NCBI GenBank assembly: GCA_030834165.1
Contig: JAURFU010000002.1
Coordinates: 1-58,608 of the forward strand
Reading direction: 5' to 3'
DNA from: Verrucomicrobiota bacterium
GTDB taxonomy: Bacteria; Verrucomicrobiota; Verrucomicrobiia; Opitutales; UBA953
Length of the DNA stretch: 58,608 nucleotides
Shown here: in pieces, positions 1 to 58,608 of the stretch
Layout of the letters: each line of letters begins with the position of its first letter
Position numbering within the stretch: position 1 is the stretch's first letter
Translations under genes and position numbers: made by a program
Notes under the pieces: model-generated
Database searches by the model: none
The model's input: the letters and a program-made list of their open reading frames with translations, nothing else
What the model was told of the DNA's origin: nothing

Positions 1-1197
1 AAGTCCCCCGCTGGTGCCACCCAGTGGACACCGAAGGAGGCGGATGCGCAAGGCACCGTCCCGGATGCTCATAACCCGGACAAGCGCCACGCACCCGTGA
101 TGTTCACCACGGACCTCGCCCTCAAGTTTGATCCGGTCTACGCCGAGATCTCCAAGAAGTTCCACGCGGACCACGCGTACTTTTCCGAGACGTTTGCCAA
201 GGCCTGGTACAAGCTCACCCACCGCGACATGGGGCCCTATGTCCGCGGCCTCGGACCGCTCGTACCCCCGGCCCAGCTCTGGCAGGATCCGCTCCCGGCC
301 GTCGACCATCCGCTGGTCGATGCCGCTGACGTGGATAGCCTCAAGCAGGCCGTCCTCGCCACGGGTCTCTCAAACTCGCAGCTCGTCTCGGTCGCCTGGG
401 CCTCCGCCTCGACCTTCCGTGGCAGCGACAAGCGTGGCGGCGCCAACGGCGCCCGCATCCGCCTCGCCCCGCAGAAGGACTGGGAAGTGAACAACCCGGC
501 CGAACTCGCCAAGGTCCTCGCGGCCCTCGAGAAGGTGCAGGCCTCCTTCAACGCCTCCGCCAAGGGCGGCAAGAAGATCTCCATGGCCGACCTGATCGTT
601 CTCGCCGGCAACGCCGGCGTCGAAGCCGCCGCCGCCAAGGCGGGTACGCCGGTCAAGGTGCCCTTCCACCCCGGCCGCACCGACGCCACCCAGGAGATGA
701 CCGACGTCGCCTCCGTGGGCGTGCTCGAGCCCAAGCATGACGGCTTCCGGAACTTCCTCGGCCGCAAGCTCGACCGCCCGGCTCCGGAGAACCTCGTCGA
801 CCGCGCCCAGCTCCTGACGCTCTCGGCGCCGGAGATGACGGTGCTCGTCGGCGGCATGCGCGCGCTCGACACCACCGTCGGCTTCCCCGGCCTCGGCGTG
901 ATGACCAAGCAGCCCGGTGCGCTGACCAACGACTTCTTCGTCAACCTCCTCGACCAGTCCGTGGTCTGGGAGAAGGCGAAGATCTGCGAGCACTTCTTCG
1001 AAGGCCGCGACAGCAAGACCGGCCAGGTGAAGTGGACCGCCACATCGGTGGACCTCGTCTTCGGCTCCAACTCGCAGCTCCGCGCCCTCGCGGAAGTCTA
1101 CGCGAGCGCCGACGCCAAGGAGAAGTTCCTTCAGGACTTCGTCGCTGCTTGGACCAAGGTCATGGAGCTCGACCGCTTCGACCTCGCCAAGAAGTAA
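1..1197 (+). CDS. katG: Catalase-peroxidase KatG, C-terminal part (5' truncated by window edge)
   Basis: The frame is open from base 1, so the gene starts outside the window; 398 residues remain. Catalase-peroxidases are bifunctional haem enzymes that dismutate hydrogen peroxide and oxidise organic donors. The visible part matches the family from roughly the middle of the protein onward. It shows the segment [16 protein letters not shown] and the motif THRDMGP followed by LGPLVP and WQDPLP, which are hallmarks of KatG. The region [24 protein letters not shown] and the ending [13 protein letters not shown]-like tail match the second, non-haem-binding peroxidase-like domain. The haem-binding N-terminal half, with the catalytic Arg-Trp-His, is outside the window and cannot be checked. 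A strong terminator follows, so this is the last gene of its transcript and is probably unrelated to the downstream locus. The family call is near certain. Confidence 0.96.
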
Positions 1198-1220
1198 GCA
1201 ATCCAGCCATCGCCTCCTCA

Positions 1221-1249
1221 AGGCCCGCCCTCACCGGCGGGCCTTTTTT
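1221..1249 (+). terminator. Rho-independent terminator after katG
   Basis: A 9-bp perfect stem (AGGCCCGCC at 1221-1229 with GGCGGGCCT at 1236-1244) encloses a 6-base loop and runs straight into a T tract (1244-1249). It lies 24 bases after the katG stop. Confidence 0.9.
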
Positions 1250-1310
1250 GTTGGCCCGGAAGGATCGTCATGATGCGCGGCAACTCCGGAAGGCCCACGG
1301 GGTTCAAACC

Positions 1311-3380
1311 ATGAAACCGATGCGAGAACACCGATCCTCCGCCCAAGGCACGCGACGATATTCGGCCGCGGCATCACGTGTCTTGCTGGCCGTCATGCTT
1401 GCTTCCAGCGCAACGCTGTCGGCCCAATCCGCCGAAGCAGTGTTCCAGAAGTTCGACCGCGACGGCGACGGCCGGGTGACTTCCGAGGAACTGCCGAGCA
1501 AACCGGCCTTCCAGCGCTACGATGCCGACAAAGACGGGGCCATCACGCTGGCGGAGTACAAGGCGGTGACCGGGAACACGGCCGGAGAGAGCCCTCTCCG
1601 GCGAACGGGCAAGAAGAACGGAGCGAGCGGAGAGATGCCCTCGGTCCAGCCGGAGGACATCCGAAAGATCACGAACGGCCCCGAGATCCTGAAACCGGGC
1701 GAGCTGGGCATCGGGCGCATGATCACCGACGTGACGTTCACGGACCTCACGGGCAAATCCCACCGCCTGAGCGACGGCCGGAAAGGAACGGTCATCCTCA
1801 TGACCAGCGCCACCTGCCCGGTCAGCAAGCGTTACGCGCCTGGCGTCGTCGAACTTCAGAAAGAGCTGGGCAAAGAAGGTCTCATGTTATTGCTGGTCAA
1901 TCCACTCGCCAGCGAGAAGCCGGAGGAGATCAAGGCCCAACTCGCCGCCGCCGGCATCACCGCGACCTATGTCCATGATAAGGAAAAGCTCCTCACCGGA
2001 GCGCTCCAAGCCCGCACCACGACCGAGGTCTTCCTGCTCGATGGCCGGAGGACGCTCGTCTACCGCGGGGCGTTCGACGACCAATACGGGATCAACTACA
2101 ACCTCGACGCACCGAAGCACCGTTACCTCCACGAGGCCATCGCCGCCTTCCTGAAAGGCGAGGCACCGGCCGTCCCGGCGACCGCCGCGCCGGGCTGTGA
2201 ACTCGACCTGCCGGAGAAATCCGCCGGCCAGATCACCACGGCCGTCACGTACCATCGCGACGTCGCCCGCATCCTGCAGCAGAACTGCGTGGGCTGCCAC
2301 CGCGACGGGGGCGTCGGACCTTTCCCGCTGGATGACATCGACGAGGTCCAGGATCGCGCCAAGACGATCCGTCGCGTGGTCACCGAGGGCACCATGCCGC
2401 CCTGGTTCGCGGCCCCGGAGAAAGACGCCGCCAAGAACCCCTGGGCCAACGACTGCAGCCTCTCGGCGCGTGACAAAGCAGACCTGCTGTCGTGGATCGA
2501 TTCCAAGGACCGTCCGCTCGGAGACCCGGCCGAAGCTCCGCTCAAGCGCACCTACCCCGCCGAATGGAGCATCGGCAAGCCCGACCTGATCGTCCAGCTG
2601 AGCAAAGCCCATGACATCAAAGCCACGGGGTTCATGCCCTATGCGAACGACATCGTGGAGACCGAACTGACCGAGGACCGCTGGGTCCAAGCCTATGAGA
2701 TCCTGCCGAGCGAACGCGACGTGGTCCATCACGTCATCGTAAGGGTGCACGCCAAAGGCGAGGTCGTCCGCAAGGCCGACGAGGGTTCGGAAGGCTACTG
2801 GGCCATCTACGTCCCGGGCAACGGCGCCAAGACCTACCCCGAAGGTTTCGCCCGGAAGATTCCCGCCGGCGCCAAGGTCAGTTTCCAGATCCATTACACC
2901 CCCAGCGGCGTGGCGAAGAAGGAACGCCTGAAGATGGGACTGATCTTCGCCAAGCATCCTCCATCCTTCGAGGTAAGGACCGCCCCCCTGGCCAACGTCC
3001 GCCTCGCGATTCCCCCTGGCGCGCCGCGGCACCTCGAGACGCATTCGCAACGCGTGCCTTTCGACATGCCGGTCACCGGCTTCATGCCGCACATGCATAC
3101 CCGGGGAGCCGGCTTCCGCTATGAAGTCGCCTACCCAGACGGCCGGAACGAGGTCCTGCTGGACATCCCGCGCTATGACTTCAACTGGCAGCTCCACTAC
3201 GCCTTGAAGCAACCCAAGCTCATCCCCAAGGGCAGCACCCTCAAGATTACCGCGGCCTTCGACAACAGCGCCGGCAACAAGGCCAACCCTGACCCCACCA
3301 AGCTGGTCAGATGGGGCAGCCAGACGGTGGACGAGATGATGATCGGCTACGTCGAATATTTCAGGCCGCTGAAGCCTTGA
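1311..3380 (+). CDS. Secreted EF-hand / redoxin / cytochrome c / copper monooxygenase-like fusion protein
   Basis: The protein has 689 residues from ATG 1311; ATG 1320 is an alternative start. An N-terminal signal peptide ends near residue 40. Two EF-hand loops follow (DRDGDGRVTSEE and DADKDGAITLAE). Next is a thioredoxin-fold redoxin domain (about residues 145-270) with a single candidate active cysteine, C169, in TCPVSKRY. A haem motif C326-VG-C329-H330 follows. The C-terminal half (about 400-689) resembles the C-terminal domain of ascorbate-dependent copper type II monooxygenases, with HHVIV and the candidate metal site PHMHTRGAGF. Such multi-domain proteins are known from Planctomycetota and Verrucomicrobiota, but their substrate is unknown. 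It is convergent with the FecR-like gene at 3475, with 94 bases between them and no canonical terminator. The redox domains suggest a periplasmic oxidoreductase; the reaction is inference. Confidence 0.85.
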   Translation: MKPMREHRSSAQGTRRYSAAASRVLLAVMLASSATLSAQSAEAVFQKFDRDGDGRVTSEELPSKPAFQRYDADKDGAITLAEYKAVTGNTAGESPLRRTGKKNGASGEMPSVQPEDIRKITNGPEILKPGELGIGRMITDVTFTDLTGKSHRLSDGRKGTVILMTSATCPVSKRYAPGVVELQKELGKEGLMLLLVNPLASEKPEEIKAQLAAAGITATYVHDKEKLLTGALQARTTTEVFLLDGRRTLVYRGAFDDQYGINYNLDAPKHRYLHEAIAAFLKGEAPAVPATAAPGCELDLPEKSAGQITTAVTYHRDVARILQQNCVGCHRDGGVGPFPLDDIDEVQDRAKTIRRVVTEGTMPPWFAAPEKDAAKNPWANDCSLSARDKADLLSWIDSKDRPLGDPAEAPLKRTYPAEWSIGKPDLIVQLSKAHDIKATGFMPYANDIVETELTEDRWVQAYEILPSERDVVHHVIVRVHAKGEVVRKADEGSEGYWAIYVPGNGAKTYPEGFARKIPAGAKVSFQIHYTPSGVAKKERLKMGLIFAKHPPSFEVRTAPLANVRLAIPPGAPRHLETHSQRVPFDMPVTGFMPHMHTRGAGFRYEVAYPDGRNEVLLDIPRYDFNWQLHYALKQPKLIPKGSTLKITAAFDNSAGNKANPDPTKLVRWGSQTVDEMMIGYVEYFRPLKP

Positions 3381-3474
3381 GATACCATCTCATCCATCCT
3401 TAACAGCCGACCCAGGCGGTGACGGCCCATCGAGGACGCCTATCGTTCAGACGTCGGCCCCGCCCCCGATCCGC

Positions 3475-4908
3475 TCAACGAACGGAAGTGACGCTGATGT
3501 GATCGAAGGCGACTTCCGCGCCACTCGCATCCGATGCCAGCGCCAGGCCTACGTAGGCGGTCTCGGCGAGAGGGAGCGTCTCTTTGCCGGTCACGGCCCA
3601 ATCGCGTCCGTCCTTGGATCGGAACGCGGTGACGGTGTCACCTCTCCGCACCAGCCTGACCCAATAAGGTCCGCCGGACTTTTCGTCGCCCGTGGCGGCG
3701 TTGGCTCGCTGACGACCGCCGTGCGGCCCGCGTCGCAGGGAAACAGACGGACCGGAAGCATTGCCGACGAAAGCCATCGGGGCATCCTCCGTGAGGTCGC
3801 GGCGGACGACCAGACCCGCGTCTCCGTTGACGGCGCCGGCCCCAGGGACGACGCGGGCGACGATCTCACCGTCGCCTCGCATCGAACGATAGACGAAGTG
3901 GAAGCCACCCTCCTGACGCCGCGCGCCATGCCCCTTGCCTCCGGTGAAGCGGCGCGAACCGGCCTCGCCGGCGGAACCGCGACCCGCGGAAGAAAGCCGC
4001 ACCGAGTCCGCCTCGAAGCGGACGAACGTAGGCGCTTCGGTCGGCCCCACGTCCTGCGAGTTCCATGGACGCGGGATGAGCGGCGTCACGGCGAATTCGG
4101 AGCCGGGCCGGCGATCGGCCTGCGCGAAGTATCCTTCGGCGACGGTCAGTTCGCGGCCATCATCCAGCCTTTGCCAACGGGCGCGGCCGGATTCGACCTC
4201 GAGCCTGACGCCCTCCGGTTGCGCGCGGAGGGTCATGGCTCCCTGATCGATGAGCGCTACCGTGTCGCCGGCTTCGACCCGCGGTCCGGAGACGGCGGAA
4301 GAAGAGAGGCGGAGCTCCCCACGGTGCAGGCTCAGCCGAGGGCCGGCCTCCACGGAACGGAAAGTGACCGCCGCAGGTCCGAGGAGTGTCGACGAGAAAC
4401 CTTGGGAAGCATCTCCGATGATCGCCACGCCTCCCGTGGCGACGACGATGCCGTCGCCGTCCCGGAGCACGAAACCATCGGCCGGAGCCGGAATCTTGCG
4501 GCCATTCCGTTCGACCAGGGTCGAACGACTCTGACCGGAAAGCGTCAGGCTGGCCGCAGGGTCAAGGCTCAGCGCAAACCAAGTGCCGAGGCCCACGACC
4601 AACAAGGGCAACGCCAGCCGGAGGACCGGACGTCCCAGCAACCACGAAAACATCTCATCCCACGGGGACGACGGTTCGGCCACCGGCTCGCGGAGCGGGG
4701 CGGAAGCAAAACGCTCCGCCGACACGGACGCGACGGAAGCAGCCTGCTGATCGCGCAGCGCCTCCCGGACGAGGTTGTCGAAACGCAGCTCGCGCACCAG
4801 CTGACGGCGGGCCTCCGGCTGGGCCAGCAGCGTGTTGAGCTCGCGCTGCTCATCGGCGGTAAGCGAGCCGTCCTGCCACTTCAGGAGGATTTCTTCGAGA
4901 CGGCTCAT
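3475..4908 (-). CDS. FecR-like membrane protein with C-terminal DUF1349-like jelly-roll domain
   Basis: The protein has 477 residues. Residues 1-60 form a soluble N-terminal segment (MSRLEEILLKWQDGSLTADE) like those that hold ECF sigma factors. One membrane helix lies near residues 95-115 (LALPLLVVGLGTWFALSL). A FecR-type domain spans about 125-285. The last 150 residues (from about 325, with FHFVYRSMRGDGEIVARV and WVRLVRRGDTVTAF) resemble DUF1349-type concanavalin-like folds, which in other proteins bind glycans. The start codon overlaps the sigma-factor stop in an ATGA arrangement, so translation is coupled. The likely role is a membrane anti-sigma or sensor protein whose outer domain detects a ligand. 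The sugar-sensing idea is inference. Confidence 0.82.
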   Translation of the reverse strand: MSRLEEILLKWQDGSLTADEQRELNTLLAQPEARRQLVRELRFDNLVREALRDQQAASVASVSAERFASAPLREPVAEPSSPWDEMFSWLLGRPVLRLALPLLVVGLGTWFALSLDPAASLTLSGQSRSTLVERNGRKIPAPADGFVLRDGDGIVVATGGVAIIGDASQGFSSTLLGPAAVTFRSVEAGPRLSLHRGELRLSSSAVSGPRVEAGDTVALIDQGAMTLRAQPEGVRLEVESGRARWQRLDDGRELTVAEGYFAQADRRPGSEFAVTPLIPRPWNSQDVGPTEAPTFVRFEADSVRLSSAGRGSAGEAGSRRFTGGKGHGARRQEGGFHFVYRSMRGDGEIVARVVPGAGAVNGDAGLVVRRDLTEDAPMAFVGNASGPSVSLRRGPHGGRQRANAATGDEKSGGPYWVRLVRRGDTVTAFRSKDGRDWAVTGKETLPLAETAYVGLALASDASGAEVAFDHISVTSVR

Positions 4909-5447
4909 AGTCCGAGTTCCCCGAGTTTGAGTTTCTTTTCCACGCAGACTCCCAGCGCCTGGCGCAGTCGCACGAGGGCCTTGATCACGGCGTCGCAGGA
5001 ATGACCCGCCTTGGCGGCGACATCCTTGAGCGGAAGTTCCTGCTCATACCTGAGCGACAGCATCTGACGCGACTTCTCCGGCAGAGCCCGCAGGCATTCG
5101 CCGAGGGCCTGGCGACGATCCTGATCCGAGCTATTGGCTGCGTCATCCTCCCCGAACGCCTGTTCGACGCAATCGAGGAACTCGACGAGGGTGCTGTCCA
5201 CGCGGACCTTCGAGTTCTGCTTCGTCCGCCAGTGCATCAGGATGAGGTTGCGCGCCACCGTGCGGCACCAGGCCGGCGGATTCTGGATGACGGCGCCCTT
5301 CTCGAGCTCGGCATGGAGCTTCAGCCAGACCTCCTGGAACACGTCCTCGGAAGTCTGCGCCTCACGCAGCAACCCATAGATGAACGCCATCAGGCGATGG
5401 CGGTCGGCGAGAAACCACGCGGTGATCTGTTGGTTGTTGAGGCTCAT
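4905..5447 (-). CDS. ECF-type RNA polymerase sigma factor
   Basis: This 180-residue sigma-70 family protein lacks region 1, as expected for extracytoplasmic-function sigma factors. Region 2 lies at about residues 12-75, with the core-binding segment EDVFQEVWLKL and the promoter-melting segment AWCRTVARNLILMHWR. Region 4 lies at about 115-170, with LPEKSRQMLSLRYEQELPLKDVA and a helix-turn-helix. I chose ATG 5447 (MSLNNQQITAWF) because the upstream in-frame ATG at 5495 adds only a Cys/Arg-rich stretch with no family match. The stop overlaps the start of the FecR-like gene, which makes the pair a classical sigma/anti-sigma operon. Its target promoters cannot be read from this window. Confidence 0.93.
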   Translation of the reverse strand: MSLNNQQITAWFLADRHRLMAFIYGLLREAQTSEDVFQEVWLKLHAELEKGAVIQNPPAWCRTVARNLILMHWRTKQNSKVRVDSTLVEFLDCVEQAFGEDDAANSSDQDRRQALGECLRALPEKSRQMLSLRYEQELPLKDVAAKAGHSCDAVIKALVRLRQALGVCVEKKLKLGELGL

Positions 5448-5516
5448 CGGACGTTCCCACCGGAAGCACCGTGGCCGGCAAGGAAATGCGGCCACGGCGC
5501 ACGGAGTGAGTCAATG

Positions 5517-5963
5517 TCAATTGGCCTTACCCTTGCCGCCGGGAGCGCCTTTACCGCCGGGACCAGGGGCGCCTTTGCCACGGCCGGCGTCGTCGCCGCG
5601 GCCATCACCCTTGCCGCCGGGACCACCCTTACCTCGACCGGCGTCATCGCCACGACCATCACCCTTGCCTCCAGGCCCAGGGCCGCCTTTGCCACGTCCG
5701 GGGCCGCCAGGTCCAGGACCACCTTTGCCTCGTCCATGGTGGCCGTGATGCCGGCGATGCCTTTCGAGGGCCTCACGGTCCTCGGAGGTCAAGGCCGTGA
5801 GTTCCGATGCGTCGAGCATGCCGTCGCCGTTCTTGTCATACTTGGCGAGCAGATCGGCGGGGGTGTCGGGCTGGTTGTCGCCTTTTCCTTTGGCTGCGCC
5901 CTGCGCATGGGCGGTGGCGGCCAGCGCGAGGCAGCCGAGGAGGATCGTGAGTGCTTTGTTCAT
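5517..5963 (-). CDS. Secreted Gly-rich EF-hand repeat protein
   Basis: The protein has 148 residues. A signal peptide (MNKALTILLGCLALAATAHA) is followed by one EF-hand loop (DKNGDGMLDASE, about residues 43-54) that should bind calcium. A His/Arg-rich linker (HRRHHGHHGRG) leads into a low-complexity Gly/Lys/Pro/Asp tail. The tail contains two identical 18-residue units (residues 96-113 and 114-131), built on GGKGDGRGDDAGRGKG. It lies directly upstream of the sigma factor on the same strand, so it may be the first gene of that operon. I recognise the EF-hand but not the family of the tail. Low-complexity cationic tails can bind acidic polymers, which is only a suggestion here. Confidence 0.78.
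   Translation of the reverse strand: MNKALTILLGCLALAATAHAQGAAKGKGDNQPDTPADLLAKYDKNGDGMLDASELTALTSEDREALERHRRHHGHHGRGKGGPGPGGPGRGKGGPGPGGKGDGRGDDAGRGKGGPGGKGDGRGDDAGRGKGAPGPGGKGAPGGKGKAN
5571..5678 (-). repeat. Two 54-bp coding tandem repeats
   Basis: These two adjacent 54-base units encode the identical 18-residue units of the Gly-rich protein. By my reading they differ at 11 positions, all third-codon positions and all synonymous. Confidence 0.75.
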
Positions 5964-6247
5964 GTTACTTGTGGTTTGGGTGTGTATGGGGGGAGGGTGT
6001 CACGATTGCCTTCGCAGGATAAGCGGCGCCCGGAGAGGCACCGGCCGTAACCATGCGGGGGTAGCAAGTCGTTACATAAGGGGTGATGCAGCCGAGGGCC
6101 CGACATGGACATTTATCTTTCCACGACGACCTTCCTTCATGAGGGGCCTATGTTGCGCGAGTAGACAGGGAGTGTCTTTTTCAGCCGTTATCGTTCCCTT
6201 TTCAGGTAAGGGCTGGGATTCTCATGCCATGCAGTTGTCGTAGGCGC
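5964..6247. promoter_or_regulatory. Divergent intergenic region, probable promoters both ways
   Basis: These 284 bases separate the minus-strand Gly-rich EF-hand gene from the plus-strand gene at 6248 and are less GC-rich than their surroundings. Promoters for both directions must lie here or nearby, but I cannot assign -35 and -10 boxes with confidence. A short motif, GTAGCAAGTCGTTA, starts at 6061. Confidence 0.4.
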
Positions 6248-7120
6248 ATGAAACCCCGCCTCAGGCTCTGCCTAGCCCTGCTGATTTCGCCTCTGGCGAT
6301 GCTCGCGCAGACGCCCTCGACGGCATCCTCCGAGACCGTCCGAGACCGGCTGTGGATCTTTACCGTCGTCGAAGGCGGCAACAACAAGAAGAGCCCCGCC
6401 TCCCCGAACGGCAACACGCAGCACTATATCGACGACTTCGCGCCTGGCGGCTCCCGCATGACGCCCGCCGAAGGGGCCTTCTGGCTGGGCGTGCCGAACC
6501 TGCTCTTCATCCGCAGCAACAACCTGCCGGCCGTACCTGCGGATCAGGTCAACCGGAGGAAGACCAGCTATCAGCAGTATGCCACGTCCTTCCAGCCTCT
6601 CGACCGTGTGGTCTGATCCACCGTCGGCGCCGGCGGTGAGGGCGGGATGGGCGAACTCCCCGCCACCCTCTCGCTCGCGCGGGAATTCCCCAACATCCGG
6701 GGCATCTTCCTGGACGACTTCGTGCGACCGATCCCGAGGAAGAAAGCCACGGACGCCCACATCGGCCGACCGGCCATGCCCCTCGCGGACTTCCTTGGCG
6801 AGTTCGACGTCCTCACGCTCTGGACCTGGGATTCCGCGGAGATCCCCGAGCTGGAAGCCAACCTCCTCGCGCTCGAGAAGATCGCCCCCAAGAAGGCCCG
6901 GATCGCCCTCGGCCTCTACCTCTGGGATTTCCAGAACAAGAAGCCCGTCTCCATGGAACTGATGAAGCATCAATGCGACTTGGGCCTGAAATGGCTCAAG
7001 GAGGGCCGTATCAGCGACATGATCTTCCTCGCCAACACCATGCTCGACGTGGGCATGCCCAGCGCGGATTTCTCCCGTCAATGGATCAAGGAACATGGCG
7101 GCGAAAAGCTGGGCCGCTGA
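6248..7120 (+). pseudogene. Secreted protein of unknown function interrupted by one in-frame TGA
   Basis: The reading frame runs from ATG 6248 to a stop at 7118-7120, with one in-frame TGA at 6614-6616 (codon 123). The frame does not shift. Upstream are a signal peptide (ending near SPLAMLAQ) and the segments RDRLWIFTVVEGG and SRMTPAEGAFWLGVPN. Downstream, protein-like sequence resumes at once with STVGAGGEGGMGELPATL and continues through IRGIFLDDF, LTLWTWDS and LGLYLWDFQNK. These hydrophobic/acidic blocks suggest a TIM-barrel-like fold. The expected residue at the stop is Trp (RVVWSTVGAGG), which one G-to-A change would convert to TGA. It could be a fresh pseudogene, a sequencing or assembly error, or a readthrough gene. 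Alternatively, two short proteins (6248-6616 and 6647-7120) are made. I do not recognise the family. Confidence 0.7.
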
Positions 7121-7184
7121 GGCGGCCTACGACTTGCGCTAAAAGACAGATAATCGCCGTTTTATTACTGGAACCTAAGAGACA

Positions 7185-9929
7185 ATGGCATGTCTGAAAA
7201 CCATCGTCCGACCCCTCGGATCCATGGCTTCCCATCTTATCCATCGCACCATGCTACTGGCCGCGCTCCTCGTCGGCGCGGCGGGCCTGCACGCGGCCGA
7301 AAGCCCGGACTACGAGACGCAGATCCGCCCTATCCTCAAGGAGCACTGCACGCACTGCCACGGCGAGGAGGAGAAGCCCAAGGGCGGCGTCGACCTCCGC
7401 CTGCGTCGGTTCATGGACGGGAAGACCGAAGACGGTTCGCCCGTGCTCACGCCCGGCGACCCGGAGAAGAGCGCCCTCTGGACGCTCGTCCGCGACGGCG
7501 AGATGCCGAAGAAGGGCAAGAAGATGCCCGAACACCAGCTGGCCCTGCTCGCCGCCTGGATCAAAGCCGGCGCGAAGATCTCCGAAGACGAACCCGCCGG
7601 CCCCCTGCCCCCGGGCGTTTACGTCTCCAAGCGTGACCGCAGTTTCTGGTCGTTCCAGCCGGTGACGAAGCCGACCCTACCCCGCTTCGCCGATCAGCCC
7701 GAGCTCGGCCCCATCGACGCGCTTGTCCGCACGAAACTTCAGGCCAAGCAACTCGACTTCGCCCCCGAGGCTGACCCTGCGACGCTCATCCGTCGCGCGA
7801 CGATCGACCTCACGGGTCTGCCGCCGACGCCTGCCGAGACCGTCGCCTTCGTCGCTGACGCCTCGCCCGACGCCTACGCCAAGCTCATCGAACGGCTGCT
7901 CGCCTCTCCGGCGTACGGCGAACGCTGGGCCCGCCACTGGCTCGACGTCGCCGGCTACGCCGACACCAACGGTTACGCCGACGCGGATTCGGTCCGCCCG
8001 TACGCCTGGCGCTACCGCGATTACGTCATCCGCTCCCTGAACGCCGACAAGCCCTGGGATCGTTTCATCCAGGAACAGCTCGCCGGCGATGAGCTGAACG
8101 CGGTCTCGGCCGCCAACGTCGCCGCGGCCGTCCTCGACCCGTCGAAGATCGATGCCCTCACGGCGACGGCCTACCTCCGCCTGGGACCCGACGGCACCGG
8201 AGATACGGTCGCCGACGTCGCCTTGGCCAAGAACCAGAGCATCGCCGATACGCTCCGCATCGTGACGACTTCGCTGACCGGCCTCACGGTCGCCTGCGCG
8301 CAGTGCCACGACCACCGCTACGACCCGATCAGCCAGGTCGACTACTTCCGCCTCCGCGCGGTCTTCGACCCGGCCCTGGATTGGCGGAAATGGCAGACCC
8401 CCGCGCAACGCACCGCTTCGCTGTACACCGCCGCCGACAAGGCCAAGGCGGCCGAGATCGAGAAGCAGGCCGCGGCCATCGACGCCGAGGCCGCCAAGAT
8501 GTACAAGGACGCCCTCGACGTGATCTTCGAGCAGAAGATCCTCGAAGTCCCCGAAGCCGAGCGCGCCGCCTACCGCGTGGCCCGCAATACGCCGGTCGCG
8601 AAGCGCACCAAGGAACAGGCGGCTCTCATCAAGAAATACTTCTCCGCGCAGGCGACCTTCGGCTTGGACCTCTATGACAAGGCGGCGGACAACAAGGTCG
8701 TGGCCAAGCGCGCCGAAGCCACCGCCCTCCGCGCGAAGAAACCCGTCGAAGGCCGCGTGAGCGTCCTCGTCGAACCCGTCAATGCGTCGCCGAAGAGCGA
8801 GCTCCACCATCGTGGCGACCACGCCCAGCCTCGCCAGGCCGTGACCCCAGGCGAACTTTCCATCCTCGGCAATCCCGTCATCCCCGTCGACGACCCGAAG
8901 CTGCCCACGACCGGCCGCCGCCTCGCCTACGCGAAGTGGCTGACCTCCGGCGATCACCCGCTCGTCGGCCGCGCCTTGATGAACCGCGTCTGGATGCACC
9001 ACTTCGGACGCGGCATCGTCAACACCCCCGGCGACTTCGGCCTGCTCGGCGAACGCCCCTCACACCCGGAACTCCTCGACTACCTGGCCGGCCGCTTCGT
9101 CGAGACCGGCTGGAGCCTCAAGGCGATGCACCGCGAGATGATGCTGAGCCGGACCTATCGTCAGTCCGCCCGCAACGACGCCGCCCAGGCGGCCGATCCG
9201 GACAACGCCCTGTTCGGACGTTACCGCATCCGCCGGCTCGACGCCGAGACCATCCGCGACGCCATGCTCGCCGTCAGCGGCAAGCTCAACCCGGAGATGT
9301 ACGGCGAACCCGTCACCGTCGGCAAGACCGGCGACGGCCGCATGATCCCCGGCGTCGAGATCCGCAACGCCAACCGCGACGTCATCAAGGTCGACACCTC
9401 CTCGCCCGCCGTCTACCGCCGTTCCGTCTATCTCCAGCAGCGTCGCAGCGGCCCCGCCACGGCGTTGGCGACGTTCGACCTGCCGAACATGGATCCGAAC
9501 TGCGAACGCCGCGACCTCACCACCGTCGCGCCGCAGTCGCTCTTCCTCATGAACGACGAGTTCGTCATCGAACGCGCCAAGGACCTCGCCGCCCGCGTGA
9601 TCAAGGAGCACCCGGCTGATGAGAACGCCCAGGTGCGCGCCGCGTGGGTCCTCACCCAAGGACGCGAGCCGTCGGCCAAGGAGCTGGCCGACTTCAATCG
9701 CCTGCTGGCCGAACAGACCGAGCACTTCGCCAAGCTCAAGCCCGCCAAACCCGTCGCGGACGCCTCCCTCAAGGTCAAACCGGTCAAGGTGAAGTCCACC
9801 TCCAAGAAAGCCGCGCCGCAACCCACCTTCCCCGCCCCCGTCGCGACCACCCAGGACGTCCGCGTCGAGGCGCTCGGTTCGCTCTGTCAGGTCCTCCTCG
9901 CCACCAACCGCTTCCTCCATGTCGACTAA
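7185..9929 (+). CDS. PSCyt1-DUF1549-DUF1553 cytochrome c protein (module 1)
   Basis: The protein has 914 residues. Its N-terminus has an export signal whose hydrophobic core is TMLLAALLVGAAGL. ATG 7185 has a weak purine-rich stretch (aagaga) upstream, and the in-frame ATGs at 7224 and 7251 are alternatives. PSCyt1 domain: about residues 45-115, with haem motif C55-TH-C58-H59. DUF1549: about 177-400, with a second CxxCH at C371-AQ-C374-H375 inside CAQCHDHRYDP. A Lys/Ala-rich, coiled-coil-like hinge spans about 405-560. DUF1553 starts near 578 (YAKWLTSGDHPLVGRALMNRVW in outline) and ends near 840. The family is known from Planctomycetota and Verrucomicrobiota and has no established reaction. 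The stop overlaps the start of the DUF1501 gene by 11 bases, so the two are almost certainly made together. Confidence 0.93.
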   Translation: MACLKTIVRPLGSMASHLIHRTMLLAALLVGAAGLHAAESPDYETQIRPILKEHCTHCHGEEEKPKGGVDLRLRRFMDGKTEDGSPVLTPGDPEKSALWTLVRDGEMPKKGKKMPEHQLALLAAWIKAGAKISEDEPAGPLPPGVYVSKRDRSFWSFQPVTKPTLPRFADQPELGPIDALVRTKLQAKQLDFAPEADPATLIRRATIDLTGLPPTPAETVAFVADASPDAYAKLIERLLASPAYGERWARHWLDVAGYADTNGYADADSVRPYAWRYRDYVIRSLNADKPWDRFIQEQLAGDELNAVSAANVAAAVLDPSKIDALTATAYLRLGPDGTGDTVADVALAKNQSIADTLRIVTTSLTGLTVACAQCHDHRYDPISQVDYFRLRAVFDPALDWRKWQTPAQRTASLYTAADKAKAAEIEKQAAAIDAEAAKMYKDALDVIFEQKILEVPEAERAAYRVARNTPVAKRTKEQAALIKKYFSAQATFGLDLYDKAADNKVVAKRAEATALRAKKPVEGRVSVLVEPVNASPKSELHHRGDHAQPRQAVTPGELSILGNPVIPVDDPKLPTTGRRLAYAKWLTSGDHPLVGRALMNRVWMHHFGRGIVNTPGDFGLLGERPSHPELLDYLAGRFVETGWSLKAMHREMMLSRTYRQSARNDAAQAADPDNALFGRYRIRRLDAETIRDAMLAVSGKLNPEMYGEPVTVGKTGDGRMIPGVEIRNANRDVIKVDTSSPAVYRRSVYLQQRRSGPATALATFDLPNMDPNCERRDLTTVAPQSLFLMNDEFVIERAKDLAARVIKEHPADENAQVRAAWVLTQGREPSAKELADFNRLLAEQTEHFAKLKPAKPVADASLKVKPVKVKSTSKKAAPQPTFPAPVATTQDVRVEALGSLCQVLLATNRFLHVD

Positions 9930-11373
9930 GCTGCCCAACGGTCTCTGCTCCCGACGCCACTTCCTCGAAGCCGGCGGCTTCGGTCTGGGCATGCTCGGCC
10001 TCGCCACGCTGCTCCGCCAGGACGGCCTGCTCGCCGCCCCGGTCAAACCGCTCCTCGGCAACGAGGTCTTCGACCTGCTCCCCAAGCAGCCGCCCCGCCC
10101 GGCCAAGGCCAAGGCGATGATCTCGCTCTTCATGATGGGCGGCCCGTCGCAGATGGATCTCTTCGACCCCAAGCCGATGCTGACGAAGTGGCACGGCCAG
10201 AAATTCCCCGGCGACATCAAATACGACAACGTCGCGCAGGCCTCGGCCAAGGTGCTGGGGTCGTTCTGGAAGTTCTCCCGTCACGGCAAGTGCGGGATGG
10301 AGCTCAGCGAACTGCTGCCGCACCTCGGCGGCGTCGCCGACGACATCTGCCTGATCCGCTCGATGAAGTCGGGCGTGAACAACCATCTCCAAGGCATGCT
10401 GGCCGTGCAGACGGGCCGCATCACCGCGGGGAACCCGACCATGGGAGCCTGGGTGACCTATGCGCTCGGCAGCGAGACCAAGGACCTGCCCGCCTACGTC
10501 GTGATGGGGCACCCTTCCGGGCTGCCCACCTTCGCGAACCAGCATTGGTCCAACGGTTGGCTGCCTTCGATCTACCAAGGCACGTTCGTCCGCGCCACCG
10601 CCCCGCACATCCTGAACCTCGATCCGCCCGCCGCCCTCCAAGGCAAGCCGCAGGAACGGCAGATGGAACTGCTCCGCGCGATGAACGCCGAGCACGCGGC
10701 CAACCATCCCGGCGAGACCGACCTCCAGGCGCGCATCCAGAGCTACGAACTCGCCGGCCGCATGCAGCTGGCCGCCAAGGAGGCGTTCGATATCTCGTCC
10801 GAGCCGAAGCACGTCCTCGAACTCTACGGCGTCGGCCGCAAGGAGTGCGACGACTACGCCCGACGCTGCCTGATCGCCCGTCGGCTCGTCGAACGCGGCG
10901 TCCGCTACGTGCAGGTCCTCAACCAAGGCCAGAGCTGGGACAACCACGGCTCCATCAAGTCAGCGCTCCCCGCCCTCTGCGCCGCCACCGACCGTCCGAG
11001 CGCGGCCCTCGTGGCCGACCTCAAGCAACGCGGCCTCCTCGACAGCACGATCGTGCACTGGGGCGGCGAGATGGGCCGCCTGCCCGTCCTCCAGAACGAC
11101 GCCGGCGAGGCCAAGTGGGGCCGTGACCACAATACCTACGGCTTCAGCCAGTGGGTGGCCGGCGGCGGCTTCAAGGGCGGCCTGACCTACGGCGAGACCG
11201 ACGAATGGGGCCACCATGCCGTCAAGGACGTGGTCAACCACTACGACTGGCACGCCACGATGCTCGACTGCTTCGGTTTCGACCACGACAAGCTCGCCTT
11301 CAAGCGCAACGGCGCCGCCCTGACCCTGACGAACAACCAGCCCGCCCGGGTGGTCCGCGAGATCCTGGCCTGA
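9919..11373 (+). CDS. DUF1501 protein, Tat-exported (module 1)
   Basis: The protein has 484 residues. A twin-arginine signal (CSRRHFLEAGGFG) is followed by a hydrophobic stretch. DUF1501 belongs to the alkaline phosphatase/sulfatase-fold superfamily. Family marks are GGPSQMDLFDPKP near residue 75, WGGEMGRLPV near 380, GRDHNTYGF, and the late motif YDWHATML with H445. These resemble the spread-out metal ligands of that superfamily. It follows the cytochrome gene with an 11-base overlap. Tat export implies that the protein folds, probably with cofactor or metal, before crossing the membrane. Substrate and reaction are unknown. Confidence 0.93.
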   Translation: MSTKLPNGLCSRRHFLEAGGFGLGMLGLATLLRQDGLLAAPVKPLLGNEVFDLLPKQPPRPAKAKAMISLFMMGGPSQMDLFDPKPMLTKWHGQKFPGDIKYDNVAQASAKVLGSFWKFSRHGKCGMELSELLPHLGGVADDICLIRSMKSGVNNHLQGMLAVQTGRITAGNPTMGAWVTYALGSETKDLPAYVVMGHPSGLPTFANQHWSNGWLPSIYQGTFVRATAPHILNLDPPAALQGKPQERQMELLRAMNAEHAANHPGETDLQARIQSYELAGRMQLAAKEAFDISSEPKHVLELYGVGRKECDDYARRCLIARRLVERGVRYVQVLNQGQSWDNHGSIKSALPALCAATDRPSAALVADLKQRGLLDSTIVHWGGEMGRLPVLQNDAGEAKWGRDHNTYGFSQWVAGGGFKGGLTYGETDEWGHHAVKDVVNHYDWHATMLDCFGFDHDKLAFKRNGAALTLTNNQPARVVREILA

Positions 11374-11387
11374 ACCGGGACCACGCG

Positions 11388-11433
11388 ACTCCGACGAAGG
11401 CGGAGTTGTAATGATGACGTTTCGACTCATCAT
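11388..11433 (+). promoter_or_regulatory. Two consecutive hairpins upstream of a GTG start
   Basis: Hairpin 1 pairs ACTCCG (11388-11393) with CGGAGT (11401-11406). Hairpin 2 pairs ATGATGA (11411-11417) with TCATCAT (11427-11433). Both lie in the 66-base gap between the DUF1501 gene and the next cytochrome gene; hairpin 2 ends 6 bases before the GTG start. There is no T tract, so this is not a standard terminator. It could tune translation. Confidence 0.4.
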
Positions 11434-11439
11434 AGACCC

Positions 11440-13890
11440 GTGAAGCCGCAGATCGCCCTCCTCCTGATCGCCTCCGCCGCCGCGGCGTCGGAGCACGACT
11501 TCTTCGAGGCGAAGATCCGTCCCGTGCTGGCGGAGAAATGCTACGGCTGCCACTCCGTCGAGTCCGGCAAAGCGAAGGGCGGCCTGCTGCTGGACAGTCG
11601 CGAGGGCATCCGCACGGGCGGCGACACCGGGCCTGCGGTGGTGCCGCGTGATCCCGAAAAAAGCGTGCTCATAGGAGCCATCCGATGGCATGACCCCGAC
11701 ACCGGCATGCCTCCGAAAAACAAGGGAGGGAAGCTGCCCGCGTCCGTGATCGCGGACTTCGAGACATGGGTCCGCACCGGCGCGGCCGATCCGCGGGAAG
11801 GCGGGGCCGCCGCCAAGAAGTACGACGGCATGGCCGCCAAGGGCTGGTGGGCCTATCAGCCCATCTCGCGGCCGAAGGTGCCGGCGACGAAGAACACCGC
11901 CTGGGCCAGAACGGACATCGACCGCTTCATCCTCGCCAAACTGGAGGCCCGAGGACTCGAGCCCGTAGGCCGCGCGGACTCCGCCACGCTCGTGCGCCGC
12001 TTGTACCTCGACCTCACCGGCCTGCCGCCGGGCGACGAAGTCGTCACCGACGGATTGCTGGACCGCCTGCTCGACAGCCGCGCGTTCGCGGAACGCTGGG
12101 CGCGGCACTGGCTCGACGTGGCCCGCTACGCCGAGACGACCGGCGGCGACGTGAACGTCACCCTGCCCGAGGCCTGGCGCTATCGGGACTACGTGATCGA
12201 CTCGATCCACGCTGACAAACCCTTCGATCGGTTCATCCGTGAGCAGCTCGCCGGGGATCTGCTGCCGAGCAAGGGCGAGGCGGAACGGGCCCGAAACCTC
12301 ATCGCCACGGGATTCCTCGCCATCGGCGCGAAGTCGCTCAACGGCACCGACCCGCGCCAGTTCGCCGTGGACCTCGCGGACGAGCAGATCGACGCCGTGT
12401 CGCAGGCTTTCCTCGGCGTGACCCTCTCGTGCGCCCGCTGCCACGACCATAAGTTCGACCCCATCTCCCAGCGCGACTACACCGCGGTGGCCGGGATCTT
12501 CCTGAGCACGGACACCCGGTTCGGCACGGCCGGCGGCGTGCGTGCCCGAAACGCCTCCAGCCTCATCGAGGCGCCCGACGCCGCCGGGCTGGCCACCGTG
12601 CCGCGGAAGATGGACCCGCAGACCTGGCAGCGCAAGAGCACGCAGCTCGAGAAACTCGCCGCCCAGCGTGACCAGGCCCTCGCCTCACGCCGCCCCGGCG
12701 CCCGCAGCGGCGGCGGAGCGGAGATGACCGGCTTCGACGTGGTCCGCCTCATCACCGAGGCCAAAAAGATCGAGATGGAGATAGGCGCCTTCCGTTCGGA
12801 CGGCACCTTGAAGCCGAAGATCATGGGCGTACTGGACAAACCCCTCGCCGCGCCTGCCACCGACCGCCGCAAGCCGGGGATCGGCGGCCCGAACGCCAGC
12901 CGCCGCGCGGACAGCGGCTTCCTCGCCATCGCGGACAGCCCGCTGTTCATCCGCGGCAGCATCGAGAACGAAGCCGCCGCCGTGACGCGAGGCCTGCCGG
13001 AGATCCTCGGAGGAGGAAAGCAGCTCAGGATCCCCGCCGGCAGCAGCGGAAGGCTGCAGCTGGCGGAATGGATCGCCTCCCGGGAGAACACCCTGACCGC
13101 CCGGGTCACCGTGAACCGCGTGTGGCATTGGCTTTTCGGCAAAGGCCTCGTCGAGACCGTCGACAACTTCGGCGCCAGCGGAGCCGCCCCCACGCACCCC
13201 GAGCTGCTCGACCACCTCGCCCAGCAGTTCATCGACGACGGCTGGAGCCTCAAGAAGCTCATCAGGCGCATCGTCACCAGCAACGTGTATCAGCTCGACA
13301 CGATGCACAGCGAGCCCCGCCACCTCGCCGATCCGGACAACCGCCTGTTCTGGCGCATGAACGCCCGTCGGCTCGACGCCGAGACCATCCGCGACTGCAT
13401 GCTCGCCATCAGCGGACAGATCGACCTCACCCCGCCGCGGGGGTCCGTCATCGCCCTGGCCGGCGACGGCCCCGTCGGCGGCGAGCGCTTCCGCGTCCTC
13501 GAGGAGGAAGCGATCGAGACCGCGAATGGCCGGCATCGCAGCCTCTACCTCCCCGTCGCCCGCACCGTGCAGTCCGAGGCGCTCGCCCTCTTCGATTTCA
13601 GCGACCCCAGCATCGTCCGCGGCGCGCGCGAGACCACCATCGTGCCACCGCAGGCCCTGTACCTCATGAACAGCGCCTTCGTCAGCGAAGCGGCCGGCGC
13701 CATGGCCTCGCGCGTCATGAGTCGTCCGGGGTTCGACCAACGCTTCGACCTCGCCTGCCGCCTCGCCTTCGGACGGGCGCCGCACCCCGATGAGACCGCC
13801 GCCGCACGCCGGCTGGGCGATTCCCGCGAAAGCTGGGTCACCATCTGCCGCGCCCTGCTCTCCAGCGCCGATTTCCTGTTCATCAACTGA
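11440..13890 (+). CDS. PSCyt1-DUF1549-DUF1553 cytochrome c protein (module 2)
   Basis: The protein has 816 residues with a GTG start at 11440; no in-frame ATG gives a complete signal peptide. The short signal peptide (MKPQIALLLIASAAAA) leaves the mature protein starting near SEHDFF. First haem motif: C34-YG-C37-H38. The PSCyt1 domain ends near residue 100, after GMPPKNKGGKLP. DUF1549 runs from about 155 to 375 and carries C331-AR-C334-H335 in [11 protein letters not shown]. The hinge is short and contains a Gly/Arg-rich stretch (SRRPGARSGGGAE). DUF1553 begins near 540 and ends near 770. The DUF1501 partner follows after 14 bases. Two hairpins precede the start codon. Confidence 0.92.
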   Translation: MKPQIALLLIASAAAASEHDFFEAKIRPVLAEKCYGCHSVESGKAKGGLLLDSREGIRTGGDTGPAVVPRDPEKSVLIGAIRWHDPDTGMPPKNKGGKLPASVIADFETWVRTGAADPREGGAAAKKYDGMAAKGWWAYQPISRPKVPATKNTAWARTDIDRFILAKLEARGLEPVGRADSATLVRRLYLDLTGLPPGDEVVTDGLLDRLLDSRAFAERWARHWLDVARYAETTGGDVNVTLPEAWRYRDYVIDSIHADKPFDRFIREQLAGDLLPSKGEAERARNLIATGFLAIGAKSLNGTDPRQFAVDLADEQIDAVSQAFLGVTLSCARCHDHKFDPISQRDYTAVAGIFLSTDTRFGTAGGVRARNASSLIEAPDAAGLATVPRKMDPQTWQRKSTQLEKLAAQRDQALASRRPGARSGGGAEMTGFDVVRLITEAKKIEMEIGAFRSDGTLKPKIMGVLDKPLAAPATDRRKPGIGGPNASRRADSGFLAIADSPLFIRGSIENEAAAVTRGLPEILGGGKQLRIPAGSSGRLQLAEWIASRENTLTARVTVNRVWHWLFGKGLVETVDNFGASGAAPTHPELLDHLAQQFIDDGWSLKKLIRRIVTSNVYQLDTMHSEPRHLADPDNRLFWRMNARRLDAETIRDCMLAISGQIDLTPPRGSVIALAGDGPVGGERFRVLEEEAIETANGRHRSLYLPVARTVQSEALALFDFSDPSIVRGARETTIVPPQALYLMNSAFVSEAAGAMASRVMSRPGFDQRFDLACRLAFGRAPHPDETAAARRLGDSRESWVTICRALLSSADFLFIN

Positions 13891-13904
13891 ACCCATCGCC
13901 CTCC

Positions 13905-15212
<1,308 letters not shown>

Positions 15213-15364
15213 AGAGGCCGATCCGCGACAAGGGGTCCGTCATGCCTCCCGCTGTCCGCAAGCCATCGGCTCGGATCATCCCTTTCTCGTCCTTCCGTCG
15301 AAAACTCCTGCCACATACCTCCGCTGGTGTTGCAAAAACGGGACCGAAGGCTTGATTCAGGGCA

Positions 15365-17683
15365 ATGGTCCGCCCCGCCCTGCTGCTCGCTTTCGCGCTC
15401 GCCTGTTCTTCCCGGGCGGACGCCAAGGTATCCTTCAACCGGGAGATCCGCCCGATCCTTTCCGAGCAGTGCTTCTCGTGCCACGGTTTCGACCCCAAGC
15501 ACCGCAAGGCCGACCTCCGCCTCGACACCCGCGAAGGCGCCTTGGCCGACCACGACGGCGTCCGCGCGATCATCCCGGGGGACCCCGCGAAGTCAGAACT
15601 CTGGCAGCGACTGCTCTCCCAGGATCCGGAGGAAGTCATGCCTCCGCCCGAGGCGCATAAGCCCAAGCTGACCGCGAAGCAGCTGGCGACCCTCCGTCGT
15701 TGGATCGAGGAAGGCGCGCCTTACGAACCGCACTGGGCCTTCACCGCCCCGGTCCGCCCGACGCTCAAGGTGCAAGGTCCCGCCGCGATCGACGCCCTCA
15801 TTGACCGAGGCCTCAAGGAAGCGGGCCTGACCGCCTCGCCCGAAGCCTCGCCGGATAAGCTCCTTCGTCGCGTCTCGCTCGACCTCACCGGCCTGCCACC
15901 CACGCCGGCCGAACTCGACGCGTTCCTGAAAGCCCGCGCCAAAGACCCACAGGCGGCCTATGCCGCCGCCGTCGAACGCCTGCTTGCCTCGCCCGCCTAC
16001 GGCGAACGCTGGGGCCGCTGGTGGCTCGACCAGGCCCGCTACGCCGACAGCAACGGCTACTCGATCGACGCCCCGCGCAGCATCTGGAAATACCGCGATT
16101 GGGTCGTAGGCTCGCTCAACGCTGACCTGCCCTTCGATCGCTTCACGGTCGAGCAGCTCGCCGGCGACCTCCTGCCCGACGCCGGCGAAGCGCAGCGCGT
16201 CGCCACCGGCTTCCACCGCAACACACCCATCAACCAAGAAGGCGGCATCGACGTGGAGCAGTTCCGCATCGACAGCGTCTTCGACCGCGTGGGCACCACC
16301 GGCACCGTCTGGCTCGGCCTCACCGTCGGCTGCGCCCAGTGCCACGACCATAAGTTCGATCCGGTCACGCAGAAGGAGTTCTACCGGATGTTCGCCTTCT
16401 TCAACAACCAGGACGAACCCGCGATGAAGGTCTCGGACCCGTCCCGCGACGAAGCCAAGCTCGCCGCCGCCGCGCGCGAAGCCGACAAGGCGCTGGCCGC
16501 CTGGATGGATCAGCATCAGGCCACCGTGCAGACCTGGGAAAGCGGCCTGACCAAGGCGACCTCGGCCAAGCTTTCCGGCCCGGCCAAGGCCGCCCTGCGC
16601 AAGCCCGCCGCCAAACGGAGCGTCGCCGAGCGCGCCGCCCTCTTCGCCGCCAGCCCGGGCGGCGCGGACAAGGAATTCAAGGCCCTGCAGAAACGCGCCA
16701 AGGACGCCGCCGACCTGCGCGACGCCGCGCCGACGACGCTCGTGCTCAAGGAGCGCGTCGAGCCACGCAGGACGCACCTGCTGACCGCCGGTGACTTCAC
16801 CCGCCCCGCCGAGGAGGTCACGCCCGGCGTCCTCTCGGTGCTCCACGCCTTCAAGCCCGACCAAGGTCCGGTCAACCGCCTCGACCTCGCCCGCTGGATC
16901 GCGTCCAAGGACAACCCGCTCACCGCCCGCGTCATCGCCAACCGCGTCTGGCAGGCCTACTTCGGCCGGGGCATCGTCGAGACCGAGAACGACTTCGGCT
17001 CGCAAGGCACGCCGCCCTCCCATCCCGAACTGCTCGACTGGCTGGCGATGGAATTCGTCGAACGCGGCTGGAGCCTGAAGTCCCTCCACCGCACGATCGT
17101 GCACACGCGCGCCTATCGTCGTGACTCCGCGAACCGCTCGGACCTGACCGCCAAGGACCCGGACAACCGCCTGCTCGCCCGACAGACCCGCCTACGCCTC
17201 GACGCCGAACTTGTCCGCGACTCCGCGCTCGTCGCCGGCGGCATCCTCACGCAGAAGGTCGGCGGCCCGCCCGTCTATCCGCCCATCCCCGACGGCGTGA
17301 TGTCGCTCGGACAGGTGAAGCGCGCCTGGAACACCAGCAAGGGAGCGGACCGCACCCGCCGCGGCCTCTACACGTTCACCTACCGCGTGACCCCGCCGCC
17401 GGCTTTCGCGGTCTTCGACGCCCCGGACGGCCTCGCCTCCTGCACCCGCCGTAACCGCAGCAACACGCCCTTGCAGGCCCTGACGTTGCTCAACGATCCG
17501 GCGTTCTTCGAGGCCGCGCAGGCGCTCGCCGGCGTGATCAAGAAGGAAGGCCTCGCCGCCGCCTTCGTGCGCTGCACCTCCCGCCGGCCGGAGCCCGCCG
17601 AACTCGCCGTCCTCAGGCCGCTCGACCCCCTCTCGGCCGCGCGCGCCCTCCTCAACCTCGACGAGACCATCACCCGTGACTGA
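15365..17683 (+). CDS. PSCyt1-DUF1549-DUF1553 cytochrome c protein (module 3)
   Basis: At 772 residues this is the most compact member in the window. The signal peptide is MVRPALLLAFALACSSRADA. Haem motif 1 is C36-FS-C39-H40 in [19 protein letters not shown]. Haem motif 2 is C323-AQ-C326-H327 in [20 protein letters not shown]1549 spans about 140-360. The hinge (about 370-500) is Ala/Lys-rich and probably helical. DUF1553 starts near 506 (LDLARWIASKDNPLTARV) and runs to about 730. It is closest in motif detail to the protein at 38255, with which it shares FNREIRPILS-like and EEVMPPPE(A/S)HK segments. The DUF1501 partner begins inside its last codons (8-base overlap). Confidence 0.93.
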   Translation: MVRPALLLAFALACSSRADAKVSFNREIRPILSEQCFSCHGFDPKHRKADLRLDTREGALADHDGVRAIIPGDPAKSELWQRLLSQDPEEVMPPPEAHKPKLTAKQLATLRRWIEEGAPYEPHWAFTAPVRPTLKVQGPAAIDALIDRGLKEAGLTASPEASPDKLLRRVSLDLTGLPPTPAELDAFLKARAKDPQAAYAAAVERLLASPAYGERWGRWWLDQARYADSNGYSIDAPRSIWKYRDWVVGSLNADLPFDRFTVEQLAGDLLPDAGEAQRVATGFHRNTPINQEGGIDVEQFRIDSVFDRVGTTGTVWLGLTVGCAQCHDHKFDPVTQKEFYRMFAFFNNQDEPAMKVSDPSRDEAKLAAAAREADKALAAWMDQHQATVQTWESGLTKATSAKLSGPAKAALRKPAAKRSVAERAALFAASPGGADKEFKALQKRAKDAADLRDAAPTTLVLKERVEPRRTHLLTAGDFTRPAEEVTPGVLSVLHAFKPDQGPVNRLDLARWIASKDNPLTARVIANRVWQAYFGRGIVETENDFGSQGTPPSHPELLDWLAMEFVERGWSLKSLHRTIVHTRAYRRDSANRSDLTAKDPDNRLLARQTRLRLDAELVRDSALVAGGILTQKVGGPPVYPPIPDGVMSLGQVKRAWNTSKGADRTRRGLYTFTYRVTPPPAFAVFDAPDGLASCTRRNRSNTPLQALTLLNDPAFFEAAQALAGVIKKEGLAAAFVRCTSRRPEPAELAVLRPLDPLSAARALLNLDETITRD

Positions 17684-19112
17684 CCTTCTCCGCCTGCGCG
17701 ACCGCACCCGTCGCCACTTCTTCCGCGACTGCGGCGTCGGCCTCGGCTCGCTCGCCCTCTCCTCGCTGCTCGCCCAGGACAAGCCGGCGCCTTCGGCCGA
17801 TCCGCTCGCGCCCAAGACGCCGCACCATAAGCCCAAGGCCAAGAGCATCATCTACCTCTTCATGGCCGGCGGCCCCAGCCAGCTGGAGTTCTTCGACCAC
17901 AAGCCGAAGCTCAACGAACTCAACGGCCACCCCATCCCGGCCAGTTTCATCGAAGGCAAACGCTTCGCGTTCATGGGCTCGAGCCACCGCGTGAACCTCC
18001 TCGGCCACGACAAGAAGTTCAAGCAGCACGGCGCCAGCGGCGCCTGGGTGAGCGACATGCTCCCGCACACCGCCTCGGTCGCCGACGAGCTGTGCTTCGT
18101 CAAGACCTGCAAGACCGACCTCTTCAACCACGCGCCGGCCAAACTGTTCATGAACACGGGCAGCGGCCTCTTCGGCCGTCCCAGCATGGGCGCCTGGATG
18201 ACCTACGGACTCGGCAGCGAATGCGCCGACCTTCCCGGCTTCGTCGTCCTGCAGAGCGGCCCGCGCGGTCCGCGCGGCGGCGCCTCGCTGTGGAGCAGCG
18301 GCATGCTCCCGAGCACCTACCAAGGCGTGCCCCTGCGCGCCCAAGGCGAGCCCATCCTCAACCTCACGAACCCGCAAGGCGTGGCCGCGGAGGAACAGCG
18401 CAAGGTGATCGACGCCGTGCGCGAGCTGAACCGCGGGCGGCTGGAGAAGACCGGCGACGACGAGATCTCGGCGCGCCTCAACGCCTACGAGATGGCCTAC
18501 CGCATGCAGACCAGCGCGCCCGCGGTCATCGACCTGCGCGGCGAAAGCAAGGCGACCCTCGACCTCTACGGCATCAAGGACCCCGCCGAGGCCAGCTTCG
18601 CCCGCAACTGCCTCCTCGCCCGCCGGCTCGTCGAACGCGGCGTGCGCTTCGTCCAGCTCTACGACACCAACTGGGATCACCACGGCGGCGTCACCGAGAA
18701 CCTGCAGAAGCACCTGCCCATGAAGGCCAAGGACATCGACCAGGCCTGCGCGGCGCTGGTCAAGGACCTGAAGTCGCGGGGTCTGCTCGACGACACCATC
18801 GTCGTCTGGGGCGGCGAGTTCGGACGCACGCCGATGGGCGAGGTCCGCGAGTTCACCGGACGTAACCACCACATCGACGCGTTCACCATGTGGTTCGCCG
18901 GCGGCGGCTTCCGTCCCGGGATGACCTACGGCGAGACCGATGAGTTCGGCTTCGGCGCGGCCAAGGACCCGGTCCATGTCCGCGACATCCACGCGACGCT
19001 CCTCCACCAGATGGGCCTCAATCATGAAAGGCTCAGCGTCAGGTCCCAGGGCCTCGACGTCCGCCTCACCGGGGTCAACCCCGCCAAGGTGCTGAAGCCC
19101 CTCCTGGCCTGA
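17676..19112 (+). CDS. DUF1501 protein, Tat-exported (module 3)
   Basis: The protein has 478 residues with a GTG start at 17676, inside the end of the cytochrome gene. The Tat signal is DRTRRHFFRDCGVGLGSL. Family marks: AGGPSQLEFFDHKP, where Glu replaces the Asp of the other members; [12 protein letters not shown]; and GRNHHIDAFTMWFAGGG, where the usual GRDH is GRNH. RDIHATLL retains H439. The two substitutions could alter metal binding, or Glu and Asn could serve as alternative ligands. A sulfatase gene follows after only 24 bases, which suggests that this module and the sulfatase share a transcript. Confidence 0.92.
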   Translation: MTDLLRLRDRTRRHFFRDCGVGLGSLALSSLLAQDKPAPSADPLAPKTPHHKPKAKSIIYLFMAGGPSQLEFFDHKPKLNELNGHPIPASFIEGKRFAFMGSSHRVNLLGHDKKFKQHGASGAWVSDMLPHTASVADELCFVKTCKTDLFNHAPAKLFMNTGSGLFGRPSMGAWMTYGLGSECADLPGFVVLQSGPRGPRGGASLWSSGMLPSTYQGVPLRAQGEPILNLTNPQGVAAEEQRKVIDAVRELNRGRLEKTGDDEISARLNAYEMAYRMQTSAPAVIDLRGESKATLDLYGIKDPAEASFARNCLLARRLVERGVRFVQLYDTNWDHHGGVTENLQKHLPMKAKDIDQACAALVKDLKSRGLLDDTIVVWGGEFGRTPMGEVREFTGRNHHIDAFTMWFAGGGFRPGMTYGETDEFGFGAAKDPVHVRDIHATLLHQMGLNHERLSVRSQGLDVRLTGVNPAKVLKPLLA

Positions 19113-19136
19113 GCCGATCCGCACCCTGACCTTCCC

Positions 19137-20522
19137 ATGCCCCGACTCTTCCGCCACCTCCTCTGCCTGATGCTGGCGCCGTTCGCCGCGTTCAGCGCCG
19201 CCGAAGCCGCCCGGCCCAACATCGTGTTCATCTACGCCGACGACCTGGGCTGGGGCGACGTCTCCTGCCACGGCGCGGAAGATTGGATCCGGACGCCGCG
19301 CATCGACCGCCTGGCGGCCGAAGGGGCCGACTTCGCCCAGTTCAACGTGCTGAGCCCGGTCTGCTCACCGAGCCGCGTCGCGGCCATGACCGGCCGTTTC
19401 CCTGCGCGCTATGGCGTGAACAACGTCTTCAACGGACAGACCCTCGGACCGAAGAAGGGCGGGACGATGCCGGACTGGCTCGACCCCGAAGCCCCCACGC
19501 TACCCCGCTTCCTCAAGGCGGCCGGCTACCGGACCCTGCACTTCGGCAAGTGGCACATGGGGGCCGACCAGCGGCTGGCACCCGACGCGCCGCCGATGTC
19601 CGCCTACGGCATCGACGAATCCAAGGTATATCACGGCCCCGGCCCGAGCATCGGCCTGCATGACATCGGCGTCGAAGCCGCGCAGGCCATCGGCCGGCTC
19701 AAGGGCGGCCAGCCGTTCTTCATGAACGTCTGGCTCCACGAATCACACACGATGCACATCCCCTCGCAGGAGTCGCTCGACGCGTTCAAGCATCTCGACC
19801 CCCGCCGACAGGTCTACGCCGCGGTCCTGCGCGAGGCCGATCTCAACGTGGGCCGCATCCTCGACGCCCTGAAGCAGCACGGCATGGACGAGAACACCGT
19901 CGTGATCTTCTCGAGCGACAACGGACCGGCGGGCCAGCCCGTGGCGCCCGGCGACCGGGCCGCGCAACCCACGGACGGCAATCAGAAGAAAGGCTTCGAC
20001 GTCTTCTACAGCGTCGGATCGGCCGGCGGCCTGCGCGGACGCAAGGGCCAGCTCTACGAAGGCGGCATCCGGGTGCCCTTCATCGTCCGCTGGCCGGCGC
20101 GCATCCCGGCGGGACTCAAGGATGACCGCACCTTGCTGTCTGCGGTCGACCTGCTCCCGACCCTCTGCGCCGCGGCCGGAGCGCCCCTCCCCTCCGACTA
20201 TCCCGGCGATGGGGAGAATCTGCTCCCTTCGCTCCTGGGCAAGCCGACCGACCGGACCAAGCCGCTCTTCTGGAAGCATTACGTGGTCAATAAAAGCGCG
20301 GACATGTGGGCCGCGTGGGCCATGCGCGAAGGGCGCTGGAAACTCCTCACCGACCTCTCGGGGGAACGCTGCGCGCTCTACGACCTCGCCGCCGACCGGG
20401 CTGAGACGAAGGACGTGAGCACCAGCCACCCTGACGTCGTATCGCGCCTTAAGCCGCAGCTGATGGGCTGGACGAAGACCCTGCCGACCGCCGCCGACCC
20501 CCGTTGCCTGCATAAGCCCTGA
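19137..20522 (+). CDS. Secreted formylglycine-dependent sulfatase
   Basis: The 461-residue protein has a signal peptide ending near AAEA (residue 22). The N-terminal metal site is FIYADDLGWGD. The catalytic cysteine is C76 in CSPSR, the canonical CxPxR signal for conversion to formylglycine. GKWHMG and SSDNGPAG supply further active-site residues. The segment PDWLDPEAPTLPRFLKAAG is shared with the sulfatases at 43641 and 53046, and this trio resembles the N-acetylgalactosamine-6-sulfatase branch of family S1. The enzyme would hydrolyse sulfate esters on a glycan; the exact linkage cannot be read. It is the only sulfatase inside the cytochrome-module region. Confidence 0.95.
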   Translation: MPRLFRHLLCLMLAPFAAFSAAEAARPNIVFIYADDLGWGDVSCHGAEDWIRTPRIDRLAAEGADFAQFNVLSPVCSPSRVAAMTGRFPARYGVNNVFNGQTLGPKKGGTMPDWLDPEAPTLPRFLKAAGYRTLHFGKWHMGADQRLAPDAPPMSAYGIDESKVYHGPGPSIGLHDIGVEAAQAIGRLKGGQPFFMNVWLHESHTMHIPSQESLDAFKHLDPRRQVYAAVLREADLNVGRILDALKQHGMDENTVVIFSSDNGPAGQPVAPGDRAAQPTDGNQKKGFDVFYSVGSAGGLRGRKGQLYEGGIRVPFIVRWPARIPAGLKDDRTLLSAVDLLPTLCAAAGAPLPSDYPGDGENLLPSLLGKPTDRTKPLFWKHYVVNKSADMWAAWAMREGRWKLLTDLSGERCALYDLAADRAETKDVSTSHPDVVSRLKPQLMGWTKTLPTAADPRCLHKP

Positions 20523-20650
20523 GGGAGGCTATGTCCGCAGGCCTGACGGACGGTACTCGACCGCAGGCGACAAGATGAGATGATAGTGCCACCCTGTGGA
20601 ACAAGGGGCGTAGCAAGCCGTCAGAATAAGCGTAGAATGTCCTTACCCCC

Positions 20651-22063
20651 ATGTCCGACCCGCTTGAGCTGACCCGCCGCCGCTTCCTCGGCCAGATGAC
20701 CACTGGCATGACGGGGCTGGCTTTGTCGCGTCTGCTCATGTCCGACCTCGGCGCGGCCGTGCCGCCGGGCGCCCACTTCGCGCCGAAGGCCAAGCAGGTC
20801 CTGCAGATCTTCTGCCCCGGCGCGGCTTCGCACGTCGACCTCTGGGACTACAAGCCGGACCTCATCAAGTACGACGGCACGCCCCTGCCCGGACCGGCCG
20901 AGGTGACCTTCCAGGGCAAGAACGGCAACCTGATGAAGTCGCCGTGGGCTTTCAAACCCGCCGGCAAGAGCGGCAAGATGATCACGTCGAACCTGCCGCA
21001 CATGGCCAAGCACGTCGACGACATCGCGTTCATCCACTCGATGACGTCGCGCAGCAACACGCACGGCCCCGGCTGCGTCGCGATGAACACCTGCTTCACC
21101 CGCGACGGCTTCCCGAGCGCGGGCACCTGGGTCAGCCACGCGCTCGGCTCGCTGAACCAGAACCTGCCGACCTACGTCTCCGTCCAGGACGTCCGCGGCG
21201 AACCGCCGAACGGCAAGGCCAACTGGGGGAACGGTTTCCTGCCCGCCCGCCACCAAGGCGTCAGCCTCGCCGCCCAGCAGCCCCTCCGCAACCTCGCCCG
21301 ACCCGAAGGCGTCAGCGACGAAGCCGATCGCGACACGCGTGCGTTCCTGCGGACGCTCAACGCCGAGCACGCGGCCGAACGAGCCGGCAACGACGAACTC
21401 CGCGCGCGCATCGCCGCCTACGAGCTCGCCGCCAAGATGCAGCTCTCCGCGCCGGAAGTCAGCGACCTCTCCCGCGAGCCTGAGCACGTCCATGCCCTCT
21501 ACGGCACCGCCGACGCGAATCCGCTCAAGGCGGCCTACGCCAAGAACTGCCTGCTCAGCCGCCGCCTGCTCGAGCAAGGCGTCCGCTACGTCAGCCTCTA
21601 TTGCGCCTCCCGGGCCAGCGCGGTCGACGGCTTCCTGAACTGGGACGCCCACAAGACGCTGAAGTCCGACTACGACCGTCACTGCCCGATCTTCGACCAG
21701 CCCACGGCCGCGCTCCTCACCGACCTCAAGCAGCGCGGGATGCTCGACGACGTCCTCATCATCTGGTGCACCGAGTTCGGCCGCATGCCCACCCACCAGG
21801 TCGGCACCTCGGGTCGCGACCATAATCCCGACGCCTACACCACCTGGATGATGGGCGCCGGCGTCAAAGGCGGCGTCTCCTACGGCGCGACCGACGAGAT
21901 GGGCCGACGCAGCGTCACCGACGTCGCGACCTGCTACGACTTCTACGCGACGGTGCTGCACCTCCTCGGCCTCGACCACGAGAAGCTCACCTATTACCAT
22001 AACGGCGCCAACCGCCGCCTCACCGACGTCCACGGCCACGTCATCAAGCCGATCCTCGCATGA
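20651..22063 (+). CDS. DUF1501 protein, Tat-exported, with altered late motif (module 4)
   Basis: The protein has 470 residues. The Tat signal is LTRRRFLGQMTTGMTGLAL. Family marks: PGAASHVDLWDYKPD, WCTEFGRMPTHQ (WGGEFGR in most members), GRDHNPDAYTTWMMGAG, and YDFYATVL. Here Tyr432 replaces the His found in three of the paralogues. A 128-base gap precedes the gene and probably holds its promoter, so this may be the first gene of a new transcript. The gene order is reversed relative to modules 1-3: the cytochrome gene follows, with an ATGA overlap. The changes suggest a different or reduced catalytic function, which is inference. Confidence 0.92.
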   Translation: MSDPLELTRRRFLGQMTTGMTGLALSRLLMSDLGAAVPPGAHFAPKAKQVLQIFCPGAASHVDLWDYKPDLIKYDGTPLPGPAEVTFQGKNGNLMKSPWAFKPAGKSGKMITSNLPHMAKHVDDIAFIHSMTSRSNTHGPGCVAMNTCFTRDGFPSAGTWVSHALGSLNQNLPTYVSVQDVRGEPPNGKANWGNGFLPARHQGVSLAAQQPLRNLARPEGVSDEADRDTRAFLRTLNAEHAAERAGNDELRARIAAYELAAKMQLSAPEVSDLSREPEHVHALYGTADANPLKAAYAKNCLLSRRLLEQGVRYVSLYCASRASAVDGFLNWDAHKTLKSDYDRHCPIFDQPTAALLTDLKQRGMLDDVLIIWCTEFGRMPTHQVGTSGRDHNPDAYTTWMMGAGVKGGVSYGATDEMGRRSVTDVATCYDFYATVLHLLGLDHEKLTYYHNGANRRLTDVHGHVIKPILA

Positions 22064-24894
22064 GAAGCCTCGCCGCCCTCCTGCTCTCCGTCGTCGCCGC
22101 CACCGCCGCCGATGATCCGGCCGGCCTCGCCTTCTTCGAACAGAAGATCCGCCCGGTGCTCGCGGAGAACTGCTACGAGTGCCACAGCGCGAAGGCCAAG
22201 AAACTGAAGGGCGGCCTTTACCTCGACTCCAAGGCTGGATGGGAGAAAGGCGGCGACTCCGGCCAGGCGGTCATCGTCCCTGGCAAGCCCGACGAGAGCC
22301 TCCTCCTCCGCACGGTCCTGCACACGGAGCCGGACATGGAGATGCCGCCGAAGAAGCCCAAGCTGGCCGACGCGATCCTCGCCGACCTGACCGCCTGGAT
22401 TCGCATGGGCGCACCGGACCCGCGCACGCAGGCCACCGGCGAAGCGAAGCGCGCCGATAAGTTCTGGTGGTCGCTCCAGCCTTTGGCCAAGGAGTTCAAG
22501 CATGCCACCGTCGACGGCTTCGTCGGCGAGAAACTGGCCGCCAACGGCCTCGATTTCAATCCGCCCGCCGGACCGGCCGCGCTGATCACGCGCATGACCT
22601 ACGACCTCACCGGCCTGCCGCCCTCGCCGGAAGCACAGGACGCCTTCGTCGCCGCCCATGCCAAAGACCCTAAGGCTGCGACCGAGGCGCTGGTCGACCG
22701 CCTGCTCGCCTCGCCGCGCTACGGCGAACAATGGGGCCGACGCTGGCTCGACGTGGTCCGCTTCGGCGAGAGCAACGGGTTCGAGCGCAACTTCGTCATC
22801 GATGACCTCTGGCCCTTCCGCGACTACGTGATCCGCTCGCTGAACGAGGACAAGCCCTTCGACCAGTTCATCCGCGAACACCTCGCCGGCGACGTCCTCG
22901 GCAAGGGCCGGCCCGAGGTCGAGGTCGGCAGCGCCTTCCTCGTCGCGGGTCCCTACGATGACGTCGGCAACCAGGACAAGGTCGCCCAGAAGAACATCCG
23001 CGCCGCGACCATCGACGACATGATCACCGCGGCGGGCGGGGCCTTCCTCGGCCTGACGATCAACTGCGCGCGCTGCCACCACCACAAGTTCGACCCCATC
23101 CCGACCGAGGATTACTACCGCCTGCGCGCCGCGTTCGAAGGCACGGTGCATGGACGACGCACGGTCGTGACGCCGGAGGAGAAACGCGCCTACGACACCC
23201 AGATGAGACCCTTGGCCGCCGCCCGCGCCAAGGCGCAGGCCGAACAAGACCGGCTCAAGAAGGAGGTCGACGCCAAGGCGCTCGAGCTGAGCAAGAACCT
23301 CAGGCCCAAGCGGCCCAAGGTCGACATCTACGGCACCGAAGAACGCTTCGAAGCCCACCCTGCCCGCTTCGTCCGCATGACGATGACCGCGCAGTCCACC
23401 AGCCCCTTCAGCGCCGTCGGCGCCAAGCTCTCCGAAGTCGAGGTCTGGAGCGCGGAACCTACGCCCCGCAACGTGGCCCTCCGCTCCGCCGGCGGCAGGG
23501 CCGAAGGCGTGAAGAACGCGACCGCCCGGGATTTCCCGGAAGCCTACTCGGCCGTGCTGACGATCGACGGCGACACCGGCGCGCAGTGGTTCATCGGCAG
23601 CCCGAGCGTGCTGACGCTCACCTTCGCCCGGACCGAGACGATCGACCGCCTGGTCTTCCGCAACGCCAAGGGCACGGTGAAGGACGATCCTACCCGCGGG
23701 GCGACGCCCTGCGAATACTTCATCGAGACCTCCGTCGACGGCGTGACCTGGCGCCGGGTGGCCGACTCCGATGACCGCCAGCCGTTCACCCCGGCCCACG
23801 CGAGCGCCCGCTTCCGCCGCGAGGCCACGACGCCCGAGACCGCCAAGGCCCTCGCCGCCGTCACGAAGGAGCTAGCCCGTCTCGACGCGGCCATCGCCGC
23901 CGTCCCGCCCCTCCGGCAGATGTGGGTCGGCACGCACGTCGCCAAGCCGGAGCCGACCTTCGTCCATAAGGGCGGCGACCCGATGAAGCCGGCGCAGCCG
24001 GTGACGGCCTCGAGCCTCGGCGTCCTCGACCAGGTGACGAAGCCCTTCGCCCTGCCCGCCGACGCGCCTGAGGGCGCCCGCCGCACCGCCTTGGCCGACT
24101 GGATCACCCGCGACAATCCGCTCCCGCCGCGCGTGCTCGCCAACCGCGTCTGGCAAGGTCACTTCGGCACCGGGATCGTCGACACGCCGAGTGACTTCGG
24201 CTTCCTCGGCAGCCAGCCCACGCACCCGGAGCTGCTGGACTTCCTGGCGAACCGCCTGCTCGCCCACGGCTGGAAGCTCAAGCCGCTGCACCGCGAGATC
24301 ATGCTTTCACGCGCCTACCTGCAGTCCTCCGCGCATCGGACCGACGGCGCCAAGGCCGACAAGGACGCGCGTCTGCTCTGGCGCTTCCCGCCGCGCCGCC
24401 TCCAGGCCGAGGAGATCCGCGATACGTTGCTCACCGTCGCCGGCAAGATGCGCCTCGAGCCCGCCGGCGGGCCGGGCTTCCGTCTTTACGACTACTACGT
24501 GAACAACGTCTCGACCTACGTCCCGCTCGCCCAGCACGGCCCGGCGACCTACCGCAGGGCGGTCTATCACCAGAACGCCCGCGCCAGCGTGGTCGACATC
24601 CTCAGCGATTACGACCTGCCGGACATCGCGTTCGCCGCACCCAAGCGCGCCAATACCACCTCCCCGCTGCAGAGCCTGACGCTGTTCAACCACAGCTTCA
24701 CCCTGGACATGGCCGAGGCCCTGGCGGCCCGCCTGACTGGCAAGGACCCCATTGCCGACGCCTACCGGCTTGCCTTCCGCCGCGCCCCCTCGGCCAAGGA
24801 ACGTGCCGCCGCCGAGCAGCTCATCGCCAAGCACGGGAAGACCGCCCTCTGCCGGGCCCTGCTCAACGCGAACGAGCTGATCTTCTTGGAATAG
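22060..24894 (+). CDS. PSCyt1-DUF1549-DUF1553 cytochrome c protein with discoidin-like insert (module 4)
   Basis: The protein has 944 residues. The start codon overlaps the DUF1501 stop (ATGA). The signal peptide is [17 protein letters not shown]. Haem motifs are C38-YE-C41-H42 and C336-AR-C339-H340 ([11 protein letters not shown]). DUF1549 spans about 150-390. Between it and DUF1553 (from about 674) lies an extra domain at about 420-590. It begins [15 protein letters not shown] and includes [38 protein letters not shown] and [15 protein letters not shown]. This pattern fits an F5/8 type C (discoidin) jelly roll, a fold often used as a carbohydrate-binding module. The insert suggests that the protein binds a glycan. 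Confidence 0.92.
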
Positions 24895-24974
24895 GCAGGA
24901 ACTTGACCGTCCGCCAGCCTGTCCCCTTAGTCTCCCTGCGTCCGCCCCAAGACTCGCCCTACCCCATTTCCCCG

Positions 24975-27416
24975 ATGCCCACACACGGACACCTCTCCCG
25001 GGCCCTGCTGCTCCTGCTTGGCGGGGCCCTCGTCGGGCATTCCGCGGAACCCTACGAGGCCTTCGTCGAGAAACACTGCCTCCGATGCCACGGTCCGGAG
25101 AAGGAAAAAGGCGAGCTGCGCATCGATCGGCTCTCGCGCGATTTCAAGCTGGGCGCCGACACCCACCATTGGGCGGAAATGATGGAGCAGGTGAACTCCG
25201 GGGAGATGCCCCCGAAGAAGGAAAAGGAGCCCAGGCCGACGCAGGCGGAGATCGCGGCCTTTGTCACGAGCCTCGACGCCGCCCTGAAGTCCGGCCGCGC
25301 CGAACGTCTTTCGGCCCGTCCTCCGGTGACGCACTACCGCCTGAGCCGGAAGGAATATCAGAACACGGTCTACGACCTCCTCGCCGCCCGCTACAACCCG
25401 GCCGCACCGGGCGCGCTGAACGAGGACACCCTCTGGCACGGGTTCGAACGCATCGGATCGTCGCTCTCGCTCTCTCCCTCCCACGTCGATCGTTACTACC
25501 GGGCCGCCGACACCGTGCTCGAAAGGACCTTCCCCACGAAGACCGTCGAAGCGCGTAAGGTCCGGATGACCGCCGCGGAGATGCATTACGGCGACATGAA
25601 GACCGCGCAGGCGGCCTTGGACCGGTTCGGCATCACACGCCCCTTGCGTCAGCTGCTCTTCCCCGGACGCGTCGAGCCGGCGCTGCGGCCTCAGTGGTTC
25701 GGCAAGCCGGGCCCCGAACACAGCGGCCTCTACCGCCTGCGCCTCAAGGCCAGCGGCATCCGTCCGCCCGGCGGGCAGCCCGCCCACCTCAGCATCGGCA
25801 AGTCCACCGGCGAGGAGACCGTGGCCAGCCTCATCGAATTCGACATCAACGCCCCCGAAGACAGCCCCAAGGTCTACGAGTTCGACGTGTACCTCGACAT
25901 GCCCGCGACGCTGCACTTCAGCGTGGTCGCCACCCAGGGCGTCGACCGGCGCAGCGGCGCGGCCTTCCGCAACGTGCTCGGCAGCCGGACGTATCTCTTC
26001 ACGCACAGCAGCGAGAGGCAGCTGCTCAACGCGAACGCGCCGCAGATGTTCGACGACCAGGGCAACGGCATCTTCTCGACGGTGCTGGTCGACTGGATCG
26101 AATGGGAAGGCCCGCTGGTCACCCCGGCCGAACAAGCCCGCCGCCAAGGGCTGATGCCGGCCGACGACGCCTCCGCTGAAGCCGTCGCCGAGCAGCTGCG
26201 TAAGTTCGCCGAGCGCGCCTGGCGTCGCCCGGTACGCGTCGAAGAGCTTTCGGAATACCTGAAGGCCTATGCCTCCGAACGCGCCGCGGGCGAAAAGACT
26301 TCAGAAGCTTACCGCGTGGCCCTGCAAGGCGTGCTGACTTCCCGCAACTTCATCTACCTCGTCGAAGGGGAACCCGCCAAGCGGGACAAGCTGACCGACT
26401 GGGAACTGGCCTCGCGCCTCTCCTACTTCCTCTGGAGCTCGATGCCGGATGACGCCCTGTTCGCCGCGGCCAAGGACGGCAAGCTGGGCGGCGCGGTGCT
26501 CGGCCGGCAGCTGGATCGCATGCTGAAGGACCCGAAGGCGGGCCGCTTCGTCGACGACTTCGCCCGTCAGTGGCTGCAACTCCACCGCGTCGGCATGTTC
26601 CCGCCCGACAAGAAGCTGTACCCGAACTACGACTCCTGGCTCGAGACCAGCATGCGCGGTGAGGTCGTCGAATACTTCCGGGAGATGTTCGCGCAGAACC
26701 TTTCCGTGGACGCTTTCATCGACTCCGACTGGACGATGGCGAATAGCCGTCTCTGCGACTTCTACGGCCTGCCGGCCCCCAAGAACGAAGGCTTCCAGCG
26801 GATCTCGCTCAAGCCCGCCGACCACCGCGGCGGCCTGCTGACCATGGGCGCAGTGCTCGGGCTCAGTTCGGACGGCACGCGCCACCGCCCGATCCACCGC
26901 GGGGTCTGGCTGAGCGAAGCGATCTTCGGCAAGACGCCCCCGCCTCCGCCCGCCAACGTGCCGGCCATCGAACCGCCCACGCCGCAGAGTCCCAAGGCCT
27001 CCCTGCGCGACAAACTGACGGCTCATTCGACGAATCCGAACTGCGCGGCCTGCCACGCCAAGATCGACCCCCTGGGCTTCGCGTGGGACAATTACGACGC
27101 CATCGGCCAGTGGCGGACCGTCGAGAAAGTCCCGGCCGGCAGCGGCGCGGACCCCGCGATCGTCTCCGCCGGAGAGCTGCCCGACGGCCGCGCCTTCAAG
27201 GACCCAAGCGGTTTCAAGCAGCTGCTGCTCGCCGACCGTGACGCGGTCGCCAAGGCCTTCGTCGAACACCTCTGCACCTACGCGCTCCGACGCATGCTCA
27301 CCTTCGATGACAAGGACGACATCGAAGCCATCGTCGCCGAGGCGAAGAAGCACGACTATCGCCTGCAGGACATCGTCCGCGCCGTCGCGACCTCCGAACT
27401 GATGCGCAAGCGCTGA
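24975..27416 (+). CDS. DUF1587/DUF1595/DUF1592/DUF1588/DUF1585 cytochrome c protein (module A)
   Basis: The protein has 813 residues from ATG 24975. A TTG 72 bases upstream is in frame but adds no signal-like sequence. Signal peptide: [17 protein letters not shown]. Haem motif 1: C35-LR-C38-H39. The DUF1587-like start [16 protein letters not shown] is near residue 122. A beta-rich region lies at 240-350 ([15 protein letters not shown]), DUF1595 near 407 ([12 protein letters not shown]), and DUF1592 near 477 ([19 protein letters not shown]). DUF1588 spans about 592-690 ([23 protein letters not shown] in outline). Haem motif 2, C690-AA-C693-H694, lies in [22 protein letters not shown]1585 closes the protein. 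This suite is typical of Planctomycetota/Verrucomicrobiota and has no known reaction. Its DUF1552 partner follows after 24 bases. Confidence 0.93.
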
Positions 27417-27426
27417 ACCAAGAATC
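27415..27426 (+). repeat. Possible half-copy of the palindromic repeat family
   Basis: GAACCAAGAATC lies at the junction between the DUF1592-type gene and the DUF1552 gene, in a locally AT-rich gap. It resembles the right arm of the three fuller copies at 28834, 30129 and 31404. Twelve bases alone could be chance. Confidence 0.3.
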
Positions 27427-27440
27427 ATTTAATCACAACA

Positions 27441-28817
27441 ATGGCCAACTACCTCTCCCAGTCCTGGCGCATCGACCGACGCCATGCGCTCCGCGCGATG
27501 GGCGCGCTCATCGCGCTGCCGATGCTCGAGTGCATGCTGCCCTTGCGCGCGTCCGAGAAGATGACCGCCACGCCGCGACGCAGCGCCTTCATCTACCTGG
27601 CCAACGGCGTCCACTCGCTGAACTACCAGATCACCAAGGACGGCCCTGACTACCCGTTCTCGCGCTCGCTCAAGCCCCTCGAGAAACATCGCCGGGTCAT
27701 CACCCCGATCAGCGGACTCTACCATCCGGGCAGCCTCAGCCATCACCATAACTGCATCAGCACCTGGCTGACGGGCGGCAAGCTCGGGCCGACGGACCGC
27801 AACACGATCTCGGTCGACCAGAAGATGGCCGAAGTGACCGCCCAGCATACCCGCGTCAGCTCGATGGAGATCGCCCTGACGCAGGACTCGCTCGCGTGGA
27901 CCGCCGACGGCGTCCGCCTGCCGGCCATGCGCCGTTGCAGCGAGATCTTCGCCTCGCTCTTCGAGGAGCCCAAGAACGGCAAAGCCGCCCAGCGTCGCGA
28001 ATTGCGCCGCAAGGGCAGCGTGCTGGACGCGAACCTCGAGGAGGTCCGCCAGCTGGAACGGAAGATGGGCACCGAGGACAAGGGCCGCATGGACCAATAC
28101 CTCACTTCGGTCCGCGAAGCCGAGATCCGCACCCGCCGCGCCGACGTCTGGCTCGACACCCCCCTGCCCCAGATTTCGGCCGCCGACCGTCAGCGCACGA
28201 ACCGCGACATCCCGGCGACCAAGGCCGGCGACTACTTCCGGACGGTCTACGACCTGATGGTGCTGGCCTTCCAGACGGACACCACCCGCGTGGCGACCTT
28301 CAGCCTCGGCGGCGAAGGGGATGCCTTCGCCATCCCCGAGATCGGCATCACCGAATCCCGCCACCAGCTCAGCCACCACGGCGGCGACCCGGGCTACATG
28401 GAGAAGCTGACCAACTATGACGCCTTCGCCATCGAGCAGTTCAGCTACTTCCTCACCCGCTTGGCTGAAACCAAAGACTTCGGCGGCAAACCTCTCCTCG
28501 ACTCGACGATGTCGCTCTTCGGCAGCGGCATGTCCTACGGCCATAGCCACGGCAACGCCAACCTGCCCCTTGTGCTCGCGGGCGGCTCCGGCCTCGGCCT
28601 GCGCCACGGCACGCACCTCGACTTCAACCGTCGCTCCACGAACTTCCAGGGCTACACCTTCGGTCCGGACGGCGCGCTCACCACGGCGCACTACCAGGTC
28701 TGCAGCCGACCGGTGAACTCCGACGCCCACATGAGCAACCTCCTCCTGCTCATGGCCCAGCGCATGGGCGTGCAGATCGATCAGTTCGCCGACAGCAACA
28801 AGGTCGTGATGCTATGA
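27441..28817 (+). CDS. DUF1552 protein, Tat-exported (module A)
   Basis: The protein has 458 residues. The Tat-type signal is [20 protein letters not shown]. Family features are [47 protein letters not shown], the middle segment [19 protein letters not shown], and the late [21 protein letters not shown]1552 proteins are usually encoded beside DUF1592-type cytochrome proteins, as here (24-base spacing). Their reaction is unknown; the general outline resembles DUF1501. The stop overlaps the start of the next gene (ATGA), so the downstream unknown protein is probably part of the same unit. Confidence 0.93.
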
Positions 28818-30100
28818 ACATGTCACTTGTTCGTTGTTCATTGTTCTTGGTTATTGGTGCTTTGGCGATTCAGGGCTTTGCGGCGAACGAAGCACCAGGA
28901 ACCAAGAACAAGGAACAAGCCGCAGAAGTTTACCGCCCTGAAGCCGGCAAGTTCCCGGATCTCTCGAAGGCCCACACCTATCGCGGCGAGCTCGTGTTCG
29001 TCGACCACGTGAACCGGCGCGGCAGCCTGCGCGTGCTCGGCGTCGGCGTCTTCCGTCGCAACGACCCGCATCCTTTCGCGATGCTGCCCTACGGCATGGT
29101 GCGCTACCACGGCGCCCCAGCCGACCTCAGGGACATCCCCCTTGGCACCATCATGCATGTCACGGCTTACCTGCCGCCTGACCCCAAGCTCTCCTCCGTG
29201 CCGGTGCTGCCGGTCGACAACAAGGACCGGGACGCGAACCACTACCGCGGCATCGGCGTCTTCCCCGCGGAAAACCACGTGCTCCTGCTGGAGGATGAGC
29301 CGAGCTACCGCCAGCGCATGGGCATGTCTTGGAAATTCAAGCAATCCGACCTCCTGAAAACCCCGGGAGTCGTCATCGCGAGCCTCGAACCCAATCAAGA
29401 GGGCGACGCCAAAGACGCCGAACAGAAGCTGACGATCGACCACGCCACCCGCGTCTGGCGAGGCCGCGAACTCCTGAGCATCGCCGACCTGGTCGCCGAA
29501 GGGAAAAAAACGCTCGACGGACAATCGCTCCAGCTCGGCCTGAGCTGGAAGCCTTGCCCGGATGGCATCTTCCTCCGTCTGCACATCTCGGACATCTGGC
29601 TCGACGACGACTCGCTACGGCGAGCCGCTCAGAATCAGAGCGAGACGCACAAGGCCTTCATCCGCAGCCGCTGGATGCCTGCCCACGTCGACAATGTCGA
29701 GTATGGTAAGTTCGGCCGCGCCAAGGTCACCGTCACGCTCTTCGGCGGCATGGACCCCGCGCTTTACGCCGACTTCCAGAAAGGCGGCCAGGCCCTAATC
29801 AACGCCGCGGAGAACACGCTGAAGCACGCCGGCGGCCACTACGGCCCGGCGCACATGGCGTCCAAAGGCCCCATCGCCGACGTGAGCAAGCTTCCGGGCA
29901 ACCCGCCGATGGGCAGCAGCGGCATCCAGGTCACGATGGAGACCGACCTGATCATCGAGGGCATCCGTCCCGGCAGGGTCGTGCGTATCCGGGCGGCGAT
30001 CTGGCCGGCCGTCGAACTGCCCCGCGAAGAGTATCTCGGCGATGGCGAATTCCGGGTCGAAGACCGCTTTCCTACCCCGGCCATCTTCCCGAAGTACTAG
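28814..30100 (+). CDS. Secreted protein of unknown function, tandem paralogue 1
   Basis: The protein has 428 residues, starting in an ATGA overlap with the DUF1552 gene; ATG 28820 is an alternative. The signal peptide ([16 protein letters not shown]) and the next residues (APGTKNKEQ) are encoded by the two arms of a palindromic repeat. The mature protein begins with [18 protein letters not shown] and continues with [20 protein letters not shown] and [21 protein letters not shown], which may form a beta-barrel-like N-terminal domain. A second part contains [22 protein letters not shown] and [15 protein letters not shown]. It is a close paralogue of the next gene. I do not recognise the family. 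Linkage to DUF1552 suggests an accessory role in that module. Confidence 0.85.
28834..28918. repeat. Palindromic repeat element, copy A (inside coding sequence)
   Basis: The left arm (28834-28860) and right arm (28892-28918) are complementary at 24 of 27 positions around a 31-base loop. The core is TTGTTCTTGGTT in the left arm and AACCAAGAACAA in the right. The arms are much less GC-rich than the surrounding genes. The element lies entirely inside the 5' end of the gene at 28814. Confidence 0.75.
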
Positions 30101-30111
30101 TAACCGAGTTC

Positions 30112-31395
30112 ATGGTGCAGCGCTCTCCGTTCTTGGTTCTTGGTTATTGCTGGATGATTGTCTGCGCGTTTGCCGCCAACGAAGCACCCGGAACGAAGAA
30201 CCAAGGACAAGCCGCCGGAATCTTCCGCCCTGAGCCGGGCAAGTTTCCGCCGATCGAAAAAGCCCACACCTACATGGGCGAACTTGCCTTCGTGGATCAT
30301 GCCACCCGGCGAGGAACCCTGCGGGTGAAAGGACCCGGCATCTTCCGCAGCACCGAGCCGAACCCGTTCGTGATGCTGCCTTATGGGATGGTGTTCTACC
30401 AGGGTGCGCCTGCTGACCTCCGGGACCTCCCTCTCGGCACGATGCTGCATGTCACCGCCTTCCTGCCTCCGGACCCGAAGCTATCATCCGTACCGGTGCT
30501 GCCGGTGGACAACAAGGACCGGGACGCGAACCATCGCCGTGGGGTGGGCGTTTTCCCGGCGGAGAACCACGTCCTGCTGTTGGAAGATGAGCCGAGCTAC
30601 TGCCAGCGCAGAGGGCTTTACTGGAAACTGAAGGAGATCGAAACACAGGCAAACCTCGGGCTGGTCGTCGCCAGCATCGGTCCAGAGGGATCCGAGCAGA
30701 AGCTGACCGTCGACCATGCCACTCGGCTCTGGCGCGGACAGCAGCAGCTGAGCATCACCGATCTCATCGCCGAAGGCGCCTGGAACGCGAGCGGCAAGAA
30801 GCTCCTCAACGGACAAGAAGTCCGGCTCGGACTAGGCTGGAAACCCTGCCCGGACGGCATTTTCTTCCGCATGCACATCACCGACATCTGGCTTGATGAC
30901 GACTCGATGCGGCGCGCCGGCCAGAGGCAGTCCGAAGGGCATCGGGTATTCATGCGCAGCCGATGGCTCCCCGGCTGGGTGGATGCGGTGGAATACGGCA
31001 AGTTCGGCCGCGCCACGGTGACCGTGACTTTGTTCGGCGGCAAAGATCCGTCGCTCTATGATGACTTCCGCAAAGGCGGTCAGGTCTTCGTGAACGGAGC
31101 CGAGAACACCTTGAAGCACACCGAAGCAGGATCGGCCGGCCCTTCGCAGATGGCGGCCCGCGGACCCATCGTCGAGATAAGCAGGATTCCCGGGGAAGCC
31201 CCGACCGGCAGCAGCGGCATCCAAGTCCGCTTCGAAACCGACCTAGTCACCGAAGGCCTCCGCCCGACGCGTATCGTCAGACTGCGCCCCGCCAGCTGGC
31301 CCGACGTACACCTGCCCCGCGAAGAGTATGTCGACGGCAACTCCGGCAATCTGGAGGAACGCTTCCCGAGTCCGGCGACCTTGCCGAAATACTAG
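30112..31395 (+). CDS. Secreted protein of unknown function, tandem paralogue 2
   Basis: The protein has 427 residues from ATG 30112, which lies 11 bases after paralogue 1. The two proteins align over their whole length. Shared blocks include [83 protein letters not shown], and the ends [16 protein letters not shown]. They clearly arose by duplication, and the divergence is too large for a recent event. Most difference is in the middle (about residues 160-220). The signal peptide (SPFLVLGYCWMIVCAFAA) is again encoded by one arm of a repeat copy. The function is unknown. Confidence 0.85.
   Translation: MVQRSPFLVLGYCWMIVCAFAANEAPGTKNQGQAAGIFRPEPGKFPPIEKAHTYMGELAFVDHATRRGTLRVKGPGIFRSTEPNPFVMLPYGMVFYQGAPADLRDLPLGTMLHVTAFLPPDPKLSSVPVLPVDNKDRDANHRRGVGVFPAENHVLLLEDEPSYCQRRGLYWKLKEIETQANLGLVVASIGPEGSEQKLTVDHATRLWRGQQQLSITDLIAEGAWNASGKKLLNGQEVRLGLGWKPCPDGIFFRMHITDIWLDDDSMRRAGQRQSEGHRVFMRSRWLPGWVDAVEYGKFGRATVTVTLFGGKDPSLYDDFRKGGQVFVNGAENTLKHTEAGSAGPSQMAARGPIVEISRIPGEAPTGSSGIQVRFETDLVTEGLRPTRIVRLRPASWPDVHLPREEYVDGNSGNLEERFPSPATLPKY
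30129..30211. repeat. Palindromic repeat element, copy B (inside coding sequence)
   Basis: The left arm begins at 30129 with GTTCTTGGTTCTTGG; the right arm (30184-30211) contains GAAGAACCAAGGACAAG. Complementarity is weaker than in copy A and mostly in the outer half. The spacing and the position within the signal-peptide region match copy A. Confidence 0.6.
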
Positions 31396-31403
31396 GGGCT
31401 AAA

Positions 31404-31508
31404 GGTTCGTGGTTCTTGGTTCGTCGTACCTTGTTTAGCGCAGATGAACTCTCGGCCAACAACCAGGCGCCAAGAACCCCTTCGACCAAGAACAATGAAT
31501 TGAGAACC
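31404..31508. repeat. Palindromic repeat element, copy C (upstream of LRR gene)
   Basis: The left arm (31404-31423) contains GGTTCTTGGTTCG. The right arm (about 31461-31508) contains CCAAGAACC and ACCAAGAACAA. Read in the frame of the downstream gene, the right arm gives APRTPSTKNNE, comparable to APGTKNKEQ in copy A. This supports common descent. Confidence 0.55.
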
Positions 31509-32513
31509 ATGAACTTCCGAACCCTCCCCACCCTAGCGCTCTCCTTATTCCTTGCCGCGTCTGCTTACGCGCTCGACCCCCACGTCGAAGCCGTCACCCG
31601 CATCGTGACCGGAGCGAAAGGCAAGGTGGAGATGACCACGGACGGCCAGGGCGTGCGACTCATCGACCTGAGCGTCCCGGGCGCCGGACCGCACGACCAT
31701 CGCAAGGATGACCCTTATGACGCCGCTTTCTTCGAACATGTCGGCCACCTTGCCACGCTAGAATCGCTGAACATCATCTCGACGAAGTTCAACGACGAGT
31801 GGATGCAGCCGCTGTCCAGGCTGACCAACCTCCGAGTGCTTCGCTTTACGAACAACGAAAAACTCACCGACGCCGGCATGGCGCAGCTCGCCGGCCTGAC
31901 GAAGCTCGAGTCATTTTCCTTCGTGGGCACCCAGATGACCGGCAAGGCCTATGCGCGGTTCGATGGCTTCACGAAGCTCACCCGGGTCAGCCATCGTGGC
32001 AGTTCCATCGACGACGAGGGTCTCCGCCAGCTTTGCGACCACCTGCCTAACCTCGAAAGCCTCAGCCTCGCCCATGCGAAGTTCACCGATGCCGGCGCGC
32101 CGCACCTCGCGAAACTCACCCAGCTTAAGGGCCTCGAGCTCGGCACGTCCAAGGCGACGCCCCAATCCCTCCGTCACATCGCCAAACTTCCCCTCGAATA
32201 CCTCCAGCTCGGCGAGGGCTTCGAGTCGGGCGCCTGCATCCCCTTGATCAAGGAGATCGCCACGTTGCGTCGCCTGACGCTGACCAACGCCCACGCCCTC
32301 ACCGACGCCGACCTGCAGACCCTCGCGGGACTCACGCAACTCACCCATCTGGAAATCGGCAAGATGCCCCTGCCGGACGAACGCATCCCCGCCCTGAAAG
32401 CGTTCGCCTACCTGAAGACGATGCGCCTCGTGCCCGCCAAAGCCCCCTTTACGCCGGACCAACAGGCCAAGATCCAGTCCCTGCTTCCAAAGACCAAGAT
32501 TGAGTTCAAGTAG
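31509..32513 (+). CDS. Secreted leucine-rich-repeat protein
   Basis: The protein has 334 residues from ATG 31509 (MNFRTLPTLALSLFLAASAYA, a clear signal peptide). An upstream in-frame TTG at 31416 would only add repeat-derived sequence. About eight leucine-rich repeats of roughly 24 residues follow, for example LTDAGMAQLAGLTKLES and LTDADLQTLAGLTQLTHL. Each carries the LxxL...LTDAG(L/M)xxLAxL pattern. Such repeats form curved solenoids used in protein or ligand binding. The protein has no catalytic signature, so a binding or scaffold role in the surrounding cytochrome modules is plausible but inferred. A 176-base gap with no recognisable element follows. Confidence 0.85.
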   Translation: MNFRTLPTLALSLFLAASAYALDPHVEAVTRIVTGAKGKVEMTTDGQGVRLIDLSVPGAGPHDHRKDDPYDAAFFEHVGHLATLESLNIISTKFNDEWMQPLSRLTNLRVLRFTNNEKLTDAGMAQLAGLTKLESFSFVGTQMTGKAYARFDGFTKLTRVSHRGSSIDDEGLRQLCDHLPNLESLSLAHAKFTDAGAPHLAKLTQLKGLELGTSKATPQSLRHIAKLPLEYLQLGEGFESGACIPLIKEIATLRRLTLTNAHALTDADLQTLAGLTQLTHLEIGKMPLPDERIPALKAFAYLKTMRLVPAKAPFTPDQQAKIQSLLPKTKIEFK

Positions 32514-32689
32514 GCCTTGGGCGGGCCAGCCGAGCCTTACCCGGGAACATGGAGCCGGGCAAAGGGTCAGACTTAAGCGGCCCCATGCCCCACCCCCTGA
32601 AAACACCCGCCGCAGGCCAAGGAAAGACTCGCATCGCCAAGTCAGCCTGACGCAAGATGGGAATACACCCGGCCTAGCCCCTTTCTGAC

Positions 32690-33961
32690 ATGCATCGTCG
32701 ACGTTTCATCCTCCGCTCTCTGGGAGCCACCTTGGCCCTCCCCGGTCTCTGCTCCCTCAGCGCGAAGGCCCTCAGCGGCAATCCGACCGTCCAGCTCTCC
32801 AAGGGGGCCGGCATCGGCGCCCGCCGCTTCGTGGCCATCGGCAACCTGCTCGGCTACCAGACCAAGAAGCTCTTCCCGACCACCACCGGCAAGGACTACG
32901 AGAAGACCACCCTGCTCGAACCGCTCTGGGGGCAGCGCGAGCACATGACGGTCTTCCGCGGCCTCGACCACGGCGTCAAAGGCGGCCACTTCGCGGTGCA
33001 CTCGTTCCTTTCCGGCGTGCTCAACTCCGAGGCGCAGAACCGGGCCGACGGCAACGTCTCGCTCGACCAGTTCCTCGCCGAGGAGATCGGCCACCAGACC
33101 CGCTTCCCCTCCCTCACCGTCGGCTCCGAGGGCGGCATCCACGGCGGCTGCCAGATCGCCTGGACCAAGTCCGGCGTGCGCGTCCCCCCGGTCACCAACC
33201 CGGCCGAGCTCTTCGACAAGCTCTTCGCCAGCGACTCCGCCGAGCGCCGCACCCGCCGCGAGCAGGAGAACCGCGTGCAGGCCTCCATCCTCGACTCCGT
33301 GCGCGAGGAGGCGAAACGCCTCTCCGGCCAGGTCAACCAGGAGGACAAGGCCAAGCTCGACGAATACTTCACCTCGGTGCGCGACGTCGAGAAGCGCCTC
33401 GAACTGCGCCAGCGCTGGACGCACCTGCCCAAGCCGGCCGCGCCTTTCGGCAAGCCGGCCAACCGCAACGCGGTCGACGACCTCCCGCTGATGTATGAGC
33501 TGATCGCGCTCGCCCTCCAGACCGACAGCACCCGCATCGCGACGCTGGAAGTCGGCGGGGACTTCCTGCCCCAGCACCTCGGCATCAAGAAGGACTACCA
33601 CGGCCTCTCCCACCACGGCAACGACCCCGAGTCCATCGCCCACCTCATCTCCCTCGAACGCTACCAGATCGCGCAATACGCCAAGTTCGTCGGCCGCCTC
33701 GCGCAGATCAAGGACGGCGACGGCACCCTGCTCGATTCGACGACGGTCCTGTTCGGCAGCGGCATGGGCGACGCCAATTCGCACCGCAACACCGACCTGC
33801 CGATCTTCCTCGCGGGCGGCGGCTACAAGCACGGCACCTTCCGCGAAGTCTCGCGCGAGGTCCGGCACAAGGTGCCGCTCTGCAACCTCTACGTCGACAT
33901 CGCCCAGAAGATGGGCGTCGAGACGGAAGCCTTCGGCAGCAGCACGGGCCGTTTCTCCTGA
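32690..33961 (+). CDS. DUF1552 protein, Tat-exported (module B)
   Basis: The protein has 423 residues. The Tat signal is at the first residues (MHRRRFILRSLGATLALPGL). DUF1552 marks include FRGLDHGVKGGHFAVHSFLSG, SLDQFLAEEIGHQTRFPSL, LSGQVNQEDKAKLDEYFTSV, GLSHHGNDPESIAHLI, and GSGMGDANSHRNTDLPIFLAGG. It precedes its DUF1592-type partner, the opposite of module A. The 5' gap (32514-32689) probably contains its promoter, though I could not place one. Confidence 0.93.
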   Translation: MHRRRFILRSLGATLALPGLCSLSAKALSGNPTVQLSKGAGIGARRFVAIGNLLGYQTKKLFPTTTGKDYEKTTLLEPLWGQREHMTVFRGLDHGVKGGHFAVHSFLSGVLNSEAQNRADGNVSLDQFLAEEIGHQTRFPSLTVGSEGGIHGGCQIAWTKSGVRVPPVTNPAELFDKLFASDSAERRTRREQENRVQASILDSVREEAKRLSGQVNQEDKAKLDEYFTSVRDVEKRLELRQRWTHLPKPAAPFGKPANRNAVDDLPLMYELIALALQTDSTRIATLEVGGDFLPQHLGIKKDYHGLSHHGNDPESIAHLISLERYQIAQYAKFVGRLAQIKDGDGTLLDSTTVLFGSGMGDANSHRNTDLPIFLAGGGYKHGTFREVSREVRHKVPLCNLYVDIAQKMGVETEAFGSSTGRFS

Positions 33962-33989
33962 GCCGCGCCGACACGCCTGAGCCGTGAAG

Positions 33990-36491
33990 ATGCTTTCGGC
34001 ATTCCGTACCCCGGCGTCCCTCCGCGGCCCGCTGGCCCTGTCCGTCCTTTTCGCGGCCGCCGCCGCGCCCGCCGCCGACGCGCCCGCGAAGTCGGTCGAG
34101 CAGTTCCTGAGCCGTTACTGCCTCGAGTGCCACGACGCCGACGTCCATAAGGGCGACCGTTCCTTCCACGCGTTCAAGCTGCCGCTGAAGACGCTGCCCG
34201 ACGTCATCGAGGCGCGCGACATCATCGACCAGCTGACCCTGCGCGAGATGCCGCCGAAGAAGGCCGACCAACCCAGCGACGAGGAACGCCTCGCGGCGAT
34301 CCGCGCCTTGCGCGAAGGCACCGCAAAGGCTCAGGCAACCCTGAGCAGCACAGGCTCGCGGACGGTCCTCCGCCGCCTCTCCAACCGCGAGTATGAGAAC
34401 ACGCTGGAGACCCTCTTCGGCCGCCGCGTGGACACCCTCGGGCTGACCGCCGACTTCCCCAAGGAGAAGACCGCCCGCCACCTCGACACGATCGGCCAGT
34501 CGCTCGTGACCTCCGGCTTCCTCGTCGACCAGTACTTCCTGGCCGCCAACCGCCTCGTCGAGGCCCGGCTGGGCAAGCCGCCCACGGAGCCGAAGACCTG
34601 GCGGTTCAACAAGAACTTCGTGCAGTACGAGGAGCTGACCGGTTCGCACAAGGCCGCCTTCAATTTCCGTTACCTCAACCTCTACGAACAGCCCAACACC
34701 GATACCCGCCAGGGCGGCTACGGGCATATCGAAGACTTCAAGCAGGGCGTGCCGGTCTCCGGCCTCTACGACCTCGAGGTCGAAGCGGCGGCGATGCACC
34801 GCGACACCCACTACGACCCCGCCATCTTCGGCATCGACCTCTCCGAGCCGTTCGTCCTCGGCGTCGTGCCCGGCGACGTCACCAAGGGGCACATCCATTA
34901 CCCGCAGGCCATCGAGCCGCTGCTCGCCAGCAGCGTGGTACCGGACAACACCCCCGCCCGCCTGAAGTTCCGGGTCTGGCTGGAAGCCGGCCAGACGCCC
35001 CGCTTCATCTTCCCGAACGGCCCCTACGAGTCCCGCGCCTCGGTGATCTCGATCAACAAGCGCTATCCGAAGGAATTCTCGACGCCGGTCGGCGCCTCCT
35101 TGGTCGGCCGCTCGCACATCCTCCGGGAGGGCAAGCTCCCACATATCCGCATCAGCGAGATCGTCATCCAAGGCCCGTTGGCGGAGCCGATGGGCGGCGC
35201 CGAGGAGGTCGCGGTGTTCGGCCGCGACGGCTTCCGGGCGGACCGGGCGCTCGACCAGCTCTACGCCTTCGCCACCAAGGCCTACCGTCGCCCGCTGCAG
35301 GACTCCGACCGCGCCTCGATCCGCAAGATGTATGACAGGCGGATCGCCGAAAAAGCTCCGCCGCGCCAGGCCGCGCTCGATGCGGTCAAGCTGATCCTCT
35401 GCTCCCCCTCTTTCCTCTACCTGAGCGAAGTCACCGCCGAATCAGACCGTCGGCTCCAGCCGCACGACCTCGCCACCCGACTGGCCTACGCCCTCTGGGC
35501 GAGGTCGCCCGACGAGACCTTGGCCGCCTCGGCGGCGGCGGGCAAGCTGACCGGTGACGCGGAGCTGAAGAAGCAGATCGACCGCATGCTCGCCGACGGA
35601 CGCGTCGACGGCTTCATCAACGGCTTCCTCGACAGCTGGCTCAACCTGCGCGATCTCGGCGGCATGCCGCCGCCCCGTGAGACGAACCGGGCCTACTATG
35701 CCGAGGACCTGCCGACGTCCATGAAGACCGAAGCACGCCTCTTCTTCCGCGAGATGCTGAAAGAAGACCGTCCGGTGAACCAGTTCCTCCACGCGGACCA
35801 CACCTTCGTCGACAAGAAGCTGGCCAAGCTCTACGACCTGCCCGAGCAGAAGACGCTCCGGCTCGCCGACGGCTTCCGCAAGGTCAGCGTGCAGGGTAAC
35901 AAGCACCGCGGCGGCCTGCTGGGCATGGCGGCCGTGCTGACCGTCAGCGCCAACGGCGTCGAGACCTCCCCCGTCACCCGCGGCGCCTGGATCAGCGAGA
36001 ACATCCTCGGCGTCAAACCGCCGCCTCCTCCCGACGTCGTGCCCGCGATCGAACCCGACGTCAGCGGCACGACCACCATCCGCCAGCGTCTCTCCAAGCA
36101 CAGCACCGACCGCGCGTGCGCGGAGTGCCATCGCAAGATCGACCCCTACGGCTTCAGCCTGGAGGCCTTCGACCCGATCGGCCGCACGCGCACCACCTAC
36201 GCCAAGCCGAAGAAAGGTCCGGCGCCGAAGATCGACACCGCCGGCGAATTCGCCTCGGGCGAGACCTACCAGGATTTCGCCGGCTTCCGCGACATCCTGC
36301 ACGCCAAGCGCGACGAACAGTTCACCCGCCACCTCATCCGCCAGTTCCTCGCCTACGGCACCGGACGCCTGATGGAGCCGGCCGACGAGTTCGCGATCGA
36401 CCGCATCTACGACAAGGTGAAGCAGCAAGGCCTCGGCCTCCGCGGCCTCGTCGTCGAGTGCCTGACCAGCGAAGTCTTCCGTTCGCGCTGA
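33990..36491 (+). CDS. DUF1587/DUF1595/DUF1592/DUF1588/DUF1585 cytochrome c protein (module B)
   Basis: The protein has 833 residues from ATG 33990; a GTG 6 bases upstream is also in frame. The signal peptide is Ala-rich and ends near APAADA. Haem motif 1 is C44-LE-C47-H48. The DUF1587 start LRRLSNREYENTLETLF is near residue 127, DUF1595 near 421 (KAYRRPLQDSD), and DUF1592 near 492 (LATRLAYALWARSPDETLAASA). DUF1588 spans about 607-705 (HRGGLLGMAAVLTVSANG). Haem motif 2, C710-AE-C713-H714, lies in CAECHRKIDPYGFSLEAFDP. DUF1585 ends the protein. It has the same architecture as the protein at 24975 but a different middle region. It is 28 bases after its DUF1552 partner. Confidence 0.93.
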   Translation: MLSAFRTPASLRGPLALSVLFAAAAAPAADAPAKSVEQFLSRYCLECHDADVHKGDRSFHAFKLPLKTLPDVIEARDIIDQLTLREMPPKKADQPSDEERLAAIRALREGTAKAQATLSSTGSRTVLRRLSNREYENTLETLFGRRVDTLGLTADFPKEKTARHLDTIGQSLVTSGFLVDQYFLAANRLVEARLGKPPTEPKTWRFNKNFVQYEELTGSHKAAFNFRYLNLYEQPNTDTRQGGYGHIEDFKQGVPVSGLYDLEVEAAAMHRDTHYDPAIFGIDLSEPFVLGVVPGDVTKGHIHYPQAIEPLLASSVVPDNTPARLKFRVWLEAGQTPRFIFPNGPYESRASVISINKRYPKEFSTPVGASLVGRSHILREGKLPHIRISEIVIQGPLAEPMGGAEEVAVFGRDGFRADRALDQLYAFATKAYRRPLQDSDRASIRKMYDRRIAEKAPPRQAALDAVKLILCSPSFLYLSEVTAESDRRLQPHDLATRLAYALWARSPDETLAASAAAGKLTGDAELKKQIDRMLADGRVDGFINGFLDSWLNLRDLGGMPPPRETNRAYYAEDLPTSMKTEARLFFREMLKEDRPVNQFLHADHTFVDKKLAKLYDLPEQKTLRLADGFRKVSVQGNKHRGGLLGMAAVLTVSANGVETSPVTRGAWISENILGVKPPPPPDVVPAIEPDVSGTTTIRQRLSKHSTDRACAECHRKIDPYGFSLEAFDPIGRTRTTYAKPKKGPAPKIDTAGEFASGETYQDFAGFRDILHAKRDEQFTRHLIRQFLAYGTGRLMEPADEFAIDRIYDKVKQQGLGLRGLVVECLTSEVFRSR

Positions 36492-36542
36492 CAACCGCAG
36501 GACCCGCCTAGGCGAACCGAACGCGAGCACCCGCAGCCCTTC

Positions 36543-37295
36543 ATGAGAAAACTCCTCGCCCTTCTCGCCCTGCTGCTCACCGGACCGCTCTTCGCCGTCG
36601 AGACCTTCGAAGTCGACGGGCATAAGGCCGTGATCCATCCGGCGGCCAAGCCCGCCGAGGGGAAGCCTTGGCTCTGGTATGCGCCGGCGCTCAAGGGCGG
36701 CGTCTCGATCGTCCAGCACAAGCTCTACGCCGAAGCCTGCCAGCAGGCCGGCATCGCCATCGCCGGCTACGACCTCGGCGAAGTCCGCGGCGCACCCAAG
36801 AGCGCGGCGCAGTTCACGAAGTTCTACGAAGAGATGGTGAAGCGTGGCTACTCGCCGAAACCTATCCTCCTCGGCCAGAGCCGCGGCGGCATGATGACAC
36901 TCACCTGGGCGTTCCGTAATCCGGACAAGGTGAGGGCCTGGATCGGCATCTACCCCGTCTGCAACCTCGCCAGCTGGCCGCTCAAGAACTCCAAGGCCCA
37001 GACCCTCGCCGATTTCGGCCTGACCGAAGCCGAACTCACCGCCCGGCTGAAGGAGTTCAATCCGCCCGACAACCTCGCCGGCCTCGCCGCCGCCAAGGTC
37101 CCGATGTTCGCCGTCCATGGCGACAACGACGTCGTCGTACCCCACCAGGACAACACCCTCCTCCTCAAGGCCCGCTACGAGGCCCTCGGTGGGAAGTTCA
37201 CGGTCAAGATCGTCCCTGGCGAAGGCCATAAGGTCGGCCCCTCCTTCTTCGCCTGCCCGGAGCTGGTGACCTTCCTGCTAAACGACTGTAAATAA
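36543..37295 (+). CDS. Secreted alpha/beta hydrolase
   Basis: The protein has 250 residues. The signal peptide is MRKLLALLALLLTGPLFA. The nucleophile elbow is G-Q-S-R-G with Ser113. An acidic residue in HGDNDVVVP (about residue 200) and the His in GEGHKVGP (about 230) complete a plausible Ser-Asp-His triad. The acyl substrate cannot be read; neighbours suggest a carbohydrate ester. It starts 51 bases after the DUF1592-type gene, and an SGNH esterase follows 38 bases later. Confidence 0.85.
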   Translation: MRKLLALLALLLTGPLFAVETFEVDGHKAVIHPAAKPAEGKPWLWYAPALKGGVSIVQHKLYAEACQQAGIAIAGYDLGEVRGAPKSAAQFTKFYEEMVKRGYSPKPILLGQSRGGMMTLTWAFRNPDKVRAWIGIYPVCNLASWPLKNSKAQTLADFGLTEAELTARLKEFNPPDNLAGLAAAKVPMFAVHGDNDVVVPHQDNTLLLKARYEALGGKFTVKIVPGEGHKVGPSFFACPELVTFLLNDCK

Positions 37296-37333
37296 GCGTC
37301 AGGACAGAGGGAAAAGGTGGAACTCCCTCGGTC

Positions 37334-38251
37334 ATGGGCTTACGGATGAGGTACCCCATGCTCCGCCGCCTTACCCTAGGCCTGGCCCTGCTCCTGCACG
37401 GGCTAGTCTTCGCCGCCGAGACCCGTGACCTCATCTTGGTCGCCGGGCAGTCCAATGCGGTCGGCTTCGACGCCTATGCGGAAGAGCTCTCGGCCGACCC
37501 GAAGGACGCCGCGACGATGTTCTGGTGGCGCGTGGGCGATCCGCCCCCTGACGAGTTCGACGGCACGAGCGCCCGCCAATGGACGACCCTGCAGTTCCAA
37601 CCCCGCACCCCGGCGATGCCTGCCATCGACGGCAAGAAGGTCGCCCGCCAATACGGCAACTTCAACCTGAAGACCAAGGGCGGCTTCGGACCCGAGATCG
37701 GGATGGTGCGCACGCTTGCTACGAAGGAGAGCCGCACGCTCGCGATCATCAAGACGGCCTTCAGCGGGACGTCCGTCGCCGGCGACTGGAACGTCGAGCG
37801 ATCCGGACAGGCCGATGCCTGCTACCGCGCGATGATCGACGAAGCCAAGGCGGCCCTCGCCGCCGCCCAAGCCAAGGGCGTCACCCTGCGTCCTCGCGCG
37901 TTCGTCTGGGTGCAGGGCGAGAGCGACGCCAACGCGAAGGATTCACCCGTCTACGCCGCCAATCTCACAAAGATGCTGCAGCGCCTGCGCGCCGACCTCG
38001 CCGCACCGGACCTGATCCTGCTGCTCGGCGTCAACACGCGCTTCGGCAACGGCAAGAACGCCTTCATGCCGAAGGTCGTCGCAGCCCAGCAGGAAGTCGC
38101 CGCCGCCCTGCCCCGCGCCCGCTACGTCGACACCGCCGGCGCCGAGACGCTGCCGCCTTCGCACACCCACTTCACCGCCATCGGCACCCTCGAGATCGGC
38201 CGACGCTTCGCCGAAGCCCTCCTCGCCGCCGAAGCCACCTTCAACAAGTAG
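37334..38251 (+). CDS. SGNH-type carbohydrate esterase (sialate O-acetylesterase-like)
   Basis: The protein has 305 residues from ATG 37334. In-frame ATGs at 37346 and 37358 are alternatives, and the last gives the most compact signal peptide (MLRRLTLGLALLLHGLVFAA). The nucleophile motif is LVAGQSNAVG with Ser40. The oxyanion block is WVQGESDA, and the catalytic His is in SHTHFTAIG near the C-terminus. This is the layout of the SASA/DUF303 group, which removes acetyl groups from sugars. It lies directly before a cytochrome module (3 bases), so it is probably co-transcribed with it. Confidence 0.88.
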   Translation: MGLRMRYPMLRRLTLGLALLLHGLVFAAETRDLILVAGQSNAVGFDAYAEELSADPKDAATMFWWRVGDPPPDEFDGTSARQWTTLQFQPRTPAMPAIDGKKVARQYGNFNLKTKGGFGPEIGMVRTLATKESRTLAIIKTAFSGTSVAGDWNVERSGQADACYRAMIDEAKAALAAAQAKGVTLRPRAFVWVQGESDANAKDSPVYAANLTKMLQRLRADLAAPDLILLLGVNTRFGNGKNAFMPKVVAAQQEVAAALPRARYVDTAGAETLPPSHTHFTAIGTLEIGRRFAEALLAAEATFNK

Positions 38252-38254
38252 ACC

Positions 38255-41200
38255 ATGCGTTCCGCCCCCCTCAGCCTCCTGCTCGTCGCCACCGGCCTCG
38301 CGGCCGCCGAAGCGAAACTGGATTTCAACCGGGACATCCGCCCCATCCTTTCCGACAACTGCTTCGCCTGCCACGGCTTCGACGCCAAGAAGCGCAAGGC
38401 CGACCTGCGCCTCGACACCGCGGAAGGCGCCACGGCGGTCAATGACGGCGTCCAGGCCGTGAAGCCCGGCGACCCCGAGGCCAGCGAGCTCATCAAGCGC
38501 ATCCTCAGCAAGGATCCGGAAGAGGTCATGCCTCCGCCCGAATCGCACAAGCAGATCACCCCCGCGCAGGTCGACATGCTCCGCCGCTGGATCGCCCAGG
38601 GCGCCGTCTACCGGAAGCATTGGAGTTTCGAAGTCCCGGTCCGTCCGGAAGTCCCGGCAGCCGCGAAGGGCGTCTCGCCGATCGACGCCTTCCTCGGCGC
38701 CGAATTGGCGAAGCAAGGCCTCGCCGCCGGACCCGAGGCCGACCCGGAACGGCTGATCCGACGCGTGACCCTGGACCTCACGGGCCTCCCGCCCACGCCG
38801 GCGGAAGTCGACGCCTTCCTCCAGGACACCGCCCCGGGCGCCTATGAACGCGTCGTCGACCGCCTGCTCGGCTCGCCGCACTATGGCGAGCACATGGCCC
38901 GCGGCTGGCTCGACGCCGCCCGCTACGCCGACACCCACGGACTGCACCTCGACAACGAGCGCAGCATGTGGCCCTACCGCGACTGGGTCGTGAAGGCCTT
39001 CAACGACAACCTGCCCTTCGACCAATTCACCACCTGGCAGCTCGCCGGCGACCTGAAGCCGAACGCGACCCGCGAACAGCGCATCGCCAGCGGGTTCAAC
39101 CGTTGCAACGTCACCACCAGCGAGGGTGGCTCGATCAACGACGAGCTGCTCTTCCGCTACGCCGTCGACCGCACCGAGACCACCATGGGCGTCTGGATGG
39201 GCCTCACCGCCGGCTGCGCGGTCTGCCACGACCATAAGTTCGACCCGGTCACGACCAAGGAATTCTACTCCCTCTACTCGTTCTTCTACAGCGCCGCCGA
39301 CCCGGGCTTCGACGGCAACATCCTCCTGACGCCGCCGGTGCTGCAGCTGGCCACCCCCGAACAGGAAAAATCGCTCAAAGAATTCGATGCCCGGATCGTC
39401 GCGCACCAGAAGGCCGTCCGCGACGCCATCGCCTCGCTCAAATACGTCGATCCCGCGACGCTGACCCCGCCGCCGCCCGTGCGTACCGGTGAGACCGTCT
39501 GGTTCGAGGACGCCTTCCCCGAGAAGGCCAAGGTCGAGCGCGCCGGCAACCCCACGACCTTCGTCGAAGCGGGCCAAGGCCCCGTGCACAGCGGCCGGCG
39601 CGCCCTCAAACGCACGGCCAAAGGCGTGGCCCAAGATTACTTTACCAAGGGCGCGTCCTTCGACATCCCGCCCAACGGCGTGATCTCCGTCTGGGTGTAC
39701 CTCGAACCCACCGACCTGCCCAAGTCGATCATGCTCCAGTTCCACGTCGGCGGCTGGAACCACCGCGCGTTCTGGGGCGAAGAAGGCGCGATCCCGTTCG
39801 GACGCGTCCGCACGCCGGAGAAGGTCAACGCCGGCAAGCTGCCCGAGCCCGGCAAGTGGACCCAGCTCAAGGTCGACATCGCGAAGCTCGGCCTGAAGCC
39901 CGGCATGAAGGTCGACGGTTTCGCGTTCACGCAGTTCGACGGGACGGTCTACTGGGACCGCCTCGCGATCAGCCACCGCATCGAGGAGGCCAAGGACGTC
40001 CAGTGGTCCTTCAAGTTCTGGTCAGAGAAGAAACAGGGCTCCCGCGTGGCCGAACTTCCGGGCGACCTCCAGAACCTGGTCCGCGGGAAGAAAGCCGCGC
40101 AGTGGACCGACGCCGAACGCAAGCGCCTGCTCGATTGGTGGCTCGAGAACGAATTCCAAGGCGGCAAGGACAAGCTCGACGGCCTCCGCGCCGCCAAGCT
40201 CGCCGAAGAATCCCGCCGGAAGGCCCTCAACGACATGATCCCGGCGACGCTCGTCATGGCCGACCTGCCGCAGACGCGTCAGGCGCACGTGATGACCCGC
40301 GGCCAATATGACAAGCCGGGCGAAGCGGTGTCGCGCGGCGTGCCCGCCACCTTCCACCCGCTGCCCAAGAAGGAGACCTACGACCGGCGCGACCTCGCCG
40401 ACTGGCTGCTCTCGCCGGCCAATCCGCTGACCGCCCGCGTGACGGTCAACCGCTTCTGGCAGCAGTTCTTCGGCCTCGGCCTGGTGAAGACCAGCGGCGA
40501 CTTCGGCTCGCAGGGCGATTCGCCCAGCCATCCGGAGCTGCTCGACTGGCTCGCGGTGGAATTCCGCGAGACCGGCTGGGACATCAAGCGTCTCGTGCGC
40601 CTGCTCGTCAGCAGCGCCGCCTACCGTCGCTCCGCCGCGGCCTCGCCGGAACTGCTGACCAAAGACCCTGAGAACCGTCTCCTCGCCCGCGGCCCGCGCC
40701 ATCGCCTCGACGCCGAGGTCATCCGCGACCAGGCGCTGTTCGTCTCCGGCCTGCTCAGCCCGCGCATGGGCGGCAAGGGCGTGCGCCCCTACCAGCCCGA
40801 CAACGTCTGGGAACCGGTCGGCTTCACCGGCAGCAACACCGCCCGCTACACGCGCGATACCGGCGAGGCGCTCTACCGTCGCTCGCTCTATACGTTCTGG
40901 AAACGCACCGCGCCGCCGCCCTCGATGATCGCCTTCGACGCGCCCGCCCGCGAAGCGAGCTGCGTCCGCCGTGAGCTCAGCAACACGCCGCTCCAAGCGC
41001 TCGCGTTGCTCAACGACGTCCAGCACGTCGAAGCCGCCCGCGCTTTCGCCCAGCGGATCCTCAAGGAGGGCGGCGCCACCGACGAAACCAAGGCCGCCTT
41101 CGCCTGGCTGACGGCCGTCGGCCGTCGTCCCGCCGCGAGCGAGACCCAGGTCACCCTCGACGCCCTCCGCGCGCACCGCGCCCGTTACGCGGCCCAGCCG

Positions 41201-41329
41201 GCGGACGCGACCCAGCTGATCAACTTCGGCGAATCGAAGCCCGACGCTTCCCTGCCCGCGCCCGAAGTGGCGGCATGGACCCTCACCGCCAGCCTCCTCC
41301 TCAACCTCGACGAGACCCTCAACCGATGA
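38255..41329 (+). CDS. PSCyt1-DUF1549-DUF1553 cytochrome c protein with LamG-like insert (module 5)
   Basis: At 1024 residues this is the largest protein in the window. The signal peptide is [20 protein letters not shown]. Haem motifs are C36-FA-C39-H40 and C321-AV-C324-H325 ([11 protein letters not shown]). DUF1549 spans about 145-375. An extra domain at about 412-580 begins [16 protein letters not shown] and includes [28 protein letters not shown] and [10 protein letters not shown]. It looks like a concanavalin/LamG-type jelly roll. DUF1553 begins near 711 ([19 protein letters not shown]) and ends near 950. The insert occupies the same hinge as the discoidin-like insert in the protein at 22060. 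The DUF1501 partner starts in an ATGA overlap. Confidence 0.92.
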
Positions 41330-42774
41330 ACGACCCGCTCCAAGACCACCTGCGTCTCCTGAACCGGCGAAGTTTCCTGAGCAACGCCGGCCTCGGCGTC
41401 GGCGGCGTCGCGCTCGCCGGCCTGCTCTCCCGGGAGGCCCGGGCCGCGAACACCGTGCATAAGCCGCTCGCCGGCTACCCGCATTTCGCCCCCAAGGCCA
41501 AACGCATCATCTACCTGCACATGAACGGCGCCCCGTCGCAGCTCGACCTCTGGGACTACAAGCCGCAGCTCGAGGCCCACTTCGACAAGGACCTGCCGGA
41601 GAGCATCCGCAACGGCCAGCGCATCACCACCATGACGTCCGGTCAGGCGCGCTTCCCCGTCGCCCCGAGCCAGTTCAAGTTCGCCCAGCACGGCAAGTCC
41701 GGCCGCTGGATCAGCGAACTCCTCCCGCACACCGCCAAGGTGGTCGACATGCTCGCGGTGATGAAGTCCGTCAGCACGACCGCGATCAACCATGACCCGG
41801 CCTGCACGTTCGCGATGACGGGCAACGAGATCCCCGGCAAGCCGAGCATCGGCTCCTGGATCAGCTACGGCCTCGGCAGCGAGAGCGACGACCTCCCTTC
41901 GTTCGTGGTGCTCACGCCCAAGAGCGTCGGCGGCCAGGCGCTGTTCACGCGCATGTGGAGCAGCGGCTTCCTGCCGACGCGCCACACGGGCGTCGCGCTC
42001 CGCTCCGGCGGCGATCCGGTGCTCTACGTCCAGAACCCGCCCGGCGTGCAGCCCGGCGACCGCCGCGTCACGCTCGACGCCCTGGCGCAGCTCAACGCCG
42101 CCGGCCACCGCGAACTCGGCGACCCCGAGACGCTCACCCGCACCGCCCAGTACGAGATGGCCTTCCGCATGCAGGCCAGCGTGCCCGACCTGACCGACCT
42201 CTCCAAGGAGACCCCGGCGACCCTTGACCTCTACGGACCCGAGGTGAAGGAATCCGGCACCTTCGCCCATAGCGCCCTGCTCGCCCGCCGCATGGTCGAA
42301 CGCGGCGTCCGCGTGGTGCAGATCCTCCACCGTGGCTGGGACCAGCACGGCAACCTGCCGAAGGACATCGCGCGCCAGTGCCAGCAGACCGACCAAGCCT
42401 GCGCCGGCCTGCTGCTCGACCTCCGATCTCGCGGCATGCTGGAAGACACGCTCGTGGTCTGGGGCGGCGAGTTCGGCCGCACGGTCTACTCGCAAGGCAC
42501 GCTCACCAAGACGAACTACGGACGCGACCACCACCCGCGATGCTTCACCATGTGGATGGCCGGCGCCGGGGTGAAGCCCGGCATCTCGTACGGAGAGACC
42601 GACGACTTCAGCTACAACGTGACCAAGGACCCGGTGCACCTCAGCGAACTCAACGCCACGATCCTCCACCTCATGGGCGTCGACCACCGCCGCCTGACCT
42701 ATAAGTTCCAAGGTCTCGACCAACGCCTCACCGGCGTCGAGGAGCGCCATGTCATCAAGGGCATCCTCGCCTGA
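41326..42774 (+). CDS. DUF1501 protein, Tat-exported, with altered late motif (module 5)
   Basis: The protein has 482 residues from ATG 41326 (overlap with the cytochrome stop); an upstream in-frame ATG at 41275 falls inside the previous gene and adds no signal. The Tat signal is [19 protein letters not shown]. Family marks: [44 protein letters not shown], and SELNATIL, where Asn443 stands at the position of the His in modules 1-3. This is the last cytochrome-pair gene before the sulfatase block. A weak GC hairpin at 42799-42813 without a T tract lies in the following 66-base gap. Confidence 0.92.
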
Positions 42775-42840
42775 GGACTTACGCTGAGACGCAACCAGCC
42801 CGCCTTGAGCGGGGTTCTCCTGAATAGCTCGTCCGTCCCC

Positions 42841-43587
42841 ATGTCCTGCCCACGCCTCATCGCCGTCCTGCTTCTGCCGCTGGCATCCCTGCAAGCGGCG
42901 GGCCCCGTTCCCGCCATGTGGTCTGACGACTTCTCGGACGCGGGAGTTTTTGCCACGCATTGGAGGCCTTACGGGTTCCTCGCGACCGGGATCGACGCCA
43001 AGCATCCGCTCGGCAAGACCGTCAGCGGCAAAGACGCGCGGCCGGAATGGTGGCAAGTCGTCGACGGGGCGCTCCGCGGTCAGTGCTTCCCGGAAGAAAA
43101 GCATCCGCCGGGACTGCGCCGGGCGATCACGGGGACCGACATCCGGGTGAGCTGTCGCTTCAAGCTTTCCGCCGGAGGTCAGGCCGGCCTCAGCATCGGC
43201 GGCCCGAATCCCATCGTGGAGCGTGACTTCAATGTCGCCGGCGTGCACCTCCGCGCCGATGCCATCACCGCTTGGGACAACGACGTCTTACACCCGAAAG
43301 GCTCGCCCGAAGCCGCCGAACTGAAGGCCAAGGGCATCTGGAACCGGAAGTTCATCTACGCGAAGACCGTGAAAGCCCAGATCACTCCCGACGCCTGGCA
43401 CTCCTTGGTCCTGGAACTGCGCGGGAAAGAGCTGAAGGTCATCGTGGACGGCCAACCAGCCCTCACCTACGTCACGCTCTGCGGTGACGTGGCGAAGCAT
43501 GACATCGGTCTGCAGCCCGGCGGCAAAAACCCGTGGCCCCTCGCCACTTGGTTCGACGACGTGCGCGTCGAACCGCTGACGCCTTAA
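42841..43587 (+). CDS. Secreted jelly-roll protein (DUF1080/3-keto-disaccharide hydrolase-like fold)
   Basis: The protein has 248 residues from ATG 42841; an upstream in-frame TTG is less likely. The signal peptide ends near SLQAA. The mature protein has alternating beta-strand blocks: MWSDDFSDAGVFATHWRP, WWQVVDGALRGQ, IRVSCRFKLSAGGQAGLSIGG, WHSLVLELRGKELKVIVDG and WFDDVRVEPL. This strand order, from an opening DDF...W through V..G.L to V.VDG, is that of concanavalin-like DUF1080-type folds. I see no convincing catalytic residues, so glycan binding is as likely as hydrolysis. It opens the sulfatase block. Confidence 0.72.
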   Translation: MSCPRLIAVLLLPLASLQAAGPVPAMWSDDFSDAGVFATHWRPYGFLATGIDAKHPLGKTVSGKDARPEWWQVVDGALRGQCFPEEKHPPGLRRAITGTDIRVSCRFKLSAGGQAGLSIGGPNPIVERDFNVAGVHLRADAITAWDNDVLHPKGSPEAAELKAKGIWNRKFIYAKTVKAQITPDAWHSLVLELRGKELKVIVDGQPALTYVTLCGDVAKHDIGLQPGGKNPWPLATWFDDVRVEPLTP

Positions 43588-43640
43588 AACCAAGTCATTC
43601 TTTGAAGATCTGAACCCGCCCCTTCCAAGCCATCAACCTC

Positions 43641-45272
43641 ATGCGAACCCTGCTCACCCTCCTGCTGCTCACGCTGACCGCCGTCGCCCGGCCGCCCAAC
43701 GTCATCTTCATCCTGACCGACGACCAAGGCTGGGGTGACGCCAAGTTCGCGGGTCATCCTTACGTGAAGACGCCGAATCTGGACCGCCTGGCCAAGGAAG
43801 GCACCTGGCTCCGCCAATTCTACGTCGCCGCGACGGTTTGCTCGCCCAGCCGCACGGCCTTCATGACCTCGCACTACCCGGCGCGCCACCTGGTCCACGG
43901 GCATTTCGCCGACCATGCCCAGAACGCCGCGCGTTCGATGCCGGACTGGCTCGACCCCGAAGTCACCACCCTGCCCGATCTCCTGAAGCAAGCCGGCTAC
44001 GCCACCGCCCACTTCGGGAAGTGGCACCTCGGCAACGGCGCCGGCGCGCCCGCCCCCGAAGCCTATGGCATCGATGTCTCCAAGACCCAGAATTCCTCCG
44101 GCACGCCGCTCGGCGACGAAGGCAAGGAGCCCTACTTCCGCGCCCGCTCGACGGCGCTGATGGTCGACGAGACGATCAAGTTCGCCCAGGCGAACAAGGA
44201 CAAGCCCTTCTATGTCAACCTGTGGACGCTCGTCCCGCACGCGGCGCTGAAGCCGACGCCGGAACAGCTCGCGGTCTACGCGGAACTCCAGCCCAAGGCC
44301 GACGATCCCGCCTTCGGCGAGTGGACCCGCAAGTATTACGCCAAGGCCAAGGACCTCCGCTCGCAGATGCAGGTCTTCTGCGCCTCGCTCACCGACCTCG
44401 ACACCCAGGTCGGCCGCCTGCTCGACTCCCTCGATGAACTCGGCCTGACCAACGACACGCTCATCTTCTTCTCCAGCGACAACGGACCCGAAGACTATCG
44501 CGTGGGCAACGCCGCCAACGCCGGAGTCGGCAGCGCCGGCCCGCTACGCGCCCGCAAGCGCAGCATGCACGAAGGAGGCATCCGCACCTTCGGCCTCGTG
44601 CGCTGGCCGGGGAAGGTCCCCGCCGGCCGCGTCGAAGAAAGCGCCGTCGTCGGCGGAGTCGATTTCCTGCCCACCATCGCCGCCTTGGCGGGCGTCAAAG
44701 TCCCGGCCGAACTTGCGGCCGACGGCGAAGACCGTTCGGCCCTCTGGCTAGGCGGAGCCGCCACGCCCCGCCGGGCGCCGCTGCACTGGGAATGGATCTC
44801 CGGCGTGCAAGGGCCGCAGGACGGCTACCAGCCTCCGCCCCTGTGCGTGCGGGACGGCGACTGGAAACTCTTCGTCGACCATGCCGGCAAGAATGCCCAG
44901 CTCTTCGACATCCCCAAGGACCCCGGCGAACACCATGACGTCGCCGCGCAGCACCCGGAAGTCGTCAAGACCCTGACCGAGAAAGCCCTCGCGTGGGCCA
45001 AGACCCTGCCCGCCAGCCCCGCGCGCGATAAGTTCATGAAATCGGGGGCCCAAGCCAAGACGCCGAAGGATGCACCTGCCAAACCCAAGAAGAACTATGA
45101 CCGCCCGAAGATCTTCGAAAGCTGGGACAAGAATAAGGACGGCTTCCTCGCGAAGGACGAATTCATCCCGCACATGGGCGACCAAGCCGACGCCCCGGCC
45201 CGCTTCATCCGCTTCGACCAAGACAAGGATGGACGCCTCTCCAAGGATGAGTTCGTCCGCGCTGGCAACTAA
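43641..45272 (+). CDS. Secreted sulfatase with C-terminal EF-hand pair
   Basis: The protein has 543 residues. The signal peptide is MRTLLTLLLLTLTAVA. Catalytic marks are FILTDDQGWGD, C67 in CSPSR, GKWHLGN and SSDNGPED. It shares PDWLDPE and PARHLVHGHFA-type blocks with the sulfatases at 19137 and 53046. The last 60 residues contain two EF-hand loops, DKNKDGFLAKDE and DQDKDGRLSKDE, after a Lys/Pro-rich linker. Sulfatases use one calcium in the active site, but added EF-hands are not part of the core fold and may stabilise or anchor the enzyme. An esterase gene follows after 10 bases. Confidence 0.94.
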   Translation: MRTLLTLLLLTLTAVARPPNVIFILTDDQGWGDAKFAGHPYVKTPNLDRLAKEGTWLRQFYVAATVCSPSRTAFMTSHYPARHLVHGHFADHAQNAARSMPDWLDPEVTTLPDLLKQAGYATAHFGKWHLGNGAGAPAPEAYGIDVSKTQNSSGTPLGDEGKEPYFRARSTALMVDETIKFAQANKDKPFYVNLWTLVPHAALKPTPEQLAVYAELQPKADDPAFGEWTRKYYAKAKDLRSQMQVFCASLTDLDTQVGRLLDSLDELGLTNDTLIFFSSDNGPEDYRVGNAANAGVGSAGPLRARKRSMHEGGIRTFGLVRWPGKVPAGRVEESAVVGGVDFLPTIAALAGVKVPAELAADGEDRSALWLGGAATPRRAPLHWEWISGVQGPQDGYQPPPLCVRDGDWKLFVDHAGKNAQLFDIPKDPGEHHDVAAQHPEVVKTLTEKALAWAKTLPASPARDKFMKSGAQAKTPKDAPAKPKKNYDRPKIFESWDKNKDGFLAKDEFIPHMGDQADAPARFIRFDQDKDGRLSKDEFVRAGN

Positions 45273-45282
45273 CCCCTTACCC

Positions 45283-46257
45283 ATGCGATACCTCACCCTC
45301 CTCACCCTCCTCGCCGGCGCCGTGCTCGTCGCCCAGGATGCCCCCAAGACCAAAGCCCCGGCCAAGAAGGCCAAGGCCGCCGCCCCCAAGGGCGACGCTT
45401 ATTCGGCCACGCTGCCCAAGCCCACGCACGCGGGCGTGCGTTACGGCGACCACGAACGCCATGTCCTCGACTTCTGGAAGGCGGAGTCCGCCTCGCCGAC
45501 GCCCCTCGTCTTCATCATCCACGGCGGCGGCTGGGTCGGCGGCAGCAAGGAACGCGCGGAGAAGTTCGCCGACGTCGCCGCCCTGCTCAAGGCCGGCGTC
45601 TCGGTCGTCTCGATCAACTACCGCCTCATCAAGCGCGACCCCGCGGTCGACACCTCGCCGGCCGTGAAGGCGCCCCTGCACGACGCCGCCCGGGCCCTGC
45701 AGTTCGTCCGCAGCAAGGCCGCGGAATGGAACCTGGACAAGACCCGCGTCGGCGCCGCCGGCGGCTCCGCGGGCGCCTGCTCCAGCCTTTGGCTGGCCTT
45801 CCACGACGACCTCGCCGACCCTAAGTCGGCCGACCCGATCGCGCGCGAATCCACGCGCCTGACCTGCGCGGCCGTGACCGGACCGCAGACGACCCTCGAT
45901 CCGGCGCAGATGAAGGCGTGGACGCCTAACAGCAACTACGGCGGCCACGCCTTCGGCTTCAAGACTTTCGATGAGTTCCTCGCCGGCCGGGAAACCATCC
46001 TGCCCCTCATCGCGGAGTATTCGCCCTATGCGCTGGTATCATCCGACGACCCCGCGGTGTACATGACCTTCGGCGGCCCGCCGGCCATCGGCCAGAACGA
46101 GAAAGACCCCACGCACACCGCTAACTTCGGCCTCAAACTCGCCGAACACTGCGCGACCAAGGGCGTCTCCGCGGAGTTGCATTATCGGGGTCTCGCCAAT
46201 CCGAAGCACGCCACGCCGACGGACTTCCTGCTCGCGAAGCTGAAAGCCGCCAAATGA
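45283..46257 (+). CDS. Secreted alpha/beta hydrolase (esterase/lipase family)
   Basis: The protein has 324 residues from ATG 45283, 10 bases after the sulfatase. The signal peptide ends near LVAQDA and is followed by a Lys/Ala/Pro-rich linker. The oxyanion-hole motif is FIIHGGGWVGG. The nucleophile is Ser162 in GGSAGACS, and the C-terminal His candidate is in NPKHATP. This is the layout of carbohydrate-active acetyl or feruloyl esterases often found beside sulfatases in verrucomicrobial and planctomycetal genomes. The acyl group is not readable. The stop overlaps the next sulfatase start (ATGA). Confidence 0.88.
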   Translation: MRYLTLLTLLAGAVLVAQDAPKTKAPAKKAKAAAPKGDAYSATLPKPTHAGVRYGDHERHVLDFWKAESASPTPLVFIIHGGGWVGGSKERAEKFADVAALLKAGVSVVSINYRLIKRDPAVDTSPAVKAPLHDAARALQFVRSKAAEWNLDKTRVGAAGGSAGACSSLWLAFHDDLADPKSADPIARESTRLTCAAVTGPQTTLDPAQMKAWTPNSNYGGHAFGFKTFDEFLAGRETILPLIAEYSPYALVSSDDPAVYMTFGGPPAIGQNEKDPTHTANFGLKLAEHCATKGVSAELHYRGLANPKHATPTDFLLAKLKAAK

Positions 46258-47747
46258 TCCGATTGCTCGCCATCGCCGCCCTGCTGTGGACGAGCACGCT
46301 TGGGGCGCTCGCGGCCGAGTCTCCGCCGCCCAACATCGTCTGGATCATCGCCGACGACATGTCGCCCGACATCGCGGCCTACGGGGCCCCCGGCGTGAAG
46401 ACGCCCCACCTCGACCGCTTGGCCGCCGAGGGTCGACGCCACACGCGAGCCTACGCCACCGCCCCGGTCTGCAGCTCTTCGCGCTCGGCGTTCATCCTCG
46501 GATGCTACCAGACGACGACCGGGCTGCACCCGCACGACACCGAGAACCCCCAGCCGCTCCCGGCTCCTTATAAACCACTGCCCACCCTACTCCGCGAGGC
46601 GGGCTGGTTTGTCACCAACTGCGCCGCGCCCGGCAGCCAGCGCAACGGCCGCGCCATCACCAAGGGCAAGACCCACTACAACTTCGCCCACGACCCCAAG
46701 GTGCTGTTCAACGGTGCCGACTGGCGGAAACGCCGTCCCGGCCAGCCGTTCTTCGCCCAGTTCCAGATCACGGAGCCCCATCGGCCCTTCCCCATCCCCA
46801 AGCAATACGATGAGGCCGCCCTCGCCGCCATCAAACTTCCTCCGAATTATCCTGAGCACCCGCTGAGCCGGCGCGACTGGTATGCTTATGAACGGAGCGT
46901 CGAGGTGGTGGATCAACGCGTCGGCGCCATCCTCGCGCAACTGGAAGCCGAAGGCGTCCTGGAAAACACGCTCGTGATGTTCTTCGCCGACCACGGACGT
47001 CCGATGCCTTGGGGCAAACAATGGCTGAGCGTCGAAGGACTGCAGGTTCCTCTGCTGATCCGCGGACCTGGCGTGACGCCGCGTGGCGTGGAGACGGGTT
47101 TGGTCAGCCTCATCGACCTCGCCCCCTCCGTGCTCAAGGCCGCTGGTCAGCCGATCCCGGGCTGGATGGAGGGTCGCCCGGTGCTGCAAGGCGTGCCCGC
47201 CGACCGTCCTTACCTCTTCGCCGCCCGCGACCGTTGCGGGGACGCCATGGACCGCATCCGCGCCCTGATCACCCCCGACTCCTTGCTCGTCAGGAACCAC
47301 CTGACCTCGCTCTCGCGCCTCAACTGGTCGAGCTACAAGGAAGACAGCTATCCGGGCATGCCTCTGCTCCGCGTCCTGCAAGCCGCCGGTAAACTCGAAC
47401 CCTTCCCCGCCCGCTGGCTCGCGCCGCAACGTCCGGAGTTCGAATTCTACGACGTCAAGACCGACCCGCAGGGCGTCCACGACGTCTCCGCCGATCCGAC
47501 GAACGCCGAAACCATCCGCAGTCTGAACGCCGCTTTGACGGCCTGGAGCGCGCAATCCAAAGACCAAGGCCTGCTCGGCGATCCCGCCACCGAACCCGGC
47601 CTCGCCGAGATCCAGCAAGCCAAACGCCAGGACTACCGCCGCACCTGGACACGGCGATTGGGCAAACCTGAGCCCACCGACGCGGAACGACTGGCTTGGT
47701 GGGAGCAAAGCTACGGCCTCGCGCAAGGCACCCCCCTCACCAAATGA
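46254..47747 (+). CDS. Secreted sulfatase, N-sulfoglucosamine sulfohydrolase-like, with CSSSR motif
   Basis: The protein has 497 residues with a signal peptide ending near GALAAE. The N-terminal metal site is IIADDMSPDIAAYG. The candidate formylglycine residue is C73 in CSSSR: Ser replaces the Pro of the canonical CxPxR. The usual GKWH motif is absent, replaced by GKTHYNF, and the late metal motif is FFADHGRPMPWGK. These are features of the branch containing heparan N-sulfatases. N-sulfatase activity is a hypothesis from that branch. It is translationally coupled to the esterase before it and the lipoprotein after it. Confidence 0.9.
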   Translation: MIRLLAIAALLWTSTLGALAAESPPPNIVWIIADDMSPDIAAYGAPGVKTPHLDRLAAEGRRHTRAYATAPVCSSSRSAFILGCYQTTTGLHPHDTENPQPLPAPYKPLPTLLREAGWFVTNCAAPGSQRNGRAITKGKTHYNFAHDPKVLFNGADWRKRRPGQPFFAQFQITEPHRPFPIPKQYDEAALAAIKLPPNYPEHPLSRRDWYAYERSVEVVDQRVGAILAQLEAEGVLENTLVMFFADHGRPMPWGKQWLSVEGLQVPLLIRGPGVTPRGVETGLVSLIDLAPSVLKAAGQPIPGWMEGRPVLQGVPADRPYLFAARDRCGDAMDRIRALITPDSLLVRNHLTSLSRLNWSSYKEDSYPGMPLLRVLQAAGKLEPFPARWLAPQRPEFEFYDVKTDPQGVHDVSADPTNAETIRSLNAALTAWSAQSKDQGLLGDPATEPGLAEIQQAKRQDYRRTWTRRLGKPEPTDAERLAWWEQSYGLAQGTPLTK

Positions 47748-48418
47748 CCCATCGTTCCTATCCCGCCCTCCTCTCCGCACTGCTGCTCGCCGGTTGCGCG
47801 TCCCCGGAGACCTTCTCGGTCCGTGAGGATTTCGGGCCCGGCTTCGACGCGAAGAAATTCCTGACGCCGCTCCCGAACAAGAACACCTCCGTCCGCGACG
47901 GCGCACTGTGGACGCGCGGCTCTAGCGGCGGCAAATACCCGCCGATGGTCTACCTGGCCCTGGAGGGCAAGGACCTGACGATGTCCTTCCGCTACCGTCA
48001 CCTCGAGAAGGGCGGCATGCTCTGGCTCTTCGTCGACGGCGACGATGGCTACGGCTCGGTCGACCACATGCTGCGCGTCCGCCTCAACCGGGACAGTGTC
48101 GTGCTGGAGGTCGACGCCCACACCCTCGATCCGAAGCACCCGCTGCGCCAGAACACCCGCGCGCCCGACCCAGTCAGCAAGGCCTACCGCACCAACGAAC
48201 ATTTCCCTGCCGAGAAGGTCGACCTCTCGGCGAACGAATGGCGCACCGTGCAGCTGGCCTTCAAGGGCGACACCGTGGACATGTCCGTCGACGGCCAGTG
48301 GACCCGCACGCTCCAGCGGGCGAACTTCGACGCGACCAAGCGCAAGCTCCTCTGGATGCAGAGCGGCGGCGCCGCCGGCATCGAGATCGACGACGTGGTC
48401 GTCACCCCGACCCCCTGA
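47744..48418 (+). CDS. Jelly-roll-like lipoprotein
   Basis: The protein has 224 residues, starting in an ATGA overlap with the sulfatase stop. The lipobox LLLAGC predicts lipidation and membrane anchoring. The mature part has beta-rich blocks: VREDFGPGFDAKKF, MSFRYRHLEKGGMLWLFVDGD, MLRVRLNRDSVVLEVDAHTL, WRTVQLAFKGDTVDMSVDG and GIEIDDVVVTP. The VDMSVDG and IDDVVV strands match the closing strands of DUF1080-type concanavalin folds. It has no evident catalytic motif. It probably binds substrate near the coupled sulfatase. Confidence 0.72.
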   Translation: MTHRSYPALLSALLLAGCASPETFSVREDFGPGFDAKKFLTPLPNKNTSVRDGALWTRGSSGGKYPPMVYLALEGKDLTMSFRYRHLEKGGMLWLFVDGDDGYGSVDHMLRVRLNRDSVVLEVDAHTLDPKHPLRQNTRAPDPVSKAYRTNEHFPAEKVDLSANEWRTVQLAFKGDTVDMSVDGQWTRTLQRANFDATKRKLLWMQSGGAAGIEIDDVVVTPTP

Positions 48419-48461
48419 GTCCGTACTTCCCCCATACTCCATAATCGATACGCCTAGTCTC

Positions 48462-49964
48462 ATGCGAACCACCCGCCTCCTCCTCTTGCTGCTCACCGGC
48501 GTCCTAGGCGCGGCCGAAGAACCCCGACCAAATCTCATCATCATCAACATCGATGACCTCGGCTACGCCGACATCGGACCATTTGGCTCCAAGCTCAACC
48601 GGACGCCGAACCTCGACCGTATGGCCAAGGAAGGCATGCGCCTGACCTCCTTTTACGCCGCGCCGGTCTGTTCGCCTTCGCGCGCGATGCTCATGACCGG
48701 GTGCTATCCGAAGCGCGTGCTCCCGACCCCGCATGTGCTGTTCCCGATGGCAGAAGTGGGACTGAACCCGGAGGAAACAACCATCGCCGAGACGCTCAAG
48801 GCCGCCGGTTATGTGACCGCCTGCGTGGGCAAGTGGCACCTCGGCGACCAAGCCGCCTTCCTGCCCAACGCGCAGGGCTTCGACTTCTCCTTCGGCATCC
48901 CCTATTCGAACGACATGGGCACCGCCGCCGAAGGCTCCAAGAGCGACCTCGGCAAACCGACGCCTAAGGACGAGCCGGCAACGGCGACCGGCAAGATGAA
49001 CCCGCCGGAGACCGGCCTGCGCGGCAACGCGCAGCCGCCGCTGCCGATGCTGCGCGACGGCAAGGCGGTCGCGCGAGTCCGGCAAGCCGAACAACAACGG
49101 CTCGTGGCCGACTACACGCATGAGGCCGAAGGCTTCATCCGCCGGAGCAAAGATCGCCCGTTCTTCCTCTACCTGCCGCACAGCTCCGTGCACTTCCCGC
49201 TTTACCCCGGCGAAGCTTGGGCGGGCAAATCCCCGCACGGCCTCTACGCTGATTGGGTGGAAGAGACCGACTGGTCGGTCGGCCGCATCCTCGACACTTT
49301 ACGTGAGCTCGGCCTCGACCGCCGGACCCTGGTCGTGTTCACCTCGGACAACGGAGGCACGGCCCGCGGCAGCAATGCACCGCTCAAAGGTCACAAGGGA
49401 AGCACCTGGGAAGGCGGCGTGCGGGCTCCCACCATCGCCTGGTGGCCGGGACGCATCCCCGCCGGGACGAGCAACGCCGCCATTACGGGCATGTTCGACC
49501 TTCATCCGACTTTCGCTCAATTCGCCGGCGCGAAACTGCCTGACCGAAAACTCGACGGGCTCGACCTCTCTCCTTTGCTGCTCGGGGTCGACGGAGCCAA
49601 GGGCCATGAGGAGTTCCTTTACTACCGCGGCATGACCCTCGAGGCCGTCCGGGTCGGGCGCTGGAAACTGATGCTCGAAGGCGCCAACGCGCCCTTCCGC
49701 GCCAAGCAACCCAAGAAGGAAGCCCCGCAGCGCCTCTACGACCTCGAGGCGGACATCGCCGAATCGGCCGACGTCGCCGCCAGCCACCCGGACATCGTCC
49801 GGCAGCTCTTGGCCCGCGTCGCCGCCGCCGATGCCGACCTTGGCCTCCTGGAGGCGGGGCCCGGCGTCCGGCCGCTCGGGCGCGTCGCCGACCCGAAACC
49901 GATCATCGCCGCGGACGGCAGCGTTCGTCCCGACGCCGTCGGACCAACCCGGCGTTTCCCCTGA
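48462..49964 (+). CDS. Secreted sulfatase (arylsulfatase A-like)
   Basis: The protein has 500 residues from ATG 48462 (MRTTRLLLLLLTGVLGAAEE); an upstream open frame is not protein-like. Catalytic marks are IINIDDLGYADIG, C70 in CSPSR, GKWHLG and TSDNGGTARG. The segment FFLYLPHSSVHFPLYPGE and the PEAWAGKS-like stretch fit the arylsulfatase A-type branch of S1. The C-terminus ends with a Pro/Gly-rich tail. A lipoprotein gene starts 8 bases later, so the pattern of sulfatase then jelly-roll protein is repeated here. Confidence 0.94.
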   Translation: MRTTRLLLLLLTGVLGAAEEPRPNLIIINIDDLGYADIGPFGSKLNRTPNLDRMAKEGMRLTSFYAAPVCSPSRAMLMTGCYPKRVLPTPHVLFPMAEVGLNPEETTIAETLKAAGYVTACVGKWHLGDQAAFLPNAQGFDFSFGIPYSNDMGTAAEGSKSDLGKPTPKDEPATATGKMNPPETGLRGNAQPPLPMLRDGKAVARVRQAEQQRLVADYTHEAEGFIRRSKDRPFFLYLPHSSVHFPLYPGEAWAGKSPHGLYADWVEETDWSVGRILDTLRELGLDRRTLVVFTSDNGGTARGSNAPLKGHKGSTWEGGVRAPTIAWWPGRIPAGTSNAAITGMFDLHPTFAQFAGAKLPDRKLDGLDLSPLLLGVDGAKGHEEFLYYRGMTLEAVRVGRWKLMLEGANAPFRAKQPKKEAPQRLYDLEADIAESADVAASHPDIVRQLLARVAAADADLGLLEAGPGVRPLGRVADPKPIIAADGSVRPDAVGPTRRFP

Positions 49965-49972
49965 CTCCTATC

Positions 49973-50563
49973 ATGCGAACCACCCTCCTCACTCCCCTCC
50001 TCCTCTGCCTCCTGCTGGTCGGCTGCGCCTCCGGCCCCCTGCTGGTCGAAGCCGAACCGCCCGTGATCGTCGCACCCGACCTTAAGTCGGCCTTCGCCGA
50101 ACCGTGGAAGATTCCCCATGGCGAATGGAAGCCCGACGGCGGCGTCCTGCGCATGACCGAAATCCCGGCGCGCAAGCATGTGCCGGTGCTGCAGCACTGG
50201 GTCGGCCTGAAGACCGCCGTCATTGAACTGGAGTTCCGTCAAGACGTGCCGACCACCTTTTACATCGGTTGCGATGCCGAGAAGCACGTCGGTCGCGTCG
50301 TGATCACGCCCAAGGAGGTCACTATCGCCGAAGACTCCGTCAAGCCGTCGCATATCCTCGCGCGCATGCCCCTTGAAACCGTCAAGGGCGTCTGGCGTCA
50401 CGTCCGCGTCGAGTGGACCGGTGACCGGATGGCCGTGCGCCTCGACGGCAAAGAACTGCAGGCCCGCCACCCCTTCCTCGCCACGCCGAAGACCCGCAGC
50501 TGGATCGCCGGCGCCAAGTCCGCCGAGGTACGCAACTTCGTCATCAAAGGCGTACCCCAGTGA
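49973..50563 (+). CDS. Jelly-roll-like lipoprotein
   Basis: The protein has 196 residues. The N-terminus MRTTLLTPLLLCLLLVGCASG carries a lipobox (LLVGC). Mature blocks FAEPWKIPHGEWKPDGGVLRM, VIELEFRQDVPTTFYIGCD, GRVVITPKEVTIAED, WRHVRVEWTGDRMAVRLDG and EVRNFVIKGV follow the beta-strand order of concanavalin-like DUF1080-type folds. The protein is related in layout to the next gene, which overlaps its stop, so a duplication is possible. No catalytic residues can be named. Confidence 0.72.
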   Translation: MRTTLLTPLLLCLLLVGCASGPLLVEAEPPVIVAPDLKSAFAEPWKIPHGEWKPDGGVLRMTEIPARKHVPVLQHWVGLKTAVIELEFRQDVPTTFYIGCDAEKHVGRVVITPKEVTIAEDSVKPSHILARMPLETVKGVWRHVRVEWTGDRMAVRLDGKELQARHPFLATPKTRSWIAGAKSAEVRNFVIKGVPQ

Positions 50564-51162
50564 GACTCCACCTCTCGCTGCTACTGACTGCGCTCGCGGC
50601 TCACGCCGCGGAGCCAAAGGTCATCCTCGAAGATAAGTTCGAGGCGGAACTCTCCAAGGATTGGTTCTGGGGGCTGGGTACCTGGAGCGCCAAAGACGGC
50701 GTGATGCGCGGATTCGAATCGGGCGCCCGCCGTCATGGCCCGGTCAAGATGCATAAGCTGCCGCTGAAGGACGGCATCATCGAATGCGATTTCCGTCTCA
50801 TCGGGAAAGCCGGTTTCGCCGGCATCATCTTCAACGGCAGCCAGGAAAGAGGCCATATCTGCCACCTCGTGATGACCACGAAAGAGCTCCGTATCCTCGC
50901 CCACCCCAAGAAGGGCGAGAACAAGGAACTAGCCAAGGTGCCCGCCACGCTGCTCCCGGAGTCTTGGCATCACGTACGCATCGTCTTCAGCGGTGACAAA
51001 CTGGAAGCCACGGTCGACGATCATGTCATCCGCGCCGCGGCTCCCTGCATAGCCGAAGAGAAACTCACTTTCGGACTCGGCGGCGATTCCGGCGGCCCGA
51101 GCGGCGAGAAAGCCGGCGCCCTCGAATTCCGCCGGCTACGCATCACTTCGACCTCTCCTTGA
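50560..51162 (+). CDS. Secreted jelly-roll-like protein
   Basis: The protein has 200 residues with a GTG start at 50560, overlapping the stop of the lipoprotein gene. The signal peptide is MRLHLSLLLTALAAHAA; there is no lipobox, so it is predicted to be soluble. Blocks: LEDKFEAELSKDWFWGLGTW, GVMRGFESGARRHGP, IIECDFRLIGKAGFAGIIFNG, WHHVRIVFSGDKLEATVDDHV and ALEFRRLRIT. These match DUF1080-type or LamG-like folds. The next sulfatase starts just after, possibly at a TTG that overlaps this stop. Confidence 0.72.
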   Translation: MRLHLSLLLTALAAHAAEPKVILEDKFEAELSKDWFWGLGTWSAKDGVMRGFESGARRHGPVKMHKLPLKDGIIECDFRLIGKAGFAGIIFNGSQERGHICHLVMTTKELRILAHPKKGENKELAKVPATLLPESWHHVRIVFSGDKLEATVDDHVIRAAAPCIAEEKLTFGLGGDSGGPSGEKAGALEFRRLRITSTSP

Positions 51163-51176
51163 ATCTCCTTCCCGTC

Positions 51177-52979
51177 ATGCCTCAACGCCTCCTCACCCTC
51201 CTGCTAGCGCCGCTCGCGCTCTTCGCCGCTGAGAAGCCGAACATCATCCTGATCTATACGGACGACCATGGTTGGGCTGACCTCGGCGCCCAAGGCGCGG
51301 ACAAGGATATCCGTACGCCGAACCTCGACGCGATGGCCCGCGACGGCGTGCGCTTCACCCGCGGTTATGTCTCCGCCCCGCAGTGCGTCCCCTCCCGGGC
51401 CGGCGTGCTCACCGGTCGCTACCAGCAGCGCTTCGGCGTCGAGGATAACAACAAAGGACCGCTGCCGCTCGCCGAGCTCACCATCGCCGAGCGCCTGAAG
51501 GCCGCCGGGTACGTCACCGGACAGGTCGGCAAGTGGCACCTCGACCACGTGGCCAAGGGATCAAAAGTCCCGCATGTCGGGAGAGATTTCCTGCCGGTCA
51601 GGCAAGGCTTCGATGAGCAGTTCACGGGGGCGCTCCGGCAGTATTACGTGACGCATGGACTGGACGGCCGGCCGGTGACCGACCCGCCGGCCCTCATCAC
51701 GGATAACCGCTTCCGCGTGGTCGTCCAGACCGAGGCCGCCCTGTCTTTCCTCGACCGCCGCGCCGTCAGACCTGAGCAGCCGTTCTTCCTCTACCTCGCC
51801 TGGTATGCCCCGCACGTGCCGCTCGAATCTCCCGAGCCGTGGTTCTCCCGGACGCCCGCTCACCTGCCCAAGGAACGTCGTCAGGCGCTGGCGATGATCG
51901 CCGCGATGGACGAAGGCCTCGGCCAGCTCCGTGCCAAGCTCAAGGCGATGGGACAGGACAAGGACACGCTCATCTTCTTCATCGGAGATAATGGCGCCCC
52001 GCTGGGCAAAGCCTGGGACGGCTCGCTGAACACCCCGCTCATCGGCCAGAAAGGCATGCTCTCTGAAGGCGGCATCCGTACGCCGTTCGTCGCCGCCTGG
52101 CCGGGCCACCTCCCCGCTGGCAAGACCTACGATCAGCCCGTCAGCAGCCTGGACGTCGCCGCCACCGCCGTCGCGCTCGCCGGGCTGCCGAAAGCCCCGG
52201 AACTCGACGGTACGGATCTCACGCCCTTCGTCAAAGGCGAGAATAACGGAACGCCGCATGAGCGTCTCTTCTGGCGCTGGGGCTCGCAGGCCGCGGTGCT
52301 GGAGCACCCGTGGAAACTCGTCCGCCTCGGCGACCGCGAGGAGATGCTGTTCGATGTGACGCTCCCCGACGGCGAGAACCTCGCCAAGGATCAGGCCAAG
52401 GTCCGGCCGGAGATCGTCACACGCCTTCGCCAAGCGCTCAAGGACTGGAGCGACACGCTCACGCCCCCTGGCCTGCCCACGAGCCTGGACCCACATCACG
52501 AGGGCATGTTCGCGGAACACGGCGTGATCACGGCTTCCGCCAACGCTGCGCCGCGTAAAAACGAGCCCACCGGGGCGCTCCAAGGCTGGGTCTGCCGCAA
52601 CGGCACCATCGCCTTAAAGGATGGCGCCCTGCTCGTTACCGCCGACCCGAAGGCGGCGAAGAACGCTAGGCCTTTCCTCGCCAAGACCGGCCTGGCACTG
52701 AAAGGACCCGTGACGGCAATCATCAAGGCCGACGCCAAAGTCGCGTCCAACGGCTCGCTCAGCTGGCGCACCAAAGACCAGCCCGACTTCCTGCCCGTGA
52801 ACCTTGTCCGTTTCGAGATTCCCGCCGGCGCCTCCGAACGGAGCATCGCCTTGCCCGTCGACGGCCAGGCGATCCACGTCCGCCTCAACTTGGGCGACCA
52901 AGCCGAGACCCTGCGTCTCCGCTCGATCGAACTGCGCCCAGCCCAGGGCAAGGCCGATGTCACGGATTTCGGTAAGTAA
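51177..52979 (+). CDS. Secreted sulfatase with extra C-terminal domain
   Basis: The protein has 600 residues from ATG 51177. An in-frame TTG at 51159 overlaps the previous stop and could be the start if translation is coupled. The signal peptide ends near APLALFAA. Catalytic marks are IYTDDHGWADLG, C70 in CVPSR, GKWHLDH and FIGDNGAPLG. The catalytic part ends near residue 430. The remaining 150 residues (GALQGWVCRNGTIALKDGAL, GPVTAIIKADAKVASNGSL, ETLRLRSIELRP) look beta-rich and resemble the jelly-roll proteins nearby. This sulfatase therefore appears to carry its own binding domain. Confidence 0.92.
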   Translation: MPQRLLTLLLAPLALFAAEKPNIILIYTDDHGWADLGAQGADKDIRTPNLDAMARDGVRFTRGYVSAPQCVPSRAGVLTGRYQQRFGVEDNNKGPLPLAELTIAERLKAAGYVTGQVGKWHLDHVAKGSKVPHVGRDFLPVRQGFDEQFTGALRQYYVTHGLDGRPVTDPPALITDNRFRVVVQTEAALSFLDRRAVRPEQPFFLYLAWYAPHVPLESPEPWFSRTPAHLPKERRQALAMIAAMDEGLGQLRAKLKAMGQDKDTLIFFIGDNGAPLGKAWDGSLNTPLIGQKGMLSEGGIRTPFVAAWPGHLPAGKTYDQPVSSLDVAATAVALAGLPKAPELDGTDLTPFVKGENNGTPHERLFWRWGSQAAVLEHPWKLVRLGDREEMLFDVTLPDGENLAKDQAKVRPEIVTRLRQALKDWSDTLTPPGLPTSLDPHHEGMFAEHGVITASANAAPRKNEPTGALQGWVCRNGTIALKDGALLVTADPKAAKNARPFLAKTGLALKGPVTAIIKADAKVASNGSLSWRTKDQPDFLPVNLVRFEIPAGASERSIALPVDGQAIHVRLNLGDQAETLRLRSIELRPAQGKADVTDFGK

Positions 52980-53045
52980 GCCAAAGGCGGTCATATAAAT
53001 TATCTGTCCAGCGATGGGGCGAGCCATAGGGTTCGGACTGCCGCT

Positions 53046-54431
53046 ATGATCGCTCGTATACTCCTCGCCTGCCAGCTCTCGTTGATGTCGCTCGCGGCAG
53101 CCGAACGGCCGAACATCATCTTCCTTTTCGCGGACGACTGGGGATGGGGCGACCTTTCGTGCCATGGTCACCCGTATGTCCGGACACCTCATATCGACCG
53201 CCTGGCGAAGGAGGGCACAGATTTCCAGCGCTTCACGGTCGCCAGCGGGGTGTGCTCACCGAGCCGCGCAGCGGTGATGACCGGGCAGTTTCCCGCGCGC
53301 CGCAACATCGACGGCCACTTCGCCTGGGTACCACAGAACGAGAAGCGCGGCATGCCTGACTGGCTCGCCGTCGACGCGCCTTCGCTACCGCGCTTCCTCC
53401 GGCAAGCCGGGTACCGGACCGCGCATTATGGCAAGTGGCACCTCTCCAACGACATGATACCGGACTCGCCCACGCCTTCCGCCTACGGCTACGACGACTA
53501 CGGTGCCTTCAATTGCTCCGGCGAGCAGATGCCTTGGCACGAGGACGCTTCGCGGGCCGTCGCCTTCATCGAGGAGAGCCTGCGTCAGGCGAAACCGTTC
53601 TTCATCAACGTCTGGCTGCATGAGCCCCACACGCCGTTCCACACCGTGCCGAAATATGAGCGGCGCTTCCAACACCTCCCGGAGCGCGGCGACCAGATCT
53701 ACGCCTCCGTGCTTTCCCACGCCGACGACCGGATCGGCCGGATCCTCGACGCCCTGGACCGTCTGAAAATCGCCGAGGGCACCCTCGTGATCTTCAGTTC
53801 CGACAATGGTCCCGCCCGGGGGTCAGGCAAAGAGCCGATGGCGCTCTCCTATGACACCGCCACGGGGGCGGGCTGGGACATCGCCGCTTCCAAGGGTGTC
53901 ACCGGCGGTCGCCGCGGCCACAAGGCTTCGCTCTTCGAAGGCGGTATCGGCGTGCCCTTCCTTGCCCGCTGGCCGGGTCGGATCGCGCCCGGAAAAATCG
54001 ACGCCACCTCCCTCGTCTCCGCCGTCGATCTGCTGCCCACTTTCTGTGCACTCGCCGGCGCTGACCTGCCCGCCGATTACGCGCCCGACGGCATCAGCAT
54101 CGTCGAGGTGTTGAAAGGTCGGACTCTTCCAGTCCGCGAAAAACCGCTCTTCTGGAAGATTGACGCCGCGTGGCCGGCGCAAAAAGGCAAACCGGACCAC
54201 TGGGTGGCCTGGGCGGTCGTCTCCGGCCATTGGAAACTTGCCGCTAATCACGACCTTTCCCACGTCCGGCTTTATGACATCGCCAAGGACCTCGGGGAAG
54301 ACACCGACCTGAAGTCCGCCCACCCCGAGGTCGCGGCGGAACTGCTCGCCAGACTCAAAGCTTGGCAGGCTACGCTGCCGAACAAGCCGACGGGAGCGGT
54401 TTTCTCAGAGTTAAGAGAGGCCGGACGTTAA
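53046..54431 (+). CDS. Secreted sulfatase
   Basis: The 461-residue protein has a signal peptide ending near SLAAAE. Catalytic marks are FLFADDWGWGD, C70 in CSPSR, GKWHLSN and SSDNGPARG. NIDGHFAWVPQ, MPDWLAVDAPSLPRFL and the same overall length tie it to the sulfatases at 19137 and 43641. The 66-base gap before it contains an AT-rich patch (tataaattat near 52994-53003), which could hold a promoter. A 134-base gap without obvious signals follows. Confidence 0.94.
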   Translation: MIARILLACQLSLMSLAAAERPNIIFLFADDWGWGDLSCHGHPYVRTPHIDRLAKEGTDFQRFTVASGVCSPSRAAVMTGQFPARRNIDGHFAWVPQNEKRGMPDWLAVDAPSLPRFLRQAGYRTAHYGKWHLSNDMIPDSPTPSAYGYDDYGAFNCSGEQMPWHEDASRAVAFIEESLRQAKPFFINVWLHEPHTPFHTVPKYERRFQHLPERGDQIYASVLSHADDRIGRILDALDRLKIAEGTLVIFSSDNGPARGSGKEPMALSYDTATGAGWDIAASKGVTGGRRGHKASLFEGGIGVPFLARWPGRIAPGKIDATSLVSAVDLLPTFCALAGADLPADYAPDGISIVEVLKGRTLPVREKPLFWKIDAAWPAQKGKPDHWVAWAVVSGHWKLAANHDLSHVRLYDIAKDLGEDTDLKSAHPEVAAELLARLKAWQATLPNKPTGAVFSELREAGR

Positions 54432-54565
54432 GCAGCCTGCGTCGGCCGCCCTACCCAGAGGGACGGCGAACGGAGAGCAGCTCGGTGAAGTGATCGGAAA
54501 TGACGGCGATATAGACCGCTCGGGGCTTGTCCCCCTGAACGCAGGTGCCATCGTCTGGTCACCCC

Positions 54566-55924
54566 ATGAAATTCAGGCACCTTGCGACACTTTGCGCCCT
54601 CCTCGCGACCACCCTCGTCGCCGCGGAGCGCCCGAACATCCTGCTCATCGTCGCCGACGACCTCGGCTGGTCCGACGTCGGCTGGCACGGGGGCTTCGGC
54701 AAGACCCCGCACATGGACAAGCTCGTCCGCACCGGGGCGGAACTCGACCAGCACTACGTCCAGCCCGTCTGCACCCCCACCCGCGCCGCGCTGATGAGCG
54801 GCCGCTGCCCGGGGCGCTTCGGACCCCAGGCGCTGAGCCCGAGCAACCTGCGCGCGATGCCCCTGGGCACGACCACCCTCGCCTCCGCCCTGAAGTCGGT
54901 CGGATACCGCACGCATCTCTCCGGCAAGTGGCACCTCGGCGCGCGACCCGAATGGATCCCCAACGCCTACGGGTTCGACACCAGCTACGGCACGCTGACC
55001 GGCGCCGCCGATCCGTGGACGCACAAATACCGCAAGGGCAACCCCTACGAAGACACCTGGCATCGCGACGGGAAACTCTTCCACGAAGAAGGCAACGCGA
55101 CCGAACTGATCGCCGCCGAGGCCCTGAAGCGCATCAAGCAAGGCGGGGATCAGCCTTGGTTCGTCTACGTCCCGTTCCACGCCGTGCATACGCCGGTCGA
55201 CGCGCCGGCTCAGTTCAAGAAGCTCTACGACGGCGTGAAGTTCCACGACGACCCGGTGAAGCATGAATCCCGCCTGCGCATGGCGGCCATGGTTTCGCAG
55301 CTCGACGCCAAGGTGGGCGCCTTCGTCGAGGCGCTCGAACGGACCGGCCAGCGCGACAAGACGCTGATCATCTTCACCTCCGACAACGGCGGCATCGAAG
55401 GACTCAAGAACGCCTACGCCGGCGACGTCCCCGATTCCCCGCTCAACAGCGAGAACGACCCTTTGCGCGGCCAGAAGAACACCCTCTACGAAGGCGGCAC
55501 CCGGGTCTGCGCCTTCGCGAACTGGCCTGGCAAGCTGAAGCCCGCCAAGCTCGCCGCGCCGCTCTACGTCGGCGACTGGTTGCCCACGCTCGCCCGCCTG
55601 GCCGGTTTCCAACCCTCGCAGGACCCGAAATGGGACGGCCTCGACCGCTGGGAAGTGCTCACCGGCGAGGTCGCCGCGCCCGCCACGCGGACGATCTACA
55701 TCGGGCATCCGCAGGGACGCTCGCTCCGCCACGGCGACTGGAAACTCATCGCGATGAACAAAGGTAAGCCCCAGCTCTTCAACCTCGCCGCCGATCCCTA
55801 CGAGAAGGAAGATCTCGCCGCCAAGGAGACGAAGGTCCTCGAGGAGATGCAGGCCCGGCTCGCCGCCGAATTCGCCAAGGACGACAAAGTCATGCCCGCC
55901 GACCTCAAAGGCCTGCCGCACTGA
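54566..55924 (+). CDS. Secreted sulfatase (arylsulfatase B-like)
   Basis: The protein has 452 residues from ATG 54566 (MKFRHLATLCALLATTLVAAE, a clear signal peptide); ATG 54545 is an alternative. Catalytic marks are LIVADDLGWSDVGWHG, C69 in CTPTR, GKWHLGARPEW and TSDNGGIEG. HYVQPVCTPTRAALMSGR-type wording and the GFDTSYGTLTGAADPWTHK block place it with arylsulfatase B/N-acetylgalactosamine-4-sulfatase relatives. The substrate is a guess from that branch. An esterase follows after 2 bases. Confidence 0.94.
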   Translation: MKFRHLATLCALLATTLVAAERPNILLIVADDLGWSDVGWHGGFGKTPHMDKLVRTGAELDQHYVQPVCTPTRAALMSGRCPGRFGPQALSPSNLRAMPLGTTTLASALKSVGYRTHLSGKWHLGARPEWIPNAYGFDTSYGTLTGAADPWTHKYRKGNPYEDTWHRDGKLFHEEGNATELIAAEALKRIKQGGDQPWFVYVPFHAVHTPVDAPAQFKKLYDGVKFHDDPVKHESRLRMAAMVSQLDAKVGAFVEALERTGQRDKTLIIFTSDNGGIEGLKNAYAGDVPDSPLNSENDPLRGQKNTLYEGGTRVCAFANWPGKLKPAKLAAPLYVGDWLPTLARLAGFQPSQDPKWDGLDRWEVLTGEVAAPATRTIYIGHPQGRSLRHGDWKLIAMNKGKPQLFNLAADPYEKEDLAAKETKVLEEMQARLAAEFAKDDKVMPADLKGLPH

Positions 55925-55926
55925 TC

Positions 55927-57744
55927 ATGCGCCTCCTCTTCTTCCTCCTCACCGCGGGGGCCTCCCTGCTTTCCGCCGCCGACTCGTTGCAGCCCTACGC
56001 CAGCGAGGCCGAAGTGCCGCGCGACGTCGTCTCGCTCTGGCGGGACGTCGACTTCCGCCGCGACCCCCTCGACGTGCGCGTGTTGAAAGAATGGAGGGAA
56101 GACGGCGCGGTCTGCCGCCTCGTCACGTTCCTGGTCGGCAACTTCAAAGGAGCCCCTTCCCGTATCGCGGCCTTCTACACGTTCCCGGAAGGCGCCCAAA
56201 AAGCTCCGGCCTTCGTGTGGGCCCATGGCGGCGGCCAGCGGGCCGAGCGACGGCGCGGGGCCTATTTCGCGAAACAGGGCTACGCCACGATTGACATCAA
56301 CTGGGGCGGCAGGGAGATCGAGCCCGGAGCGACGGAGAACACCGACTGGGGCAAGGTCGACCCGACGCAAGGCCCGCAATTCTACCCCAAAGCCTTCCGC
56401 GGCGTGAAGCAGGACTTCCTGCCGGACCCGCACACCATCGACCCCGTGCTCAGCCCGCGCAACGGCAACTGGTTCCTGCTCACCTATGCCGGGCGGAGGG
56501 CGATCACCTTCCTGGAGGACCAGCCGGAGGTGGATCCCTCGCGGCTCGGCTTCACGGGCTACTCGATGGGCGGCAACATCACCTCCTTCGCCGCCATCGA
56601 TCCGCGCCTGCGCGCCGTCGCGCCCATGGTGGGCGGTACGGGCTTCGTCACCAGCCCCTTCCCCGGCATCCCTGATCCCGTCCCCGCCGGACATTATCGC
56701 GGCCATGCCGACCTCTTCGCGGCGACGATGGAATCGCAATCATACTACCCGCACGTGAAGTGCCCCGTGCTGCTGCTCACCGCGACCAATGACTTCCACG
56801 GCACCGTCGACCGCGCGTTCACCTGCCTGGCGCGACTGCCGCACCCGGACTGGCGCATCAGCCTCAAGCTCCATTACAACCACTCCCTCGGACCCGAGCA
56901 ATGGTTGCTCCTCAGCCTCTGGTTCGACCGTCACCTCAAAGGTCAGCCCATCGACATCCCCAAGACCGCCAAGGCCAGCCTCACCTTGGCGGCCGACGGG
57001 AAATCGGCGGCCTTCGTCGTCACTCCCGACCAGCCGGCGCGCCTGCGCGCGGTGCGCATCCTCTACAGCCACGACCCCAATCCGCAGTCGCGGTTCTGGA
57101 AGCAGGCCGACGCCGGGCGCATAGGAGACACGTGGTCCGCCCGACTGCCCGCCCACGAAGGCCTGCCCCTGTTCGCCTTCGCCGATTGCACCTACCCCCT
57201 CGAAGGCATCCGCCAGGCCTTCGAAGGCAGCGCCGACGGCTTCACCCTCGCTTCGGAAGAAGCCGTGCACCATCCGAAGACCTGGGACACCAGCCGCCTC
57301 GGGGCGATGGCCACACGGGACGAATTCAGCCCTGACTTCGGTCGCGACTGGGGAATCTCGCCCAACGGCGGCCTGACCACCTACAAATTCCGGGATCCGG
57401 AGATGCGACTGCCGGGCGCCGACCAAGCCCTCCGCCTTAAGCTGACGCCGACGGACAAACGTCTCGGCGTGAGGCTCCGCGTATCCAAGAACCGATTCCT
57501 CACCGGCGTGCGCGCGCCCGGGGAGGAATATGTCGCCAATGCGCTCACCAAACCCGGCCAGAGCGAGGTGACCTTCTCCGTCGCCGATTTCCACGGCGGC
57601 AAGGACGGTGAAAAAACGCCCATGAAGGATTGGGGCAACATCTCCACCCTGTCGCTGGAGATCATCGAACAGGGCCGACCCTTGCCGCTGAGCGGAAGCC
57701 CGCTGCCAAAGTCCCTCGATTGGACCAGAGCGACCGGTCGCTGA
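55927..57744 (+). CDS. Secreted alpha/beta hydrolase, large two-domain esterase
   Basis: The protein has 605 residues. The signal peptide ends near SLLSAAD. The N-terminal hydrolase domain (about 60-345) has FVWAHGGGQ and a nucleophile elbow GYSMGG with Ser213. Candidate acid and base are in TATNDFHGTVD and LHYNHSLGPEQW. Residues about 350-605 form a second, beta-rich domain (LTLAADGKSAAFVVTPDQP; ALRLKLTPTDKRLGVRLRV) that may be a binding domain. The hydrolase part resembles acetyl xylan esterase and dienelactone hydrolase relatives. It lies 2 bases after a sulfatase, so joint removal of acyl and sulfate groups is a reasonable inference. Confidence 0.85.
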   Translation: MRLLFFLLTAGASLLSAADSLQPYASEAEVPRDVVSLWRDVDFRRDPLDVRVLKEWREDGAVCRLVTFLVGNFKGAPSRIAAFYTFPEGAQKAPAFVWAHGGGQRAERRRGAYFAKQGYATIDINWGGREIEPGATENTDWGKVDPTQGPQFYPKAFRGVKQDFLPDPHTIDPVLSPRNGNWFLLTYAGRRAITFLEDQPEVDPSRLGFTGYSMGGNITSFAAIDPRLRAVAPMVGGTGFVTSPFPGIPDPVPAGHYRGHADLFAATMESQSYYPHVKCPVLLLTATNDFHGTVDRAFTCLARLPHPDWRISLKLHYNHSLGPEQWLLLSLWFDRHLKGQPIDIPKTAKASLTLAADGKSAAFVVTPDQPARLRAVRILYSHDPNPQSRFWKQADAGRIGDTWSARLPAHEGLPLFAFADCTYPLEGIRQAFEGSADGFTLASEEAVHHPKTWDTSRLGAMATRDEFSPDFGRDWGISPNGGLTTYKFRDPEMRLPGADQALRLKLTPTDKRLGVRLRVSKNRFLTGVRAPGEEYVANALTKPGQSEVTFSVADFHGGKDGEKTPMKDWGNISTLSLEIIEQGRPLPLSGSPLPKSLDWTRATGR

Positions 57745-57775
57745 AACCGACATGGCTTCGCCGTGCAAGAATATC

Positions 57776-58608
57776 ATGCGACCCCTCGCCCTCTCACTCC
57801 TCCTCGCCCTGCTCGCCACGCTGACGGCCTCGGCCGCCGACAAGCCGAACATCCTGGTGATCTACCTCGATGACATGGGCTGGGGTCAGCCGGGCTGCTA
57901 TGGCGGCAAACTCGCCCCGACTCCCCACATCGACTCAATCGCCCGTAACGGCGTGCGTTTCACCGATGGTTATGTGGCGGCCTGCATCTGCTCGCCCAGC
58001 CGGGTCGGCCTGCTGACCGGACGCTACCAGGCCCGCACCGGTCACGATGCGAATTCCAACGAGGGCAAGAATCCGGAAAACAAGAACCTCCTTCCCAGCG
58101 AGACGACCATCGCCCAGCGACTCAAGCCGCTCGGCTACGTCACCGGCATCTTCGGCAAATGGCATGTCGGCGCGACCAGCGCGGAATACCTCCCCGCCAA
58201 CCGAGGCTTCGACGAAGCCTTCGGCACGACCGGCAACCTCGGCGACAAGATGGGCTTCTACAAAGGAAAGGATTTCATCCCCGATCCGGCCGGAGCCCCG
58301 ATCACCTCCCCGATCTATGCCCGCGAAGCCGCTTCGTTCATGGAGCGCCACCGCGCCGAGCCCTGGTTCCTCTACGTCCCGTTCAACGCCGTGCACTCAC
58401 CCGTGGTCGCCAGCCCCGAGATCAAGGCGCGCTTCCCCGACCTCCCCAGGGCGAAGCAGGACTATGCCGCGCTGATCAGCGAAGCCGATGACGCGGTGGG
58501 CGCCATCCTCGCCAAGCTCCGCGAGCTCAAGCTCGAGGAGAACACGCTCGTCTTCCTCGTGAGCGACAACGGCGGCGCCTCTCCGCTCGCGGAGATGAAC
58601 GGCCTGCG
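57776..58608 (+). CDS. Secreted sulfatase, N-terminal part (truncated by window edge)
   Basis: The frame is open to the last base, giving 277 residues. The start is ATG 57776 (MRPLALSLLLALLATLTASA signal peptide); ATG 57752 is an in-frame alternative. Catalytic marks are IYLDDMGWGQPG, C72 in CSPSR, GKWHVG and VSDNGGASP near the window end. The segment FLYVPFNAVHSPVVASPE fits the arylsulfatase branch of S1. The C-terminal domain is outside the window. Confidence 0.93.
   Translation, partial: MRPLALSLLLALLATLTASAADKPNILVIYLDDMGWGQPGCYGGKLAPTPHIDSIARNGVRFTDGYVAACICSPSRVGLLTGRYQARTGHDANSNEGKNPENKNLLPSETTIAQRLKPLGYVTGIFGKWHVGATSAEYLPANRGFDEAFGTTGNLGDKMGFYKGKDFIPDPAGAPITSPIYAREAASFMERHRAEPWFLYVPFNAVHSPVVASPEIKARFPDLPRAKQDYAALISEADDAVGAILAKLRELKLEENTLVFLVSDNGGASPLAEMNGL

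What the first reader, a model, noticed from the sequence alone, without database searches (positions are those of the whole stretch)
7185..42774. Seven repeated cytochrome plus alkaline-phosphatase-fold modules in one 36-kb tract
Five PSCyt1/DUF1549/DUF1553 proteins are each paired with a DUF1501 protein. Two DUF1592-suite proteins are each paired with a DUF1552 protein. Each of the seven cytochrome proteins has exactly two CxxCH motifs, one at the N-terminus and one in a conserved internal position. The pairing, overlap and repetition argue for two-component secreted machines that differ mainly in specificity. These families are known from Planctomycetota and Verrucomicrobiota but have no established reaction. 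The link to glycan degradation is inferred from the neighbouring sulfatases and esterases.
Basis: partly seen in the sequence, partly recalled or inferred. Interest (0 to 1): 0.75.

Follow-up and report, generated by a model that had tools for sequence, protein, structure and literature searches.

The report
Paired secreted cytochrome and sulfatase-fold proteins
A bacterium carries many copies of a two-protein secreted module, a two-haem helical protein plus a sulfatase-shaped partner that lacks the usual sulfatase motifs, and relatives without any haem motif suggest that the partnership itself, not the haem, is the old conserved core.

Summary
In detail: five PSCyt1-DUF1549-DUF1553 proteins each beside a DUF1501 protein, two DUF1592-suite proteins each beside a DUF1552 protein, exactly two CxxCH in all seven cytochromes. 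The tract is part of a larger set: 24 DUF1553 and 6 DUF1592 loci in the genome. Pairing is far above chance (21 of 24 and 6 of 6 adjacent, no cross-pairs), and partners co-evolve (within-genome r 0.81-0.93). Pairing with two unknown families and sulfatase neighbourhood are already in print (PMC5615132).

New here: (1) a haem-free DUF1549/1553-DUF1501 operon, often with a third PPC-type protein, in several phyla (80 of 80 proteins without CxxCH, 77 of 80 beside DUF1501), also in genomes without detected cytochrome-c assembly. (2) Another DUF1501 class beside DUF1800 (9 of 9 tested). (3) DUF1501 has a distant sulfatase-like fold, lacks conserved sulfatase motifs and keeps invariant His152, Asp334, His336, Arg384, His398. 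(4) The DUF1549/1553 model is confident without a PDB match.

So the haem looks like an add-on that may wire an old secreted pair to respiration. Glycan oxidation is the best guess, unproven. Module number follows sulfatase number only loosely.

The parts
7185..9929 (+). PSCyt1-DUF1549-DUF1553 di-haem protein, 914 aa (CxxCH at 55 and 371)
   Evidence: Pfam; motif
9919..11373 (+). DUF1501 partner, twin-Arg N-terminus; overlaps the upstream gene by 11 bp
   Evidence: Pfam
11440..13890 (+). PSCyt1-DUF1549-DUF1553 di-haem protein, 816 aa (CxxCH 34, 331); nearest relative of both members is a pair in another genome (L079, G066)
   Evidence: Pfam
13905..15212 (+). DUF1501 partner
   Evidence: Pfam
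15365..17683 (+). PSCyt1-DUF1549-DUF1553 di-haem protein, 772 aa (CxxCH 36, 323); AF2 model pLDDT 91.4, no PDB match at E<=0.001
17676..19112 (+). DUF1501 partner; AF2 model pLDDT 89.3, distant sulfatase-like fold; family-invariant H152, D334, H336, R384, H398
19137..20522 (+). Sulfatase with the usual motifs (CSPSR at 76, DD at 35, SDNG at 260) between modules
   Evidence: Pfam; motifs
20651..22063 (+). DUF1501 partner (first gene of its pair)
   Evidence: Pfam
22060..24894 (+). PSCyt1-DUF1549-DUF1553 di-haem protein, 944 aa (CxxCH 38, 336)
   Evidence: Pfam
24903..27416 (+). PSCyt1-DUF1587-DUF1595-DUF1592-DUF1588-DUF1585 di-haem protein (CxxCH 59, 714); the TTG start is doubtful, an in-frame ATG lies 24 codons on
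   Evidence: Pfam
27441..28817 (+). DUF1552 (HXXSHH) partner with twin-Arg; His102 24/24, His308, His312 and His370 6/6 conserved
   Evidence: Pfam
32690..33961 (+). DUF1552 partner (first gene of its pair), HGLSHH at 304
   Evidence: Pfam
33984..36491 (+). DUF1592-suite di-haem protein (CxxCH 46, 712)
   Evidence: Pfam
38255..41329 (+). PSCyt1-DUF1549-DUF1553 di-haem protein, 1024 aa (CxxCH 36, 321)
   Evidence: Pfam
41275..42774 (+). DUF1501 partner; overlaps the upstream gene by 55 bp
   Evidence: Pfam
42805..43587 (+). 3-keto-disaccharide hydrolase family (PF06439) protein directly after the fifth pair
   Evidence: Pfam, E 7e-8
43641..57744 (+). Sulfatase/esterase run: sulfatase-family genes at 43641, 46254, 48045, 51159, 53046 and 54545, a BD-FAE esterase at 45070, a PF06439 protein just at cut-off at 50560
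   Evidence: Pfam; sulfatase map

Best explanation
Each module is an exported two-protein complex. One partner is an all-helical DUF1549/DUF1553 (or DUF1592-suite) protein. The other is a divergent alkaline-phosphatase-superfamily protein (DUF1501 or DUF1552) that lacks the conserved sulfatase motifs and keeps instead a His/Asp set that looks like a mononuclear metal site. The pair is old and exists without haem. In the four haem-type genomes studied, all with a haem-copper oxidase, the helical partner carries two c-type haem motifs: an N-terminal His/Met-type cytochrome (PSCyt1, CxxCH plus a conserved MPP methionine) and an internal CxxCH with no further conserved His or Met outside its own CxxCHxHK motif. 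Proposed mechanism: the DUF1501/1552 metal site and the internal haem work on an extracytoplasmic (oligo)saccharide or its substituent next to the sulfatases; electrons leave through the N-terminal haem to the respiratory chain; the variable insert between DUF1549 and DUF1553 sets substrate choice. Shown: pairing, co-evolution, haem motifs, distant fold match of DUF1501, haem-free form, link to oxidase-bearing genomes. Inferred: export, physical complex, metal binding, internal haem as an open site. Guessed: glycan oxidation as the reaction.
For: Pairing: 21/24, 6/6, 0 cross-pairs; 32 of 32 DUF1553-bearing genomes of 96 also have DUF1501; Fisher 6e-13. Co-evolution: (within-genome Mantel r 0.836, 0.811, 0.931 for 16, 18 and 14 pairs; 0 of 5000 permutations each; same nearest neighbour in both trees for 42 of 49). 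Haem-free form. Hosts: (haem-copper oxidase in 4 of 4 haem-type against 5 of 26 haem-free genomes, one-sided Fisher 0.0046; Cytochrom_C_asm 4 of 4 against 12 of 26, p 0.066). Haem state nearly clade-coherent: 3 changes on a 176-leaf tree, 200 shuffles at least 41. DUF1501 fold: (108 PDB matches at E<=1e-3; the 50 listed are sulfatases, phosphonate hydrolases, LtaS/LtaP and one unnamed AP-superfamily protein). Lost motifs: sulfatase DN aligned with E-F of EFGR; 0 of 5 window DUF1501 with CxPxR/CxAxR or S/T-D-N/H-G. Invariant residues: (58 sequences); DUF1552. Haem 1 Met and absence of other conserved His/Met: (53 sequences). Glycan link: and PF06439 beside module five. An FAD_oxidored gene beside a module of this genome (2 of 110 neighbours scanned) would suit oxidation.
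Against: The haem-free operons keep the partner without haem, so the basic reaction may not be redox; five haem-free genomes do have an oxidase. No natural fusion of the two proteins was found. No flavin or NAD dehydrogenase appears among the Pfam hits of the 40 window ORFs scanned. Fold similarity of DUF1501 to sulfatases is distant (TM 0.23-0.39, rmsd 9-19 A in the listed 50). Metal binding rests on sequence conservation only: no model coordinates could be measured. Sulfatase number and module number are only loosely related. Of 110 neighbours of haem modules scanned, only 7 were sulfatases. The oxidase comparison rests on 4 haem-type genomes and is not corrected for kinship.
Confidence: 0.4

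Rival explanations
1. Non-redox hydrolase or transferase: the DUF1501/1552 protein is a metal-dependent enzyme on glycan or lipid esters, the helical protein is its scaffold, and the haems only sense or gate (redox or oxygen switch).
For: Haem-free pairs form a broad and coherent sister group. DUF1501 resembles sulfatases and LtaS-type transferases. DUF1800 is the neighbour of the second DUF1501 class in 9 of 9 cases tested and shows no haem domain in those Pfam scans.
Against: Both haem motifs are present in 53 of 53 full-length haem-type proteins (the N-terminal one partly by selection), and the three rich, oxidase-bearing genomes hold 19-25 scored DUF1553 matches each, which is much for a mere switch. 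The usual sulfatase motifs are missing.
Confidence: 0.3
2. Envelope or polymer assembly machine: the pair modifies or exports a surface polymer of the cell itself; the sulfatase neighbourhood is secondary.
For: DUF1501-DUF1800 genes travel with chitin synthase genes in proteobacteria (PMC5122149, passages read). [quoted passage not shown] Haem-free operons often carry a third PPC-type protein (61 of 77 loci) and no sulfatase among the 25 leading neighbour families.
Against: Haem-type modules are many and diverse within one genome, lie near sulfatases more than expected, and their neighbours include GntR, IclR and AraC-type regulators and one pectate lyase, which fits catabolism better.
Confidence: 0.2
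3. No functional pair: recent tandem duplication of a two-gene unit made the repeated pattern.
For: Tandem arrangement in the window.
Against: The other four window cytochromes of this type are 35-49% identical to the 15365 protein; three of five pairs have their nearest relative, for both members, in another genome; co-occurrence holds over 32 of 32 genomes.
Confidence: 0.02

Closest known systems
Planctomycete-specific cytochrome/domain families PSCyt1 (PF07635), PSCyt2/DUF1549 (PF07583), PSD1/DUF1553 (PF07587)
   Same: All five proteins hit all three families above cut-off; PMC5615132 (section 13 read) reports that PSCyt2 genes usually sit beside an unknown family and often near sulfatases in Verrucomicrobia
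   Different: The haem-free, shorter relatives with the same DUF1501 partner did not show in the papers found by the searches (listings, and passages of those opened)
PSCyt3/DUF1588-DUF1592-DUF1587-DUF1595-DUF1585 proteins with DUF1552 (HXXSHH)
   Same: Same domain suite; a DUF1552 neighbour was seen in each of the six genomes of the survey that have DUF1592 (own genome)
   Different: Weak profile similarity to the DUF1549/1553 core (HHalign E 6e-4, probability 29%; reversed control 0.14) hints at, but does not prove, a common fold
DUF1501-DUF1800 pair (PF07394/PF08811)
   Same: Same DUF1501 family, twin-Arg N-terminus, adjacent partner
   Different: Partner is DUF1800 without a haem domain; no significant profile similarity to DUF1549/1553 (probability 7-8%)
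S1 sulfatases / alkaline-phosphatase superfamily
   Same: Fold of the DUF1501 model (Foldseek E down to 1.2e-6)
   Different: CxPxR, DD and SDNG are not conserved; EFGR and a His/Asp set instead
FoxE (PDB 5mab; di-haem iron-oxidation cytochrome of Rhodobacter, recalled)
   Same: PSCyt1 region matches both FoxE haem domains (E 4.9e-9)
   Different: No match of the DUF1549/1553 part
Periplasmic LacABC lactose 3-dehydrogenase with PF06439 hydrolase
   Same: Precedent for periplasmic sugar oxidation feeding a PF06439 protein, as proposed in PMC9007349 (passages read)
   Different: No dehydrogenase among the window's Pfam hits

Membership tests
PSCyt1-DUF1549-DUF1553 proteins | All three Pfam domains over cut-off | tested here: met
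   5 of 5
PSCyt1-DUF1549-DUF1553 proteins | CxxCH in PSCyt1 and in PSCyt2 | tested here: met
   5 of 5; haem attachment itself not testable here
DUF1592 suite | DUF1587, 1595, 1592, 1588, 1585 in order | tested here: met
   2 of 2
DUF1501 (PF07394) | Full-length profile match | tested here: met
   5 of 5, E 1.5e-135 to 3.6e-150
DUF1552 (PF07586) | Full-length profile match incl. HXXSHH | tested here: met
   2 of 2; HQLSHH at 308 and HGLSHH at 304
Alkaline-phosphatase superfamily | Fold | tested here: met
   DUF1501: (108 matches E<=1e-3, but TM 0.23-0.39). DUF1552 only through DUF1501, HHalign probability 97.8% over 107 columns
S1 sulfatase | Formylglycine motif CxPxR/CxAxR and DD, DN/DH metal ligands | tested here: not met
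   0 of 5 window DUF1501 have C-x-[PA]-x-R or [ST]-D-[NH]-G; of 58 family members 2 and 8 have such strings, outside conserved columns. E-F stands where sulfatases carry D-N. First strand ends in GG, not DD (by position of the strand)
c-type cytochrome | Covalent haem | not testable with these tools
   Motif only; the genome has cytochrome-c assembly proteins
Two-component complex | Physical contact | not testable with these tools
   Adjacency and co-evolution only

The most novel reading that the evidence does not exclude
A new class of secreted oxidative glycan-processing enzyme: a sulfatase-fold protein that traded its hydrolytic centre for a three-His/one-Asp metal site, docked on a new all-helical fold whose internal c-haem has no distal ligand of its own and faces the partner's metal site. 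The haem-free, DUF1800 and DUF1592 versions would be variants of one ancient machine in which the haem was added (or lost) with access to a respiratory chain.
Probability: 0.18. Interest if true: 0.85.

Novelty: new variant of a known kind. Interest (0 to 1): 0.52.

Why it matters
These families have been catalogued in Planctomycetes since the early genomes (41 copies each of DUF1549 and DUF1553 in R. baltica, passage of PMC2754498), and the papers found here give them no reaction. The haem-free sister operon gives a minimal version of the machine that can be expressed without cytochrome maturation, and so separates the role of the partner from that of the haem. The lost sulfatase motifs of DUF1501 warn against annotating it as a phosphatase or sulfatase. 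If the oxidative reading is right, it would be an unrecognised route of polysaccharide breakdown in sulfatase-rich bacteria.

Tried and rejected
Recent tandem duplication: rejected, the other four window cytochromes are 35-49% identical to the 15365 protein and three of five pairs have their nearest relative in another genome. Unifying DUF1549/1553, DUF1592 and DUF1800 by profile comparison: suggestive only (HHalign E 6e-4 to 5e-3, reversed controls 0.14-0.84; probabilities 7-29%), not claimed. Natural fusions of partners: none in the ORFs searched. PSCyt1 supplied by a separate gene beside the haem-free operons: 0 of 80 loci (control 63 ORFs); 5 of the 80 loci do hold some ORF over 200 aa with a CxxCH. 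Simple scaling with sulfatases: weak. In the multi-genome searches only a capped number of candidates per genome is scored (25 for DUF1553, 17 for DUF1501, 21 for sulfatase), so large counts are lower bounds; for sulfatases the first-look candidate number was used. NCBIfam: no match for nine proteins. First hhalign run used a global setting and was replaced. Co-evolution runs held wrong partner assignments, corrected. A strict twin-Arg pattern found fewer hits than the alignment (42 of 54 haem-locus and 25 of 65 haem-free-locus DUF1501, against R12 invariant in 58 aligned), so Tat export of the haem-free class is uncertain. No signal-peptide predictor was run.
Full report
What is there. Pfam scans of the window proteins confirm the reading: five PSCyt1-DUF1549-DUF1553 proteins, each beside a DUF1501 protein, and two DUF1592-suite proteins, each beside a DUF1552 protein. 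All seven cytochromes hold exactly two CxxCH and the seven partners none. The internal CxxCH lies in PSCyt2 (DUF1549) or PSCyt3 (DUF1588), so its position is part of the known families. Partner order is reversed in two of the seven pairs (20651/22060 and 32690/33984). The run continues downstream into sulfatases, esterases and PF06439 proteins.

It is one part of a genome-wide set. The window lies on a 128-kb contig of a 2.25-Mb, 81%-complete genome. That genome has 23 DUF1501, 24 DUF1553, 6 DUF1592 and 6 DUF1552 loci (counted for after merging two split matches and dropping six short DUF1501 rows below the cut-off). 21 of 24 DUF1553 lie within 2.5 kb of a DUF1501 and 6 of 6 DUF1592 within 2.5 kb of a DUF1552; there is no cross-pair. 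Of the three remaining DUF1553, one sits at a contig end (C33:182), one lies beside another DUF1553 (C150:17753), and one (C76:5670) is separated from its DUF1501 only by a third gene, described below.

Co-occurrence between genomes. In 96 genomes of the phylum (own genome included), 32 have DUF1553 and all 32 have DUF1501; 18 have DUF1501 alone. In that second DUF1501 class (about 100-125 bits in the cases tested) 9 of 9 tested neighbours are DUF1800 (nine of the 20 loci). DUF1592 occurs in 6 of 96 genomes, 26 loci; in the short flanks held, 19 of 26 show a DUF1552 and none a DUF1501. One of the seven misses is the window's own 33984 gene, whose DUF1552 lies outside the flank.

Co-evolution. 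Among 49 haem-type pairs (profile score at least 300) of four genomes, 16 in the window's genome, 18 in G066, 14 in G086 and one in G060, partner trees agree: Mantel r 0.836, 0.811 and 0.931 within the first three genomes, 0 of 5000 permutations each; 42 of 49 have the same nearest neighbour in both trees. Eight proteins without a full adjacent partner in the fetched stretch were left out; five of these had a truncated partner beside them. Three of the five window pairs have their nearest relative, for both members, in another genome. The modules look like old, separately inherited units and not fresh tandem copies.

The haem-free form. In the phylum survey, 26 genomes carry a short DUF1549/1553 protein with no CxxCH at all; in 24 of the 26 a DUF1501 lies in the locus held, and in two (L019, L020) the DUF1501 is on another contig, while the third-gene family described next lies beside them. 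Pfam recognises both domains in the three that were scanned. Long and short forms align over 480 columns (HHalign E 1.6e-57); where the long form has [11 protein letters not shown] the short form has another sequence (compared by eye). A scan of species genomes with this form gave at least 557 relatives, of which the best 80 were kept: record titles name Planctomycetota, Verrucomicrobiota, Acidobacteria, Armatimonadetes, Hydrogenedentota, Riflebacteria and others. In those, 80 of 80 proteins lack CxxCH and 77 of 80 have DUF1501 within 600 bases on the same strand. No PSCyt1-like ORF lies in the stretch held round them (0 of 80; control); 5 of 80 loci hold some other ORF over 200 aa with a CxxCH. 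In 61 of the 77 a third protein of about 750 aa of a PPC-bearing family follows (in 7 of the 16 misses the contig ends early). One locus of the window's own genome (C76, L061) combines both worlds: DUF1501, a member of the third family, and a PSCyt1-bearing DUF1549/1553 protein with two CxxCH.

Haem and respiration. Haem state changes only three times on a 176-leaf tree of the core, against 41 or more in 200 shuffles of the labels (FastTree, midpoint root; some genes occur twice through overlapping loci and some ORFs are cut by locus ends). The four genomes with haem-type proteins all have a haem-copper oxidase; of the 26 haem-free genomes 5 do (one-sided Fisher 0.0046). All four have a Cytochrom_C_asm protein; 14 of the 26 do not (one Pfam family only). 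G035, counted as haem-free and oxidase-bearing, is mixed: a second copy there shows a CxxCH in a cut ORF. Two further DUF1553 genomes (G049, G084) were not classified. Kinship is not corrected for.

The proteins. The AF2 model of the 15365 protein is confident (pLDDT 91.4, pTM 0.89) and mostly helical; Foldseek finds no PDB match at E<=1e-3, best 1.9. The N-terminal haem domain resembles FoxE. In 53 haem-type proteins the conserved His and Met shared with the reference are H40 and M92 (first haem, MPP motif), H327 and H329 (second CxxCHxH); no other His or Met reaches 90%, while K330 (52/53) and Y669 (51/53) do. That the second haem is open is an inference from this. The DUF1592 proteins likewise keep an N-terminal CxxCH (21 of 23) with MPP (24 of 26) and an internal CxxCH (26 of 26), plus a His six residues before it (23 of 25).

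DUF1501. The AF2 model (pLDDT 89.3, pTM 0.88) matches sulfatases, phosphonate hydrolases and LtaS-type enzymes (108 matches at E<=1e-3; TM 0.23-0.39 and rmsd 9-19 A in the 50 listed, so distant). Profile comparison aligns the sulfatase DN metal motif with E-F of a conserved EFGR (probability 89.5%). Seven of eight sulfatase-family ORFs of the window have CxPxR or SDNG, while 0 of 5 window DUF1501 have either; among 58 family members 2 have a C-x-[PA]-x-R and 8 an [ST]-D-[NH]-G string somewhere, not in conserved columns. Over these 58, of all three partner classes, the invariant residues are R12, G65, H152, G172, D334, H336, R384, G395, H398. DUF1552 is a relative (HHalign 97.8%, 107 columns): its HXXSHH falls on the D334-x-H336 segment (Ser311 on D334) and His370 on H398 (printed). 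Of its histidines, 102 is kept in 24 of 24, 308, 312 and 370 in 6 of 6 and 313 in 5 of 6 sequences. A metal site of His152, Asp334, His336 and His398 is proposed; that these four meet in space could not be measured. Correspondence with particular alkaline phosphatase ligands is recalled knowledge and was not tested.

Glycan link. In this genome 24 of 56 sulfatases lie within 10 kb of a module (16.5% of the sequence; expected 9.2; binomial 3e-6) and 12 of 56 within 5 kb (expected 6.8; p 0.035); clustering is not corrected, and two of the 58 matches were merged or dropped as fragments. Among 110 of 158 module neighbours in the three rich genomes, sulfatases are the commonest enzyme family (7), with GntR, IclR and AraC-type regulators, two FAD_oxidored proteins and one pectate lyase (ORFs were picked by length, so some may not be genes). 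Two of nine unusual proteins scanned carry a Laminin_G_3 domain, one of them between DUF1549 and DUF1553. Against it, sulfatase number and module number are loosely related over 96 genomes (Spearman 0.35), and the haem-free operons show no sulfatase among the 25 leading families of 98 of 238 neighbours scanned; one exception was seen by coordinates, G020, with a sulfatase 1.6 kb from its haem-free gene.

What is known. PMC5615132 (section 13 read) states that PSCyt2 and PSCyt3 genes usually sit beside two different unknown families, often near sulfatases, and that nothing is known of their function; the main text does not name the families, but the listings count DUF1501 and DUF1552 in the paper. 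PMC2754498 (passages) gives 41 copies of each domain in R. baltica. PMC5122149 (passages) describes DUF1501-DUF1800 genes with chitin synthases. PMC4452313 (passage) refers to an earlier study of DUF1501 clusters, not held. Searches of the open-licence library listed no paper that I could recognise as describing a haem-free DUF1549/1553 pair or a reaction of these families; only some of the listed papers were opened, by passages, and most subscription papers are not in that library.

Verdict. A real, strongly paired and known uncharacterised system; the haem-free sister operon, the lost sulfatase motifs and the model without a PDB match are the new points. The reaction remains a guess.

Noticed in passing
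window 28814-30100 and 30112-31395: Two adjacent proteins without any Pfam match begin with nearly the same sequence after the signal region, so they look like a tandem duplicate; a leucine-rich-repeat protein follows at 31416-32513.
   Followed up: no
window 1032-3380: One protein combines EF-hand, AhpC/TSA, cytochrome (CBB3-type, just below cut-off) and a weak copper type II monooxygenase C-terminal match, after a peroxidase-family gene at 97-1197.
   Followed up: no
window 4905-5495 (-): Sigma-70-type (ECF-like) factor gene next to a weakly DUF1349-like gene, just upstream of the first module.
   Followed up: no
window 46254-47747: Sulfatase-family protein without a CxPxR or SDNG motif among otherwise motif-bearing sulfatases.
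   Followed up: partly
L061:5580-12246 (own genome, contig C76): Operon with DUF1501, a third-family (PPC-type) protein and a two-CxxCH DUF1549/1553 protein: a link between haem-free three-gene operons and haem modules.
   Followed up: partly
own genome C33:12962-14217: A DUF1501 gene is split in two frames, with one TGA inside the second match: pseudogene or assembly error.
   Followed up: no
L128-L207: RidA-family (L-PSP) genes occur among neighbours of haem-free operons (10 of 98 scanned).
   Followed up: no
L048:5569-7407, L049:4683-6509, L064:4671-6818, L073:5930-8251, L077:6474-8615: DUF1549/1553 proteins with only the internal CxxCH (no PSCyt1 in the three that were Pfam-scanned): possible intermediates between haem and haem-free forms.
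   Followed up: partly
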